DNA of 64,000 nucleotides from Anaerococcus vaginalis (lineage in GTDB: Bacteria; Bacillota; Clostridia; Tissierellales; Peptoniphilaceae), in the NCBI RefSeq assembly GCF_000307225.1, contig NZ_HE978619.1:63461-127460 (forward strand), in the 5' to 3' direction. The position numbers and the translations under genes are program-made. Positions 1 to 64,000 of this stretch are shown here, one piece after another; position 1 is the stretch's first letter; each line of letters begins with the position of its first letter. Under the pieces are notes generated by a model that worked only from the letters and a program-made list of their open reading frames with translations, did no database searches and had not been told where the DNA came from.

Positions 1-1148
1 TCTTTTGTATCATCATCAGGTCCCCAATAATCAAAGGATACACAACTTAAATTTATTAAATATTCTAGCTCATAAGTTATACTAACAATCTCGTCTGTAA
101 ACTCTTCATAAGTATCTAATATCTCATTGAATTCACAATTATTTATATCTAATTCTTCAATACCCTCACTTCCAATAACATACGATTCTAGATAATAATA
201 GTTGTTATTATAAATACTGTCAACTATATCATTAGAAATATCTTGTTTTACTCTTTCTACATATGACACATCTTTTCTATTTAAATCTACATAAACATTA
301 AAATCATATCTATCATATACTTTTGAAGCGAAATTCTGAAACATTCCTGTTGTTAAAAATTCAATATTTACATTTGGATTTTTTTCTTTAAATTCACTTA
401 ATAATTTATCGTGAACTACTAAATTATCTTGACTATCCTTACTCCACCAGTCTTCTTTTATATCATTCGTAATAAAAATAATATCTTTTACTGATTTTTC
501 AACTGGTAAATCTAATATCTCTTTCCAAACAAATAAATCTCCAAATTTTTCAACTCCATCTTTATTAATGTCCTCATATCCAGGCGGAATTTTATATTTA
601 TACCTAAGTTCACCCTCTCTAATAATTTTTAATTGTTCACTAAACCTTATCCTATTACCTATCCTATTATTTTTTTCTAAATATGAAATAAGATTATCTA
701 TATCTTTAATTATTTCAGGAGAATCTGTTGTTATTTCATCATATTCAATACCAACACTATTTTTATAAGATTTGATTATTTGTTTTAATTCAACTAACTT
801 GTTATTTAAATCATTCTCCAAATTTTTTCTTCCAAAATAATTATATTTAGATGATTTAATCAAGACACTCTCTAAATTTTTTTGACTCCTTTCAATTACT
901 CTTAGTAAATCTTTTTCAAAATTTTGATACTTTTTTTTCAATTGTCCGAATACGCTATATTTATTTTTATTAAATTCTTTATACACTTGATTCGGAATCC
1001 ATATTAAATCCTTACACTCCTTGAAAATTTCTAATATGTTTTTGCTACTGTATAATGAATATCGAGCTAAGTCAAGTATTACATTTGTATCTAATACTAT
1101 TATAGAGGTTTTTCTATTTATTATTTTTTTAAATTTTTCATAATTCAA
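1..1148 (-). CDS. PIN-like domain protein (PIN_8 type), 3' end outside window
   Basis: The minus-strand frame is open from about 1148 to the window edge, so the C-terminus is missing. Near the N-terminus it reads IIVLDTNVILDLARYS, the first acidic motif of a PIN nuclease fold, followed by WIPNQVYKEF. Around residues 215-265 it has KIPPGYED, GDLFVWKEIL and IIFITNDIKEDWW, the pattern typical of the long PIN-like (PIN_8) family with conserved acidic residues expected at a metal-dependent RNase site. The start is probably TTG at 1148, which directly follows an in-frame stop; AAGG lies about 12 bases upstream. It sits 17 bases downstream of the ClbS-like gene and is probably co-transcribed with it. 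The position right after virD4 suggests ICE cargo, possibly defensive; its target is unknown. Confidence 0.8.
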   Translation of the reverse strand, partial: MNYEKFKKIINRKTSIIVLDTNVILDLARYSLYSSKNILEIFKECKDLIWIPNQVYKEFNKNKYSVFGQLKKKYQNFEKDLLRVIERSQKNLESVLIKSSKYNYFGRKNLENDLNNKLVELKQIIKSYKNSVGIEYDEITTDSPEIIKDIDNLISYLEKNNRIGNRIRFSEQLKIIREGELRYKYKIPPGYEDINKDGVEKFGDLFVWKEILDLPVEKSVKDIIFITNDIKEDWWSKDSQDNLVVHDKLLSEFKEKNPNVNIEFLTTGMFQNFASKVYDRYDFNVYVDLNRKDVSYVERVKQDISNDIVDSIYNNNYYYLESYVIGSEGIEELDINNCEFNEILDTYEEFTDEIVSITYELEYLINLSCVSFDYWGPDDDTK

Positions 1149-1165
1149 TTAAAGCACCAACCTTA

Positions 1166-1702
1166 TTATTTAATTACATTCACAAAATTATTAAGTTTTT
1201 TCCATTTTCTAATCTTAGTCCTAAATGTTCCAAATGGTGCTACTGTATTTACATGGATAAATTTATATACTTCCCAAGTTGCAGTTTTTGTTGCTTCATC
1301 TGCCCATTTTCTCATATGTGGTTTAAATAATTCTTCCTCTGTAAGATTATCTATCAAAGAGTAAATATCTTCTATATTCTGTGATAGTTGTTCTTTTAAT
1401 TCCTTTAACGATTTATGAGCATAGGTATCTGTAAACCATTGATACAATTCTCCAAGTTGATTCCACTTAAATTTGTCAGATGGCGTTTTAACCTCAATTC
1501 CCTTTTTTTCATCTTCTTCCCATTTCAAAACTAAAGTTGTCCAACCTACTTGATAGGCAAGATTTTCAGCTGGTGTCCTATCAACTTGATCTACTCTTTT
1601 ATCTTTTAATTCTTCTGGGATATTATCAAACTCTGAAATATATTTTCCAAAAGTTTTCTTTATCTCATTTTTTAATTCTTCCTTACTTTCATAAGACCTC
1701 AT
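1166..1702 (-). CDS. ClbS/DfsB-family (DUF1706) four-helix protein
   Basis: The 178-residue product has the ClbS/DfsB pattern: an N-terminal helix with EELKNEIKKTF, then PAENLAYQVGW, a long middle helix, and a C-terminal segment with HVNTVAPFGTFRTKIRKWKK. ClbS is a colibactin-resistance protein and DfsB-like members belong to the DinB-like helical bundle superfamily; what this member acts on is not known. An extended -10 (TGGTATAAT, about 1727-1735 on the minus strand) and a GGAGG ribosome site precede the ATG, so it appears to have its own promoter just downstream of virD4. The PIN-like gene follows at once. I am sure of the family and unsure of the role. Confidence 0.85.
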   Translation of the reverse strand: MRSYESKEELKNEIKKTFGKYISEFDNIPEELKDKRVDQVDRTPAENLAYQVGWTTLVLKWEEDEKKGIEVKTPSDKFKWNQLGELYQWFTDTYAHKSLKELKEQLSQNIEDIYSLIDNLTEEELFKPHMRKWADEATKTATWEVYKFIHVNTVAPFGTFRTKIRKWKKLNNFVNVIK

Positions 1703-1758
1703 ATGCCTACCTCCATGGTTTATATAGATATTATACCAAAAATATTTTTATCCTAGGC

Positions 1759-2563
1759 TTAATTCATAATCTTGTAATCAAACTGTTCCTGTTTATTTTT
1801 ATTTTATCTCTATTTGTTAAATACTCTTCCACATCAAACAAGTTTTTCTTATCATAATCTTCCAACAACTTGTAATTCTTATGCTTTGTAATATCGAATT
1901 TATCAGATAGAAAAGGTCTTACTCCTCTTAACTGATAAATACACTTACCGCCATCCATTACAGTTATTTCATCTTGACTCATAAGTTCCTTGCCAGTTTT
2001 TTGGTAATTTAGACCAAAAGATTTTTGATTGGATCTTGTTTCTGATGTGTTATATAGGTCTATGGTTTCTTTTCCTAAGGTTTCAGATAATTCTTTTACT
2101 GTTGTTTTTTCTTTTCCTCCTAAAAAGAGTGTAGAGTCGCAGTTACCAACTATTGTATCTGCATGGTCTTTATAGATTGCTTTTAATTGAGATTGTGCTT
2201 GCAGTATTATGCTTGCCGATATTTCTCTTGAACGAATTGTTGCAATCAATTTTTCAAATTTAGGAATTAATCCTATATTTGCAAACTCATCAAGTAGACA
2301 CCTAACATGAACTGGAAGTCTTCCACCATACACATCATCTGCCTTATCACATAGAAGATTAAATAGTTGAGAATACATTATTGAAACTACAAAGTTAAAG
2401 GTATCATCTGTATCTGATATTATTACGAATAAAGCAGTTTTTCTATCTCCAATTTTATCAAGCTCTAATTCATCTTCGCTCATTAGTTCTCTAAGCTCTC
2501 TTATATCAAAAGGTGCAAGTCTTGCTCCACAAGATATTAGAATTGACTTGGCAGTTTTTCCTG
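1759..2563 (-). pseudogene. virD4: virD4 C-terminal fragment (third piece of interrupted coupling protein)
   Basis: This piece starts at the IME1 junction with GKTAKSILISCGARLAPFDI and continues through CLLDEFANIG, the Walker B region of VirD4/TraG coupling ATPases, to SDKFDITKHKNYK. The natural start of the gene lies about 18 kb away at 20374. The frame ends in INRNSLITRL*, but adding one A in the AT run near 1795 gives a more family-like tail (KQEQFDYKIMN*, stop at 1759), so I place the end there. Alone the piece lacks Walker A and the membrane segments and cannot act. Precise loss of both IMEs would rebuild a protein of about 600 residues, the normal VirD4 length. Confidence 0.85.
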
Positions 2564-2577
2564 TAACAACTTGTCAA
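2559..2577 (-). promoter_or_regulatory. IME1 left end with outward -35 box (half promoter)
   Basis: On the minus strand TTGACA (2572-2577) lies 8 bases before the CAGGA core. Inside virD4 no -10 follows at the right distance. In a circular IME1 the right end would place TAGAAT 17 bases downstream, forming a promoter for the recombinase, as is known for the circular form of Tn4451. The box is seen; the function is inferred. Confidence 0.65.
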
Positions 2578-2584
2578 GGACTTT

Positions 2585-2770
2585 CTAATCATTTTTATGA
2601 GGTTTTTTATCTTTTTCTCGCTCCATTTCTCTAAGCATTATCCTTTTCAATTTATCTTGCATAGTTTCAGTCGCATTTTCATTAAAATGGACAATAACCT
2701 CATAAGTTACTTTTCCAATCTTTTTTATAGTCTTTGTTCCTGTATTATGTTCATTTTTATTTTCGTGCAT
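2585..2770 (-). CDS. tnpW: TnpW-family small transposon protein
   Basis: A 61-residue charged protein with the pattern of Tn4451-type TnpW: KTIKKIGKVTYEVIVHFNENATETMQDKLKRIM. An upstream in-frame ATG at 2800 is possible, but the ATG at 2770 has GGAGGG at the right distance, so I prefer it. It lies at the left end of IME1, just inside the junction, whereas the paralogue in IME2 lies next to its recombinase. The function of TnpW is not established; a role in element regulation or DNA binding is a guess. Confidence 0.75.
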   Translation of the reverse strand: MHENKNEHNTGTKTIKKIGKVTYEVIVHFNENATETMQDKLKRIMLREMEREKDKKPHKND

Positions 2771-2798
2771 ATTAGTTTCCCTCCTGTTAGTTGCAATC

Positions 2799-2832
2799 AA
2801 AAAAAAGACGATAGAGTTTTATTTCTACCGCC
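2799..2832 (-). terminator. Rho-independent terminator after ORF6N gene
   Basis: On the minus strand GGCGGTAGA pairs with TCTATCGTC (two G-U pairs) and is followed by eight T. It lies between the ORF6N gene and tnpW. Confidence 0.7.
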
Positions 2833-2882
2833 TTTCACAAGTCTTATAGCTATTCATTTAATAACGCTTTAGCATTTACATA

Positions 2883-3890
2883 TTAAATTTTCAAATCCTT
2901 ATTACTCAGCATTCCGCCAAACATCGTATGATACATATCCTTGGAAGATTCCTCTATTTTTGTAATACTTGATATTTTATTTCCTGCGTCCTTTGATGAC
3001 GCTCCGCAAAGATAAAAGGCTTCACTGTCTGTTCCGTAGTCAATGGCAATATATCTATCGTGATACTTTTTACCTGCAATTTTCATCTTCAGATTGATAT
3101 TAGGGTAATCTTTTCTAAAATCGTTTAGGATATTTTTTGTCAGCATATCCTTGTTTTTCACATTGTCGCTAAAGACTATAATTTCAACATTGTCTTTTGC
3201 AGCCCTTAATAATTCTAAGGTTTTCAAGCCTATATAGTTGTCTATCACATAAATACTTTTCTTTGCAGACTTATATATTTTTGTATAGGCAACATCTGCT
3301 TCAATCTTATCTCCGTTCATTAAAAGGAAATGCTTGTATGTGTCCGGATCTATAAAATTATCCATAACCTTTTTCAAATCTTCTTTTGTAGCCATTTGCG
3401 ACTTTATTTCAGCTATATCCTTTGTGTTTTGATTTGTCTGTACTGCTATTTGTACCAATTCTTTTGAGCTAATAAAATCTTGATTTTCGATTATAAAGTC
3501 TTTCATCTGCTTAAATGTTCTAACTAAGGCTCTGCTTTGCTTAACAGCAAGTTCACCCCTTAGTACAGTCATAAGCATATAGATTCCTTGTTCTGTAAAG
3601 GCATAAGGATTGTATTTAATATTACTTCCTCTACCAGTCCCTCTGTTCAAGGTGAAATTTTTGCACCTTGAAAGTTCTACCATTTCTTCGTCCGTTAATT
3701 GGAACATGAAGTCTTCACCTTCAAATTTTTCTGCGTTGTTTTTCACCTGTCTATTAAAGTTTTTTGTTTCATAACCATATATTTCAGCTAAATCTGCATC
3801 AAGCATTACTTTTTGCCCACGAATAAGATATATTTTTTCTTGTATAGTTTTATCATCTACAATAACTATCTCTTTATTTTCTTCTGCCAT
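2883..3890 (-). CDS. ORF6N-domain protein with PLD-like C-terminal domain
   Basis: Residues about 10-110 form an ORF6N DNA-binding domain (IYLIRGQKVMLDADLAEIYG, FMFQLTDEEM, YAFTEQGIYMLMTVL), known from phage and mobile-element regulators. Residues about 190-330 look like a phospholipase D-like fold: KYHDRYIAIDYG followed by FYLCGASSKDAGNK, a variant of the HxK motif lacking the normal lysine. The ATG at 3890 is chosen because GGAGGTG precedes it. The gene follows the DUF1413-like gene by about 20 bases, so the two are probably one operon. It could be a regulator with a sensor domain or a nuclease; the missing HxK lysine argues against classical PLD catalysis. Confidence 0.75.
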   Translation of the reverse strand: MAEENKEIVIVDDKTIQEKIYLIRGQKVMLDADLAEIYGYETKNFNRQVKNNAEKFEGEDFMFQLTDEEMVELSRCKNFTLNRGTGRGSNIKYNPYAFTEQGIYMLMTVLRGELAVKQSRALVRTFKQMKDFIIENQDFISSKELVQIAVQTNQNTKDIAEIKSQMATKEDLKKVMDNFIDPDTYKHFLLMNGDKIEADVAYTKIYKSAKKSIYVIDNYIGLKTLELLRAAKDNVEIIVFSDNVKNKDMLTKNILNDFRKDYPNINLKMKIAGKKYHDRYIAIDYGTDSEAFYLCGASSKDAGNKISSITKIEESSKDMYHTMFGGMLSNKDLKI

Positions 3891-3911
3891 GAAATGCACC
3901 TCCAACATTAT

Positions 3912-4235
3912 CTAAATTCTTTTATATTTTTCTACTCCGCCTTCAGCTTTTCCGATGTGTTCCACATTTTTTACAAGTCTCTTATTTACATTTTCATAAA
4001 ACCATCTGCCAATCAATGCCGGCGGTGTTGCGATTAACTCTCTCAAAACAAATTCTTTGCCTTTCGGTAAAGAGCTAATTTTGTTTAATAAGGTAGTATA
4101 TAGGTCAGCATAGCTTGTATTTTCTTGTAAACTGCTACACTTACAATATTCAGTAACGCTTGGGAAACCTCCCTCTATTGCTTTTTTAGTTAAAATTTCA
4201 AGTTCTTCATCGGTTACAGTAAATTGAATTCGCAT
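3912..4235 (-). CDS. DUF1413-like small protein
   Basis: This 107-residue protein begins MRIQFTVTDEELEILTKKA, which looks like a ribbon-helix-helix-type opening, and continues with a segment (ISSLPKGKEFVLRELI ... LIGRWFYENV) resembling DUF1413. Proteins of this kind occur in mobilizable elements beside relaxase and replication genes. The function is unknown; small DNA-binding accessory protein is a reasonable guess. It shares a probable transcript with the ORF6N gene. An AT-rich region with possible promoter elements lies upstream at about 4240-4330. Confidence 0.6.
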   Translation of the reverse strand: MRIQFTVTDEELEILTKKAIEGGFPSVTEYCKCSSLQENTSYADLYTTLLNKISSLPKGKEFVLRELIATPPALIGRWFYENVNKRLVKNVEHIGKAEGGVEKYKRI

Positions 4236-4407
4236 TTATATACCCTCTCCTTATAACTGAGTTTATTACCATATCACTATCATTTTATCATAAATACGAT
4301 ATTTTTCCATACTGCAATTTTAAGCCCTATTTTACACTTAGCTATAGTCTGATACCTATTTTATCATTAACGCTCTAAAAACACCTTTCCACCGTCTTAT
4401 ACGAGGT

Positions 4408-5160
4408 CTACAAGTGTTCCCCCTTGTCATAATCTTCAAAGGTATATACTTTTGATTTATGGCTTTCTTTTAATTTACCTTTATCTTGCTCATACCAATG
4501 AACTAAGGTCGCATAATGATCTTTATAGTTTCTTCCCGTGCTTTGCATATAGGTTGACAGCTTCTCTATCATTTCTTCCCTATGACCTTGCATTTTATCC
4601 TTTAACTTCCCATATTCTTCATCGGTTAAGGAAACATTTTTATATTCTCCATAAAGGTTGGGGGATATTTTTTCTATCTCCCCCTCTTTTTCTAACTCTA
4701 TATCTATCTCTTTATCTATCTCTATATCTCCGTTGCAGTTTTGTTGCAAAAGGTTGCAAGGTGTTGCACCAGTGTTGCATTGCAACGCTTTTTGTCCTCT
4801 CGATTTTCTTGAACGCCTTGTAGAAGCTGTTTCTGAACCTATAAGACTTGGAATTTCTGTTAAAAAATACTCGTCATTTTCTGTAATTATCTCCATCAAT
4901 CCTTGTGCTACAAGATAATTTACTATAACCATTACATCATCTTCCGTTTCATCAATCGTTAAGGCAAGCTCTTTGATAAAGTCTGTTTCTACTCCATCAT
5001 AATACAGCTTCCCACTATCTTTTAAACTAAGTAAAAGCAATTTAAGATAAATGATTGTATAGGTATCTCCTCCTGATATTTTTCTTAGCCTTTTGATTCT
5101 CTTATCTGTAAAAAAATCTTCTTTCAATTTTAACCAATAGTATCTTCTGTTGTCTGCCAT
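4408..5160 (-). CDS. Phage-type replisome organizer / replication initiator
   Basis: The N-terminal 110 residues (RRYYWLKLKEDFFTDKRIKR, GDTYTIIYLKLLLLSL, IVNYLVAQGLMEI) match the phage replisome organiser N-terminal winged-helix domain. The C-terminal 75 residues (YGEYKNVSLTDEEYGKLKDK ... TYMQSTGRNYKDHYATLVHW) form the helical domain also present at the end of the ICE1 RepA protein (22400-23173). Between them is a linker rich in Cys, Asn, Glu and Ile. The DNA coding for the linker holds five phased GTTGCA repeats (4732-4786), as in initiator genes that contain their own origin. The gene ends the relaxase operon (2-base gap to mobA). It suggests that IME1 can replicate when excised. Confidence 0.8.
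   Translation of the reverse strand: MADNRRYYWLKLKEDFFTDKRIKRLRKISGGDTYTIIYLKLLLLSLKDSGKLYYDGVETDFIKELALTIDETEDDVMVIVNYLVAQGLMEIITENDEYFLTEIPSLIGSETASTRRSRKSRGQKALQCNTGATPCNLLQQNCNGDIEIDKEIDIELEKEGEIEKISPNLYGEYKNVSLTDEEYGKLKDKMQGHREEMIEKLSTYMQSTGRNYKDHYATLVHWYEQDKGKLKESHKSKVYTFEDYDKGEHL
4732..4786. repeat. Iteron-like array of GTTGCA inside the replisome-organizer gene
   Basis: GTTGCA occurs at 4732, 4743, 4753, 4763 and 4774 (steps of 11, 10, 10 and 11 bases), with an inverted TGCAAC at 4781-4786. The helical-turn spacing and the place between two protein domains resemble initiator-binding iterons of an internal origin. An AT-rich, low-complexity stretch lies beside it (4685-4730). Confidence 0.65.
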
Positions 5161-5162
5161 TT

Positions 5163-6815
5163 TTATCTTTCCTCCCCTTTATTTTTATAATTTTCTTTAG
5201 CCTTTTCTTTTGCTTTTTGTTTGTACTGACCCTTTCTTTCCTCTTGCTCTTGAAATTTTTTCAGTTGTGCAATTACACTTGGTTTATCTCCCCTCTTAAT
5301 TGCCTTGTCTATCTCTATAGATAAATCTATTCCATACTCATCATTGACAATCTTTACTGCATATTTGATATGATCTATCTGCTTAAATTCGTCTTGAACT
5401 TTAGCTTTATCTTCAGTTAAGTCTTGTATCTCTTTTTCAAGGCTTGATATTTCTTTCTGCCAATCACTCGACTTTATAGCTGATGTTCCAGTAAATTTTT
5501 CTATAGTCTTTCTTGCTTTTTTGTAGTTTTCAATTTCATCTTTATGTGAATTGTAAAATTTATCTTTAAGAAAAGTTTTATCTTTATATTCCTGATATAC
5601 CGCCTTATTTTCTTTGATGATGTCTGCACAAATAAAGCAACGATTTAACTCCTTTATTCTTTGGGTTTTGCTTTGAATATCTTCACTTATCTTTTTACTT
5701 TGCTTTGCCAGTTCAAAAACTTTTTCTTGTAGGTCTGCTATGGTTTGAAGATGATTATCTTTTAGATAGTAGATTGCTTTTACAAATCTCTTTAGGTCTG
5801 CATTTCCCTTTTTTATCTGTCCATAGTAGGATAGATTTTTTGTTTTTTCTCCCTGTATTTCGTTGTAGATAGAAATATATTCATAGAGGTTAAAGAGTTC
5901 TGCTTTGTTCTCCAGTTCATCTTTCTTGGTCTGTTTATACTCATCGTATTTTGCTTGCAGATTTCCAAGTAAAGAGTCTATCCAAGAAGTGATTTCTTTT
6001 ATCTTGTTCTTGATAGCTTTTACTAAAGAGTTATGTTTTTTTATTTCTCTGTTGATGTTTCCTTTGTCGGTTTCGATTCCTTTTTTCTCTAAGGCACTGG
6101 CACTTGCTCCCATGTGAATGGTTGGGATTTCTTCTATTCCTTGTCTTTTGTAGGAACGATGATCCACTCTCTTTTCTTGATGATTTTTTTCTAAATACTG
6201 ATTACAAAGTCTTGCAAAATTCTTTCTCCATTTCTCTGCGTTGCCTTTATCGTTCCAGTCTGTCAGCTCTACTTTTCTTGTTTTGTAGTTTCCGCTTTTT
6301 AGTTTTATCTTTTCTCCGTTTTCATCAAGAACATATTCTTTTTTGCTTTTTGCCTGCCACTCTCCTTTTTCATTGATTGGTCTAAGGGTAGTCATAATAT
6401 GAGCATGGATATTGTTATTTTCTTCATCACTTTCATCATGGATTGCAAGGTCTGCTATCATTCCTTTTGATACAAAATTTTCTTGTATGAAGTCGATAAT
6501 GAGTTTCTTATTTTCTTCAAAGGATAATTCTTTTGGTAGGGCTATGATAAAGTTTCTTGCAAGCTGGGCATTGCTTGCTTTTTCATTTAACTCTACTGAG
6601 TTCCACAAAAAACTTCTGTCTTGAAATTCTTTTGGTACATGGTTAGGTAATAATATTTCTGAATGTAAAAGTCCTTTTTTATTATGATAGTCATGAACTT
6701 CTCCATCCCATTCATTTTTGATTTTCTCACAAGAGATATATGCTGCACTTGCAACTGCCGATTTACTTTTTCCTCTGCTTATCATGGAAATATTAAAGTG
6801 AAATGTTTCTGCCAC
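5163..6815 (-). CDS. mobA: MobA/MobL-family relaxase (MOBQ) of IME1
   Basis: The relaxase nicks oriT and leads the strand into a recipient. The N-terminus has ISRGKSKSAVASAAYISC with the likely catalytic Tyr26, and NIHAHIMTTLRP provides the HxH metal motif. The usual YRSGEKI is YISCEKI here, a divergence worth noting next to an active-looking domain. Residues about 250-550 are long charged coiled coil. The start is GTG at 6815 with AAGGAG seven bases upstream. The 550-residue length is normal. It lies between the oriT region and the replication gene and depends on conjugation machinery supplied by another element. Confidence 0.9.
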   Translation of the reverse strand: MAETFHFNISMISRGKSKSAVASAAYISCEKIKNEWDGEVHDYHNKKGLLHSEILLPNHVPKEFQDRSFLWNSVELNEKASNAQLARNFIIALPKELSFEENKKLIIDFIQENFVSKGMIADLAIHDESDEENNNIHAHIMTTLRPINEKGEWQAKSKKEYVLDENGEKIKLKSGNYKTRKVELTDWNDKGNAEKWRKNFARLCNQYLEKNHQEKRVDHRSYKRQGIEEIPTIHMGASASALEKKGIETDKGNINREIKKHNSLVKAIKNKIKEITSWIDSLLGNLQAKYDEYKQTKKDELENKAELFNLYEYISIYNEIQGEKTKNLSYYGQIKKGNADLKRFVKAIYYLKDNHLQTIADLQEKVFELAKQSKKISEDIQSKTQRIKELNRCFICADIIKENKAVYQEYKDKTFLKDKFYNSHKDEIENYKKARKTIEKFTGTSAIKSSDWQKEISSLEKEIQDLTEDKAKVQDEFKQIDHIKYAVKIVNDEYGIDLSIEIDKAIKRGDKPSVIAQLKKFQEQEERKGQYKQKAKEKAKENYKNKGEER

Positions 6816-6949
6816 TTTTAAGCTCCTTTCATTTTTTTGTTTGTTTTCAGGTAAAGGAAAAAGCAGACAGGCTATTTTTTGTATCTTTTCCTATCTGCTT
6901 TATCCGTATGTTTTTATTAAGTTTTGGATTTTCAAAGACTTGTTAAAAT

Positions 6950-6987
6950 CCCTTAGTTTTTCTAAGGGCGCAATTATACACCCTAAA
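6950..6987 (-). other. Putative oriT / nic region of IME1
   Basis: The gap between mobA and the DUF3847 gene (6816-7052) holds, on the minus strand, TTAGGGTGTATAAT, then TGCGCCCTT, then a hairpin CCCTTAG-AAAAA-CTAAGGG. TGCGCCCT is the core of the nick region in IncQ/MOBQ origins. Almost the same block lies beside the IME2 relaxase at 16940-16973. Other hairpin-forming stretches fill the rest of the gap. Confidence 0.65.
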
Positions 6988-7052
6988 GAGTGCTTTGCGT
7001 TCTGCGAAGCTTTTTGCCCTTGCAGGGAGCTTCTGAAAAAACTAAAGTTTTT

Positions 7053-7391
7053 TTATGCTGTTCCCTCAATATCTGTTTCATCTTCCATATCTTTTCCATT
7101 TATCATTTCTTCATAGGCTTGTCTGTATTCTTCTGTGTGAGTAGAGATGTTTAACAGCTTTTCTATATCCTCATTGGTAAACATAAGAGGATTTTTAATT
7201 ACCTTTTCTACTATCAAGCCTCTTTGAATAAGCCTATGATTTCTTCTTGTTCTCTCTTTTTTATTTGCTAACTTGACTAACATTTTTTCTCTATTCTTTA
7301 GTTGTCGTAACTGAATTTCATAGCTTTCTTTTTCTTCCTCAAGCTCTGCAATTTCTATTTGTACTTCTTGTAATGTTTTTTCTTTTTTCAT
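7053..7391 (-). CDS. DUF3847-family protein
   Basis: This 112-residue protein has an N-terminal coiled coil (EVQIEIAELEEEKESYEIQL) and a basic centre (KKERTRRNHRLIQRGLIVEKVI), the pattern of DUF3847 proteins that almost always neighbour MobA/MobL relaxases. A relaxosome accessory role is likely by context and by its place beside oriT, but it has not been shown. A homologue is at the same place in IME2 (16975-17295). Confidence 0.8.
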   Translation of the reverse strand: MKKEKTLQEVQIEIAELEEEKESYEIQLRQLKNREKMLVKLANKKERTRRNHRLIQRGLIVEKVIKNPLMFTNEDIEKLLNISTHTEEYRQAYEEMINGKDMEDETDIEGTA

Positions 7392-7420
7392 TTTCTATTT
7401 TCCTCTATTTCTAATTTTGA

Positions 7421-7460
7421 GCAAAGAAAAAACAGTAAACCTTTTTGATCTACTGCTTTT
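7421..7460 (-). terminator. Shared hairpin/terminator, copy 1
   Basis: The block AGCAAAGAAAA..CAGTAAACC..TACTG forms a hairpin with a T-rich tail on the minus strand, after the membrane-protein gene. Related copies are at 17323-17361 and 14112-14153, all in IMEs. The stem here is shorter (about 5-7 pairs) than in the other copies. Confidence 0.55.
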
Positions 7461-7506
7461 CTCGTTAGCCATTATTTAATTATTAGTTAAACAAACTGAT
7501 AGTTAA

Positions 7507-7782
7507 CTACCAATTAAAATGAGTAATAGCACCTAACACCATTATTAATATCCCGGTCATTCTAATCCAAATTTTTAAATTAGAATATCCTTTATAGTTT
7601 TCAGGTTCTACTGGATTTAAAACAAAAAACAATCCAAAAAGACATGCTCCAATATTAGAAAACCATTTAACATCTGTAACACTGCTTATAATAAACCCTA
7701 AAAACATACAAATAATTCCAATTGTTATTTGCCTATTAAAAGTTAAATTTTTCAAAAATCTCATCCTCTCATAAATTTTCAT
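7507..7782 (-). CDS. Small membrane protein of unknown function
   Basis: The 91-residue protein has three hydrophobic segments (ITIGIICMFLGFIISS, NIGACLFGLFFVL, MTGILIMVLGAI) and a basic N-terminus. No family was recognised. It follows the ABC permease by about 70 bases and precedes the shared terminator, so it may be the last gene of the SdpR-controlled cargo operon. Confidence 0.6.
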   Translation of the reverse strand: MKIYERMRFLKNLTFNRQITIGIICMFLGFIISSVTDVKWFSNIGACLFGLFFVLNPVEPENYKGYSNLKIWIRMTGILIMVLGAITHFNW

Positions 7783-7849
7783 TCATTTATCTCTATATTT
7801 AATTTTATTTTTACTTCATAGGTATTTTCTTTACATCAATTGCAAAACT

Positions 7850-9381
7850 TTACAGATAAGCTATCTCTATACAATTTCCAACAATAATCAACATTAAGCT
7901 GCATAATATGAACATAATCGTTTGATATGACAACTCTAAAAAAATCATCATAGTAACAGGTGTTGCAATCATCAAGATTGCAATAAAATTTGTTAGTATG
8001 GCTGCTGTACTATGCTTAACTACACTTATCTCATCATTCCATTTAAGTTTCATGTATCGCATGTTTAGATAAAGACCTACAACAGAAATAAATAATGAAT
8101 AACATATCGGAACAATCAATACAAAACTCATTTGAAGCAAATTCAATTTAGTTTTCAAAAGAATCATCATTACTGCAAGTACATATCCAACAAAGTGTAT
8201 TAAAACATTAACCGCTATTTTACTATTTATGATTTTTCTTGTAGACACTGGTGATGATTGTAATATCCATAGGTTATTGCCTTCCAATGATATGGACGAT
8301 GATGTAGTGCAAGACATTATTAAAAATGAAGCAATAAACAATGAACCATATTGAGTAAGTATTGATTCCAATGAGCTTATTCCTAACAGATTTTCTATAT
8401 TAGAAATTCCAAATATAATACATCCACATGATACAAAACACAAAATCATAATGCCCAAAGAAGTATTTATCACATAACTACTTGAGCCTAAATACCTCCT
8501 CAATTCTTTTTCAAACAACGCTCTAAATGGTGTTTTTGTCTTAATAATTAAGTTACTCTCTCTTTTCCCTTGAAAACTTCTATTTAGAAATAGATGTATT
8601 TTATCATAATTTTTCATTGAGAAAGTGAAATACAAGCTAAATATCGCAACTGAAATCAACAAGAAAATAACAAGTCTAATTTGTAAACTTTCTCCGATAT
8701 ATAATAGCTTTGCAAAGGGAAATATTTTTATAAGTTTATTCTCAATAATTTTTTCTAACGCTAAATATTTCGCCCCACGATTTATTGATATAACTATAAA
8801 ATATCCCATGAAAAGCAAAAATGATAATGTGATGTTCACAATATTTTTTCTTTTACATAAACTACCTAACATCTCAATTAAAATCGCCAAGCCAGAAGCC
8901 ACACACATAGGAATAATAGGGATAATTATGCTTGCTACTAAAAAAATCAAAAATAGTTCAATTGAAATGTATTGTTTTAATAATAATAAAATTACATCTG
9001 GCAGCAATACGCTTTCACATATAATTAAGTCTATTAAATATAATAGAAAAAACTTACTTGCAATGATTTCAGATTTTTTTACCGGAAAAGAACTAAGCAT
9101 TTCAAAATCTTTGTTATAAAAGAAAATAGAATTACTTCTAAAAATCGTTGCTAAAACCACAAAGAAAAACGATATGGAAACTCCATACGATACAGCATAC
9201 TTATATAACCCAATTTCTATAATTGATTTTATTGAAAAGAAATTGTACAAGCAAACCAACATAAATACAGAAAATAGACTCAATGAAGTATATATCAATG
9301 TTTCTTTTTGTTTTTCTCTCCATTACCGATATTAAGGAGATTGATCACTTGATTTTTTACAAGTATGACAGTATTTTTCAT
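7850..9381 (-). CDS. ABC-2-type transporter permease (frame broken near its start)
   Basis: The protein has about ten to twelve hydrophobic segments and the family signature FYNKDFEMLSSFPVKKSEI seen in large ABC-2-type permeases paired with an adjacent ATPase. An ATG at 9381 overlaps the ATPase stop (ATGA), the usual coupled start, and reads MKNTVILVKNQVINLL before a stop at about 9297. The remaining 480 residues lie in another frame from 9298. One extra A in the A runs at 9301-9315 joins both parts as EKNKKKTLIYTSLS. The gene product together with the ATPase probably exports or removes a hydrophobic or peptide substrate; the substrate is unknown. Confidence 0.75.
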
Positions 9382-10088
9382 TTTTTAATCATCTCCATAA
9401 AATATTGCTCTAATCCATCAGAGTTTTTTAATATTTCTGTTGTTTTACCCTCAAAAATCAAATGTCCATTATCTATCATGGCAATTTTATTACAAAGCTT
9501 TTCTGCAACTTCTAAAACATGTGTTGAAAAGAAAATTGCTCCACCATTTCTCGCTAACTTTCTCATTTCTTCTTTTAGTAAATATGATGATTTAGGATCT
9601 AATCCCACAAAAGGCTCATCCATTACTAATAACTTAGGGGAATGAATCAATGCTGAGATAATTACAATTTTTTGTTTCATCCCATGTGAATAGGATGAAA
9701 TTCTATTGTTTAGAAAGGATTTCATTTCAAACAAGTTTGAGAAATATTCTAACTTTTCTTCTCTTATATTTTTTTCGACCTCGTATAAATCAGATACAAA
9801 ATTGGCATATTGAAATCCTGTCAAGTTTTCATATACATCCGGATTATCCGGTATATAAGCAATATCTTTTTTATAAGTTTCATTTTTTCTGCTTACTTTT
9901 TTACCATTAACAATGATTTCACCATCAAAATCATGTATTCCCACGATAGCCTTTATAGTTGATGTCTTACCTGAACCATTAGAACCAATAAACGCATATA
10001 TATCACCTGCTTCTACCGTTAAATTTAAGTTAGCAATTGCAACATGACCATTACTATAGGTTTTCGAAAAATTATTTATTTTCAGCAT
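9378..10088 (-). CDS. ABC transporter ATP-binding protein
   Basis: A 236-residue ATPase with Walker A GSNGSGKTS, signature SYSHGMKQK, Walker B LLVMDEPFVGLD and switch histidine FFSTHV. It pairs with the permease that begins inside its stop codon. Since the operon starts with SdpR- and SdpI-like genes, a role in resistance to a toxic peptide or envelope stress is plausible but inferred. A TAGGAGG ribosome site precedes the ATG. Confidence 0.92.
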   Translation of the reverse strand: MLKINNFSKTYSNGHVAIANLNLTVEAGDIYAFIGSNGSGKTSTIKAIVGIHDFDGEIIVNGKKVSRKNETYKKDIAYIPDNPDVYENLTGFQYANFVSDLYEVEKNIREEKLEYFSNLFEMKSFLNNRISSYSHGMKQKIVIISALIHSPKLLVMDEPFVGLDPKSSYLLKEEMRKLARNGGAIFFSTHVLEVAEKLCNKIAMIDNGHLIFEGKTTEILKNSDGLEQYFMEMIKK

Positions 10089-10099
10089 AATTCCTCCTA

Positions 10100-10138
10100 A
10101 AAATAGCCCCAGCAGAATAATCTGTCTGGAGCTATTTT
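10100..10138 (-). terminator. Hairpin between DUF1648 and ABC genes
   Basis: AAAATAGCTCCAG pairs with CTGGGGCTATTTT on the minus strand with one mismatch and then TTT. It may end part of the sdpRI transcripts and lower the yield of the ABC genes. Confidence 0.6.
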
Positions 10139-10154
10139 ACTCTGCACTATGTTC

Positions 10155-10463
10155 TTATCTCAAAGCTAAAAATATTACCAAGAAACTAATTGCTATTACA
10201 CTTAATGGTACAAGATAGTATTTCCATGTTGCTTTTTCACTTCCTTGAAACTTTGCAAATGCAATAAAGTTAATAAGCAAATATGCAAATGGCGCTCCGT
10301 AAGTTAAGTAGGTTTTGGCGATAGTACCATTAACATTTCCAGATGAATCCCAATGTACTGGTACTATATCTGGTAAATTCTTACCAAATACCAAGAAAAT
10401 GCCAACTGTAGCTAAGCATAAAATACTACTAATAATTAGGTGCTTAATCTTTGATGATTTCAT
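10155..10463 (-). CDS. DUF1648-domain membrane protein
   Basis: The 102-residue protein has the DUF1648 motif LPDIVPVHWDSSGNVNG between two of its three hydrophobic segments. In SdpI-type proteins this domain is usually fused to the SdpI domain; here it is a separate gene overlapping the SdpI-like gene by 20 bases. The two may work together in immunity. The start MKSSKIKH has a good AGGAGG upstream. Confidence 0.8.
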   Translation of the reverse strand: MKSSKIKHLIISSILCLATVGIFLVFGKNLPDIVPVHWDSSGNVNGTIAKTYLTYGAPFAYLLINFIAFAKFQGSEKATWKYYLVPLSVIAISFLVIFLALR

Positions 10464-11043
10464 TTTTCTCCTCCTTTTCTTTTTTTAATAACACAATGGA
10501 ATATATCAATGGAATGACATATAGCAGCATTGCATAACTAATCATCCAAAACCATTTATTTGAAAGACCAACGGATAGTATCAAAATGCCACATATAATC
10601 CATAAATATCCCGCCAACCTATGCACTTTAAACCATAGTACCGGTCTATCTAATAACCAGAAAAATTTCAGTCCTACAAATCTACTTGGTTTTGTTTTTG
10701 GCAAATAATTCCCAACTGTAATAATGGTTAAAGCTACTAAAACATGTATTATTTTCTGAGTATAGTTTTCATTCGCTTGATTAAAAACATACTTTCCATA
10801 TTGTGATATAGAAAATAACGCAGGAACACTCATTGCAATAGGCAATACTAATTTATGTGGCAATCTATCTCTTTTCGCCAGCATCCCACCAATTATATCT
10901 AAGCCTATGCTAAATACCGAAATTATCATTGGTAGTATATACAACTTATAGAAACTAATTTCTCTATTTCCGTTAGTTAATGAGTATATACTTGCTGAAA
11001 AACTAAGTAGTATTATTACCACATACCATTTTTTATTCTTCAT
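10444..11043 (-). CDS. SdpI-like immunity membrane protein
   Basis: The 199-residue product has about six hydrophobic segments. Residues 110-165 hold the SdpI signature (GNYLPKTKPSRFVGLKFFW ... VWFKVHRLAGY in variant form). In Bacillus subtilis SdpI gives immunity to the SdpC killing factor and sequesters the repressor SdpR at the membrane. The upstream overlap with an ArsR-type repressor gene repeats that sdpR-sdpI layout. Which toxin it meets here is unknown, and no sdpC-like gene is visible. Confidence 0.8.
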   Translation of the reverse strand: MKNKKWYVVIILLSFSASIYSLTNGNREISFYKLYILPMIISVFSIGLDIIGGMLAKRDRLPHKLVLPIAMSVPALFSISQYGKYVFNQANENYTQKIIHVLVALTIITVGNYLPKTKPSRFVGLKFFWLLDRPVLWFKVHRLAGYLWIICGILILSVGLSNKWFWMISYAMLLYVIPLIYSIVLLKKEKEEKNEIIKD

Positions 11044-11308
11044 TTTCCACTCCTTGAAACTGTGATAACCAAATTATCATTTCCTCAAATACGGATATAT
11101 TTATGTCATAGTATATAAAATTCTTATACTTCCTCTCCGTTACTAATTCTGCTTTTTTTAGCAAGGATAAATGATAAGAAATGGTTGAATTAGATAAATC
11201 ATATTTTTCAGCAATTTCTCCTGCTGTAAGTGATTTTTGCTTTAAGGAAAGTAAAATATCACGCCTTACAGGATCTGCCAATGCTTTAAATGTATTCGGA
11301 AATCCCAC
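11033..11308 (-). CDS. ArsR/SdpR-family transcriptional repressor
   Basis: The 91-residue winged-helix protein (FKALADPVRRDILLSLKQ, TAGEIAEKYDLSNSTISYHLSLLKKAELV) matches the ArsR family and the SdpR subgroup. It has no cysteine metal site. It opens the cargo operon and overlaps the SdpI-like gene. A perfect-spaced promoter and repeated TCTATTTCGA boxes lie just upstream, which suggests autoregulation. Confidence 0.88.
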   Translation of the reverse strand: MGFPNTFKALADPVRRDILLSLKQKSLTAGEIAEKYDLSNSTISYHLSLLKKAELVTERKYKNFIYYDINISVFEEMIIWLSQFQGVENEE

Positions 11309-11346
11309 TCAAATTACCTCGTCTAATCTATTTTAAACTTCAAAAT

Positions 11347-11411
11347 TCTATTTCGATATATTTCTAAATAGATTATACTATTTTACAGAATGTATGTCAA
11401 CTCTATTTCGA
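11347..11411 (-). promoter_or_regulatory. sdpR operon promoter with probable operators
   Basis: On the minus strand TTGACA (11395-11400), 17 bases, TATAAT (11372-11377). The box TCTATTTCGA (plus strand) occurs at 11347-11356 and 11402-11411 on both sides of the promoter, and a related TCTAAATAGA lies at 11363-11372 touching the -10. This is a likely SdpR-type operator set. Confidence 0.75.
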
Positions 11412-11437
11412 AAATATTCGAATTATTTTCAATTAAA

Positions 11438-13312
<1,875 letters not shown>

Positions 13313-13374
13313 TCAATAAAAAAAGAATTAAGAAGTACATATTTCACTAAAATAGTGATTAAGTGTTCTCCTTA

Positions 13375-13389
13375 ATTCTATTACTCCTG
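13375..13389 (-). promoter_or_regulatory. IME1 right end with -10 half promoter
   Basis: On the minus strand TAGAAT (13375-13380) lies 4 bases after the CAGGA core. With the left-end TTGACA joined across one core the spacing is exactly 17, in front of the recombinase gene. In the inserted state virD4 sequence is upstream instead. Confidence 0.65.
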
Positions 13390-14044
13390 CTGCCAGCTTA
13401 TATTTCTTGTATTGCTTAACTGCAAAATGACTTGGATCTTTCTTTTCAAGAGCTTCAAAAAGCCTATCAATTGGGTTCATATAGGTTTCGTCATCTTCTC
13501 TAACCTCACTTGCGTCAATCATATCTAAGAGTGTTTTAAAATTCTTTTCTTCTTCAGGTGCTTCATAATAAATATACCCAATAAGAGCAGTGTAATATAA
13601 CTTTTCAGCCTTTACCCAAAAATCTTCTCCTGCCTTTTCTCCATCTCCCTTGGTGTTAGCAATTATGGTTTGGACAAGCTTTAAAATATCTTTTTCACTT
13701 CTCAAGTATGCAAAGGGATTGTATTTCATAGATTTTTTAAAGTTTATTGTGTTTAATATCTTTATGTCGTAACCATTTTCATAAAGCATTTTTCCACATT
13801 CTAACACAAGTGTGCCTTTAGGGTCTGTTACTACATAGGAAGAATGCATTTGCATTAGATTTGGCTTTACATAAAATCTCGTTTTACCTGATCCAGAACC
13901 ACCTATTACTAATACATTTTTATTTCTGGCATATTTAGGGTTTTTAGGTCTTGAGTTCATTGTTAGTCTTTCGGTATTAGTTATGAGAACATTGTTTTCA
14001 AACTTAGGGTCAATATATGGAGCAATATCCTTACTTTCTCCCCA
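13385..14044 (-). pseudogene. virD4: virD4 middle fragment
   Basis: Between the two IMEs the virD4 frame reads WGESKDIAPYIDPKFENNVL, then the Walker A VIGGSGSGKTRF, then DPKGTLVLECGKML and on to QYKKYKLAAG, where IME1 cuts it. An ATG at 13960 could start a 210-residue product that runs ten codons into IME1 sequence, but that protein would lack Walker B and membrane segments. The match of both edges to the outer fragments (20035-20374 and 1759-2563) shows one former gene. Confidence 0.88.
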
Positions 14045-14060
14045 GGAAGCGTTTTGTCAA
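14041..14060 (-). promoter_or_regulatory. IME2 left end with outward -35 box (half promoter)
   Basis: On the minus strand TTGACA (14055-14060) is followed by 10 bases and the core TGGG (14041-14044). As in IME1, a circle would bring a -10 to the proper distance. Confidence 0.65.
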
Positions 14061-14111
14061 GTACCTTTTTATATTTATGGACGCTCTTTCTGTAAGCCGT
14101 ATTAACTTTTA

Positions 14112-14153
14112 AGCAAAGAAAAACAGTAAACCTTTTTTGATTCACTGTTTCTC
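14112..14153 (-). terminator. Shared hairpin/terminator, copy 3
   Basis: AAACAGTGAATC..GGTTTACTGTTTTT on the minus strand forms a stem of about nine pairs with one mismatch and a T-rich tail, downstream of the DMT transporter gene. Confidence 0.6.
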
Positions 14154-14211
14154 TTTGTTGTATTATGCTTATTTCTTAACGGTTATATAAGTTAAGCCAT
14201 TTTCCAATCAT

Positions 14212-15264
14212 TTATGTGTTTGCATGAGAATGACTGTGTATATGCATAGGGTTAAATATAAAATGTCTATGCTCATGCGAATGTACTACTTTTCCGTGCT
14301 TATGCTGGTGGGTATGGACATATCCATTATATATTTTTTCGTTACCAAGCGTATCTTTTATCATAATCAATGTGCTGATTATCATAATGCCGAGGGCGAT
14401 ATAAAATTTTACTGTTGGTCTTTCACCCAAAATGATAAAACTAAATCCCACTCCTAAAAATGGTGCTATAGAATAAAATGCACTTGTTTTTGCTGCACCC
14501 AAGTTCTTTTGTGCCATAATATAAAAATTTATACTTAAACCATATGCCACAAAACCAAGTAACATAACCGCAAGTATATATAGTATTTCAGGTAGATGTT
14601 CTCCAATGATAAAAGCAATAACAATACTGCCAATACCCGAGAAAATTCCTTTTATTAACACAATTTCCTCAGAACTTTTATCACTTATACTTCTTGTACA
14701 ATTATTCTCAATCCCCCAACAAATACAAGCACATAAAACAAACATTGAACCTTTATTCAGTGCTAATGCTTCCATCCCCTCAAAGCTAAGAATGACGCTT
14801 GATAAAAGTACAAGGACAATAGCAATCCATAATCTTTTAGAAATTTTTTCCTTAAAAATCAAAAGGGCAATGACCGATGTTGCAACAATTTCAAAGTTAT
14901 TAATTAACGAGACATTAGCAGAATTTGTATTGGCAATGCCAAACATCAGAAATATCGGTGCTGCTATATCAAGAACAACCATTGCAATTGTATAAGGTAA
15001 ATCATTTATATTAAGCCATTTTTCGTCAGTCAATTTGTTTTGAGTTTTCTTTATTCCAAGTAATATCCCAATACCAACACCTGCTCCTAAATACAAAAAA
15101 CCGGCAAGCATTGTCGGAGACACATTTGCTAATAATATTTTCGATATTGGTACATTGATTGCATATAATGCTGCTGCTAATATTGCAAAAAATGTAGCTG
15201 TTTTATTTTTACTCAGTGTCAAAGCCCCCTTTCTATCTTTTTTAATATTATACCATTTTTTCAC
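14212..15264 (-). CDS. DMT/EamA-family transporter with His-rich tail
   Basis: The protein has about ten membrane segments with two EamA repeats (ALYAINVPISKILLANVSPT ... LLIFKEKISKRLWIAIVLVL and FSFIILGERPTVKFYIALGI). The last 40 residues are soluble and rich in histidine (HTHQHKHGKVVHSHEHRHF, then HIHSHSH), a likely metal-binding tail and unusual for this family. A GTG at 15264 opens the frame, but AAGGGGG at about 15226 and the segment LTLSKNKTATFF suggest a real start nearer 15220 (TTG or CTG). TATAAT just inside the frame (about 15249) fits its own promoter. It is IME2 cargo; the substrate is unknown, possibly a metal-linked metabolite. Confidence 0.85.
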   Translation of the reverse strand: MKKWYNIKKDRKGALTLSKNKTATFFAILAAALYAINVPISKILLANVSPTMLAGFLYLGAGVGIGILLGIKKTQNKLTDEKWLNINDLPYTIAMVVLDIAAPIFLMFGIANTNSANVSLINNFEIVATSVIALLIFKEKISKRLWIAIVLVLLSSVILSFEGMEALALNKGSMFVLCACICWGIENNCTRSISDKSSEEIVLIKGIFSGIGSIVIAFIIGEHLPEILYILAVMLLGFVAYGLSINFYIMAQKNLGAAKTSAFYSIAPFLGVGFSFIILGERPTVKFYIALGIMIISTLIMIKDTLGNEKIYNGYVHTHQHKHGKVVHSHEHRHFIFNPMHIHSHSHANT

Positions 15265-15270
15265 TTAGTT

Positions 15271-16731
15271 TTATAGGTCTAACTCATTCCTCTTTACCTG
15301 TGATAGTCGCTTTTCGTGTCCCTCTATTTGCTCTATACAGGTTTTAACTTTTTCAGCCTGTTCAACTTCTTCTCGTATCTCCAATATTTGACTGTATAGG
15401 TTCTTTTTCTCTTTCTTCAAAGTGGCAAGTTCTGATTTCCATTTACTGATGGCTAAGGTTTTACTTTCTCCTAAATGGTCTTTCAAATATTTCTTAGCAC
15501 TTTCAAATAAAATAATTTCTGCCGTATGCTCGTTATAAAAATTCCCCTGTTTGCTTTTCTTTGTCTTGGTATAGGCTTTGTAGGTGTCCTTATGCTTCAA
15601 ATATTTTTCTGACTGGTCTATGAGTTTTGTTTTATCATCAACTTTCTTTTCGGTATCTTTTAAGGCTCTTGTGGTCTTGTAATTCTTATCTCGTAAGGTA
15701 ACTATACTTTCTTTTAGCTGGGATAATGAAGTGATATTTTTATCTTTGAGTAGCTGATAACTCTCAATATATTTTTCTAAATCAGCATTATTCTTATCTG
15801 CATTTTCACGGATAAGATTTTCAAAGATTGACTGCAAATTTTCTTTGAGTGGGAGGGTGAACTTTGTATTTTCATTTTCTGTATTTTCTTCTTTTCCAAT
15901 TCCCCTTATCCAATTTAGCAATGCCTTTATTCTTCTTGAGATTTCTTTTAATATCTTGTTTTGATGTATGATTTCTCTGTTGATGTATCCTCTGTCTGTG
16001 GATATGCCTTTCTTTTCCATTTGTGTTGCTGATACTCCTAAATGAATGGTCGGTATTTGTTCTATTCCTTGCCTTAGATAAGAGCGATGATCCACTTTCT
16101 CCTGTATGCTGTTTTCTTCAAGATATTTGTTTGTGATATCTGCCCATGCTTTTCGCCACTCTTCTGCTTTGTCTTGCTCATTCCAATCTGTTGTATTGAT
16201 TTTTCGTGTTTTGTAATTTCCATTTTTGAGTTTTACTTTTTCTCCGTTTTCATCAAGGATATATTCCTTTTTTGATTTTGCTCCCCATGTTGTATCCTCG
16301 TTTAGTGGTCGCATGGTAAGTAATATATGACAATGTGGGTTTCCATCATTTTTATCATGTATTGCAATATCGGCACACATACCTACTTTTACAAAATTTT
16401 CTTTTACATATTCTCGTACAAGATTTATTTGTTTCTCTCGGTCTAATTCTTTGGGTAAGGCTACTTCAATTTCTCTTGCAAGTTGTGAGTTTTTACTCTT
16501 TTCTATTTTTTCAACACTATTCCATAATGTCCCTCTATCTGAAAATTCCTGTGGTGCATTTTGTGGTAAAAGAATTTCTGTATGGGCTATTCCACCTTTT
16601 CTTGTAAAGTCATGGACTATACCGTCATATTCGTTTTTTATCTTCTCGCCACTTCGATAGGCGGAAGCTGCTACTGCACTTTTGCCTTTACCTCTTGAAA
16701 TAATCTTTATGCAAAGATGATATATCGCCAT
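15271..16731 (-). CDS. mobA: MobA/MobL-family relaxase (MOBQ) of IME2
   Basis: The enzyme has ISRGKGKSAVAASAYRSGEKI with the likely catalytic Tyr in its N-terminal 30 residues and the metal motif NPHCHILLTMRPL. DHRSYLRQGIEQIPTIHLG and a long coiled coil follow, as in the IME1 relaxase. An upstream in-frame ATG (16752) exists, but the ATG at 16731 has GGAGG nine bases before it and starts at the family motif, giving 486 residues. The gene is separated from the oriT-like sequence by about 210 bases and is followed by the DMT gene. Confidence 0.92.
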   Translation of the reverse strand: MAIYHLCIKIISRGKGKSAVAASAYRSGEKIKNEYDGIVHDFTRKGGIAHTEILLPQNAPQEFSDRGTLWNSVEKIEKSKNSQLAREIEVALPKELDREKQINLVREYVKENFVKVGMCADIAIHDKNDGNPHCHILLTMRPLNEDTTWGAKSKKEYILDENGEKVKLKNGNYKTRKINTTDWNEQDKAEEWRKAWADITNKYLEENSIQEKVDHRSYLRQGIEQIPTIHLGVSATQMEKKGISTDRGYINREIIHQNKILKEISRRIKALLNWIRGIGKEENTENENTKFTLPLKENLQSIFENLIRENADKNNADLEKYIESYQLLKDKNITSLSQLKESIVTLRDKNYKTTRALKDTEKKVDDKTKLIDQSEKYLKHKDTYKAYTKTKKSKQGNFYNEHTAEIILFESAKKYLKDHLGESKTLAISKWKSELATLKKEKKNLYSQILEIREEVEQAEKVKTCIEQIEGHEKRLSQVKRNELDL

Positions 16732-16939
16732 AGTAAAAAACCTCCTTTCCATTTTCTGATATGGTTATGGTGGAGATAGATAGAACTTCCTAAAAAAATC
16801 GGATAGCTTTTTATCCGATTTCTTTTGGGAAGTACACAAGGGGTAGGAAATTTATTTCCGTAGGGGAGTGTAGCTCCCCCTGTATCAGCGTTAGCTGATA
16901 TGCCCTCTGCTAAGAGCCTTCGGAGAACGCACGCACCTG

Positions 16940-16973
16940 TTAAGGTGTATATGTGCGCCCTTGTAAACAAGGG
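16940..16973 (+). other. Putative oriT / nic region of IME2
   Basis: The plus strand reads TTAAGGTGTATATG, then TGCGCCCTTG, then a hairpin CCCTTG-TAAA-CAAGGG. This repeats the IME1 block at 6950-6987 but in the opposite orientation relative to the mob genes. The rest of the 16755-16975 gap has further hairpins: ATCGGATA/TATCCGAT (about 16798), GGGGAG/CTCCCC (about 16863), TATCAGC/GCTGATA (about 16882). Confidence 0.65.
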
Positions 16974-16974
16974 A

Positions 16975-17295
16975 CTATTCCTCTATGTCCGTTTCTTCCT
17001 CTTGGGTTTCGGTGTTTTGATTTTCCGTTTCTTCTCTGCTTTCAATGATTTTTTTAATTTTGATATTAGCTTCTTCTTTACGAATTAGAGATGTGATTAG
17101 CTGATAAAATTCATCTTTGGTTAAATTCTTACTTTCTGTAAATATGCTTTCAAAGACTGCTCCTTTTTCATATATCCTTTTATCTCTCTTTTTTCTTTCT
17201 TCCTGTTTCTGCTGACTGATGAGCTTTTTCCTTTTGTTTTGTAACTGCCTGATTTCTTCATCTGCCATTAAGATTTTTTCTTCTATGTTTTTCAT
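16975..17295 (-). CDS. DUF3847-family protein of IME2
   Basis: This is the counterpart of 7053-7391: N-terminal coiled coil (KILMADEEIRQLQNKRKKLI), basic centre (QQKQEERKKRDKRIYEKGAV) and an acidic end. I choose the ATG at 17295 (MKNIEEK), preceded by GAGAGG, over an earlier in-frame codon at 17328. The oriT hairpin begins two bases after its stop. Relaxosome accessory role is inferred from constant linkage to MobA. Confidence 0.75.
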   Translation of the reverse strand: MKNIEEKILMADEEIRQLQNKRKKLISQQKQEERKKRDKRIYEKGAVFESIFTESKNLTKDEFYQLITSLIRKEEANIKIKKIIESREETENQNTETQEEETDIEE

Positions 17296-17322
17296 TTTCT
17301 CGTTTCCTCTCTTTCTAATTTT

Positions 17323-17361
17323 GAGCAAAGAAAAACAGTAAACCTTTTTTGATTTACTGTT
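17323..17361 (-). terminator. Shared hairpin/terminator, copy 2
   Basis: AACAGTAAA pairs with TTTACTGTT around a T-rich loop, with a T-rich tail on the minus strand, right after the DUF3021 gene. The similarity to copy 1 extends over about 100 bases upstream of the DUF3847 genes. Confidence 0.65.
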
Positions 17362-17405
17362 CCTGTGGTAATTTTTATTAAATTGTTAGTTCTACAAACT
17401 GGGAT

Positions 17406-17774
17406 TTATTTAGTTAAAGTTTTCCCAAAAATAAAATATGAAATAGTCCATAAAACTATACCTACAAATAAAAATATTCCAAATACTTTTACATAGTCTA
17501 AAACACTATTCAATTTATACCAACCACTTATATATAATAAAGGCAACACTGTTACCAGCATAATTAAGAAGTGTATGACTGATTGCTTAAACAATGACCA
17601 ATTTTCGATTTCATATATTACAGAAGCTGCAGCTACCGAAGCTATAATGATACCAACTATGAATGTCCCTCTAACCTGGAAAGGATCTATCCCTTGATAT
17701 TTCATTATTATTGATATTATTGTCATTATGATTAAAGGAATAATTCCCCTAAGTATTGCTATCTTTATTAACAT
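17406..17774 (-). CDS. DUF3021-family membrane protein
   Basis: The 122-residue protein has four hydrophobic segments and the DUF3021 layout (LRGIIPLIIMTIISIIM ... SLFKQSVIHFLIMLVTVLPL ... GIFLFVGIVLWTISYFIF). Members often sit beside LytTR regulators, but none is here. It occupies the cargo place between TnpW and the relaxase module in IME2. The function is unknown. Confidence 0.75.
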   Translation of the reverse strand: MLIKIAILRGIIPLIIMTIISIIMKYQGIDPFQVRGTFIVGIIIASVAAASVIYEIENWSLFKQSVIHFLIMLVTVLPLLYISGWYKLNSVLDYVKVFGIFLFVGIVLWTISYFIFGKTLTK

Positions 17775-17872
17775 TTAATTACCTCTACAAATTCTAATTT
17801 GTTTATCTATATTGACTAATATTATAGCATTTTTTTCGATATTTTTCTACTGTCATATTTCTCTACTCACTA

Positions 17873-18055
17873 CTATTTGTCCTTTGAATGTATTACTTTG
17901 AACAGCTTATCTTGAAATGTCTCTTTACTCTTTTTATCAAAATATATCTCTGTTACAAAGGTCTTTCCATTTATCTTCTTTGTAAGAATGCCATCGGGCT
18001 TTTGATGTTGTTCTGTCTGTATTTCTTTAATATCTGTTTTCTCATTTTCTGCCAT
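17873..18055 (-). CDS. tnpW: TnpW-family small transposon protein of IME2
   Basis: A 60-residue protein with the TnpW core GILTKKINGKTFVTEIYFD followed by KSKETFQDKLFKVI, similar to 2585-2770. AAAGGAGG lies ahead of the ATG. It directly follows the recombinase gene and its terminator. The role is not established. Confidence 0.75.
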   Translation of the reverse strand: MAENEKTDIKEIQTEQHQKPDGILTKKINGKTFVTEIYFDKKSKETFQDKLFKVIHSKDK

Positions 18056-18079
18056 TTAGTTCCTCCTTTCGACTTGCTC

Positions 18080-18110
18080 AAAAAAAAGATTTCCTGTGAT
18101 TAGGAAACCT
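18080..18110 (-). terminator. Terminator after IME2 recombinase
   Basis: AGGTTTCCT pairs with AGGAAATCT (one G-U) around AATCAC and runs into eight T on the minus strand. Confidence 0.8.
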
Positions 18111-18136
18111 CTTTTGCGATTAATTGATATTTGGTT

Positions 18137-19975
18137 TTAGGTTGTTGCTTGTAGTTTCTTTTTTGCTCTGTATTCTCTTGCTTTTAATTTTTCATACTCT
18201 CGGCACTTTTCAAGATTTTTGGCTCTGTATGCTTTAGAATATGCCCTATGATAAGCTCGTGATTTTTCTCTCCTTGCTTCTTCTATTTCTTCCCTCATCT
18301 GTATCATTTCTTGTTCTGTCGGCTCTATCTGTTTTGTAAGTTCATTTTCAAATTTTCCGATATAGTTAAAATAAACCTCTATTCGTTGAACTACATATTT
18401 TGCTCTTTTTACATCTCTTTCATGCACTGCGATTTTACTGATAAACTCATTGATAATGGTAGGGGTAAGTTCTTCAAAGTTGGAATAGCTTTCTGCAAGT
18501 CTGATAAATTTCTTTGCTCTTTGGTTTGCATTTTCACATTCGGATAAGCGTTCTTTGATTTCTTCTTTTTCTGCTTTTAAGGTGTAGTATTCTTCTGCAT
18601 ACTTTCTTGATAACTGCTCATAGCGTTCTGTATCCAGATTTCCAAGTGCATTATCTTCATAGAGTTTATTCATCACTCTTTCTATCTGTTCCATTCGATC
18701 TGTGATTTGTGGCATACGCTTTTGATTTTTCTTGACTTCTTCGGTCTGTTCTTTATACAGACTCTCTTTTACAAGTTTCTCAAATTCTGCTTTGTTTTCC
18801 AAAGAATACTGTGCTATCTTTCGCAAGACTTCTGCGATATTTTCCATAACCTCATCAACATCAATTCGGTGTGGGGAGTTGCATTTGGGGTGCTTTGCTT
18901 TCCCTTTGGCATATTCACTGCAATAGGTTACATGCTGTACTCTTCCATTTTTGTGTATGGTGCGAATGTGCATTTTTGTTCCGCAATCTTTACAGTACAT
19001 CAAGCCTGAAAGTGCGTGAATTTCTCCATCTCCGTTTGGTCTTTTTACAGGTGCATTTTTTAACATACGCTCTACATTTTCAAAGGTAGTTCTATCTATT
19101 ATCGGCTCATGCACATTTTCTGTTATTTGCCATTTGCTTTTATCTACATAATGGTTTCTCTTATCTCTGTAATGCTTTTCGGTCTTGAAGTTGACTACAT
19201 CACCACAATACTCTTGTCTTTTCAGTATGCGTGTTAGAGTTGCTTTGTTCCAGTTATATCTGTTTTCTTCATTTAGTGGTTTGTTTTTTGCTGTTCCTCT
19301 GCCTTGTTGTTTCATATAAAAGGTTGGGGTTAGTATTTCTTTTTCTTTCAGGTAAACAGCTATCTGATTTCTGTTTTTCCCCTCCATAAATAGCCTGAAA
19401 ATGAGTTTTACAACTTCGGCAGCTTCTTTATCAACGATCCAATAATCTTTGTTCTCAGGGTCTTTTATATAGCCGTATGGGGCTTCTGTTGCGACAGGCT
19501 TTCCGTCTGCTCCTTTGGTTTTAATTCCTGTCTTTACTTTCTTGCTGATGTCTCTTGCATACCACTCTGACATGATGTTGATAAATGGGGCAAATTCCAA
19601 TGTGTTTTGGTCAATGCTGTCTATTCCGTTATTGATAGCGATAAAGCGTACATTGTTTCTTCTAAATATCTCCATCGCATTTCCTACTTGGAGATAATCT
19701 CTTCCCCATCTTGTCATATCTTTCATGATGACAATTCCTATTTTGCCTTGCTCTACATCGCTTATCATCTGTGTATAGGCTGAACGGTCAAAGAACCTAC
19801 CGCTTTCGTCATCGTCGATATAGTGGCGAATGTTTATCAGCTTTTTTTCTCTTGCATACCTTTCTAAAAAGGCTTTTTGATTTACAATACTATTACTCTC
19901 GCCACCGTCTCTATCTTCATCACCAACTGAAAGGCGGGAGTATAGTGCTGTAATTTTATTGTGATATTCTATCAT
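18137..19975 (-). CDS. tnpX: Large serine recombinase of IME2 (TnpX-like)
   Basis: The 612-residue enzyme has the resolvase domain with Ser16 in YSRLSVGDED and MKDMTRWGRDYLQ, the recombinase domain, a zinc ribbon (YCKDCGTK, then YCSEY and PKCNSPHR) and a coiled coil ending in FEELTPTIINEFISKI. It shares the fold and many motifs with the IME1 enzyme but is clearly a different lineage, matching the different target sites. AAAAGGAGG precedes the ATG at 19975. The gene is the first one inside the right end and would be served by the circle-junction promoter. Confidence 0.93.
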   Translation of the reverse strand: MIEYHNKITALYSRLSVGDEDRDGGESNSIVNQKAFLERYAREKKLINIRHYIDDDESGRFFDRSAYTQMISDVEQGKIGIVIMKDMTRWGRDYLQVGNAMEIFRRNNVRFIAINNGIDSIDQNTLEFAPFINIMSEWYARDISKKVKTGIKTKGADGKPVATEAPYGYIKDPENKDYWIVDKEAAEVVKLIFRLFMEGKNRNQIAVYLKEKEILTPTFYMKQQGRGTAKNKPLNEENRYNWNKATLTRILKRQEYCGDVVNFKTEKHYRDKRNHYVDKSKWQITENVHEPIIDRTTFENVERMLKNAPVKRPNGDGEIHALSGLMYCKDCGTKMHIRTIHKNGRVQHVTYCSEYAKGKAKHPKCNSPHRIDVDEVMENIAEVLRKIAQYSLENKAEFEKLVKESLYKEQTEEVKKNQKRMPQITDRMEQIERVMNKLYEDNALGNLDTERYEQLSRKYAEEYYTLKAEKEEIKERLSECENANQRAKKFIRLAESYSNFEELTPTIINEFISKIAVHERDVKRAKYVVQRIEVYFNYIGKFENELTKQIEPTEQEMIQMREEIEEARREKSRAYHRAYSKAYRAKNLEKCREYEKLKAREYRAKKKLQATT

Positions 19976-20025
19976 GGCATTATCCTCCTTTTCTCGTGTC
20001 TATATATCACTCCTGTTCAGTTAAT

Positions 20026-20038
20026 ATTATGCAACCCA
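20026..20038 (-). promoter_or_regulatory. IME2 right end with -10 half promoter
   Basis: On the minus strand the core TGGG (20035-20038) is followed by TTG and CATAAT (20026-20031). Joined to the left-end TTGACA the spacing is 10+4+3 = 17 bases. Confidence 0.65.
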
Positions 20039-20374
20039 TCTTGCAGATCCATATTCCTTGCCTTGCCTATATTTCTTTTTGTTTTTACCTTTGCTGTAAA
20101 CAATTAACTTAACAAGACCAGCAACTGAAATACCTACTAACAAGTCCCTTGGATTAAGGCTTGGTATATAAGATAAAGTTCCTATATCAGAAATTCCCAC
20201 CATTATTTTATCAATAATATCTCCTCCTACATAAGAATTGATGTGCTTAGAAAAGATATTTCCAATGTAGAAGAATGATAGATAGGGAATGTTTGATAAT
20301 ATAAATTTCTTTGGGTTGTCTATTTTAATTAGGTTTTTAATATCAGAAAGAATGGCTTCTAATATCTTATTCAT
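20035..20374 (-). pseudogene. virD4: virD4 N-terminal fragment
   Basis: The start of the coupling-protein gene: two membrane segments (FILSNIPYLSFFYIGNIF and LLVGISVAGLVKLIVY), then YRQGKEYGSARW, where IME2 cuts in; three more codons of IME2 sequence end the frame. The ATG at 20374 overlaps the antirepressor stop and has GAAGG upstream, so it is preferred over a GTG at 20389. Coupling proteins bring the relaxase-bound DNA to the mating pore; this piece has no ATPase core. Confidence 0.88.
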
Positions 20375-21101
20375 CGTAGAAACCTTCACTATCTAATAAA
20401 ATTAGTAGGTAGTGTCTTCCCTTTGGTGTTATTAATGTTTGTATTCCTACAAGTGTACCTAGTGGATCAATCCATTCTTTTACTTCAAAATATCCCTTGT
20501 TCTTATCTGCATAAGGTAAGAGTTTCTTTTTCTTATCTCTGTAAATTAATCCCTTATCCATTAGAAAACTTATAAATTGATTTTGTGGTATTCCTAACTC
20601 TTTGGCAGTATTTCTAAAGTTTGTAAGTAGGTTATAATCTACTAATTTGTCATAATAATCTGCCTTTGGTCTTAATTCTTCAATTTCTTCTTCTCTTTCA
20701 GCAATAATTCTATTGGCTACAAGAATTGCATCTGCAAGTAGATCTTCATTAGTTTTCTTTTCTTGCCCTACTATATATCCTCCGTTTTTTCTAATACTTG
20801 GTAAGACTTCTCTAGTTACCCAAGCTTTGAATATTTTTGCTTGTGGTAGTTTTGATGAGAGGATAAGTGAATACAATCCTGATTCGTTAATTATTGAAAT
20901 ATTCTGTATTCCTCCAGGGGTGTTCCATTTCGTTACACCCTTATCTTCTTCGTCTACATGGTCATAAATAGCTTTTCTGGGATTGACATATCCTAGCATA
21001 GTTGCTACTTCATTTGCTATAAAGAAAAACTCACCATCTTTTTCAATAACAGTGAGTTTCCCAAAATTCTTATTTTCAAATGTTTTTAGATTACTTATCA
21101 T
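20367..21101 (-). CDS. Phage-type antirepressor (BRO-N plus KilAC)
   Basis: Residues 1-110 are a BRO-N domain (VIEKDGEFFFIANEVATMLG, SGLYSLILSSKLPQAKIFK). Residues about 150-240 match a KilA-C-type antirepressor domain (LGIPQNQFISFLMDKGLIYR, ITPKGRHYLLILL). It stands between pcfB and virD4 and overlaps both, so it belongs to the ICE transfer operon. Its likely role is regulatory; the partner repressor is not in the window. Confidence 0.85.
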   Translation of the reverse strand: MISNLKTFENKNFGKLTVIEKDGEFFFIANEVATMLGYVNPRKAIYDHVDEEDKGVTKWNTPGGIQNISIINESGLYSLILSSKLPQAKIFKAWVTREVLPSIRKNGGYIVGQEKKTNEDLLADAILVANRIIAEREEEIEELRPKADYYDKLVDYNLLTNFRNTAKELGIPQNQFISFLMDKGLIYRDKKKKLLPYADKNKGYFEVKEWIDPLGTLVGIQTLITPKGRHYLLILLDSEGFYDE

Positions 21102-21583
21102 AAGCTTTGCTCCTTATGTTTATTTTTAACTTTATCTTTACTAATGGTGTCCTTAGCCATATCTTTAAACTTATTTATAGTCTTCGTTATTGAATCTTTT
21201 CTATCGGCCTTTTTTTCAGAAGCCTTAACTGCTTTTTTAAAGGCGTGTTCCATTACTTTTATATCCTTAGATTGAAAAAACACAGAGTGGTTACCAGTTT
21301 CCTTATCTTTCATAACAGAAAACTTCACTCCGTGTTTGTTTAAAATTTTCTTTAATTCTTTTAACTCAGGATCTTTTAGATTAATTTCTTCTAACTGTCC
21401 CTTTTTAACCATATCTTTTAGTTTTACTTCTTCTCCATTATTTTTTATAACATTTTTCAAGCCTCCTTGTTCTTCTATTTGCTTGTGTACTTTCTTTAAG
21501 GCATCAAGAATTGCTTTACTTGTTGCTTTTGCAAGCCTTACTTCAAGATTAAGACTCGACCTAGATACTTCTTCATTAATCAT
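21098..21583 (-). CDS. pcfB: PcfB-family (DUF3801) conjugation protein
   Basis: The 161-residue protein matches the PcfB/DUF3801 pattern (LNLEVRLAKATSKAILDALK ... LKKILNKHGVKFSVMKDKET) with a lysine-rich C-terminus. Such proteins accompany VirD4 in Tn1549/CTn-type ICEs and may help load DNA for transfer. It overlaps the DnaC-like gene and the antirepressor gene, showing tight operon structure. Confidence 0.8.
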   Translation of the reverse strand: MINEEVSRSSLNLEVRLAKATSKAILDALKKVHKQIEEQGGLKNVIKNNGEEVKLKDMVKKGQLEEINLKDPELKELKKILNKHGVKFSVMKDKETGNHSVFFQSKDIKVMEHAFKKAVKASEKKADRKDSITKTINKFKDMAKDTISKDKVKNKHKEQSL

Positions 21584-22403
21584 CTATTCCACCTCCATAT
21601 AAAAGTAACTCTTTGTATTTTCTTAACTTCTCTTGATGGATTTTTCTTCTAAAATCTTCTCCCGTAACTTTAACTGGTATTGTCATTTCAAGTATTCTTG
21701 AATATATCCTCTGATACTCAAGATCAATATTCGGATTTTGAATAATTTCCAATGATAAGTTTGTAGTGAAAATTGTCGGCCTGTCTTTTAAGTATCTTGA
21801 GTTTATAATGTTATATACTTGTTCTCTTGCATAAGATGTATCCCTTTCAATTCCAAGGTCATCTAGGATTAACAAAGGGATATTAGAGAGGTTATTTATA
21901 ATTTCATTTGAATCTAGCTTAAATGCCGATTTTTGTATTTGGTTTATAACTTGAGATAAATTCATAATCTTAACTCTAACTTGCTTTCTTTCGATTAATT
22001 CATTTGCAATAGAACAAGCAAGATAAGTCTTTCCACTGCCAACATCTCCATAAAATAAAAGTCCAACATTGTCTTCCTTCATTTGTTCAAAACTTTTAGC
22101 ATAATTGTAAGCAACCTTGTAAGCTTGACCTTTTTCATTTAAGAATTTCTCAAAAGTATATTGGTGCTGGAGTGGCGATGAGAAGCAATCTCTTTTAAGT
22201 GTTGATATTTTCATCAGTCTTTCTCTTTCTTCATTTTCATTGTCTCTCTTTATTTCACATTCACATTTAATTCTTGGAATAAACTTTGTAAATCCAAGGT
22301 CAAGTAATTCTCCATCGACTCTATTACCACATACCTTGCAATAAATATGTCCATTTCTTTCAATATCATTTTCTCTTAATACAAAATCTTTTAAGCTTGT
22401 CAT
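21576..22403 (-). CDS. DnaC/IstB-like ATP-binding helicase loader
   Basis: The 275-residue protein has an N-terminal zinc site (CKVCGNR ... KCECE), Walker A YGDVGSGKTYLA and Walker B LLILDDLGIERD, then NSRYLKDRPTIFTTNLS, as in DnaC/DnaI-type helicase loaders. It lies between repA and pcfB and overlaps both, the standard order in CTn5/Tn1549-like ICEs. It should load a helicase at the ICE origin together with RepA. Confidence 0.9.
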   Translation of the reverse strand: MTSLKDFVLRENDIERNGHIYCKVCGNRVDGELLDLGFTKFIPRIKCECEIKRDNENEERERLMKISTLKRDCFSSPLQHQYTFEKFLNEKGQAYKVAYNYAKSFEQMKEDNVGLLFYGDVGSGKTYLACSIANELIERKQVRVKIMNLSQVINQIQKSAFKLDSNEIINNLSNIPLLILDDLGIERDTSYAREQVYNIINSRYLKDRPTIFTTNLSLEIIQNPNIDLEYQRIYSRILEMTIPVKVTGEDFRRKIHQEKLRKYKELLLYGGGIDD

Positions 22404-23173
22404 AAACTCTCTCCTATATCGTAATTCATTTTTCTTGTTGATTTGTCATTAATGCTTTTCGCCTGATCATTAAGATACCAATTGATTATCGTTGCCTTGT
22501 GATCCTGATAATCTCTGTTATTTGCTTTCATATATGACGACAATCTATCAATGTATTCATTAATTCTACTTCCTAACTCATTTGTTAAGTCCTTATATTC
22601 TTCATCAGTCAAAAATATGTTTTTATATATTCCATAAGGCTTTTGTCCCTTACTAAAATCATTCTTTCTTAACTCATTATTACTAATATTGTTATAGTTA
22701 CCTTCCGATTTTCGGAAATCTTGAAGTCTGTTATTAGGAGTTCTTGAATTCCGATTATCGGAAGTCTGGACTTCTGCTTTTCGGAAATCTGGATTTCTAT
22801 TATTTGAATCGGAGAAAACACTCATAAAATCTTTAACATATATCCTATTTGGTTTTCCAAGTCCTTGTCTTTTCTTTTCTATCAATCCAATTCCTGATTT
22901 TATATCAAGCTCATTTATAATCTTTAAGGCTTTATCATTAGCACAGTTAAATTGCTCTTTAATAGCATCCATTGTGTAGTAAATAAAGACTTTTCCATCT
23001 TCATCTATCCAGCCATTTTTATATGAAAGACCCATTCGATTAAGCATATATGAATACAAAACTTTAGCTTCAATAGAAATGCTCTCAAAAATCTCATCTT
23101 CCATTAATACCATAGGTAACCTAATGAAGTTATACATCTCAGATTGCCTATTATAAAAATAATCAAAATTCAT
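22400..23173 (-). CDS. repA: RepA_N-family replication initiator of ICE1
   Basis: The N-terminal 110 residues (EMYNFIRLPMVLMEDEIFES, SIEAKVLYSYMLNRMGLS, KVFIYYTMDAIKEQF) are the RepA_N winged-helix domain. The last 75 residues (GIYKNIFLTDEEYKDLTNEL ... SYMKANNRDYQDHKATIINW) are a helical domain shared with the IME1 replisome organizer. The linker (DFRKAEVQTSDNRNSR, DFRKSEG) is coded by 22-base DNA repeats at 22703-22793. RepA_N plasmid genes commonly contain their own origin, so the repeats may be the ICE origin. Its stop overlaps the loader's ATG. Confidence 0.88.
   Translation of the reverse strand: MNFDYFYNRQSEMYNFIRLPMVLMEDEIFESISIEAKVLYSYMLNRMGLSYKNGWIDEDGKVFIYYTMDAIKEQFNCANDKALKIINELDIKSGIGLIEKKRQGLGKPNRIYVKDFMSVFSDSNNRNPDFRKAEVQTSDNRNSRTPNNRLQDFRKSEGNYNNISNNELRKNDFSKGQKPYGIYKNIFLTDEEYKDLTNELGSRINEYIDRLSSYMKANNRDYQDHKATIINWYLNDQAKSINDKSTRKMNYDIGESL
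22703..22793. repeat. Iteron-like 22-base repeats inside repA
   Basis: Three related units at 22703-22724, 22749-22770 and 22772-22793. The first two hold the palindrome TTCCGA-TTW-TCGGAA; the third keeps the right half (TTTTCGGAAATCTGGA). They encode the linker between the two domains of RepA. Likely initiator-binding sites; inferred. Confidence 0.6.
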
Positions 23174-23195
23174 TCCTACCTCCTCTCTTTAAAAT

Positions 23196-23231
23196 AAAAA
23201 AAGACGACAGAATTATTGCTTTCTATCGTCT
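23196..23231 (-). terminator. Terminator between CD1845-like gene and repA
   Basis: AGACGATAGAA pairs with TTCTGTCGTCT (one G-U) and runs into seven T on the minus strand, ending the CD1845-like transcript. Confidence 0.8.
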
Positions 23232-23256
23232 ACGGTTGTCTTATATTTATTTTTCT

Positions 23257-23538
23257 TCAAATTGATTTTATTGTATAGTTTAATAATTCTAATAATCCAA
23301 TAACATATATACCTAATTTAGGTAATCCAAATGGACTAAATAAAAATGCTAATATTAGTGCTTCAATTACAATTTGCTTGTCTCCTTGAAAAATGCTAGC
23401 TATTCCAATTATAAAAATCAAAGTAGAAACTACGCTTAACAACGCAGTACTCAAACTTAATATGAAGGTTAAAAAAGCTATGAGCAAACTCAACACTAAT
23501 CTTATCGGTAATAAAATTATTCTAATTATCCATCTCAT
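23257..23538 (-). CDS. CD1845-family small membrane protein
   Basis: The 93-residue protein begins with MRWIIRIILLPIRLVLSLL and has three or four hydrophobic segments, the pattern of CD1845-type proteins, named from the first gene of Clostridioides difficile CTn5. It is the first ICE gene next to lysS, just as CD1845 is at the end of CTn5. TAGGAG precedes the ATG. The function is unknown. Confidence 0.75.
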   Translation of the reverse strand: MRWIIRIILLPIRLVLSLLIAFLTFILSLSTALLSVVSTLIFIIGIASIFQGDKQIVIEALILAFLFSPFGLPKLGIYVIGLLELLNYTIKSI

Positions 23539-23554
23539 ACATACTCCTAAAAAT

Positions 23555-23585
23555 TAAACTGGGATTCATAACAAACCCCAGTTTC
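23555..23585 (-). terminator. Hairpin at lysS/ICE1 boundary
   Basis: AAACTGGG pairs with CCCAGTTT around a 13-base loop, followed by an AT-rich tail with five T on the minus strand. It is the likely end of the lysS transcript. Confidence 0.7.
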
Positions 23586-23601
23586 ATAATTAGCGTGTCC
23601 T

Positions 23602-25514
<1,913 letters not shown>

Positions 25515-25522
25515 ATTTACTC

Positions 25523-25996
25523 CTATCTTATTTCTTTAATAGTATAGTAGCATTTTCCATTAGGTGTTACAACCTCTACTTTTTCACCTTTTTTCTTACC
25601 AAGCAAGGCTTCTCCTACTGGAGATTCGTTTGAGATAAATCCTTCGAGAGGGTTTGATTCTGCTGTTCCTACAATTTTATATTCAAAATCTTCATCAAAC
25701 TCTTCATCATGAATTAAAACTTTACTTCCAACACTTACTTCGTCCTTATTTGTTGAATCTTCAAAAGTTTTAGCATGTCTTATCATATCTTCAACTTTTG
25801 CGATTCTTGACTCAACTTCGCCTTGTTCATTTTTTGCCTCATCATAGTCAGCATTTTCTGAAAGATCGCCAAATGATCTAGCTTCTTTTATTTTTTCAGC
25901 GATTTCTGGTCTTCTTTTTGTTTTTAAATATTCTAATTCATCTTGTAATTTTTGTAGGTACTCTTTTGATAGAATTACTTCTTTTTGTTCTGTCAT
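25523..25996 (-). CDS. greA: Transcription elongation factor GreA
   Basis: 157 residues, the family length. The N-terminal coiled coil ([38 protein letters not shown]) enters the RNA polymerase secondary channel to stimulate cleavage of backtracked RNA; the C-terminal FKBP-like domain ends [18 protein letters not shown]. It lies 8 bases before lysS and 12 bases after dusB, an order common in Firmicutes. Confidence 0.97.
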
Positions 25997-26008
25997 TTTA
26001 TCATCCTT

Positions 26009-26965
26009 TCAGTGTGGATTTGTATTTTCTAATTCTTCCATCACTTCGTCAATTGTATTTATTTTATTAAGCTCATCACGGATTTTGCTGGAATTTTTAA
26101 GTCCTTTTATATACCATGATAAGTGTTTTCTCATCTGTGTTACTACTAATTTTTCTTTTTTATATTTCAATTCTAGCTTGTATTGTTCTATTAATTGGTC
26201 TATTATTTGTACGTGATTTGGTTTTTGGTATGAGCCTTTTTCTATATAATCTTTTATTTCTTTAAATAAAAAAGGATTACCCATAGCTCCTCTTGCAAGC
26301 ATAACCCCATCTGCTTTTGTCTTATTAATAACTTCTATGAAATCTTCTACTGAAAAAATATCTCCATTTGCTATAACTGGGATTGAAAGATTTTCTTTTA
26401 GTATTCTTATATGGTCCCAATTTGCAAGACCTGAATACATTTGCTTTTTAGTTCTTGCATGTAAAATAACATAATCGATTCCTGTATCTTGTGCAATTTT
26501 CCCTATGTCCAGATAATTTATATGCTCATCATCTATACCAAGCCTAAATTTTATATTAATTTTTTTGTCTGTAGATTTTCTCAAAGTTTTACAAATTTCT
26601 TCAACTAATTTGGGCCTTGACATAAGGGCACTGCCCTCGCCATTTTTTGTAATTTTTGCAACTGGGCACCCCATATTAAAGGAAATTTCTTTTGATTTTT
26701 TTATTGGATTTATCTTATCTTTTACTACCTTTTCAATTATATCGGGATTGGAGCCAAAAATTTGTATATTACAATTTTTCTCATACTCTGAAATAAATAA
26801 TAGGTCATCAGTTTTTTTATTGTCATAATAAAGGGCATTTACTGAAACCATTTCTGTAAAAGTTTTATCTGCCCCATATTTTTCCGCTATTAATCTAAAA
26901 CCAACATCACTGACCCCTGCCAAGGGTGCCAACATAATTTCTTTATTTTTTAATTGTTCTTTCAT
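26009..26965 (-). CDS. dusB: tRNA-dihydrouridine synthase
   Basis: FMN enzyme that reduces uridines in tRNA. It has LAPLAGVSDVGFRLIAEKYG at the start of the TIM barrel, FNMGCPVAKITKNGEGSALM with the catalytic cysteine, HARTKKQMYSG and VIANGDI. A helical C-terminal domain follows (VTQMRKHLSWYIKGL). 318 residues fit the DusB group. Its start overlaps the repaired end of coaX by about 23 bases. Confidence 0.93.
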   Translation of the reverse strand: MKEQLKNKEIMLAPLAGVSDVGFRLIAEKYGADKTFTEMVSVNALYYDNKKTDDLLFISEYEKNCNIQIFGSNPDIIEKVVKDKINPIKKSKEISFNMGCPVAKITKNGEGSALMSRPKLVEEICKTLRKSTDKKINIKFRLGIDDEHINYLDIGKIAQDTGIDYVILHARTKKQMYSGLANWDHIRILKENLSIPVIANGDIFSVEDFIEVINKTKADGVMLARGAMGNPFLFKEIKDYIEKGSYQKPNHVQIIDQLIEQYKLELKYKKEKLVVTQMRKHLSWYIKGLKNSSKIRDELNKINTIDEVMEELENTNPH

Positions 26966-27733
26966 AAATCAATCTTAAACCTTCTAGGGTTAGGTCGTTT
27001 TCAACTATTTCTATATATTTTGATTCTGATGCTAGTAATTCGGAATAGCCTCCAGTTGAGACTATTTTGATTTCATCTTTTGAATTTTTTTCTTTTTTAT
27101 AATTTCTTTTATTAATTCTTCAATTATTCCATCAATCAATCCGATATAGCCAAAAACCATACCAGCATTTATTGATTCAGTTGTATTTTTTGCTATTGCT
27201 GTTGTTGGTTCGTGTAATTCAATTCTTGGAAGTTGTGCTGTCCTATTTATTAAAGCATCAAGACTTGTTTTAAGTCCTGGTGCAATTGAGCCTCCCAAGT
27301 ATTGTCCTTTTTTATTTACTACATCAAATGTTGATGCTGTTCCAAGATCAACTACTATAGTAGGTCCTCCATACATTTCATAGGCTGCTACTGCATCTAC
27401 AACCCTGTCTGCACCAACTTCTCTAGGATTATCATATTTTATATCTATCCCAGTTTTTGTTCCAATTCCTACAATCATAGCTTCTCTTCCAAAAAATTTT
27501 CTATTTGCTGATTGCCAAGAATATAAAACATCTGGTGCCACTGATGATATGATAGTATCTTCTATATTATCCTTATCAATTTTGTGAATTGCAAGAATAT
27601 TATATAAAATTTGCACTATTTCATCACTTGTTACAATTTGATTTGTTGTAATTCTAAATTTTGTTTTTAATTTCTTTTTGTTGTAAACGCCAATTACTGT
27701 ATTTGTATTGCCTATATCTACTACTAGTAGCAT
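26943..27733 (-). CDS. coaX: Type III pantothenate kinase (frame broken near the end)
   Basis: First enzyme of coenzyme A synthesis. Motifs DIGNTNTVIGVY (phosphate binding), GADRVVDA and DLGTASTFDVV are present. The open frame stops at 27062 with KKKKIQKMKSK*, but adding one A in the runs 27085-27098 continues as NSKDEIKIVSTGGYSELLAS and EIVENDLTLEGLRLIYER, the normal C-terminus, to a stop at 26943. Repaired length about 263 residues, as in the family. Type III kinases are typical of anaerobic Firmicutes. Confidence 0.9.
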
Positions 27734-27803
27734 ATTTTCTCCTAAATTTTTTATCTAAACATTAACTCTAATATGATACAACTTTTTGTTTGATTTTTCA
27801 AGC

Positions 27804-28295
27804 TTATTTGCCTAATTTGTATTTTCTTATTAGACTATTTATTTCTTCTATATCTTCAAATTTAACTTGAACAGATTCTTGGCTTTCTTGGTGATCTTTT
27901 TTTACAATAACCACTAAACTTCCACGTTCTTTATCAAATCCCCATCTTCTTAATTCTTTGTATGTGAAAAATGAGTCATTTAATAAAATTCCATTTTCTG
28001 CTATATGAATTTTTGTTTTTGTATTTAGGAAAAATACAAAACCCATAACTATCATAACTGATGCTGTCATTAGGGTTGTTTGATTTTTTGTTCTTATTCC
28101 TTGAAATAAATTTATTGAACCTGTTACTATTAATAGTCCAAATAAAATATATTCCATACTTGTAGATCTTTTTCCAAAACTTTTTATTTTTCCTTTTAAA
28201 TTTTTATTAGATTTTTTACTTTTAAAAAGTTTGAATCCTAGCCATCCAATAAGTCCTACATAAATTAATATAATGAATTTGTCAAATTGCTTCAT
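27804..28295 (-). CDS. Membrane protein of unknown function
   Basis: The 163-residue protein has an N-terminal membrane segment (FIILIYVGLIGWLGFKLF), two more at about 50-95, and a soluble C-terminus of about 65 residues (HIAENGILLNDSFFTYKELR ... SVQVKFEDIEEINSLIRKY) with a PH-like look, as in DUF5673-type proteins. It takes the place between hpt and coaX where many Firmicutes have ftsH. I do not assign a function. Confidence 0.65.
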   Translation of the reverse strand: MKQFDKFIILIYVGLIGWLGFKLFKSKKSNKNLKGKIKSFGKRSTSMEYILFGLLIVTGSINLFQGIRTKNQTTLMTASVMIVMGFVFFLNTKTKIHIAENGILLNDSFFTYKELRRWGFDKERGSLVVIVKKDHQESQESVQVKFEDIEEINSLIRKYKLGK

Positions 28296-28394
28296 ATTCC
28301 CTCCTATTTTATATAAACTTAAAAAATAAGGCTTTTTTCAAAAAATGAAACAAAGCCAAATTTAATAAGATTTTAACATTTTTCTGTTATTATT

Positions 28395-28946
28395 TTACTC
28401 ATAAACTTCTCTTTTTAAAATACCTATGAAAGGTAAATTTCTATACTTTTGCATATAATCAAGTCCGTATCCTACTACAAACTCATTTGGAATTTTAAAA
28501 CCTGACCAGTCTGGTTTTATTTCTATTTCCCTTCTTTCAGGCTTATCAAGTAAGGTTATTATTTTTACTGAATTTGCTCCTCTTTTGATAAGAGAATGTC
28601 TTAGGGCATCAAGAGTTCTTCCTGTGTCAATAATATCTTCAACCAACAAAACTTCTTTTCCAGTAATATCAGTATCTAAGTCTTTTATTATTTTTACGTT
28701 TCCAGAAGATTCTGTTCCATCCCCGTATGATGAAACATCCATAAATTCTAAGGTGCAATCAACCTTAATATTTTTAGCAAGTTGAGCCATAAACATAATT
28801 GAACCTTTCAAAATTCCAACAAGAACAAGCTTGTTTTTATCTTCATAAAATTCATTTATTTGGCTTGAGAGTTGTTTTATTCTTTTGTTTAAACTTTCTT
28901 CATCAATTAATACTTGTTCTATTACTTCTTCTAAATCAATTTTCAT
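28395..28946 (-). CDS. hpt: Hypoxanthine phosphoribosyltransferase
   Basis: Purine salvage enzyme, 183 residues. LVGILKGSIMFMAQLA and the PRPP loop LLVEDIIDTGRTLDAL identify it, with a C-terminal VGYGLDYMQKYRNLPFIG. The ATG overlaps the repaired stop of tilS (ATGA), a coupling common for tilS-hpt. Confidence 0.96.
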   Translation of the reverse strand: MKIDLEEVIEQVLIDEESLNKRIKQLSSQINEFYEDKNKLVLVGILKGSIMFMAQLAKNIKVDCTLEFMDVSSYGDGTESSGNVKIIKDLDTDITGKEVLLVEDIIDTGRTLDALRHSLIKRGANSVKIITLLDKPERREIEIKPDWSGFKIPNEFVVGYGLDYMQKYRNLPFIGILKREVYE

Positions 28947-30329
28947 ATCTCCTCCACACTCACCATTAAAATATTTTTATCGTCAATTTTAACCTTAAAA
29001 TCTTCACTTCTTCTTATATTTACAATCCAAGAAAGTTTATCATTTATAAACAAAAGTGGAATTTTATTTCTCAAATCCTTGTCGATTTTTTCATCAATAA
29101 AGAAATTTTTAAGTTTTTTCTTTTCCTTTTTTCATAGCAGTAAAGAAATCACCATTTTGCCTATACCTTATTTTTATTGAAATATCCTCTAAATTTTCTA
29201 AACTATAAAATGCCTTTTCTTTCTTGTTAGAATTTTTGTAAAAATCATAGGAAACAAGGGATGTATTAAATTTATATTTTCCAAAAATCTTTTCATCGCC
29301 TATTTTCATAGAAATCTCTTTTGAATTTTTGCAAAAATCATCAGTTTTTATATAAAAATCATAAGACTTATAATTTTTTTGAAAAACTAGCTTGTTTTTT
29401 ATGATTTTTTTCCCATTTGAAAGATCAATTATTTTTATAAAATCTTCAATGTTAGTTTTTGAAAAATCATTTATATTTCCATATAATATATCAATTGCCC
29501 TTCTTATAAGTCTTGCTTTTAAAGGATCTGATAATTTTTCAAATTCTTTTTTTTCAAAAGAAATGTGATTTTTTTCTTTTTTTATAAGGATTTTTTCAAG
29601 CTTTTCATCTTCAATTTCTCTTAAAATCTCATAATCATTTTTTGCTATTTCAGATAAGGATATTAGGGAATTTTTGAAATTTGGATTTATTTTTTCAATT
29701 TCTGGTATAATTTCAATTCTTATTTTATTTCTGGTATAATCTGTTTCCAAATTTGTATAATCAATATGATAGAAAATCTCATTTTTGTCCAAAAATTCCA
29801 AAATTTCACTTTTACTAAAGTCCATTATGGGTCTTACTATATCCTTATTTTTATAATCCATGGCCCTAAGTCCATCAAGACCTGAGCCTCTTATTATTCT
29901 CATAAGAACAGTTTCTGCTTGATCGTCTTTATTGTGGGCAACGGCTATTTTTGCATTTTCATATTTATTTTTTATTGATCTAAAAAAATCATACCTTAAA
30001 ATTCTTCCGGCATGCTCTGATGATATTTTTTTCTCTTTGGCATAAAAATCCATAGACTTATGGTCTACGAAAGTTTCTAGTCCCAATGTTTTTCCTGTTT
30101 CTATAACTAAATTTTCATCATCAATGGCATCAGATCTATGCATATGGTTTAAGTGGGCAAGGACTATCTTTATTTTATAAAAATCTTGCACTTCATTTAA
30201 TAAATAAATCAGAAATTGGCTATCTGGTCCTCCGCTTGCCCCAACAATTATGGTATCATTTTCTTCTATTAGATTATATTTTTTTATTGTAGACTTAAAT
30301 TTACTTATTATTTTCGTCTTTGTACACAT
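28943..30329 (-). CDS. tilS: tRNA(Ile)-lysidine synthase (frame broken near the end)
   Basis: Converts C34 of tRNA-Ile(CAU) to lysidine. The PP-loop VGASGGPDSQFLIYLL is near the N-terminus, then HLNHMHRSD and AVAHNKDDQAETVLMRIIRG. The open frame stops at 29109 after MKKGKEKT. One extra A in the T run 29114-29119 continues as KKLKNFFIDEKIDKDLRNKI and PLLFINDKLSWIVNIRR, the normal C-terminal domain, ending at 28943 where it overlaps hpt. The N-terminal start overlaps divIC and is not certain. Confidence 0.93.
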
Positions 30330-30617
30330 ATTCGTCTTTCTTAATCATACCTAATTTTTCTCTAGCTAACTTTTCCTTAAACTTATCTGTATTTCTATTT
30401 TCATAATCTTCTTTTATAGAATCTATTTCTTCTTTTACATTAGAAATCTCGCCAGCTTTAGAACTAATATTATTATTTAATGTATCAATTTGAGCATTTA
30501 CCCTATAATTAAATGCCCTTGATAATAATAATACTAATAAAAAGGCAAAAACACTTACCATCAAGAATCTTTTGTTTTTTTCGGTCTATTTTTAAGATAT
30601 TTTTCGTACTTATTCAT
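30301..30617 (-). CDS. divIC: Septum formation initiator DivIC/FtsB (frame broken at N-terminus)
   Basis: Small division protein with one membrane segment (MVSVFAFLLVLLLSRAF) and a coiled coil (DTLNNNISSKAGEISNVKEE), ending with REKLGMIKKDEYVY as in the family. The cytoplasmic N-terminus starts at an ATG overlapping the rqcP stop (30617) and reads MNKYEKYLKNRPKK. One extra A in the T run 30575-30581 joins it to NKRFLMVSVFAF. Located between rqcP and tilS as in other Firmicutes. Confidence 0.88.
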
Positions 30618-30855
30618 CTAAAACCTCATACATTTCATTTGCATTATTTTTCTTGGCGCCTTCAATTAAATCAAGAACCCTTACTTTTAAGTCGCTTTTT
30701 CCAAAACTAATTTCAACTATATCACCAAATTCAACATTACTTCCTGCCTTGGCAATATTTCCATTAATTTTTACCCTTTCATTAATACAAGCATCCTTTG
30801 CGACCTGCCTTCTTTTAATAATTCTTGAATTTTTTAAAAATTTATCTATTCTCAT
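30610..30855 (-). CDS. rqcP: S4-domain RNA-binding protein RqcP
   Basis: An 81-residue S4 protein (MRIDKFLKNSRIIKRRQVAK, GRVKINGN in variant form ERVKINGN) of the RqcP/YabO type, which helps RqcH in alanine tailing on stalled 50S subunits. First gene of the row leading to lysS. A TATAAT box (30872-30877 on the minus strand) lies upstream. Confidence 0.88.
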   Translation of the reverse strand: MRIDKFLKNSRIIKRRQVAKDACINERVKINGNIAKAGSNVEFGDIVEISFGKSDLKVRVLDLIEGAKKNNANEMYEVLDE

Positions 30856-30885
30856 TAAATCACCTTAATTAATTATAACAATAAT

Positions 30886-30898
30886 GACTAATTTAGTC
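30886..30898. promoter_or_regulatory. 13-base palindrome between rqcP and dinB
   Basis: GACTAA-T-TTAGTC is a perfect 6+1+6 palindrome placed just upstream of the minus-strand -10 of rqcP. The plus-strand TATAAT of dinB is at 30937-30942. It is not a LexA-type box; operator function is a guess. Confidence 0.35.
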
Positions 30899-30957
30899 CA
30901 TAATAAAACAATTTCATTTATTTTTTATTAATATAGTATAATCATAGTGGTGATATT

Positions 30958-32000
30958 ATGAATAAAATCCTACATATAGACTGCGATGCCTTTTATGCTT
31001 CCTGTGAAGAGCTTAGAGATAAAAATTTAAAAAATCATCCCATGGCAGTCGGTGGTCTTTCAAATAAATCAATAATTACAACAGCAAATTACAAAGCAAG
31101 AGAATATGGAATCCATTCAGCTATGCCCGTTTTTATTGCAAAACAGCTTTGCCCAAATTTAATTATGGTAAAGGTCGATAGAAAATATTATAAGGAAAAA
31201 TCAAAAGAAGTTTTTGATATTATAGAGTCCTATTCTCACATAAAAGAACAAGTTTCTATAGATGAAGCATATGTTTATATAGATAATAATGAAGATAAAA
31301 AATTCTTGCAAAAAAAATTCAAAATGAAATTTTAAAAGAAACAGGAATTGGTGTATCAATTGGAATTTCCTACAATAAATTTTTGGCAAAACTTGCAAGC
31401 GACTGGAATAAACCCTTGGGCATAAAAGAAATAAATAAAGAAGATGTACCAGAAATTTTAAAAAATTTAGATATAAAAAAAGTTCATGGACTTGGAAATA
31501 AATCAGTTCAAAAATTAAAAGATATTGGTATTTATAAAATTTCAGATTTACTAAAGCTTGACCAAGATTTTTTAGAATCTCTTTTTGGCAAGCAAGGAAG
31601 ATATGTTTACAAGGTCATAAGGGGCGAAGATAAGAGAAAGGTTCAAACAAGCACGAAAAGAAAATCCATAGGAAGAGAGTTTACTTTTAGAAAAAATACC
31701 AAGGATATAAAAACTTTATATGCCTATATAGATGAAATTTCAGAAAAAATCGAAGAAGATTTAAGAAAAAAAGATATAAAAGCCTACACAATAAATTTGA
31801 AAATAAAAACAGAATTTTTCAAAACCCACACAAAGTCCTACACACTTTTATCTCCAATTTCAAAAAAAGAAGATATTTCAAAAATCGCAAAAGACTTACT
31901 AAGCCAAATTATTTCAAATGAAAAATTAAGACTTATAGGAATTTCCCTATCAAATTTATCCAAAAAAGATCACACCCAATTAAGCTTATTTGACAAATGA
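30958..32000 (+). CDS. dinB: DNA polymerase IV (Y family; frame broken)
   Basis: Translesion polymerase. HIDCDAFYASCEELRD and VSIDEAYVYID carry the catalytic acidic residues, YNKFLAKLASDWNKPLG follows, and a thumb and little-finger domain complete the protein. The frame breaks at the A run 31310-31317; one extra A turns the early end into QKKIQNEILKETGIGVSIGI and links both parts to about 347 residues, the family length. It is transcribed alone toward recA from a TATAAT at 30937. Confidence 0.92.
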
Positions 32001-32035
32001 TTTTTTCAAAATTTTAGCAAATAAAATTTAAAAAT

Positions 32036-32080
32036 AAAAACGCAAGCCAGAAGAATTTTTCTACTAGCTTGCGTTTTTTT
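32036..32080. terminator. Bidirectional terminator between dinB and recA
   Basis: CGCAAGC (32041-32047) pairs with GCTTGCG (32067-32073), with an A run before and a T run after, so it serves both converging genes. Confidence 0.88.
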
Positions 32081-33149
32081 ATTCATAATCATCTTCAATT
32101 TTTTCTTCAGATTCTTCATCAGTTTCTTTAGGTTTTTTTGATTTTTTATCGCCATTGTTGATGGTTTCTCTTAATTTTGCTTCAATTTCGTTTAAGATAT
32201 CTTCATTTTCTTCAAGATATTGTTTTACCTTTTCCCTACCCTGACCAAGCTTTTCTCCATTATATGAATACCAAGAGCCAGCTTTTTCTACAATATCTTC
32301 GTCAACTGCTGAATCTAAAATTACTCCGGATTTTGAAATTCCTGTTCCATACATTATATCAAATTCTACAACCTTAAAAGGTGGAGCAACTTTATTTTTT
32401 ACAACTTTTACTCTTGTTCTATTTCCCGTATAATCATCGCCTTGTTGTATTCCTTTTATTCTTCTTATATCAAGTCTTACAGAAGAATAAAATTTAAGAG
32501 CTCTACCACCGGTTGTTGTTTCTGGACTTCCAAACATAACTCCAATTTTTTCTCTCAATTGGTTTATAAAAATTACTGTTGTATTTGTTTTCGAAATAAT
32601 TCCTGTTAATCTTCTTAAAGCTTGGCTCATAAGTCTTGCTTGAAGACCCATATGACTATCGCCCATTTGTCCTTCAATTTCTGCTTTTGGAACAAGAGCT
32701 GCAACTGAATCGACAACAATTAAATCAACAGCACCAGATCTTACCAAAGATTCTGCGATATCAAGAGCTTGTTCTCCAGTATCTGGTTGAGATAAAATTA
32801 ATTCGTCAATATTTACACCCAATCTTTTTGCATATTCTGCATCCATAGCATGTTCTGCATCAATAAAGGCGCAAGTATTTCCAAGTTTTTGATCTTCTGC
32901 AATACAATGAAGAGTTAGAGTTGTTTTTCCTGAAGATTCTGGTCCGAAAATTTCTATAACTCTTCCTCTTGGAAGTCCACCAACTCCAAGCGCAATATCA
33001 AGATTTATCGCACCTGTCGGAATTACAGTTACATCAACTTTTGGTGCTTCTCCCATTTTCATAATTGCACCCTTACCATATTTTTTCTCAATATTTTTAA
33101 AAGCCTGACTTAGGGCTTTCTCTTTTTCTTTATCAATATCGTTAGCCAT
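32079..33149 (-). CDS. recA: Recombinase RecA
   Basis: 356 residues. Walker [35 protein letters not shown], loop [14 protein letters not shown] and an acidic C-terminus ([12 protein letters not shown]). It follows pgsA closely, which is a common Firmicute order, and no LexA-type (CGAAC-N4-GTTCG) box is seen upstream in the short gap. Confidence 0.98.
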
Positions 33150-33193
33150 TTATTTTCCTTTCTATTTTAAAAAATTTATTTTAAATTTTAAAT

Positions 33194-33724
33194 TTATATG
33201 TCGTCTAAATTTAAAACTTTTTTATTTTTAACCAAATAATCAATTCCAGAAATAACTGTTAAAACTACAGCTATATAAAATATAATAATACCAATTGAAT
33301 TTATAGTTTGATTATTTATCAAAAGCATTACTGTTGATACACATTGGCTCATTGTTTTTGCTTTTCCGCCCTTGCTTGCTGCTATTGTGATATTATTGCT
33401 TGCTGCAAGTGTCCTAAGTCCTGTAATTATTAGCTCTCTTGAAATTATCAAAATAACTGCCCAGCTTGGAATTATATTTGTTGAAGTTAGTAAAACAAAT
33501 CCTGCCATAGTTAGAATTTTATCTACTAATGGATCCATAAATTTTCCAAAAGTTGTTACTAAATTTCTACTTCTTGCAAGATGTCCATCAAGTGCATCAG
33601 TCAAAGATGCAATTGCATATAAAAGTGCAGCAACATTATACATTTTACCAAAGATTAAATATAATACCACAAATACTGGTACCAAAATCATTCTTACCGT
33701 TGTAACTTTGTTTGCTATATTCAT
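33194..33724 (-). CDS. pgsA: CDP-diacylglycerol-glycerol-3-phosphate 3-phosphatidyltransferase
   Basis: Membrane enzyme of phosphatidylglycerol synthesis, 176 residues with about five hydrophobic segments. The CDP-alcohol phosphotransferase motif is complete: DALDGHLARS, then GKFMDPLVDK. It overlaps the end of ftsK by a few bases (ATGA-like) and precedes recA. Confidence 0.96.
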   Translation of the reverse strand: MNIANKVTTVRMILVPVFVVLYLIFGKMYNVAALLYAIASLTDALDGHLARSRNLVTTFGKFMDPLVDKILTMAGFVLLTSTNIIPSWAVILIISRELIITGLRTLAASNNITIAASKGGKAKTMSQCVSTVMLLINNQTINSIGIIIFYIAVVLTVISGIDYLVKNKKVLNLDDI

Positions 33725-33725
33725 T

Positions 33726-35985
33726 TTATTCTCCTTCTAAATAACTATGATCTACCAAAACTTTTCTAGGTTTACTTCCTTCATATCCTCCAATTATGCC
33801 ACGAGCTTCCAATTGATCAATTATTCTTCCAGCTCTCGCATATCCAACTTTTAATTTTCTTTGAATGAGAGAAACTGAAGCTGTCTTTTCATTTATAATA
33901 ATCTCTATTGCCTCATTAATCAATTCATCTTCATCTTCATTTTCAACAATTTTTGCTTTTTCTTCAACAGTTTCCATGGCTTTTTTGTCATATTCTTCTT
34001 CACGAGTTTCTTTTATATAATTTACAACTCTCAAAACTTCAGAATCAGAAACAAAAGCTCCTTGAATACGCATAGGTTTCATTGCATCTGATGGGGCAAA
34101 TAACATATCTCCCTTTCCAAGCAAAGTTTCTGCTCCACTCATATCAAGAATTGTTCTTGAATCAATTTGACTTGTAACTGCAAAGGCAATTCTTGATGGA
34201 ATATTTGCCTTGATTGTTCCAGTTATTACATCAACTGTTGGTCTTTGAGTTGCTATTATTAAATGGATTCCACAAGCCCTAGATTTTTGAGCAAGTCTTG
34301 TTATATAATCTTCAACTTCACTTGCAGCTGTCATCATTAAATCTGATAACTCATCAATTATTATAACTACATAAGGAAGTTTTTCTATTTTCTCATCAAT
34401 TTCTGTCAAATCCCTATAAGAAGAAATATCTCTTACATGATTTTCTTCAAATAATTTATAACGTCTTTCCATTTCCCTAATTGCCCAAAATAATGATGAT
34501 GATGCTTTTTTCGGATCAGTTATAACTGGCATAATAAGATGCGGTATGCCATTATAAATTGAAAGTTCTACAATTTTTGGATCTATTAATAATAACTTAA
34601 CTTCATCAGGCGAATGTTTGTACAAAATCGACATAATAATTGTATTTATACAAACACTTTTTCCAGATCCTGTTGCACCAGATATAAGAAGATGGGGCAT
34701 TTTTTCTATAGCAGAAACTTTTGGTGTTCCTGATATAGACTTACCCAAAACAAAAGGAAGTTTATTAGTATTTTTTATAAATTCTTCACTTGCGATCATC
34801 TCCTTTAAGCCTACAACTTCTTTTGTAGAATTTGGAACTTCAATTCCAACATGACTTTTGCCTGGAATTGGAGCTTCAATTCTTATATCGCTAGTTGCAA
34901 GAAAAAGAGAAAGATCATCAGATAAATTTAGAATTTTTGAAACCTTAACTCCTCTTTGAGGTTTTAATTCAAAGCAAGTAACACTAGGTCCAATATTTAT
35001 TTGAACAACTTTTGATTTTATACCAAAAGAATCCAAACACTCCTCAATTCTTCTCGCCTTATCCTTTATATCATTTTGATCAACTTCACTTCCATCTTCC
35101 CTATCATCCAAAAGATCAAGTTTTGGAAATTTATAATTTAAGGTATACTCTTCCTTAAAAGTTTGGTCAAAATCTGATAAATCAACTTGTTTTGACCTAT
35201 AAGAATTTATTTTTGCTTTCTCAAATCTTTTGTCAAAATCATCATTCGAATCTTTTTTTGTATCATCTTCAATTTCTATAACTTTTTTAGGCTCTGAATT
35301 TTCATCATTTTCCAATCTTTCTTCTCTTCTTTTTTCTTTTTACCCCTTATTTTTTTAAGCTTTTTTTCCCTAAAATAAGTTTTTATTTTATTAGAAATTT
35401 TCATATATTTTTCTTTTACAAAACTTCCAAAAATTACTAGCTTATCCCTTATTTTTATTATTAAATCCTTATAGGGTATTCCAATTAAATTTTTTATTAG
35501 TGAAATCCAAAAAACTAAATACAAAATTATTATTCCAGCACTTCCAATTAGTGATTCTAAATAAAATGCTAGCCTTGTTCCTAAAATTCCACCAGATTTT
35601 CTAATAAAGCTTTCTGTATTTTTTATAGACATAGGCAAATTGTTAGCTAGAAATTTCATAGAAAAAATTGCCATACTAAGTAAAATCAAGATAAATAAAA
35701 TACTAAATACCTTGAAATTTTTTTTGAATTTATCCATAAATACAAATAAAGAAATAAAAAAACAAAAACAAAAATGAAATAAGATATAAATCCAAAAAGT
35801 TTAAAATTATTATAAGTAATAAATTCTCCCAATCTTCCAGTATTTGGCAAGATTAAAAATATAAATCCTATTAAAGATATAAACATAAAAAATATAGAAA
35901 ATGATTTCTTATTAAATTTTCTATTTTCCGATTTTTTTGAATATTTAGATTTTTTTCTTTTTCTGTTTAAATTTGTATTTGCCAT
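33726..35985 (-). CDS. ftsK: DNA translocase FtsK/SpoIIIE (frame broken twice)
   Basis: Septal DNA pump. N-terminal membrane segments (FSIFFMFISLIGFIFLIL and others), then the motor with Walker A ISGATGSGKSVC and Walker B VVIIIDELSDLMM, and the gamma winged helix (ASVSLIQRKLKVGYARAGRI). The gene lies in three frames. One extra A at the T run 35718-35725 joins NSKK to NFKVFSILF, and one at 35330-35341 joins the linker to REERLENDENSEP. Repaired length about 750 residues is normal. The start at 35985 (MANTNLNRK) has GAGGTG upstream. Confidence 0.92.
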
Positions 35986-36168
35986 ATTCACCTCATATAA
36001 ATTATATAACAAAGGAGAAAATAAATAAACTGCCTATTAAATGGCAGCCTCTTTTACTTCTACAAATATTTTATATGTTGCAAAATAAATTAATTACTTT
36101 TAAGAACAATAATCAATTTATTTTTGCAACATTTTTATTTTGTAGTTAGTTTATAAAATTTATAAGAT

Positions 36169-38276
36169 TTAATCTTCTTTAGATTCTTTTTTTCTTCTTC
36201 AATTAATAGGGCTTTTCTTGAAAGATTAATTCTTCCTTGCCTATCAATTTCTGTAACTTTTACCCTTACCTTATCTCCAATTTTTAATACATCTTCAACT
36301 TTTTCAGTTCTTTTTGTATCAATTTGAGAAATGTGTAAAAGTCCTTCTTTTCCAATTGCAATTTCTACAAAGGCGCCAAAGTTCATAATTCTTTTTACTT
36401 CACCTTCATAAATATCGCCAGCTTTTGGATCTGTTACAATCGCTCTAATCATCTCGATTGCTTTTTTTCCGCTTTCTCCATCAATGCTTGCAACTGTTAT
36501 GTGTCCATCATCCTCAGTTTCAATTTTTACACCAGTAGCATCGATTATTTTATTAATTGTTTTTCCACCAGAACCAATTACATCTCTAACTTTTTCTGGA
36601 TCAATATCTATCGAAAAAATTCTTGGAGCATACTTTGATAAATCTTCTCTTGGTTTATCAATTGCTGATCTTATTACATCAAGAATTTTAAGCCTTGCTT
36701 CATGAGCATCAGCCAAAGCCTCTTCTAAAACTTCCTTATTTATTCCAGAAATTTTCATATCCATTTGTAGGGCTGTTATTCCATCTTCTGTCCCAGCAAC
36801 TTTAAAATCCATATCTCCAAGATGATCTTCAAGTCCTTGTATATCTGTGAGAATTGAAATTGAATTTTCTTCTTTGATTAATCCCATGGCAATTCCTGCA
36901 ACAGGTTTTTTAATAGGAACTCCTGCATCCATAAGAGATAAAGTTGAGCCACAAATTGATGCTTGTGAAGAAGAACCATTTGATGATAAAACTTCACTTA
37001 CAACTCTTATTGTATAAGGAAAATCTTTTGTATCTGGCAAAACTGGAATCAAAGCTCTTTCAGCCAAGTGTCCATGTCCAACTTCACGTCTTCCAGGTCC
37101 TCTTAATGGTCTAATATCTCCAACACAAAATGGTGGGAAATTATATTGGTGAATATATCTTTTTGTAATTTCATCTCTGTTCATTGAATCAATCACTTGT
37201 TCTTCACCAGGAGAACCTAAAGTTAGAACTGATAAAACTTGAGTTTGTCCTCTTTGGAATAATCCTGAACCGTGAGCTCTTGGCAAAAGTCCAACCTCAG
37301 CAGATAAAGGACGAATTTCTTTCATTTTACGTCCATCAGGTCTTATTTTATCAATAGAAATCATTCTTCTAACTTCTTTTTTCATTATAGAATCTACAGT
37401 TTTGTGAATTTCATCTTCACTTTCTGGAAATTCTTCTAAGAAATCTTCTTTGCATTTTTCTTCGATTTTATTAATGTCGTCTTCTCTTTGAACCTTATCG
37501 GTTGTTCTTATAGAATTTTTAATATCTTCAGTGTATTTATCTTTGATTTTTCTTTGAAGTTCAGTTTCAACTTCTTCAGAAACTTCCATTTTTTCTTTTC
37601 CAATATCATCAATAATTGTTTGAATAAATCCGCAAATTTCTTTGATTTCAGCATGAGCTACCATCATAGCTTCAAGCATTTCTTTTTCAGACAATTCATT
37701 TGCACCAGCTTCAACCATATTAATAGCATCAGCAGTACCTGCAACTGTTAAATCAAGAGATGATTTTTCTCTTTGATCCTTATTTGGATTTACAATATAT
37801 TTTCCATCAACATATCCAACAGAAACTGCAGCAACTGGTCCATAAAAAGGAATATCAGAAATCCCAAGAGCAATAGATGCACCGATTGTTGTCATACAAT
37901 CAGGTTCATTATCTTCATCTACAGAAAATGGTGTAGCAATTACTTGCACATCATTATAGAAATTTTCTGGAAAAAGTGGCCTTAAAGGTCTATCCATTTG
38001 ACGAGAAATCAAAATCGCCTTATCAGATGCCTTTCCTTCCCTTTTAATAAATCCACCAGGAATTTTTCCAACTGCATAAAGTTTTTCTTGATAATCACAA
38101 ATAAGAGGAAAAAAATCAATTCCCTCCCTAGGCTTGTCGCTTGAAACAGCAGTAACCAATAAAATTGTATCACCAGTCCTAATAAGACATTCGCCATTAG
38201 TTTGCTCGGCAACTTTTCCAATTTTTATTGACAAATCAGAGCCATTTTGTGACTTATATTCATAAGTTTTTTCCAT
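36169..38276 (-). CDS. pnp: Polyribonucleotide nucleotidyltransferase
   Basis: Phosphorolytic 3'-5' RNA exonuclease of the degradosome. Two RNase PH domains (GGFIKREGKASDKAILISRQ; FCVGDIRPLRGPGRREVGHG), a KH domain (VRDVIGSGGKTINKIID) and an S1 domain (EGEVKRIMNFGAFVEIAIGK). The open frame runs to 36135 with NLKKIKSYKFYKL, but one extra A at the T run 36187-36193 gives EEEKKESKED* ending at 36169, a more family-like tail, so I place the end there with less certainty. rpsO lies upstream, separated by a terminator. Confidence 0.94.
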
Positions 38277-38292
38277 TTTTTCTCCTAACTAC

Positions 38293-38316
38293 AAAAAAGA
38301 CGGGATAAGTCCCGTC
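38293..38316 (-). terminator. Terminator between rpsO and pnp
   Basis: GACGGG-ACTTAT-CCCGTC followed by six T on the minus strand. It probably lowers pnp expression relative to rpsO, or pnp depends on read-through. Confidence 0.88.
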
Positions 38317-38324
38317 ATATTTAA

Positions 38325-38591
38325 CTATTTTCTTAAACCAAGTTTTTCAATGATTTGACGATATCTTTCAATATCATTGTCCATTAAATAATTTAAAAGA
38401 CCTTTTCTACGTCTAATCATTTTGAAAAGTCCTCTTCTTGAAGAGTGGTCTTTTTTATTTGCTTTTAAATGTTCAGTAAGTTCTTTGATTCTTTGAGTAA
38501 GAATAGCAATTTGAACTTCTGGTGAACCAGTATCATTTGCGTCTTTTTGAAATTCTTTAATAATTTGTGTTTTTTGATCTTTATTTAACAT
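38325..38591 (-). CDS. rpsO: 30S ribosomal protein S15
   Basis: 88 residues with the S15 pattern ([40 protein letters not shown]). AGGAGG precedes the ATG. The leader of about 75 bases may fold for autoregulation as known for S15, but I did not resolve a structure. Confidence 0.98.
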
Positions 38592-38668
38592 AAATTCCTC
38601 CTAAATATATTCGCCATAACCATGAAATAGTCTGAGGAAGCTTAGTTCATAGTTAAGGTATCTTTGAT

Positions 38669-38696
38669 ATTATACCAAATATCTTTATTTTTGCAA
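38669..38696 (-). promoter_or_regulatory. rpsO promoter
   Basis: Minus strand TTGCAA (38691-38696), 16 bases, TATAAT (38669-38674), about 70 bases before the rpsO start. Confidence 0.75.
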
Positions 38697-38752
38697 AGAA
38701 AAAAATACATATTAAATTTATTTTTTAAAAAATAAAATTTACAAAAATTTTT

Positions 38753-39268
38753 TTATAAATTTATCTCATCCATTACTGATTTAAAATCAAAAATTTCATA
38801 ATCATATCCACAATCATTCACTAATTTAAAAATATCTTCATTTTTTATAAAAAGAGTCTTTGTGTTATCATCTGGATGAAAGGTCATAAGATTATTTTCT
38901 TCTATCATATCTTTATCAAAAAATACCTTTATATTTTCATCAGTATTCATCAAACCAAAAACTGATATGATTCCAACTTCTTGCTCCATAATTTCATAAA
39001 CTTTTTTTGGATCAAGAAAGTGCATTCCCTTTTCATTTAATAATTTATTATAATCTTTTAGGCTAATCATTTTTTGATCATCCATAACAATTAAATAGTA
39101 CTGTCTATTTTTTCTATTTGCCAAAAAAAGATTTTTCGTCCTAGCACCATTCTTTCCTTCAATATATTTATCAGCCTCTTCGGTAGTTTCAGCTGGAGGA
39201 TGCTCTACCATATCATATTTTATATTTAATTTATTAAGTCTATCAAATACTTTTTTAGGATTACCCAT
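38753..39268 (-). CDS. Prolyl-tRNA editing-type protein (YbaK/ProX family)
   Basis: The 171-residue protein matches the YbaK/PrdX aminoacyl-tRNA deacylase domain: MVEHPPAETTEEADKYIEGK, ARTKNLFLANRKNRQYYLIV and GIISVFGLMNTDENIKVFFD. The variant resembles ProXp-ala, which removes alanine mischarged on tRNA-Pro. It stands as a single gene between ribF and rpsO. Confidence 0.85.
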   Translation of the reverse strand: MGNPKKVFDRLNKLNIKYDMVEHPPAETTEEADKYIEGKNGARTKNLFLANRKNRQYYLIVMDDQKMISLKDYNKLLNEKGMHFLDPKKVYEIMEQEVGIISVFGLMNTDENIKVFFDKDMIEENNLMTFHPDDNTKTLFIKNEDIFKLVNDCGYDYEIFDFKSVMDEINL

Positions 39269-39370
39269 AATATCTCCTTTTAAATTTTCAAAATCTACTT
39301 TTACATAATATTAATCAATTCAATTATATTAATACCCAATTATTTTTACAAAATAAATTTAAAATCAAGC

Positions 39371-39402
39371 ACAAAAAAAGAGCAGTTTCCTACTCTTTTT
39401 CG
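39371..39402 (-). terminator. Terminator overlapping the end of ribF
   Basis: AAAAAGAG pairs with CTCTTTTT on the minus strand with a further T run. The stem includes the repaired ribF stop. Confidence 0.7.
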
Positions 39403-40330
39403 TATTTTTTTATTAAATTTTTTCCATTTATTTTATCTTTTTTCATTTGCTCTATTAATTCTTCAGCTGAATTAAATTTATAATCGCTTCTTAGATATTC
39501 TAAAAATTCTATGCTAATATTTTTACCATAAATATCTTTTGAAAAATTCATTATATAGCTTTCAATTTTTACTTTTTATTTTCAAAAGTTGGATTTGTTC
39601 CTATATCTGTTAAGGCGTAATAGTAATCTCTGTCAATATTTACTCTGGTAAAATACACTCCTGATTTTGCTGTAACATATTTGAAAGATGGTTGCAAATT
39701 TGCCGTTGGAAAATTTAAAAGCCTTCCCCTTTGAGCTCCTTTTATAACTTTTCCTTGCATTTTAAAATAATGCCCCAAATCTTTGTTGGCTTTTTCGATT
39801 TTTCCCTCTCTTACCATCTGTCTTATATCTGTAGAATTTATAATTTTTCCATTATCAAGTTCAAAATCTACAACTTTTGTTTTGTAAGCAAAATCTTCTT
39901 CATATTTTTTTAGAGTTTTTATATCTCCTTTTGCCATTTTCCCAAACCTATAATTATCTCCAACTATTACATATTTAGCATTTAGTTTTTTATAGATTAT
40001 TTTTTCTATAAATTCATAAGGAGATAAGTTTTTAAATTTTTCAGAAAATTCTAATAAGCAAAAACATTCTATTCCTATATTTTTTAAAATTTCAATCTTA
40101 TCTTCAAGACTTGTAAGATATTCTCTTTCTCCATTTAGGATATTTTTGGTGTTTTCTTTAAATAATAATACTGATGGGATAAGATTTTTTTCTTTTGATA
40201 TTTTTATGTTTTCTTTCATAAGTTTTTGGTGGCCCTTATGTACTCCATCAAAATTTCCCAGACTCACTGCCTTTGGTGATAAGTCAAATTCATTGAAATC
40301 TAAGTCAAATATTTTTATATTATCCTTCAT
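39390..40330 (-). CDS. ribF: Riboflavin kinase/FMN adenylyltransferase (frame broken)
   Basis: Makes FMN and FAD. N-terminal nucleotidyltransferase domain (AVSLGNFDGVHKGHQKLMKE, DNYRFGKMAKGD) and C-terminal flavokinase (GAQRGRLLNFPTANLQPS, DIGTNPTFENKK). The frame stops at 39569, and one extra A at 39573-39577 continues as VKIESYIMNFSKDIYGKNIS to a stop at 39390, which restores the end of the kinase domain (about 313 residues). It overlaps truB by 11 bases. Confidence 0.93.
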
Positions 40331-41203
40331 AAAACACCTTCTTAATCTTTAAAGTCTTGTTTTTGTTTTTATATTCTCCAAGACCTATAAATAAGTCTTT
40401 AACATAAACTCTAAAAAGTCCATCAATATCTTTTACAAAATCAACTTTCATGGTCATTCCGTTTGTCGCTTGTTTGTAAAAAGATTCATCCAAAATTATC
40501 TTTTCATATTGATCCAAAGCCTTATCTATTGGAATTAGATTTTTCATTATATCATCAAGATTCATATTTTCAAAATCTTCACTTTTAATGGCATCTTTTA
40601 CATCAAAATCTCCAACTTTTAATCTTCTCAACTCTTTTACAGTAGCAAAAGTTTTTAAAGTTTCTCCTAGATCATTTACAAGGCTTCTTATATAAGTTCC
40701 TTTCGAACAAGTTATTTTAAGTCTTGCGTAGGGAAAATCAAAGTCAAGAATTTCAAAATCATAAATTTTTATCTCTCTTTGTTTTCTTTCTATACTTTTT
40801 CCTTCTCTTGCAAGCTCATAAAGTTTTCTCCCCTTATATTTTAAGGCTGAATACATGGGAGGAGTTTGGAGAATTTCTCCTAAAAAATTTTCTTTTATTA
40901 CCTTTTCCAATTCTTTTTTTTCAAAAGTATTTGAAGATTTTTCTAAAATTTCTCCAGTAATATCTTGAGTATCTGTTTTTTGACCAAAAAATGCAAGAGT
41001 TTCATAAATTTTAACTTCATCCATTAAAAAATCTGAAACTCTTGTTGCCTTATTGATTAAAAGTGGCAAAAGACCTGTTGCAAGAGGATCAAGAGTTCCT
41101 GCATGGCCTATTTTTTTATTCCTAGTTTTTTTCTAGCTTGATATACACATTTTCCTGATGATACTCCTGTGTTTTTATCAATTAACAAAATTCCGCTAGT
41201 CAT
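40320..41203 (-). CDS. truB: tRNA pseudouridine-55 synthase (frame broken at N-terminus)
   Basis: The start at 41203 overlaps the nrnA stop and reads MTSGILLIDKNTGVSSGKCV. One extra A at the T run 41111-41117 joins it to KKIGHAGTLDPLATGLLPLL, which has the catalytic Asp motif GTLDPLA. The later part keeps YSALKYKGRKLYELAREG and CSKGTYIRSLVNDLGE. Full length about 294 residues. Order nrnA-truB-ribF is standard. Confidence 0.93.
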
Positions 41204-42185
41204 TTATTGCCTCTTTTAAAATTTTTCTCATTATATTTAAAGCCTTATCCATTGAATTTGTTTTTATTGAAAAGCCAGCAGCTCTTATGTGGCCTCCACC
41301 GCCATTATTTCTTGCAATTTCTGAAACATCAAGATAGTCTTTGCTCCTTAGAGAAACTTTATATTCATTTTCTCCATATTCTTTTACAAGACAGGCTACT
41401 TCAATTCCTTTTAAATCTCTAAGCATATTTACAACAGATTCACTATCGCCCATTTGCACTCCAAAATCTTTACAAGTTTTTTGGCTAACTCCAGCAAGAG
41501 CATAAGGCTTTTCAAATTCCACCTCATTTAAAATATGATTTTCAAATTGCAATTTTGAAATTTCTTTATTTTGATAGAGATTTTTATAAATCATCTCAAA
41601 ATCTGCCCCACTTTTATATAAATCTGCCGCAGTATAAAAAGTTAATTCACTAATATTTGAATATAAAAATCTACCTGTATCTGTAACTAAGCCTGCATAA
41701 AGTAAAGTTGCTATTTCTTTATCTATTGGAAGATTTAATCTTTTTATGATTTCATAAACAAGTTCACAACTTGCTGGAGAATCTGAATGAATTATATTTA
41801 GGTCAGTTTTTATAGATCCGCCTTCATGGTGGTCAATTACAAGAACTTTTTTAGATCTTTTACAAATTTCAATTGCCTTATCAATCCTGTCAAATTCTGA
41901 ACAATCTACAATTATAAACAAATCATATTCTTTTTGGCTTGGTTCCTTATAATTTCCAATTTGTGGTAAAAATTTTAAATAATCATCTACTTGACTTATT
42001 TTTATTACGTCAGCTTTCTTACCGTAAAGCTCAAGAGATTTCCTAAGACCAAGAGCTGATCCTAGGGCATCTCCATCTGGATTTATGTGAGCTGAAATTG
42101 CAATTGTATTAGCCTCATCAATAAAATTTTTAAATTTTTCTAATTCTTTTTGACTAATCTTCTCGATTTTCGGCATTTTTTTCAT
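41196..42185 (-). CDS. nrnA: DHH/DHHA1 phosphoesterase (nanoRNase/pAp phosphatase)
   Basis: 329 residues. AHINPDGDALGSALGL, VDCSEF, VIDHHEGG (DHH motif) and the C-terminal GGGGHIRAAGF identify NrnA, which degrades nanoRNA and pAp. It overlaps rbfA and truB, as usual in this cluster. Confidence 0.95.
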   Translation of the reverse strand: MKKMPKIEKISQKELEKFKNFIDEANTIAISAHINPDGDALGSALGLRKSLELYGKKADVIKISQVDDYLKFLPQIGNYKEPSQKEYDLFIIVDCSEFDRIDKAIEICKRSKKVLVIDHHEGGSIKTDLNIIHSDSPASCELVYEIIKRLNLPIDKEIATLLYAGLVTDTGRFLYSNISELTFYTAADLYKSGADFEMIYKNLYQNKEISKLQFENHILNEVEFEKPYALAGVSQKTCKDFGVQMGDSESVVNMLRDLKGIEVACLVKEYGENEYKVSLRSKDYLDVSEIARNNGGGGHIRAAGFSIKTNSMDKALNIMRKILKEAIND

Positions 42186-42537
42186 CCTTTTTTATGGTTT
42201 CAGCAATTAGCTTATCCATATATACGCCATGTTCGATTGAATTATCATATTTAAACCTAAATTCTGGCATTGACCTAAGTCTCATTCTCTCACCAATCAA
42301 TTTTTTCATATATCCTTTTGCTTGGTCGAGTGCCTCTATTACGGATTCTTTTTTGCTTTCATCTCCTAAAACAGAAACAAAAATATCAGCATATGATAAG
42401 TCATTTGTAACTTCGACTTCTGTAATAGAAACAATTATATTATCTGATAATCTTGGATCGTTAATATCTTCTGCCAAAATTTTTGATAATTCTTTTTGCA
42501 TTTGTGAAGATATTTTTAGGGTTCTTCTTTTATCCAT
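42154..42537 (-). CDS. rbfA: Ribosome-binding factor A
   Basis: 127 residues with the KH-like RbfA pattern (ISSQMQKELSKILAEDINDP, YADIFVSVLGDE, MRSMPEFRFKYDNSIEHG). Assists late 30S maturation. It starts one base after infB ends and overlaps nrnA. Confidence 0.97.
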   Translation of the reverse strand: MDKRRTLKISSQMQKELSKILAEDINDPRLSDNIIVSITEVEVTNDLSYADIFVSVLGDESKKESVIEALDQAKGYMKKLIGERMRLRSMPEFRFKYDNSIEHGVYMDKLIAETIKKDEKNAENRED

Positions 42538-42538
42538 T

Positions 42539-44650
42539 CTATTCTCTTTCTTTTTCTATCATTTCGTAGGCTTCAAGCTCATCGCCTTCTTTGATGTCGT
42601 TGAATTTTTCAAGACCAATTCCGCCTTCATAACCATTGTTTAATTCTTTTGCATCATCTTTAAATCTTTTCATAGATTCAATTTCTCCATCGAAGATAAC
42701 AACATTGTCTCTTAATAATCTTATTTTTGCTCTTCTTGGAATTGATCCGCTTGTTACAAGAACACCTGCAATCATTCCAGCATTTGGAATTTTGAAAGTT
42801 TCTTGAACTTTTGCACGGCCAAGAATTTTTTCTTCAAATTCTGGATCAAGCATTCCTTTTAGAGCTTTTTCTACATCTTCGATTGCTTCATAAATTACAG
42901 AATATGTTCTTATTTCTATATTATTTTCTTCTGCCATTTGAAGAGCACCTTGGGTTGGACGAACGTTAAAGCCAATTATTATAGCATTTGATGCTTGGGC
43001 AAGAAGAACATCAGATTCTGAAATTCCTCCAACAGCTCCTGCAATTACATTTACAAAAACTTCTTCGTTTGAAAGTTTTGAGAATGAACTTGAAACTGCA
43101 TCTACTGTTCCTTTTACATCAGTTTTTACTATAATATTTAATTCTTTTAATTCTCCATCTTCAATGCCTTCGTACATATCTTCAAGATTAGTGTTAGATT
43201 TTTGAATTAGTCTTTCTTCTCTTTTTTGCTCTTTTGCACGATCAGCATAAAGTCTTGCAGTTTTTTCATCTTCTACTGCAAAAATTTTATCTCCAGCCTC
43301 TGCTACATCGCTTAATCCTAAAATTTGAGCTGGCATTGATGGTCCTGCTTGTGAAATTTGCTCTCCTTTTGAATTAAACATAGCTCTAATTCTTCCTGAA
43401 GATGAGCCTGTAACTACATAATCTTTATCGTGAAGAGTTCCTTTTTGAACAAGAACTGTTGCAACAGATCCTCTTGCCTTATCAAGTTGAGCTTCAATAA
43501 TAATTCCAACTGCAGCTCTATTTGGATTTGCTTTCAATTCTCTCATTTCTGCAACAAGTAAAACCATCTCTAATAAATCTTTAATTCCATCACCAGTTTT
43601 TGCAGATACTTCTACCATAATTGTATCTCCACCCCAGTCTTCTGAAACTAGACCATATTCTGTAAGTTCTTGTTTCACTCTATTTGGATCACTTTCTTCT
43701 TTATCCATTTTATTTATGGCAACAATTATCGGAATTTCTGCTGCTTTTGCGTGGTTAATCGCCTCAATTGTTTGTGGCATTACTCCATCATCTCCAGCTA
43801 CAACTAAAATTGCTATATCTGTTGATTGGGCTCCTCTCATTCTCATTTGAGTAAAAGCCTCGTGACCTGGTGTATCTAAAAATACAATTTCTTTGCCATT
43901 TATATTTACAGTTGAAGCACCAATGTGTTGAGTTATTCCTCCAGCTTCTCCTGATGCAAATTGTGTATCTCTAATAGCATCAAGAATTGAAGTTTTTCCG
44001 TGATCAACGTGTCCCATAACTGAAACTACTGGTGGACGAGTTATCAAATCTTTTTCATCATCTTCAAAATCAAGATCCTTTTCTTGGATTTCAGTTTCAT
44101 CAAGCTTAACTTCTTTTGAAATTTCTTTATTAAATTCAAGAGCAACAAGCTCTGCTTGTTCAAATTCTATTTGATCATTAAGCCCTGCCATTACTCCAAG
44201 TCCCATTAATTTCATAATAACTTGGTTTGCATTTTCTTCAATTTTATCTGCAAAAGCTTTTACTGAAATTGACTCTGGTATATAAATATTTCCATCATCT
44301 TTATTTTCAATTTTTAATTCTCTTTTTGTTGACTTTTTAGATCTTTTATTTTGTTTTTTATTTTTCTTCTTATCTTTCTTGTTTTTATTTTTTTGATTTT
44401 TAAAAGATTTTTTTTCAGAAATTTTTTCTTCTTTTTTTTCTAAGTTTTCTATTTTTTCGTCTTCTTTCACTTCTTTTTTACTTTTATCTTCGCTAAAGTA
44501 TTCTTCTACTATATCTAATTCTTCTCCACTAAGTACAGACATATGAGATTTTATTTTTAGTCCAAATTCTTCTTTTAATAGATCGAGCATTTCTTTTGTT
44601 GATTTTTTGTGTTTTTTTGCTAATTCATATATTCTTAATTTGTTAGCCAT
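42539..44650 (-). CDS. infB: Translation initiation factor IF-2
   Basis: 703 residues. A charged lysine/glutamate-rich N-terminal region (residues about 60-120) precedes the GTPase: VMGHVDHGKTSILDAI, DTPGHEAFTQMR, VAINKMDKEESD. C-terminal domains with IKTDVKGTVDAV in the form VKTDVKGTVDAVSSSFSKL follow. The short N-terminus is normal for Gram-positive anaerobes. Confidence 0.98.
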   Translation of the reverse strand: MANKLRIYELAKKHKKSTKEMLDLLKEEFGLKIKSHMSVLSGEELDIVEEYFSEDKSKKEVKEDEKIENLEKKEEKISEKKSFKNQKNKNKKDKKKNKKQNKRSKKSTKRELKIENKDDGNIYIPESISVKAFADKIEENANQVIMKLMGLGVMAGLNDQIEFEQAELVALEFNKEISKEVKLDETEIQEKDLDFEDDEKDLITRPPVVSVMGHVDHGKTSILDAIRDTQFASGEAGGITQHIGASTVNINGKEIVFLDTPGHEAFTQMRMRGAQSTDIAILVVAGDDGVMPQTIEAINHAKAAEIPIIVAINKMDKEESDPNRVKQELTEYGLVSEDWGGDTIMVEVSAKTGDGIKDLLEMVLLVAEMRELKANPNRAAVGIIIEAQLDKARGSVATVLVQKGTLHDKDYVVTGSSSGRIRAMFNSKGEQISQAGPSMPAQILGLSDVAEAGDKIFAVEDEKTARLYADRAKEQKREERLIQKSNTNLEDMYEGIEDGELKELNIIVKTDVKGTVDAVSSSFSKLSNEEVFVNVIAGAVGGISESDVLLAQASNAIIIGFNVRPTQGALQMAEENNIEIRTYSVIYEAIEDVEKALKGMLDPEFEEKILGRAKVQETFKIPNAGMIAGVLVTSGSIPRRAKIRLLRDNVVIFDGEIESMKRFKDDAKELNNGYEGGIGLEKFNDIKEGDELEAYEMIEKERE

Positions 44651-44663
44651 CTAATCACCTCTT

Positions 44664-44921
44664 TTATTTCATAGCAATTATCTCCTCATAAAGATCATCA
44701 CTAATTTCAGTTTTAAAAACTTTTTCCAATTTTCTTTTCTTCTTTGCTTCATTTATGCAATTTTCATTTTTGCAAATATATGCGCCCCTACCATTTTTCT
44801 TTCCTGTAGGATCTAGGATAATTCCTTCTTCTTTGTTTTTTACTATCCTAATTAAATCGTGTTTGTCTTTGCTTTCTCCACAAACTATACATTTTCTTTG
44901 TGGTATTTTTCTTTGTTTCAT
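44664..44921 (-). CDS. rnpM: YlxR/RnpM RNA-binding protein
   Basis: 85 residues. PQRKCIVCGESKDKHDLIRI and KKNGRGAYICKNENC match YlxR, recently linked to RNase P modulation (RnpM). It lies between nusA and infB. The L7Ae-like gene (ylxQ) that often follows is absent here: infB begins 13 bases later. Confidence 0.93.
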   Translation of the reverse strand: MKQRKIPQRKCIVCGESKDKHDLIRIVKNKEEGIILDPTGKKNGRGAYICKNENCINEAKKKRKLEKVFKTEISDDLYEEIIAMK

Positions 44922-44942
44922 TTTTTCACCATTATTAATAAG

Positions 44943-46178
44943 TTATTCTTCATCACTTTCTTTGATATCTTCTTTAATAATTTGGTCAAGCTCGTCTGAT
45001 AAATTTTCCAAATCTTTTTCATCTAAAGATTCGCTTTCTAAATTTTCAGCTTCATTTGATACTTCTTCATTTTTTTCTTCAGATTCAATTTCTTCGACTT
45101 CTTCATTTAATCCAAGAATTTCATTTATTTCTTCTTTTTCTAAGCTATCGTATTCTTCTTGGCTTTTTATATCAATTTTCCAGCCTGTAAGTCTTGCTGC
45201 AAGTCTTGCGTTTTGACCTTCTTTTCCAATTGCAAGTGATAGTTGATCATCTCTTACAACTACTAAAGATTGTTTTTTCTTATCATTTATGAAAACCTCA
45301 TTTATTTCGGCTGGTGATAGGGCATTTTTTATAAATATTTTTACGTCTTTATCGTAATTTATAATATCAATTTTTTCGCCTTGCAATTCTTCTACTATTG
45401 AATTTACACGACTTCCCTTAAAACCAATACAAGCTCCAATAGAGTCTATTTCTGGGTCGTTTGAAAATACTGCGATTTTTGTTCTTGAGCCTGCCTCCCT
45501 ATCTATTCCATAAATTTCAATTATTCCATTTGTTATTTCTGGAACTTCAAGCTCAAATAATCTTACGACTAAGGCCTTATCTTTTCTTGAAAGAATTATT
45601 TGTGGCTCTTTTGTTGTATTTTTTACTTCTTTAATTAAAACTTTAATTCTTTGATTTGGAGCATAAGTTTCATTTTCTACTTGTTCTTTTATAGGAATAA
45701 TTCCTTCAATTTTATCAAGATTTATGTAGACATTAAACTTATCTTCTCTTTGTACAACGCCTGTAATTATTTCGTTTGACCTATTCAAATATTCAGAATA
45801 AACTGAATCTCTTTGGGCATCTCTTATTTTTTGGATTACAATGTTTCTTGCAGTTTGAGCTGCAACTCTTCCAAAATTTTTAGGTGCAATTTTCACCCTA
45901 CAAATATCTCCCAAATCAAGCTTTGAATCAATTTCTTTTGCTTTTGTCTTAGATATTTCAGCTATTGGGTCATTTACTTCATCAACTACATTTTTTAAGG
46001 AATATACTTCAATTTCTCCTGTTTTATCGTTAATATTTACATCAACATTTTCATTATTATCGTAGTTTTTTTGGTAAGATTTAACCAAAGCTTTTTCCAA
46101 TGCTTCAAGAATTACTTCCTTGTCAACATTTTTACTTTTTTCAAGCTCCTCTAAGGCAACTATAAATTCTTTATTCAT
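44943..46178 (-). CDS. nusA: Transcription termination/antitermination factor NusA
   Basis: 411 residues: N-terminal polymerase-binding domain (FIVALEELEKSKNVDKEVIL), S1 domain (EIITGVVQREDKFNVYINLD), two KH domains (DPEIDSIGACIGFKGSRVNS; DQLSLAIGKEGQNARLAARL) and a very acidic C-terminus of about 65 residues (many Glu/Asp/Ser). It follows rimP by 8 bases. Confidence 0.97.
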   Translation of the reverse strand: MNKEFIVALEELEKSKNVDKEVILEALEKALVKSYQKNYDNNENVDVNINDKTGEIEVYSLKNVVDEVNDPIAEISKTKAKEIDSKLDLGDICRVKIAPKNFGRVAAQTARNIVIQKIRDAQRDSVYSEYLNRSNEIITGVVQREDKFNVYINLDKIEGIIPIKEQVENETYAPNQRIKVLIKEVKNTTKEPQIILSRKDKALVVRLFELEVPEITNGIIEIYGIDREAGSRTKIAVFSNDPEIDSIGACIGFKGSRVNSIVEELQGEKIDIINYDKDVKIFIKNALSPAEINEVFINDKKKQSLVVVRDDQLSLAIGKEGQNARLAARLTGWKIDIKSQEEYDSLEKEEINEILGLNEEVEEIESEEKNEEVSNEAENLESESLDEKDLENLSDELDQIIKEDIKESDEE

Positions 46179-46186
46179 CTTTCCCC

Positions 46187-46627
46187 CTAGAATACTATCT
46201 CAATTTTAATAGTCTTAATTTCACTTTTACCAATTTCTTTTTCTTCATCTTCAAGCGTAAATATCAAAGAATCTTCTTTTATTTCTTTAATTTTTCCAAC
46301 AAATTTCTCGCCATCTTTAAGCTTTACTTCTAAAAGTTCATCTTTGTTTCTTTCAAGATCTCTATCAGTTTTTAAAGGTCTTGAAAGATCAGGAGAAGAT
46401 ACTTCTAAGTAATAAAAAGATTTTATAAGATCAATTTCATCCAACTTCTCACTTAGAAAATTAGAAGTTTTTTCACAATCATCAATTGTGATTCCACCAT
46501 CCTTATAAATATAAAATCTTAATATCTTATTTTTTCCCTCATTCACAAATTCAATATCAACAAGTTCGTAACCAAGCTCATTAATATCATTTTCTAAATT
46601 TTCTTTTAATTTACTAATTAAATCCAT
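46187..46627 (-). CDS. rimP: Ribosome maturation factor RimP
   Basis: About 146 residues. LENDINELGYELVDIEFVNE and DDCEKTSNFLSEKLDEIDLI with SSPDLSRPLKTDRDLERN are RimP motifs. The frame is open to 46702, but the ATG at 46627 has AAGGGG in front and fits the family, so I start there. It heads the nusA-infB operon, behind a promoter and a leader hairpin. Confidence 0.95.
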   Translation of the reverse strand: MDLISKLKENLENDINELGYELVDIEFVNEGKNKILRFYIYKDGGITIDDCEKTSNFLSEKLDEIDLIKSFYYLEVSSPDLSRPLKTDRDLERNKDELLEVKLKDGEKFVGKIKEIKEDSLIFTLEDEEKEIGKSEIKTIKIEIVF

Positions 46628-46648
46628 AACTTCCCCTTTACAAATTAA

Positions 46649-46670
46649 AAGAGTGGATTTGTCCACTCTT
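46649..46670 (-). promoter_or_regulatory. Leader hairpin (attenuator-like) before rimP
   Basis: AAGAGTGGA pairs with TCCACTCTT around four bases, then TTTT on the minus strand. It lies between the promoter and the rimP start, so it could act as a small attenuator on the nusA operon, which is often autoregulated by NusA. Confidence 0.6.
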
Positions 46671-46681
46671 CGCTTAAAATT

Positions 46682-46709
46682 ATTATACTCGCTTAGTATC
46701 AACTTTCAA
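46682..46709 (-). promoter_or_regulatory. Promoter of the rimP-nusA-infB operon
   Basis: Minus strand TTGAAA (46704-46709), 16 bases, TATAAT (46682-46687). Confidence 0.75.
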
Positions 46710-46800
46710 TTTTAAAATAGATTTATAAAATAAAATTTAATAAAAGCAAAATTATTGTTTTTATATAACTTTATATTTCTATAAAATCAAGAAAAGATTT

Positions 46801-47702
46801 TTATTTTTTAAAAAATTTTTTTATCTTTTCTTCTGGAATTTGAGATAAAATTATGGCAAAAAACATAATTAAACCACCCAATATTTCTCTTTCTACCGGT
46901 CTTTCATTTAAAAATAAAAATCCAAAAAATGCAGCAAAAACCGATTCTAGTGATAAAATCAAGCTTGCTATAGTAGGATCTGTATCTTTTTGAGCAACAA
47001 TTTGTAAAGTATATCCAAGCCCTGATGAAAAAATACCCAAGTATAAAATTGCAAGCATTCCTTTCATTATCAAGTCAAAATTTGGCTTTTCAAATAAAAG
47101 CATAAGAACAAGTGATATAAAACTTGCAACAAAAAATTGTATCATAGACATTTTTACACTATCAGCCTTGGTTGAAAATTTATCAATAAACAAAATATGA
47201 AAAGCAAAAAATATTGATCCAATAAAAATCAAAATATCTCCCTTATTGATTGAAAATCCATCGTCAATTTTTACAGTCAATAAATACAAGCCAATAATGG
47301 CAAGAAAAATAGAGAAAGCAGTTTTTTTAGAAACTTTTTTGCCCATAAAAATAGCAAAAATTGGAACAATAACAACATAAAGTGATGTTATAAAACCAGC
47401 CTTGCCACTTGTTGTAAAATAAACTCCTGTTTGTTGAAAACTAACCGCAACAGACATAACAAGACCTGTTATAATTCCACCAATAATAGTTTCTCTTTTT
47501 TTATCCTTATCAATTTTTTTATTTTTTTCTTTGGTCTTGTCTTTAAATAAACTAAAAGAAATATTCCGGCAACAATATTTCTAAGAAAATTAAAGGCAAA
47601 AGGTTCAATAAAATCACTTCCTAATTTTTGGGCGATAAAAGCAAAACCCCAAATAAAAGAAGTTAATAGTAATAATAAATCTCCCCTATGCTGACTTTTC
47701 AT
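46801..47702 (-). CDS. DMT/EamA-family transporter (frame broken)
   Basis: About ten membrane segments in two EamA repeats (LLLLTSFIWGFAFIAQKLGS; GILSSGLGYTLQIVAQKDTD in the form IFSSGLGYTLQIVAQKDTDP; FLFLNERPVEREILGGLIMF). The frame breaks at the T run 47522-47528; one extra A gives PKKKNKKIDKDKKRETIIGG and joins the parts to about 300 residues. The start at 47702 has TAGGAG upstream. It lies between polC and rimP with its own promoter and is not part of the translation operon. The substrate is unknown. Confidence 0.88.
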
Positions 47703-47753
47703 TTTTTCTCCTAACAAATTCTAATAAATCAATCTATATTTTTTCTTTGCTTT

Positions 47754-47828
47754 ATTATATCAAAAATTTTACAATTTGTAAGTTTTTTTCGATAAAAATA
47801 ATAAAAACTTTATATTTGTTACGTAACT
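47754..47828 (-). promoter_or_regulatory. Promoter of the DMT gene with upstream palindrome
   Basis: Minus strand TTACAA (47776-47781), 16 bases, TATAAT (47754-47759). About 40 bases further upstream lies the 10-base palindrome GTTACGTAAC (47819-47828), a possible regulator site. Confidence 0.5.
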
Positions 47829-47894
47829 TTGATAATTAATTGTATTTTCTTGTTATAAATATGTATACTTTTAAAGTAGATGAAAATAAATAAA

Positions 47895-47932
47895 AAAACT
47901 CTAATAAAGAATTATTCTTTATTAGAGTTTTA
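47895..47932 (-). terminator. Terminator after polC
   Basis: AAACTCTAATAAAGA pairs with TCTTTATTAGAGTTT, with further T on the minus strand. It ends the uppS-to-polC transcript. Confidence 0.88.
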
Positions 47933-47934
47933 TC

Positions 47935-50900
47935 TTACAAATCAAATAAAGACATTTGATTTTCTTCTTGCATACCCTCAATTATTTCTAAATTTTTTAA
48001 AGAATTTAGGGCATTTTTATTTAATGAAGTTCTTTTTTTCAAATCTTCAATAGAAATAAATTTTGACTTTTCTCTTTCAGAAACTATATCTTTTGCCATA
48101 GCCTCTGAAACATCATCAACTGCAGAAAGTGGTGGCAAAATTTCTCCATCGTCATCCAAAATAAATTTAACCGCAGTTGACTTATACAAGTCTGCTTTTT
48201 TATTTTATATCTCTTGCTGCCATTTCTTCTGCAACCTCTAACAAAGATCTTAGATTTTTTTCTCTTTGAGTAGTTTTTTCTAATTGATTTATTTCATTTA
48301 AAGCATATTGGATCGATTTTAAGCCTTTTACAATAACTGAATATTGAAAATCATTCAATTTTGTTGAAAAATATGTTGCATAAAATGCCTTTGGATAATA
48401 AACTTTGTAATATGCAATCCTATAACTCATCAAACAATATGCAACTGCGTGAGCTTTTGGGAAAAGATATTTTATTTTAAGACATGAATCAATGTACCAA
48501 TCTGGGACATTGTTTTCTTTCATATATGACAAAGTTTCTTCTGAAAGAGTTTTTCCCTTTCTTACTTTTTCCATTATTTGGAAAGATTTTTTCTTATCAA
48601 GTCCAAGATTAATCAAAGAATTCATTATATCATCACGGGTTGAAATAATTTGATCAAAACTTGCAGTTTTTGATTTTACTAATTCTTGAGCATTATTTAG
48701 CCAAACGTCAGTTCCATGTGAAAGTCCAGAAATTCTTGTCATTTCAGAAAATTTATTTGGAAAAGTATCCTTTAACATTCCTCTTACAAAAGATGTACCA
48801 AATTCTGGTATTCCTAAAGTTCCTATTTCATTATTTGAAAAATCATATTTTATATTCAAAGGCTTGGTTGATGAAAAAATGTTCATAACATTTTCATCGT
48901 CCATTTGAATTTTCAAAGGATCAGTATTTGTTAAATCTTGAAGACTTCTAATTATTGTAGGAACATCATGACCTAACAAGTCGAGTTTTAAAATTACTCC
49001 ATGCATCATATTGTAGGTAAAGTGAGTTGTTTTTATGTCATCTTTTCCATCATCAGCAGGATATTGGACTGGAGAAAAATCATAAATATCTTTATCGTTT
49101 GGAACAATCATTAAGCCTCCAGGATGTTGGCCTGTTGTTCTTTTTACATCAAAAAGTCCTCTTTGATATTTTCTTATTTGGGCGTTAGAAAGATTTATCT
49201 CATTATCTTCCATATATTTTTTAATATAACCAAAAGCTGTATTATCTTTTATAGTTCCAATAGTTCCTGCCCTAAAAACTTTTCCCTCACCAAATAATTC
49301 TTCTGTATATTTGTGAATTGTAGGTTGATATTCTCCTGCAAAATTCAAATCAATATCCGGTTCCTTATCTCCTTCAAAGCCTAAGAAAACTTCAAAAGGA
49401 ATATCGTGGCCATCTTTTTTCATTTCTGTACCACATTTTGGACAAGTTTTATCTGGCAAATCTATTCCAGCACCAACACTTCCATCAGTAATAAATTCTG
49501 AATGTTTGCAAGATGGGCAAATATAATGAGGAGCAATAGGATTTACTTCTGTAATATTTGCCATGGTTGCTGCAAAAGATGAACCAACAGAGCCTCTTGA
49601 TCCAACCAAATATCCATCCCTATTTGATTTTTCTACAAGCTCTTTTGCAATTATATATAAAACTGCATAACCATTTGAAATTATAGAATCAAGTTCCTTA
49701 TCAAGTCTAGTTTTTACAAGATCAGGAAGAGGATCTCCATAAATTGATCTTGCTTTTTCATAAGTTGTATCTCTTAACTTTTTATCAGAGCCTTCAATTT
49801 TTGGTGGAAAAGTTTCATGAGGAATTGGCATAATATCTTCAAGGCTTTCAGCAATTTTTATAGTATTATCAACTACAACTTCCATTTTTGTTTTATCATC
49901 AAGATAATAAAATTCATCAAGCATTTCCTTAGTTGTTTTTAAATAATATAGAGGATTGTTTTCTTTGTAATGGAAAAATTGTCCCTTGTGCAAAATATTT
50001 CTGAGAACATAATCTTTCTTTTCCATATATCTTACAGAACCCGTTGCAACAACTAATTTATTATATTTTCTTCCAAGCTCAATTATTTTTTCATTAATTT
50101 CAATAATTTGATTTTTATCTCTTATTGATCCTTTTTCCAAATCATCTGCAAAAACTCCCATAGCTTCTATTTGGAAAAAATCAAAAAATTCACAGATTTT
50201 AGCGATTTTTTCTTCTGAATATTCATCTCTTATTGCCTTAAATAAAAGACCATCCTTGCCACCAGAACCTATAATCAAACCCTCTTTATTTTCTTTTACC
50301 AAGTCAAAAGGAGTTTTTGCTTCCAAATAAAAATATTTCATCCTTGATTGTGAAATTATTTTATACAGATTTTTAAGCCCAGTATAATTTTTTGCAAAGA
50401 TTATAGAAGAAAAATCCTCGTGACGAGCCACAGGCCATTTTGTTTTTATAGAATTTATTTTTTCAAGACTAAAATCTTTATTTTTTTCTTTGATTTTTTC
50501 AAATAATTTTATAAAAATTTTCGCAGTTGTGACTGCATCATCACTTGCCCTGTGATGATTAAATGGTCCAATCGCTAATTTTTTTGCGAGCTTATCAAGA
50601 GAAAATCTTCCCATATATGGAAAAATTGACCTTGCCATTGGAAGAGTATCCAAATAAACCGGCTCAAATTTATAAGATAAGTTATCACAGGCTTCTTTTA
50701 TAAAACCAATATCAAAATCTGTGTTTTGTCCTACAAAATAAGCGTCTTTAGAAAATTCCAAAAATTTTGGTAAAACTTCGTCAATTTTTGGCTTGTCCAT
50801 TACCATTTCATTTGTAATTCCTGTAAGCTCTACTACTTTTTGAGGTATTATTCTTTCAGGATTTACAAGCTCGTTAAATACTTCGACAATTTCTCCATTT

Positions 50901-52116
50901 TCAATTTTTACAGCTCCAATTTCTGTAATCTTGTCAGAATATTTGAAAAGTCCTGTCGTTTCCAAGTCAAATACAATAAATTTTTGATTTTTCAAATCTT
51001 TTATATCATTTATTTTTTATTGTAATTGTTGGTTAAAATTCTTAAATTTTTATCAACCAATAAAAGCTCTGCTCCTGCTAGCATTTTTATGCCATTTCCC
51101 CCAAGTTTACTATACATATCTGGAAGAGCTTGAAGAGTTTCTGTATCTGTAATTCCACAAGCTGTATGGCCCCAAGCTTTTAATTTTTTCGAAAGCTCAT
51201 CCATATCAACAAAACCATCTAGGTTAGTCATTTTTGTATGAATTTCTAGCTCAACTCTTTTTTTAGGATAGGTATCAAGTCTTTCTTTTTTCTCGCACTC
51301 TATCATGGAATTTACAGTAAAAACATCTTCGTGAGAATAACTATCGTAATTTAGGACTCCTTGAACTTGAACAAGCATATTTTCTTTTAAATTTTCAAGT
51401 TTTTCTTTATTTCTTGGTTGAACAAACATCTTACAAGCTATGGCATCTGACTCATCTTCAAGGTCAAAAGAATAAATAAAATTTCCCTTTTTTGATTCAA
51501 AAATATCTATGCAAAAAATTTCACCTTTTATAGAAAGATTTATTCCTTTTTTGTCATAAATTTCTTCAATTTTAAATAAATCTCCATTTATATTTCTGCC
51601 ATATTTTAAAATTTCTGATGCATCTTTTACTTTTTTTTCTGAACTTTTTTTGTTATTTCTGGCATTTTGAATCATATTTTCAAGCTCGATTTTTTTCAAA
51701 TCTCTAAGGCTTGAGGAATTATATTCTCTATCAGAAATTTCCTTATTTTCCTCAATTTTTGGTAATTCAAATATATCCATCTTATCTGAGGATTTTTCTT
51801 TTTCTTCTTGGTCTTTTTCTCCAATATTCTCACTTAGATCTTCCGAATTTTCATAGCCTGTTTCGTAATATTCTGGAAGGGGTTGGTTTTCATAAAAATC
51901 ATCTATTGGATTTATTTTTTCACTTTTTTCTTCAAATTTTAGGGACAAATTCACATAGGAAAAGTATGCTTCTAATTTTTTTTCTATTTCTAAGTCTTTT
52001 TTTCCTTCTATAATTAATTTTAATTTATTTAATTTTTTTGAATAAATCGCCTTATTTATATAATAATTTTCATCAGTTTCTATAAGGGATTTTAGATTAA
52101 TTTTCATTTTTCCCAT
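47935..52116 (-). CDS. polC: DNA polymerase III alpha subunit, PolC type (frame broken twice)
   Basis: Gram-positive replicative polymerase with proofreading. The N-terminal part (52116-51010) has the OB domain and the start of the PHP domain (RVELEIHTKMTNLDGFVDMD). Then comes the inserted exonuclease (FIVFDLETTGLFKYSDKITE), the zinc region (CPSCKHSEF ... KTCPKCGTEM) and the core (PDIDLNFAGEY, TTGQHPGGLMIVP, FPKAHAVAYCLMSYRIAYYK). One extra A at 51013-51018 and one at 48203-48206 join three frames into about 1390 residues, as expected. The start is 52116 or 52107, overlapping ispG. Confidence 0.94.
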
Positions 52117-53154
52117 CTTTCAAGATTTCTTCAATTAAACTGTCTACTATTTCTTCTTGTTTAACTTTTTTTAGTGTAATTCCTTTTTTAAACAAAAATC
52201 CAAATCCTTTTGCGCAAGCAATTCCATAATCTGCCTCTTTTGCTTCTCCTGGTCCATTTACTGGACAGCCCATTATAGCAACTTTCAAATTCAAATTTAA
52301 TTTATCAAGTCTTTCGCTTGCCTCATTTACAATTTCATCTAAGTTTACACTTGTTCTTGAGCAAGTTGGACATGAAACTAAATCTATTCCATCTCGTCTT
52401 AAACCTAATGATTTTAAAATTGTTTTTCCTGCTTTTACTTCTTGGAGTGGATCTCCTGTAATTGAAACCCTAATTGTATCTCCAATTCCATCTTTTAATA
52501 AAGATCCCATTCCTATTGAAGATTTTACCAAGGCTTGATAAAGAGGACCCGCTTCTGTAACTCCCAAATGAAGTGGATAATCACAAAGAGAGGAAATTTT
52601 TCTATTTACATCAATCATTGTATTTACATCTGATGATTTTATAGATATTACTATGTCATAAAAATCTAAATTTTCTAAAACTTTTACTTCATCAAGGGCA
52701 GAATAAACAAGGCTATCCACATTTACTCCCTTATATTTTTCTATCATATCCTTGTGAACTGAACCAGAATTTACTCCAATTCTTATAGGAATATTTTTCT
52801 CCTTACATTTTTCAACTAAAATTTTTACCTTATCACTTCCTCCGATATTTCCTGGATTAATTCTTAAACAATCACATCCATTTTCGACAGCAGCAAGGGC
52901 AAGTTTATAATCAAATTGTATATCTGCTACAAAAGGAAGATTTGTTCTTTTTTTAATTTCAGAAATTGCCTTTGCATCTTCTATGGAGTTTATGGCAGAT
53001 CTTGAAATATCACAACCTGCCTTTTCAAAATCATTGATTTGTTTTACAACTTCTTCTATATTTTTTGTTTCTTTTGTTGTCATTGATTGAATAGAAATAG
53101 GAGATCCTCCTCCTATGGCTACATCTCCTACATACACTTTTCTAGTTTTTTCAA
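52097..53154 (-). CDS. ispG: 4-hydroxy-3-methylbut-2-enyl diphosphate synthase (IspG)
   Basis: Iron-sulfur enzyme of the DXP isoprenoid pathway. GGGSPISIQSMTTKETKN, CDCLRINPGNIGG, and the cluster cysteines in SCPTCSRTS and GCPVNGPGEA are all present. An internal ATG at 53137 opens the clean frame, but with one extra A at the T run 53146-53151 a TTG at 53154 reads MKKTRKVYVGD, the usual N-terminus, with AAGGAG upstream. It follows rseP directly and overlaps polC. Confidence 0.94.
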
Positions 53155-53164
53155 TTTTTTCTCC

Positions 53165-54177
53165 TTAAAATAAGTTAATTAAATCTTTAATTGTGATTAT
53201 AAAAATTAAACTCAACAAGAGAATAAATCCTCCTATTGTAACTTTTTCTTCGATTTTTTTATTTACTCTTTTTTTTGTAATCATTTCAAATAAAGATGTA
53301 ATATTTTTGACCCATCTAGGGCTGGAATTGGAAGTAGGTTAAAAAATCCTAAATTTACACTTATATATCCTAAAAAGAATAATAAATTCATAATTCCAAG
53401 ATTTGCCTGTCTTCCCATTTCTTTTACAACACCAACTGGACCTGATAGGGCTGAAAATCCTAATTTTCCTGTAAATAGATTTTTTAATACTGTAAACATT
53501 AAAGCCATCATTGAAAAAACTTCTTTGGTCCCAATTTTTATTGCTTCAAAAAATCCTACGTCTTTATTTTTTGGAATAAAACCAAGAAGAGGTTTTTCCC
53601 CTTCAAATTTTACCCTTACTTTTTTTTCAATTTCTTTCTTATTTCTTTTTACTTTTACTGTAATTTCATCGTCTTTTTTATGATTTTCATAATAATTTTC
53701 TAAATTTTTTGAAATATCGGAAAATTCTTTAACTTTATTTTCTGAAATTTCTACAATTTCATCGCCAATTTTAAAACCTTGACTTTTTATTGGAGAATTT
53801 TGTGTAAATTGTCCAATAGTAGTTGATGCTTTTCCAGTATTAAAGACTACAAAAGAAAATATTAATCCTGCAAAAATCAAATTTGTCAAAGGACCTGCAA
53901 GAATTGTAAAAAATCTTTTGTAGGCTGGTGCCTTATCAAAAGATCTTTCATCATCACTTTCATCATCTTCTCCTTCCATGGCACAATATCCACCAATTGG
54001 AAAAAGATTTACAGAATATAGGGTTTCTCCTTTTTGTTTTGAAAAAATTTTAGGCCCCATTCCTATGGCAAATTCATTTACCTTAATTCCACTTTTTTTC
54101 GCTATAATAAAATGTCCAAATTCATGAATCAAAATCAAAAATAAGAACATTATAATAGATATAATAACCGACTTCAT
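53165..54177 (-). CDS. rseP: Site-2 protease RseP (frame broken near the end)
   Basis: Intramembrane zinc protease. FLFLILIHEFGHFIIAKKSG holds the HExxH site, then a PDZ domain (FTQNSPIKSQGFKIGDEIVE), and NLLPIPALDGSK carries the second metal motif. The frame stops at 53281 after KILHLYLK. One extra base at the T run 53304-53308 continues with NITSLFEMITKKRVNKKIEE and a last membrane segment (GGFILLLSLIFIITI), ending at 53165. About 337 residues, as in the family. It lies between cdsA and ispG where dxr would often be. Confidence 0.92.
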
Positions 54178-54189
54178 TTTTCTCCTAAC

Positions 54190-54966
54190 TTATATTAATG
54201 AAAATAAAAACATACATGGGCTTATAAATAAAATAGAATCAAACCTATCCAAAATCCCCCCATGACCCGGAATTAAATTTCCATAATCTTTTATTTTACA
54301 TTTTCTTTTTATAAATGACGCTACTAAATCTCCAGTTTCTGATAAAAATGCAGCAATTATTGTAAAGATAATTAATAAAATTATATTTTTATCAAGCTTT
54401 ACATAATTTGCATAAATTAAATTTAAAATTACTGCTCCTAAAATTCCACCAAAAAAACCTTCTATAGTTTTTTTTGGAGAAATTAACTCAAGAGATTTTA
54501 TCTTATGTCTTCCCAAAGTTGAGCCTATCAGATACGCAAAAGTATCTGAACCCCAAGCAATAATATATAACATATAAAGATAAATCTTGTTGTTTATCCT
54601 AATCGCACTTGACATAAATATTGAAACATATGTAACAACAAATAAAAGTGCAAAAAAATCTTCCATCCTATATTTTTTATTAAAAATCATATAAATGAAA
54701 ATTGCTATAAGTATTGAAACAAACCCAAACAAAAATAAATTCGGATCTTTTATAAAAGCATTTATTACAAAAAATAAATTTATTATAATAGCAAATTTAA
54801 AAGGAACATTATATGATAAATTTTTCAAAGCATTTACTAGTTCATAGACTGCTATACAGGAGAAAATTCCAAAACCTATGGCAAAATAAATTCCACCAAG
54901 ATAAGTTATTAGCATTAATATAAAAAGAATTATTCCTCCACCAAAAAGTCTTTTAGCTAGGTTCAT
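54190..54966 (-). CDS. cdsA: Phosphatidate cytidylyltransferase
   Basis: Makes CDP-diacylglycerol. 258 residues, about eight membrane segments, and the CdsA signature SPKKTIEGFFGG ... KDYGNLIPGHGGILDRFDS. It overlaps uppS and is followed by rseP after 12 bases. Confidence 0.96.
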   Translation of the reverse strand: MNLAKRLFGGGIILFILMLITYLGGIYFAIGFGIFSCIAVYELVNALKNLSYNVPFKFAIIINLFFVINAFIKDPNLFLFGFVSILIAIFIYMIFNKKYRMEDFFALLFVVTYVSIFMSSAIRINNKIYLYMLYIIAWGSDTFAYLIGSTLGRHKIKSLELISPKKTIEGFFGGILGAVILNLIYANYVKLDKNIILLIIFTIIAAFLSETGDLVASFIKRKCKIKDYGNLIPGHGGILDRFDSILFISPCMFLFSLI

Positions 54967-55656
54967 TCAAACCACCATACCTTCTATCTCTTCCAAAATA
55001 AGAATCCACTGCAATATCCAAATCATGTTTTGAAAAATCTGGCCACAAAATATCTGTAAAATAATATTCAGTGTATGCCATTTGATAAATCAAAAAATTT
55101 GAAATTCTAAGATCTCCTCCAGTCCTAATCAAAAGATCAGGATCTGGCATATTTGCTGTATATAAATAGTTTGAAATATCTTCTTCGCAAATATTTTCAA
55201 AATCTATCCCATCTTTTGCCATATCTTTGAAGGCCTTTACAATTTCACTTCGACCTCCATAATTTATTGCCATATTTAAAATAAGCTCATCGTTATCTTT
55301 AGTGAGTTCACAAACATCAAGACAAGCTTTTAAAGTTTTTTCTGGAAGTTTTGACATATCTCCAATAATATTTAATCTTACTTTGTTTTCCATAAGTATT
55401 TTTGTCTTATCTTTTATAAATTTTGCCAATAATTTCATCAAATAATTAACTTCTATTTTTGGTCTTTTCCAATTTTCTGTAGAAAATGCATAAAGAGTTA
55501 AATATTTTATTCCTTTTTCTTTAGCATAAAGTGAAATATCAACAACATTTTCAGAACCTTCCTTGTGTCCCATGGACCTTGGCAATTTTCTTTTTTTGCC
55601 CATCTTCCATTCCCATCAAGAATAATGGCAAGATGATTAAGTTCTTTCTCTTCCAT
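54953..55656 (-). CDS. uppS: Undecaprenyl diphosphate synthase (frame broken at N-terminus)
   Basis: Makes the lipid carrier for cell-wall synthesis. The start at 55656 reads MEEKELNHLAIILDGNGRWA with the catalytic Asp. One extra A at the T run 55591-55597 joins it to KKRKLPRSMGHKEGSENVVD; the rest has TLYAFSTENWKRP and PDPDLLIRTGGDLRISNFL. About 235 residues. Methionine of the usual IMDGNGRWA is leucine here. Confidence 0.94.
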
Positions 55657-55687
55657 ACAACCCTCTTTCTAATTTTATCTCTATATG

Positions 55688-55695
55688 ATTATACC
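55688..55695 (-). promoter_or_regulatory. uppS-operon promoter (extended -10)
   Basis: Minus strand TGGTATAAT (extended -10) about 35 bases before the uppS start; no good -35 at 17 bases. Confidence 0.6.
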
Positions 55696-55777
55696 ATAAG
55701 AAAACTTATCAATATAAAAATTCTAAATTCATTTTTCAAGAAAATTTTTTGAAAAAATTTTTAAAAAAATCTGTCTT

Positions 55778-55806
55778 TTGTATATATTTTCTCATAATGC
55801 TATAAT
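55778..55806 (+). promoter_or_regulatory. Promoter of the rluD-like operon, likely leaderless
   Basis: TTGTAT (55778-55783), 17 bases, TATAAT (55801-55806). The ATG begins at 55813, just where transcription should start, and there is no ribosome site between. Confidence 0.65.
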
Positions 55807-55812
55807 TTAATT

Positions 55813-56712
55813 ATGAAAATTAAAGCAGATAAAGAAATTAGAATTGATAAATATCTTTCAGATATTTTTGAAGAAATTCCTAGAGAAAAAATCAAAGATT
55901 TTATCAAAAATGAAAAAATAAAAATAAATAATAAAAAAATAAAACCTTCTTACAAGTTGATTTTTAATGATGAAATAGAAATTTCTGACCAATTATTTGA
56001 AAAAGAAAAAATTGAAGCTGAAAAAATGAATTTAAAAATCATTTATGAAAATGAGGATTATGCAATTATTGATAAGGATGAAAATGTAATTGTTCATCCA
56101 GCAGGATCAATTGTTAGTAAAACTTTAGTCAATGGACTTTTGGATTATTTTGGCTATGAAAATTTATCCCACATTGGAGGAGATGATAGACCAGGAATTG
56201 TCCACAGACTTGATAAGGATACAACAGGTCTTATACTTATTGCAAAAAGTAATTCATCTTATAAATATTTAAAAAATCTTTTTGAAACAAGAAAAGTCGA
56301 CAAGGAATATTTGGCAATTTGTAATGGTATTTTTCAAAAAAAATCTGGAATGATTCACACCTTTATTGATCGTGATCCAAATAACAGAAGAAAAATGGCA
56401 GTTAGAAATTCTGGACGTGATGCAATTAGTAAATATGAAGTTATTTCAGAAAATAATGGATATTCTTTGGTAAGGGTAAAAATTTTAACTGGTAGAACTC
56501 ATCAAATTAGAGTTCATATGACCTATATTAATCATCCAATTTTGGGAGATCCTGTTTATGGAAATATTAAACACAAATTTAATTTAAACCACCAACTACT
56601 CCATTGCCACAAATTAGGATTTACAGATAAAAATGGTCTTTATAAAGAATTTTGTGCAGATGTTCACGAAGATTTTAAAAAATATCAAAAAATTTTGGGT
56701 TTAGGAGAATAA
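55813..56712 (+). CDS. RluA-family 23S rRNA pseudouridine synthase
   Basis: 299 residues: an N-terminal S4 domain (RIDKYLSDIFEEIPREKIKD) and the catalytic domain with GIVHRLDKDTTGLILIAKS, where the Asp of HRLDKDT is the nucleophile, then TGRTHQIRVHMTYINHPILG. It resembles RluD but the exact uridine cannot be told from sequence. It is the first gene of a plus-strand row with comM. Confidence 0.92.
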   Translation: MKIKADKEIRIDKYLSDIFEEIPREKIKDFIKNEKIKINNKKIKPSYKLIFNDEIEISDQLFEKEKIEAEKMNLKIIYENEDYAIIDKDENVIVHPAGSIVSKTLVNGLLDYFGYENLSHIGGDDRPGIVHRLDKDTTGLILIAKSNSSYKYLKNLFETRKVDKEYLAICNGIFQKKSGMIHTFIDRDPNNRRKMAVRNSGRDAISKYEVISENNGYSLVRVKILTGRTHQIRVHMTYINHPILGDPVYGNIKHKFNLNHQLLHCHKLGFTDKNGLYKEFCADVHEDFKKYQKILGLGE

Positions 56713-56713
56713 T

Positions 56714-58243
56714 ATGTATTCAAAAACAAATACAGTAAGTCTTTTAGGTCTTGAAGGAAAGGCTATCGAAGTTGAATCTGATATAACTTCTGGAATGCCA
56801 GCTTTTAATATTGTTGGTCTTCCAGATTCATCAATAAAAGAATCCAAAGATAGAATTAGGGTTGCCCTTATAAATTCTGGTTTTAAATTTCCTCAAGGAA
56901 GAATCACCATAAATTTGTCCCCTGCTGATATAAAAAAAGAAGGAACTCAACTAGATTTACCAATTGCAATTTCACTTTTAAAAAGTATGGGAGTAATTGA
57001 AAATTTTAAAGATGATTTTATTTTTATAGGAGAGCTTTCCCTTGATGGAAGAATTGTTCCCATAAAAGGTGCTCTTGCTATGGTAATTTCTATGAGGGAA
57101 AAAGGTTTTAAAAATTTTATAATTTCAAACGAAAATAAAGATGAATGTGCAATAATAAAAGATTGCAATATTTTTCCCTTTTTAAATTTAGAAGAATTAG
57201 TTTCATACCTAAATGAAAATAAAAAGAAATCTCCCTACAAAATAAAATTATCAAATATTAATGAAGATATTAAATATCCTTATGATTTTTCCGATATAAA
57301 AGGCCAAGACTCCTTAAAAAGAGCCCTACAAATTGCGGCTGCAGGTGGACATAATCTATTAATGATTGGCCCTCCAGGAAGCGGAAAGACTTTTTCTGCC
57401 AAACATTTGCCATCAATTTTACCAGATATGGATTTTGAAGAAAAAATCGAAGTTACAAAAATTTATTCAGTAATGGGACTTCTTGAAAGTGGAAAATTAA
57501 TAAATAACAGACCTTTTAGATCTCCCCACCATTCAGCAAGTGAAGTTTCTTTGATTGGAGGAGGAGCAAATATTCCAAAAGCAGGAGAGATAACCCTCGC
57601 CCACAAGGGAGTTTTGTTTTTAGATGAATTTCCAGAATTTTCCAAAAAAACCATAGAAGCTTTGAGAGAGCCTTTGGAAAATAAGGAAATAAATATTTCA
57701 AGATCCATGGCAAGCATAAAATATCCAGCAGATTTTATTTTAATTGCTGCAATGAATCCTTGCCCTTGTGGAAATTTTGGAAATCCTTTAAAAGAATGCA
57801 CCTGTTCTCAAAATGAAATCAGAAGATACTTGTCAAAATTATCTTCTCCAATCTTAGATAGGATTGATATTCACATAGAAATAAAGCCTGTAAAATATAA
57901 GGACTTGGATGATAATATCAAAACAAAATCTTCAAAAGAAATGAAAGATGAGGTTCAAAAAGCAAGAAAAATCCAAAGAAAAAGATATGAAAATGAAAAA
58001 ATTTCTATAAATGGAGCCTTATCAACAAGACTTATGAAAAAATATATAAAACTTGATAAAGATGTAAAAGAGCTTGGTCAAAAAGCCTTTGATAAATATA
58101 ATTTTTCTGTAAGATCCTACAATAAAATAATAAAAATGAGTAGGACTATAGCAGATCTTGATGGAAGTGAAAAAATTGAAGCAAAACACTTGTTAGAGGC
58201 TGTAAAATATAGGTCTTTGGATGATAAATATTGGAGTGTGTGA
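56714..58243 (+). CDS. comM: YifB/ComM-family AAA ATPase (Mg-chelatase-like)
   Basis: 509 residues: an N-terminal Lon-protease-like domain (GLPDSSIKESKDRIRVALIN), Walker A MIGPPGSGKTFSAKHLPSI, Walker B GVLFLDEFPEFS, and a C-terminal MgChl domain with cysteines CPCG and CTCS. ComM is a helicase that aids branch migration in natural transformation. It follows the rluD-like gene by one base and overlaps the next gene. Confidence 0.95.
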   Translation: MYSKTNTVSLLGLEGKAIEVESDITSGMPAFNIVGLPDSSIKESKDRIRVALINSGFKFPQGRITINLSPADIKKEGTQLDLPIAISLLKSMGVIENFKDDFIFIGELSLDGRIVPIKGALAMVISMREKGFKNFIISNENKDECAIIKDCNIFPFLNLEELVSYLNENKKKSPYKIKLSNINEDIKYPYDFSDIKGQDSLKRALQIAAAGGHNLLMIGPPGSGKTFSAKHLPSILPDMDFEEKIEVTKIYSVMGLLESGKLINNRPFRSPHHSASEVSLIGGGANIPKAGEITLAHKGVLFLDEFPEFSKKTIEALREPLENKEINISRSMASIKYPADFILIAAMNPCPCGNFGNPLKECTCSQNEIRRYLSKLSSPILDRIDIHIEIKPVKYKDLDDNIKTKSSKEMKDEVQKARKIQRKRYENEKISINGALSTRLMKKYIKLDKDVKELGQKAFDKYNFSVRSYNKIIKMSRTIADLDGSEKIEAKHLLEAVKYRSLDDKYWSV

Positions 58244-59427
58244 TGGATAATAATTTGATAAATTCAAATATAGATTTGTATATAAATGAGCTTGTAGAAA
58301 AAGCTTTAAAATTAAACGCAAGTGATATACACATTGAGCCAATGAATGAAAATTTTTCAAGAATTAGATTTAGGATTGATGGAAAACTTATGGTCATTAC
58401 TGAAATGGAATATGAAGATTACATAAAACTTTTAACTAGGATAAAATTATCTTCCAAATTAGACATTTCAGAAAAAAGAAGACCACAAGATGGATATTTA
58501 AAATTAGAAAAATTTCCAGAAATTGATTTTAGAATTTCAACTTTAAATACAATTGTCGGAGAAAAATTAGTTCTTAGGATTCTTTCTATAGAAAATTTCA
58601 AAAAATCTCAAAATTTATTGGGATTTTCTGAAAAATCAAAAGAAATTTTAGAAAATGCGATTAAAAATAAATCGGGCATGATAATTTTTTCAGGTCCAAC
58701 AGGTTCTGGCAAGTCTACTTCCCTTTATTCTTTGTTAAATAAATTAAACGATGAAAAAAGAAATATTATTAGTATAGAAAATCCAGTAGAGATTAATATT
58801 TTGGGAATTAATCAAATTTCAATTAACGAAAAAATTGGTTTAACTTTTCAAAAAGCGCTTAGGTCAATTTTAAGGCAAGATCCAGATATTATTATGCTTG
58901 GAGAAATTAGGGATGATGAAACTGCAAAAATGGCAGTAAGGGCTGCTATAACTGGTCATTTAGTTTTGACAACTCTCCATACTAACGATAGTTTTGCATC
59001 AATAAATAGGCTTCGTGATTTGTCAGTTGAAGATTATCTAATAAAACAATCTGTAAATACCCTTGCAAGCCAAAGATTAGTTAGAAAACTTTGCTCTTGC
59101 AAGAAAAAAAGAAAAATTTCAAAAAAAGAATATGATTTTGTAAAAAATTATTTTGATATAGATGAAAACACTTATATTTATGAGCCATCATCTTGTGATA
59201 AATGTCATGATGGATATCTAGGAAGGGAGGCGGTTGAAGAGATAGTCGATTTTGATGAGGATTACAAGGAACTTTTTTTTGAAAATAAAAATTTTAACAA
59301 AAATGATTTGGATTTATTGAATAAGAAAAAAAATTTTAAGTCTATGACTTATAATGGGATAAAAAAAGTTCTTGAAGGAATCACAAGTTTTGAAGAAGTT
59401 TTAGATTCTATTTATTATTTTAATTAG
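58243..59427 (+). CDS. GspE/PilB-family secretion ATPase (ComGA-like)
   Basis: 394 residues, short for PilB and closer to ComGA. It has ALKLNASDIHIEP, Walker A FSGPTGSGKSTSLYS, the Asp/Walker B region RQDPDIIMLGEIRDDETAKM, the His box HLVLTTLHTND and a zinc site (CSCKK ... SCDKCHDGY). Such ATPases drive pilus assembly or DNA uptake, but no pilin or comGB-like gene follows; the sucrose genes come next after 8 bases. The ATG overlaps the comM stop (TGATG). Confidence 0.9.
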   Translation: MDNNLINSNIDLYINELVEKALKLNASDIHIEPMNENFSRIRFRIDGKLMVITEMEYEDYIKLLTRIKLSSKLDISEKRRPQDGYLKLEKFPEIDFRISTLNTIVGEKLVLRILSIENFKKSQNLLGFSEKSKEILENAIKNKSGMIIFSGPTGSGKSTSLYSLLNKLNDEKRNIISIENPVEINILGINQISINEKIGLTFQKALRSILRQDPDIIMLGEIRDDETAKMAVRAAITGHLVLTTLHTNDSFASINRLRDLSVEDYLIKQSVNTLASQRLVRKLCSCKKKRKISKKEYDFVKNYFDIDENTYIYEPSSCDKCHDGYLGREAVEEIVDFDEDYKELFFENKNFNKNDLDLLNKKKNFKSMTYNGIKKVLEGITSFEEVLDSIYYFN

Positions 59428-59435
59428 GAGGAAAT

Positions 59436-60851
59436 ATGGATCACAAAAAAGTAGCACAAGAAGTCATAGATGCAATTGGTGCTGATAATATTAAGTCAAT
59501 TGCTCACTGTGCGACAAGATTAAGAGTTGAAGTAAAAGATAAGGAAAAAATTGATGAAAAAGCCATAGACAATATTGATGGACTGAAAGGAGCTTTTTTC
59601 AATTCCGGTCAATATCAAATGGTTTTTGGAACTGGAACTGTAAATAAAGTTTACGAACAAGCAGATAAAATTTTAAAAGAATCTGGATCATCTAATTCAC
59701 TTAATGATGAAAAAGATGAAGATACTTCTTTTAAAAAGAAAAATTCAAATAAAAATGCCTTGCAAAAAGCAATTAGAACTTTTGGAGATGTTTTTGTTCC
59801 AATCATTCCAGTTTTAGTAGCTACTGGTTTATTTATGGGTCTTAGAGGACTTATTACTCAACCAGAAATTTTAGGAATTTTTGGATTAAAGCCAGAAGAT
59901 ATTAGTCAAAACTTTTTGACTTGGACACAAATTTTAACAGATACTGCTTTTGCATTTTTGCCAGCCTTAGTTTGTTGGTCAACTTTTAAAGTTTTTGGTG
60001 GAAGTCCTGTCTTAGGAATTGTTTTAGGGTTAATGCTTGTAAACCCTGCCCTACCAAATGCTTATCAAATTGCAAGTGGAGATGTCAAGCCTATAATTAT
60101 GTTTGGATTTATTCCGGTTGTAGGATATCAAGGAACAGTTTTGCCAGCCTTTATTTCTGGTTTAATTGGTGCAAATTTAGAAAAGAAAATCAGATCAATC
60201 ATGCCTGATTCTTTGGATTTATTATTTACACCATTTTTAACCTTGATGATTATGTCAATTTTATCCTTATTTGGAATTGGACCAGTTTTCCATTCACTAG
60301 AAAATATAGTTTTGCACGCAACTGAATGGGTTTTAGGACTTCCATTTGGTCTTGCAGGAATTATAATTGGAGGATTCCACCAATTAATAGTCGTTACAGG
60401 AATACACCACATATTTAATTTCTTGGAAGTACAATTATTAGCAAATACTGGAAGAAATGCTTTCAATGCAATTTTATCTGCAGCAACAGTTGCTCAAGCT
60501 GGAGCAAGTCTTGCAGTGGGAATAAAAACAAAAGATAAAAAATTAAAACAAATTGCCCTACCATCTGCTTTTTCAGCTTCACTTGGTATAACAGAGCCTG
60601 CAATTTTTGGTGTAAATTTAAGATTTGTAAAACCATTTATTTGCGCAATGATAGGAGGAGCTGCAGGAGGATTTTTCGCATCAATTATGAAATTATCTGG
60701 AACAGGAATGTCTGTAACAGTTTTGCCTGGTACACTTTTATATTTAGATAATATTTTAATGTATTTAATAATGCTTTTAATTGGAGGAAGTGTGTCATTT
60801 GTTTTAACTTATATGTTTGGATTTTCTGATTCAATGTTAAAGGATAAATAA
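59436..60851 (+). CDS. scrA: PTS permease EIIBC, sucrose type
   Basis: 471 residues. The EIIB domain (residues 1-80) has the phospho-cysteine in IAHCATRLRVEV (Cys25); the EIIC domain has about ten membrane segments (IIPVLVATGLFMGLRGL ... GITEPAIFGVNLR). No EIIA domain is present, so an EIIA from another gene must supply phosphate, as for many sucrose systems. The sucrose assignment rests on family likeness and the next gene. AGGAGG lies before the ATG. Confidence 0.88.
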   Translation: MDHKKVAQEVIDAIGADNIKSIAHCATRLRVEVKDKEKIDEKAIDNIDGLKGAFFNSGQYQMVFGTGTVNKVYEQADKILKESGSSNSLNDEKDEDTSFKKKNSNKNALQKAIRTFGDVFVPIIPVLVATGLFMGLRGLITQPEILGIFGLKPEDISQNFLTWTQILTDTAFAFLPALVCWSTFKVFGGSPVLGIVLGLMLVNPALPNAYQIASGDVKPIIMFGFIPVVGYQGTVLPAFISGLIGANLEKKIRSIMPDSLDLLFTPFLTLMIMSILSLFGIGPVFHSLENIVLHATEWVLGLPFGLAGIIIGGFHQLIVVTGIHHIFNFLEVQLLANTGRNAFNAILSAATVAQAGASLAVGIKTKDKKLKQIALPSAFSASLGITEPAIFGVNLRFVKPFICAMIGGAAGGFFASIMKLSGTGMSVTVLPGTLLYLDNILMYLIMLLIGGSVSFVLTYMFGFSDSMLKDK

Positions 60852-61702
60852 TGACCGATGACAAAAAAAGATTAATAAAAAAAGATGATGAGAAAGAATT
60901 AAAAAATATTCATTCGTCAATTAAAAATTCAGTTTATAGGGACTATTTTCATATTAGTCCCTTAACTGGACTTTTGAATGATCCGAATGGACTTTTTTTT
61001 AAGGAAAATAAATTTCATATTTTTTACCAATGGTATCCTTTTAAAGGCCTTCATGGACTTAAACATTGGTATGAAGTGGAAAGTTTTGATTTAATAAATT
61101 TTAAAAATCTAGGACTTTTTCTAAAACCTGATAAAATTTATAAAAACAGAGGTGCTTATTCTGGATCAGCTTTTGTAGAAAATGATGAAGTTTATATAGT
61201 TTATAGTGGAAATCAAAAAGATGAAAATGAAAATAGGATTCCTAATACAGTTTTAGGAAAGTATGAAAATGGAAAAATTATTGATGAAAAAGTAATAATT
61301 ACTCCAAATGAAAATTACACAGACCACCAAAGAGATCCTAGAATTTTTAAGAAAAATGGATTTTATTACCTATCTCTTGGTGCACGAGATAAATTTGATT
61401 GTGGATGCATTTTAATTTATAGGTCGAAAAATATAGAAAAAGATTGGGCATTTTTTGGGCAATTGGAAGTTAAAGGATTTAAAAATTCAGCTTATATGTG
61501 GGAGTGTCCAGATATTTTAAATGTTTGTGGCAAGGATGTTTTATTATTTTCTCCCCAAGGAATGAAAAGCAAAGGAGAATTTTTTAATAATATTTACCAA
61601 AATGGATATATTGTTGGGAAAATCCCCTCTACCTTAGATAATTGTCTAAATCTCTATAAAAGTCTATTTTATGGTACTTCTCCATTTACGACAATTTGCT
61701 AA
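60851..61702 (+). pseudogene. scrB: Sucrose-6-phosphate hydrolase (GH32), cut off by ICE2
   Basis: The GH32 beta-propeller is present with its three acidic motifs: GLLNDPNGL (nucleophile), HQRDPRIF and MWECPDIL (acid/base). After NGYIVGK (about 61620) homology ends and 27 unrelated residues lead to a stop in ICE2 sequence. The normal protein has about 480 residues, so the C-terminal beta-sandwich is lost. The gene overlaps scrA by one base. Activity is doubtful. Confidence 0.88.
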
Positions 61703-61764
61703 CTCTCTATAAGTGCCTATAGATTTCTAGCAAATTGTCGTAAATTTGTCGTAAGCTGTCGTAA
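61651..61764. repeat. ICE2 end: direct and inverted repeats near int
   Basis: A perfect 18-base inverted repeat is at 61684-61701 and 61728-61745. TGTCGTAA occurs at 61736, 61747 and 61757 (steps 11 and 10) and inverted at 61686. An imperfect 17-base direct repeat (14 of 17) is at 61651-61667 and 61704-61720. These fit integrase arm sites; the inverted repeat may also end int transcripts. Confidence 0.6.
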
Positions 61765-61767
61765 ATT

Positions 61768-63003
61768 CTAAAATATAAATTTCATTGCTTTTTCAAATTC
61801 TCCCATCTGTTCTATCTTAAAGTCCTCTGTAGCATCTACATATATATCCATTGTTGTACTAATATCAGAATGACCTAGAATAGACTGCATTGCTTTTGTA
61901 TTTATATTTTGTTCATTAAGCCTTGTAGTAAAGGTGTGTCTGAAAATGTGATTGCTTAAATGTGGAACTAATAGAATATCATTAGAGTTCGATTTATTTT
62001 TATCCATTATACTTAAATTGCAATCTCTAACAATTCTTCTTAAAGCTTTATTAAGTGTTCCATTATTGTGAACCTTTCCGAATCTATTTAAAAATACAAA
62101 GTCTTTAAATCCATCGATTGAATCACAACATTCGATTCCAAAAGTTTTTTGTAACTCTCTTTCCATAAGAAAAGCATCTTTTACTTTTTGAACCATAGGA
62201 ATACTTCGCTTACCTGATTCTGTCTTCGGTGTATTAATAGCATATCTATTGTTTAATCCTTTACCTTTACTATAATATACCAAAGTCCTATTTACATTTA
62301 TAAGACCATTATCAAAATCTAGATCGTCCCATTGCAATCCTGTGACTTCTCCAACTCTCATGCCTGTCCAAAGCATAACAATGAATATTGGATACCATTT
62401 TTTATATTCATCACTATTAGATAAATATTCTTCAAATAGCACCTGTTCTTCTATTGTCATGGCTTTTTTCTTCGGAGATTCATTTCGATAAGCTACTTTC
62501 AGTTCCTTTAAAGCATTGTCAGACGGATTAAACCTTATATATTCGTCATCCACTGCTAATTCTAAAACCTGATGTAAGACAGTATGAACACAATCTATGG
62601 TAGAAACCATCAATCCCTGATCTTCCTTTAATCTGTTATAAAAACTTCTAACATCAGATCTTTTAATATCAGATAGTTTAATACGACCAAAAGTCGGTTC
62701 GACAAATTGTTGATACATATAGATATAATTTTTAAAGGTATTATCTTTTAAACCTCTTTTTACCTTTGTCCATAGCTTAAAAGTATCATTTACAGATAAG
62801 CTACTTCCTTCGTTGTTGATTCCATCTATAGTATTGCGTAAAATATCTAATTCCTTTTCTCTTAATTCTTTTAAAGTTTTCGCATAGATAGATTTTCTAC
62901 GACCTATTTTGTCTTGCCACTTAAATTCATAAGTGCCATTTGACCTTTGATATTCACCGTCTTTTAAAACAACCCCTTTACTATCTTTGCGTCTTTTTAC
63001 CAT
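61768..63003 (-). CDS. int: Tn916-type tyrosine integrase
   Basis: About 411 residues, close to Tn916 Int (405). The N-terminal arm-binding domain (GTYEFKWQDKIGRRKSIYAK), a core-binding domain, and the catalytic domain with WTGMRVGEVTGLQW (Arg), HIFRHTFTTRL (His, Arg), LGHSDISTTMDIYVDAT (His and Tyr nucleophile). The ATG at 63003 (MVKRRKDS) has AAGGAG and is preferred over 63054. Confidence 0.95.
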   Translation of the reverse strand: MVKRRKDSKGVVLKDGEYQRSNGTYEFKWQDKIGRRKSIYAKTLKELREKELDILRNTIDGINNEGSSLSVNDTFKLWTKVKRGLKDNTFKNYIYMYQQFVEPTFGRIKLSDIKRSDVRSFYNRLKEDQGLMVSTIDCVHTVLHQVLELAVDDEYIRFNPSDNALKELKVAYRNESPKKKAMTIEEQVLFEEYLSNSDEYKKWYPIFIVMLWTGMRVGEVTGLQWDDLDFDNGLINVNRTLVYYSKGKGLNNRYAINTPKTESGKRSIPMVQKVKDAFLMERELQKTFGIECCDSIDGFKDFVFLNRFGKVHNNGTLNKALRRIVRDCNLSIMDKNKSNSNDILLVPHLSNHIFRHTFTTRLNEQNINTKAMQSILGHSDISTTMDIYVDATEDFKIEQMGEFEKAMKFIF

Positions 63004-63081
63004 AAAAATTCTCCTTTTTTGATAAAAGAACACGCTATAATTATTATACCGCATTAAGCGTGTTTTATATATAGTTTTAGA

Positions 63082-63291
63082 TTAGATAGAGAACTGTCTA
63101 TTTAAATATTCTTCCATTAACTTTTTCTTAATAAGACGCTTACTACCATTAAATAATACAAAATCGCAATCATTTTCATCCGTTAATTGTCTAACTTTAT
63201 CTTGACCAATATTAAAATATTCAGATGCTTCTTTTAATGTTAGAAATGCTTTCTCAGAAACACGAACACCTTTTATATTTTCGTTAATCAT
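63082..63291 (-). CDS. xis: Excisionase (Tn916 Xis-like)
   Basis: The 69-residue protein (FLTLKEASEYFNIGQDKVRQ ... LFNGSKRLIKKKLMEEYLN) matches Tn916 Xis (67 residues), a winged-helix DNA-bending protein that directs Int to excision. The ATG at 63291 has TTGGAGG before it; the frame is open upstream but without a ribosome site. It is 78 bases from int. Confidence 0.9.
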   Translation of the reverse strand: MINENIKGVRVSEKAFLTLKEASEYFNIGQDKVRQLTDENDCDFVLFNGSKRLIKKKLMEEYLNRQFSI

Positions 63292-63322
63292 AAATCCTCC
63301 AAATAATATATTTAAAATATTT

Positions 63323-63376
63323 ATTTTAATATTTTTAAAGTTTTTTGACATTGACAAGTGCCTTGGATTAGCAACA
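63323..63376 (-). CDS. Possible 17-residue leader peptide before xis
   Basis: After GGAGGTGA a short frame MLLIQGTCQCQKTLKILK ends just upstream of xis. The ribosome site is strong, the peptide is tiny. It could be a translated leader; chance is also possible. Confidence 0.3.
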
Positions 63377-63726
63377 TAGGAATCTCACCTCCGCCTCTGT
63401 TCAGGATGAGCCGGCTTCAACCTTAGAAGTATCATTATCCTCATTTTCTTCGTAGCGAATAGGGTATCCCTCCCTATATTCAAACTCTTACTTAACGCTC
63501 CCTTTCTTCTTCCCTTGCTTTTAGCTTAGCAGTACTTGTTTTACCGAATTATTCAGCAGAAAGATCTTGGCGGATAGGTTATCACGCTCCAAAAATGATT
63601 AATGTCTTGTCTTGGTCTATTCAATTGTTAAGGTTCAAATATTGTTTAGATCTCTTTTAAAATAGAAAGAGGACAAAACTCCCCTCACTTTATAAAGGAA
63701 AATTTGCCCTCTTTGGTAACCAGAAA
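63358..63726. other. Non-coding stretch between xis and sigma-like gene
   Basis: About 370 bases without a convincing gene beyond the short leader. The base composition is less AT-rich than around it (e.g. 63385-63480), and several minus-strand frames of 20-25 codons are present. Tn916 also has a regulatory gap here. Confidence 0.5.
63666..63714 (-). terminator. Terminator after the sigma-like gene
   Basis: AAAGAGGGCAAA pairs with TTTGTCCTCTTT (one G-U) around a loop of about 25 bases on the minus strand. Confidence 0.6.
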
Positions 63727-64000
63727 CTATATTTCTTCTATAAATTTCTTTAGTTTTTCTAAAATCTTATCTCGCCTTTTTATTAAAGCAGGATGTGATA
63801 TATTTTGAGTCTTTGCTACTGCACGAAGTGTTTCATCATTGAAATATAATCTTTCAATTATTTCCCGTTCATCCTCATTTAACTTTGACATAGCATTTTT
63901 TAATGCTTCAATCATCATTTGTGTAGCTACAACTTTCTCTACATCAACATTTTTATCTTCTAAATTATTTTCAAAATTCCCATCATGATTTAGGGACGAA
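63727..64000 (-). CDS. Sigma-70 region 4-like protein (Tn916 Orf7 type), 5' end outside window
   Basis: The frame is open to the window edge; the visible 90 residues end in a region 4 helix-turn-helix (LNEDEREIIERLYFNDETLR, AVAKTQNISHPALIKRRDKI). Tn916 orf7 codes for such a protein and promotes ICE gene expression before excision. An internal ATG at 63918 is not the true start because the frame continues upstream. Confidence 0.85.
   Translation of the reverse strand, partial: SSLNHDGNFENNLEDKNVDVEKVVATQMMIEALKNAMSKLNEDEREIIERLYFNDETLRAVAKTQNISHPALIKRRDKILEKLKKFIEEI

What the first reader, a model, noticed from the sequence alone, without database searches (positions are those of the whole stretch)
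1759..20374. One virD4 gene cut by two different TnpX-type mobilizable elements
Three fragments (20374-20035, 14044-13385, 2563-1759) rebuild one VirD4. Joining across the cores TGGG and CAGGA restores ARWGES and AAGKTA in frame. Two recombinases of distinct lineage chose two sites in the same coupling-protein gene, both in conserved motifs. The mobilizable elements thus switch off conjugation of their host ICE and could switch it on again by excising. This looks like a satellite-host interaction.
Basis: partly seen in the sequence, partly recalled or inferred. Interest (0 to 1): 0.82.

Follow-up and report, generated by a model that had tools for sequence, protein, structure and literature searches.

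The report
Two hitchhiking elements inside virD4
Two small hitchhiking DNA elements have each inserted at their own fixed spot in the gene that another mobile element needs to move between bacteria; this arrangement was already known from streptococci, and here it proves to be common, with a third such spot.

Summary
Confirmed: virD4 lies in three pieces around two integrative and mobilizable elements (IMEs), window 2564-13384 and 14045-20034. A near-identical intact virD4 in a sister genome carries the three pieces in order with no gap. Each IME has a large serine recombinase (LSR) and a MobQ relaxase. The arrangement, and the idea that excision lets conjugation proceed, are in print: IMEs at two traG/virD4 sites in streptococci. 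Clade A sits at site 2 in 36 of 37 copies, clade B at site 1 in 24 of 31, clade C at a third site (DPKG codons) in 21 of 25, with no swaps. Three genomes have all three sites filled. Filled and empty site 2 are scattered at random over the virD4 tree (13 changes, shuffled mean 13.4), and most pieces are not decaying. Whether excision restores transfer is untested. New member of a known kind.

The parts
20035..20389 (-). virD4 N-terminal piece (intact-gene nt 1-355; ends at codon 118-119, site 1)
   Evidence: 98.3% to intact L025 allele
14045..20034 (-). IME-B, about 6.0 kb, inserted at virD4 site 1
   Evidence: boundaries from homology breaks against the intact allele, 4-bp direct repeat
18137..19975 (-). 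IME-B large serine recombinase, 612 aa (Resolvase, Recombinase, Zn ribbon, DUF4368)
   Evidence: Pfam; site-1 clade
17406..17774 (-). IME-B DUF3021 membrane protein
   Evidence: Pfam
16975..17328 (-). IME-B DUF3847 protein (mobilization accessory by position)
   Evidence: Pfam
15271..16752 (-). IME-B MobQ relaxase (MobA_MobL)
   Evidence: PF03389; NF041496 283.8 bits
14212..15264 (-). IME-B cargo: EamA-family transporter
   Evidence: Pfam
13385..14044 (-). virD4 middle piece (intact-gene nt 352-1011)
   Evidence: 99.8% to intact L025 allele
2564..13384 (-). IME-A, about 10.8 kb, inserted at virD4 site 2
   Evidence: boundaries from homology breaks, 5-bp direct repeat
11438..13288 (-). IME-A large serine recombinase, 616 aa
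   Evidence: Pfam; site-2 clade
10444..11043 (-). IME-A cargo: SdpI/YfhL-family protein
   Evidence: Pfam
10155..10463 (-). IME-A cargo: DUF1648 protein
   Evidence: Pfam
9378..10088 (-). IME-A cargo: ABC transporter ATPase
   Evidence: Pfam
7850..9298 (-). IME-A cargo: 482-aa protein next to the ABC ATPase, no family match (possible permease by position, inference)
7053..7391 (-). IME-A DUF3847 protein
   Evidence: Pfam
5163..6815 (-). IME-A MobQ relaxase
   Evidence: PF03389; NF041496 263.5 bits
4408..5160 (-). IME-A phage-type replisome organizer
   Evidence: PF09681; TIGR01714
2883..3908 (-). IME-A ORF6N-domain protein
   Evidence: Pfam
1764..2563 (-). virD4 C-terminal piece (from intact-gene nt 1007 to the stop)
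   Evidence: 100% to intact L025 allele; NF045973 277.8 bits
20367..23173 (-). Host ICE genes upstream of virD4: Bro-N/KilAC, DUF3801, IstB/DnaC-like, RepA_N
   Evidence: Pfam; shared with the sister ICE up to about window 23259

Best explanation
The host ICE has a CD1115-type VirD4, a VirB6-like TrbL, a VirB4-like ATPase and an NlpC/P60 protein. Its virD4 gene is interrupted by two independent IMEs of the kind called class 5 in streptococci (serine integrase plus MobQ relaxase, no coupling protein of their own). Shown: the recombinase of each IME belongs to a clade that recognises one fixed stretch of virD4. The element is bounded by a 4- or 5-bp direct repeat, and the recombinase gene sits just inside the element at the end facing the upstream virD4 piece. 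Inferred: choosing the coupling gene puts the IME inside a helper whose secretion channel its relaxase must borrow; the ICE cannot make full-length VirD4 while occupied; and the IME leaves often enough, or the ICE is replaced often enough, that occupancy does not persist. Confidence below is for the anatomy and site-specific recurrent insertion. For the further claim that excision acts as a working switch I give about 0.4.
For: Piece mapping on an intact allele. A sister ICE (G030) is 99.96% identical over the 2.6 kb that hold the C piece, and its virD4 is uncut. A second ICE on the same contig is cut at the same site-2 nucleotides by another IME whose LSR is 90% identical. Site tally of non-duplicate copies with an intact 5' end: clade A 36 of 37 at site 2, clade B 24 of 31 at site 1, clade C 21 of 25 at site 3, none swapped. 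Tree: 10 label changes, shuffled mean 52.6. LSRs are mostly under constraint: median dN/dS 0.065, 0.079 and 0.056 in 36, 21 and 23 copies. Pieces of cut virD4 genes: 44 of 51 matched stretches free of stops and frameshifts, dN/dS 0-0.13 against intact genes, where intact-to-intact gives 0.02-0.06. Site-2 occupancy on the virD4 tree is unclustered, with identical C parts in both states twice.
Against: No circle, empty site or read evidence from this strain. Twelve of 93 copies (1 A, 7 B, 4 C) were not found in virD4; I looked at their flanks by eye only. In one named genome with a clade B copy beside a virD4 N piece (L043) no PF02534 match was found at all, so the rest of that virD4 is lost or not assembled. 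The low dN/dS of the pieces mostly reflects history before insertion, and single LSR pairs reach 0.577 (clade A). ICE exchange between species could produce the unclustered pattern without any excision. Six of the 16 genomes of the genus with an occupied copy show no intact copy of this virD4 family, this one included (hand count; one more, G013, is unclear), so such cells may have no working coupling protein.
Confidence: 0.9

Rival explanations
1. Dead end: insertion is a permanent accident that cripples the ICE, and the pattern reflects recent insertions that are soon lost with the ICE.
For: Degenerate virD4 remnants exist (G028 and G029 fragments; L106). In G000 every PF02534 match is a piece of one of two cut genes. 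L043 keeps only an N piece.
Against: 44 of 51 stretches are clean, with purifying-level dN/dS. The LSRs are constrained across hosts. Cut alleles do not form old lineages, though this fits fast loss too.
Confidence: 0.35
2. Competition: by cutting virD4 the IME blocks transfer of its own host ICE and of later IMEs, while being mobilized by another conjugative element in the cell.
For: 9 of 16 genomes of the genus with an occupied copy also carry an uncut virD4 elsewhere (hand count). MobQ relaxases can use foreign channels (recalled).
Against: One insertion does not keep out a second or third: three genomes have all three sites filled. Six of 16 have no uncut copy.
Confidence: 0.2
3. Assembly or binning artefact.
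For: The genome is a 19-contig draft, 91% complete.
Against: Same cuts at the same place in many independent genomes, including the single-contig G009 and the complete Streptococcus anginosus J4206.
Confidence: 0.01

Closest known systems
IME_Sco1050_traG_site1 and _site2 (Streptococcus constellatus C1050) and other class 5 IMEs (PMC5357655, PMC5704250; passages and one section read)
   Same: Serine integrase, MobQ relaxase, replisome organizer in some, insertion at two internal sites of traG/virD4 of Tn5252-superfamily ICEs; both sites listed for one strain
   Different: Other hosts (Anaerococcus group). Not tested whether the published sites 1 and 2 are the same nucleotides; their supplementary tables could not be read
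Tn1549_traG IMEs of Streptococcus suis (PMC7168690, passages read)
   Same: IME inside the coupling-protein gene of a Tn1549-like ICE
   Different: One traG target named in the passages seen
Tn6104 of Clostridioides difficile (table row in PMC5704250)
   Same: Serine recombinase IME inside traG/virD4
   Different: Sequence not compared here
Tn4451 / TnpX
   Same: Large serine recombinase on a mobilizable element
   Different: MobV relaxase and many GA targets (tables in PMC5704250); here MobQ and a fixed target

Membership tests
Class 5 IME (Coluzzi 2017) | Serine integrase | tested here: met
   Both elements
Class 5 IME (Coluzzi 2017) | MobQ relaxase | tested here: met
   NF041496 263.5 and 283.8 bits, cut-off 200
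Class 5 IME (Coluzzi 2017) | No coupling protein and no T4SS inside the element | tested here: met
   None among the scanned IME ORFs; a few IME ORFs, and all ORFs under 80 aa, were not scanned
Class 5 IME (Coluzzi 2017) | Insertion at an internal site of a conserved ICE gene with very short direct repeats | tested here: met
   4 and 5 bp
Class 5 IME (Coluzzi 2017) | Excision and mobilization | not testable with these tools
   No reads or experiments
Tn4451/TnpX family | LSR domain make-up | tested here: inconclusive
   Resolvase, Recombinase, Zn ribbon present; no direct comparison with TnpX itself was made
Tn4451/TnpX family | Low target specificity | tested here: not met
   36 of 37 and 24 of 31 copies at one virD4 site
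Tn4451/TnpX family | MobV relaxase | tested here: not met
   MobQ
Host: Tn1549/Tn5252-like ICE | CD1115-type VirD4, VirB6-like, VirB4-like and NlpC/P60 genes | tested here: met
Host: Tn1549/Tn5252-like ICE | Complete ends, own integrase and relaxase | tested here: inconclusive
   MobP relaxase (PF03432) at C4:15660-17030 and a Tn916-type integrase are nearby; the ICE's left end was not fixed

The most novel reading that the evidence does not exclude
VirD4 of these ICEs works as a dock with three berths, each owned by one LSR lineage. Berths fill independently, up to all three at once, and filled and empty states turn over faster than the gene itself diverges. Stacked satellites would then form a reversible gate on ICE conjugation in which every berth must be vacated.
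Probability: 0.35. Interest if true: 0.7.

Novelty: new member of a known kind. Interest (0 to 1): 0.42.

Why it matters
IMEs in ICE coupling genes were known from streptococci and a few other Firmicutes. Here about half of the virD4 copies I could class in one genus are occupied (22 occupied, 21 uncut; hand count), by three recombinase lineages with one site each, and the same cuts occur in many other genera. The natural pairs of identical virD4 sequences, one empty and one filled, make the open question (is occupancy reversible, and does it gate conjugation?) directly testable by observation. The LSRs are also candidates for well-defined site-specific recombinases.

Tried and rejected
Rejected: assembly artefact; random insertion; both sites being conserved motifs (site 2 is not); the Tn4451 family label.

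Led nowhere: plasmid searches with both LSRs gave at best 60-63% (clade A) and 45% (clade B) relatives, and no TnpX label among the 20 records listed of 334 and of 295. Anaerococcus is named in none of the 12 papers listed (of 129). FirmiData (PMC9092696) has no mention of traG or VirD4 in its main text. A third traG/virD4 site was not seen in the passages that I read, found by searches; supplementary tables were not readable, so I do not claim it is absent from print. One search looked for PF02534 in nine named genomes whose clade B flank was doubtful: 4 of 9 have a match anywhere, and L043 and L046, which do have a virD4 N piece, were among the nine.

Rows dropped before the site tally (recounted on the table, 168 rows): 43 exact duplicates, 19 rows whose match lacked the LSR 5' end, 12 rows under 55% identity, and L048 (a frameshifted clade B copy, also at site 1, that the script scored as clade C). 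The tally covers only copies whose flanks I held: one search gave loci for 30 of its 47 matches, some of the other 17 came in through other calls, and the rest were not examined; two searches gave loci for all 27 and 16. Hand corrections: L057, L046, L051 and L153 were counted at their site although the alignment ran 1-5 residues past it; L116 was counted after reading its flank. In one search, of the 51 stretches, those of L082, L083 and L091 end at contig ends (occupancy unknown), two are second copies (L094, L099), and L106 is a decayed fragment; 4 of the 7 unclean stretches are L094 and L099 second copies, L106, and L083, and the others are L072 and the two divergent L081 and L095. In the tree one row (L091) had no state, L106 was counted as occupied, and L226 and L224 are empty at site 2 but occupied at site 1.
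Full report
What is there. The window is G000:C4:63461-127460 of a 2.05-Mb, 19-contig genome. One genome of the same genus has a contig of exactly the length of Anaerococcus sp. Marseille-P3915 (contig of L080, L037), so the genus is probably Anaerococcus (inference). On the minus strand the order is: ICE genes, virD4 N piece, IME-B (14045-20034), virD4 middle piece, IME-A (2564-13384), virD4 C piece. An intact virD4 in genome G030 matches all three pieces at 98.3-100%, in order, with overlaps of 4 and 5 nt. Its ICE is 99.96% identical over the 2.6 kb that hold the C piece and has neither IME in virD4.

A constraint on the work. About 3.8 kb beyond the window's left edge, in the same ICE region, lies tet(M) (C4:57732-59666; NF012155, 1512 bits, cut-off 1420). 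The sister ICE shows no match of 150 bp or more over the stretch that holds it (C4 51.5-60.7 kb). I therefore treated virD4 as a broken mobile gene beside a resistance gene: described it, searched its pieces apart and joined nothing.

The elements. IME-A: LSR of 616 aa, MobQ relaxase, DUF3847, replisome organizer, ORF6N protein, and a cargo of an ABC ATPase, DUF1648 and SdpI-like proteins. IME-B: LSR of 612 aa, MobQ relaxase, DUF3847, DUF3021 and an EamA transporter. The host ICE has TrbL/VirB6-like, VirB4-like and NlpC/P60 proteins and a CD1107-like protein.

A second case on the same contig. Another ICE (C4:169927-188081) has virD4 cut at the same site-2 nucleotides by a different IME with FeoB and ABC exporters as cargo, whose LSR is 90% identical to that of IME-A. 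All four PF02534 matches in this genome are pieces of these two genes.

Survey. In 31 genomes of the genus, 26 have a match to the VirD4 model. Mapping the pieces one by one shows three cut sites, with nucleotides counted from the GTG at window 20389: site 1 at nt 352-355, site 3 at 573-581 (the DPKG codons) and site 2 at 1007-1011. By hand count virD4 copies are occupied at one or more sites and 21 are uncut at all three. Of the uncut, G006:C248 and G010:C2:1682708 were judged from the row alone, and L228 changes frame near its 3' end. Copies cut by contig ends (G006:C249, G013:C5 and C10), chimeric (G006:C241), decayed or only weakly matching were not classed. Sixteen genomes have an occupied copy; 9 of these also have an uncut one, 6 do not, and G013 is unclear.

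One recombinase clade per site. LSR copies came from three searches of 249 genomes of the order (matches to LSR-A in 37 genomes at E 1e-200; to LSR-C in 23, some of them only about 46% identical; to LSR-B in 15, one of them a clade A relative; the last two at E 1e-150) and one scan of named genomes that returned 42 loci. Of non-duplicate copies whose flanks I held and whose 5' end is intact, clade A lies at site 2 in 36 of 37, clade B at site 1 in 24 of 31 and clade C at site 3 in 21 of 25; none lies at another clade's site (recount 89). The other 12 copies were not found in virD4. A tree of 99 LSRs needs 10 changes of the site label against a shuffled mean of 52.6 (quick method, with some long branches outside the three clades). 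Clade B at 95-100% identity is found beside virD4 in Peptoniphilus, Urinicoccus, Kallipyga, Allofustis, Streptococcus and Eggerthia, and its virD4 targets are as little as 32-38% identical over the N-terminal piece. The copies in Bifidobacterium boum and Alloscardovia omnicolens are not in virD4, and those genomes have no PF02534 match.

Stacking. Three genomes carry IMEs at all three sites of one virD4: G010, G134 (contig length that of Peptoniphilus gorbachii, L038) and G152 (contig length that of Urinicoccus massiliensis, L032). In G134 the C piece lies on the same contig, about 14 kb beyond the clade A LSR. In G010 and probably in G152 it lies on another contig, so there the far end of the site-2 element is not shown.

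Does occupancy last? On a tree of the virD4 part after site 2 (42 rows, 41 with a state: 18 filled, 23 empty), the state changes 13 times; shuffles average 13.4, and 259 of 500 are as low. Identical sequences occur in both states twice, the window's being one. Of 51 matched stretches of cut genes 44 carry no stop or frameshift, and dN/dS against intact genes is 0-0.13, against 0.02-0.06 among intact genes (a few stretches of unknown state are included, see Tried and rejected). LSR genes are constrained (median dN/dS 0.056-0.079, single clade A pairs up to 0.577; in-frame stops in 3 of 36, 0 of 21 and 3 of 23). These results fit frequent gain and loss, by excision or by ICE replacement; they do not tell which.

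Site conservation. Across 28 VirD4 proteins (the reference plus 27 of 29 loci from a phylum-wide sample), the DPKG site ranks 1 of 597 five-residue windows, GSARW ranks 12 and site 2 ranks 107. Only two of the three sites can be called conserved motifs.

Known or new. Coluzzi 2017 (PMC5357655; passages, and the section on IMEs within ICEs in full) found 12 of 16 serine-integrase IMEs of streptococci in traG, maff2 or snf2 of Tn5252-superfamily ICEs and proposed that excision on induction of conjugation frees the ICE. Guedon 2017 (PMC5704250, passages) lists traG sites 1 and 2 in one S. constellatus strain, and Tn6104. PMC7168690 (passages) lists Tn1549_traG. PMC13214566 (passages) repeats these targets for class 5 IMEs. 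The finding is therefore a new member of a known kind. The third site, the triple stacking and the unclustered occupancy are additions that I did not see in the passages read.

Noticed in passing
L005:14272-16206 (C4:57732-59666), left of the window: tet(M), with a Tn916-type integrase nearby, between virD4 and the T4SS genes of the same ICE region; the sister ICE in G030 shows no match over this stretch.
   Followed up: partly
window 23602-25514: lysS reads in two overlapping frames, beside the ICE's right edge (about 23259); real frameshift or sequencing error not known.
   Followed up: no
window 14107-14152 and 17319-17364; hairpin at 7371-7437: A 46-bp hairpin-like repeat brackets the DUF3847, relaxase and EamA genes of IME-B; a hairpin of similar look precedes DUF3847 in IME-A but does not match the same 23-base pattern at up to 3 mismatches. 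Candidate oriT or terminator.
   Followed up: partly
L079 (G001:C14:22900-36100): Odd arrangement: a virD4 piece ending at site 3, a clade C element, then a virD4 piece that starts again at site 1 and ends at site 2: perhaps recombination between stacked IMEs.
   Followed up: partly
L061, L054, L058, L059, L056: Clade B recombinases whose upstream flank is not recognisable virD4, some with a flank resembling the site-1 core: possible secondary targets; Peptoniphilus asaccharolyticus has both kinds (L048, L061).
   Followed up: partly
L114:2093-12696 (C4): Nonribosomal peptide synthetase genes near the left end of the contig, next to a MobP relaxase gene.
   Followed up: no
L014 (C4:43431-45032) and L109:3655-5250: A fourth, distant LSR lies between TrbL and virD4 in both the window's ICE and the sister ICE, near another MobQ relaxase in the window's ICE; possibly a further nested IME.
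   Followed up: no
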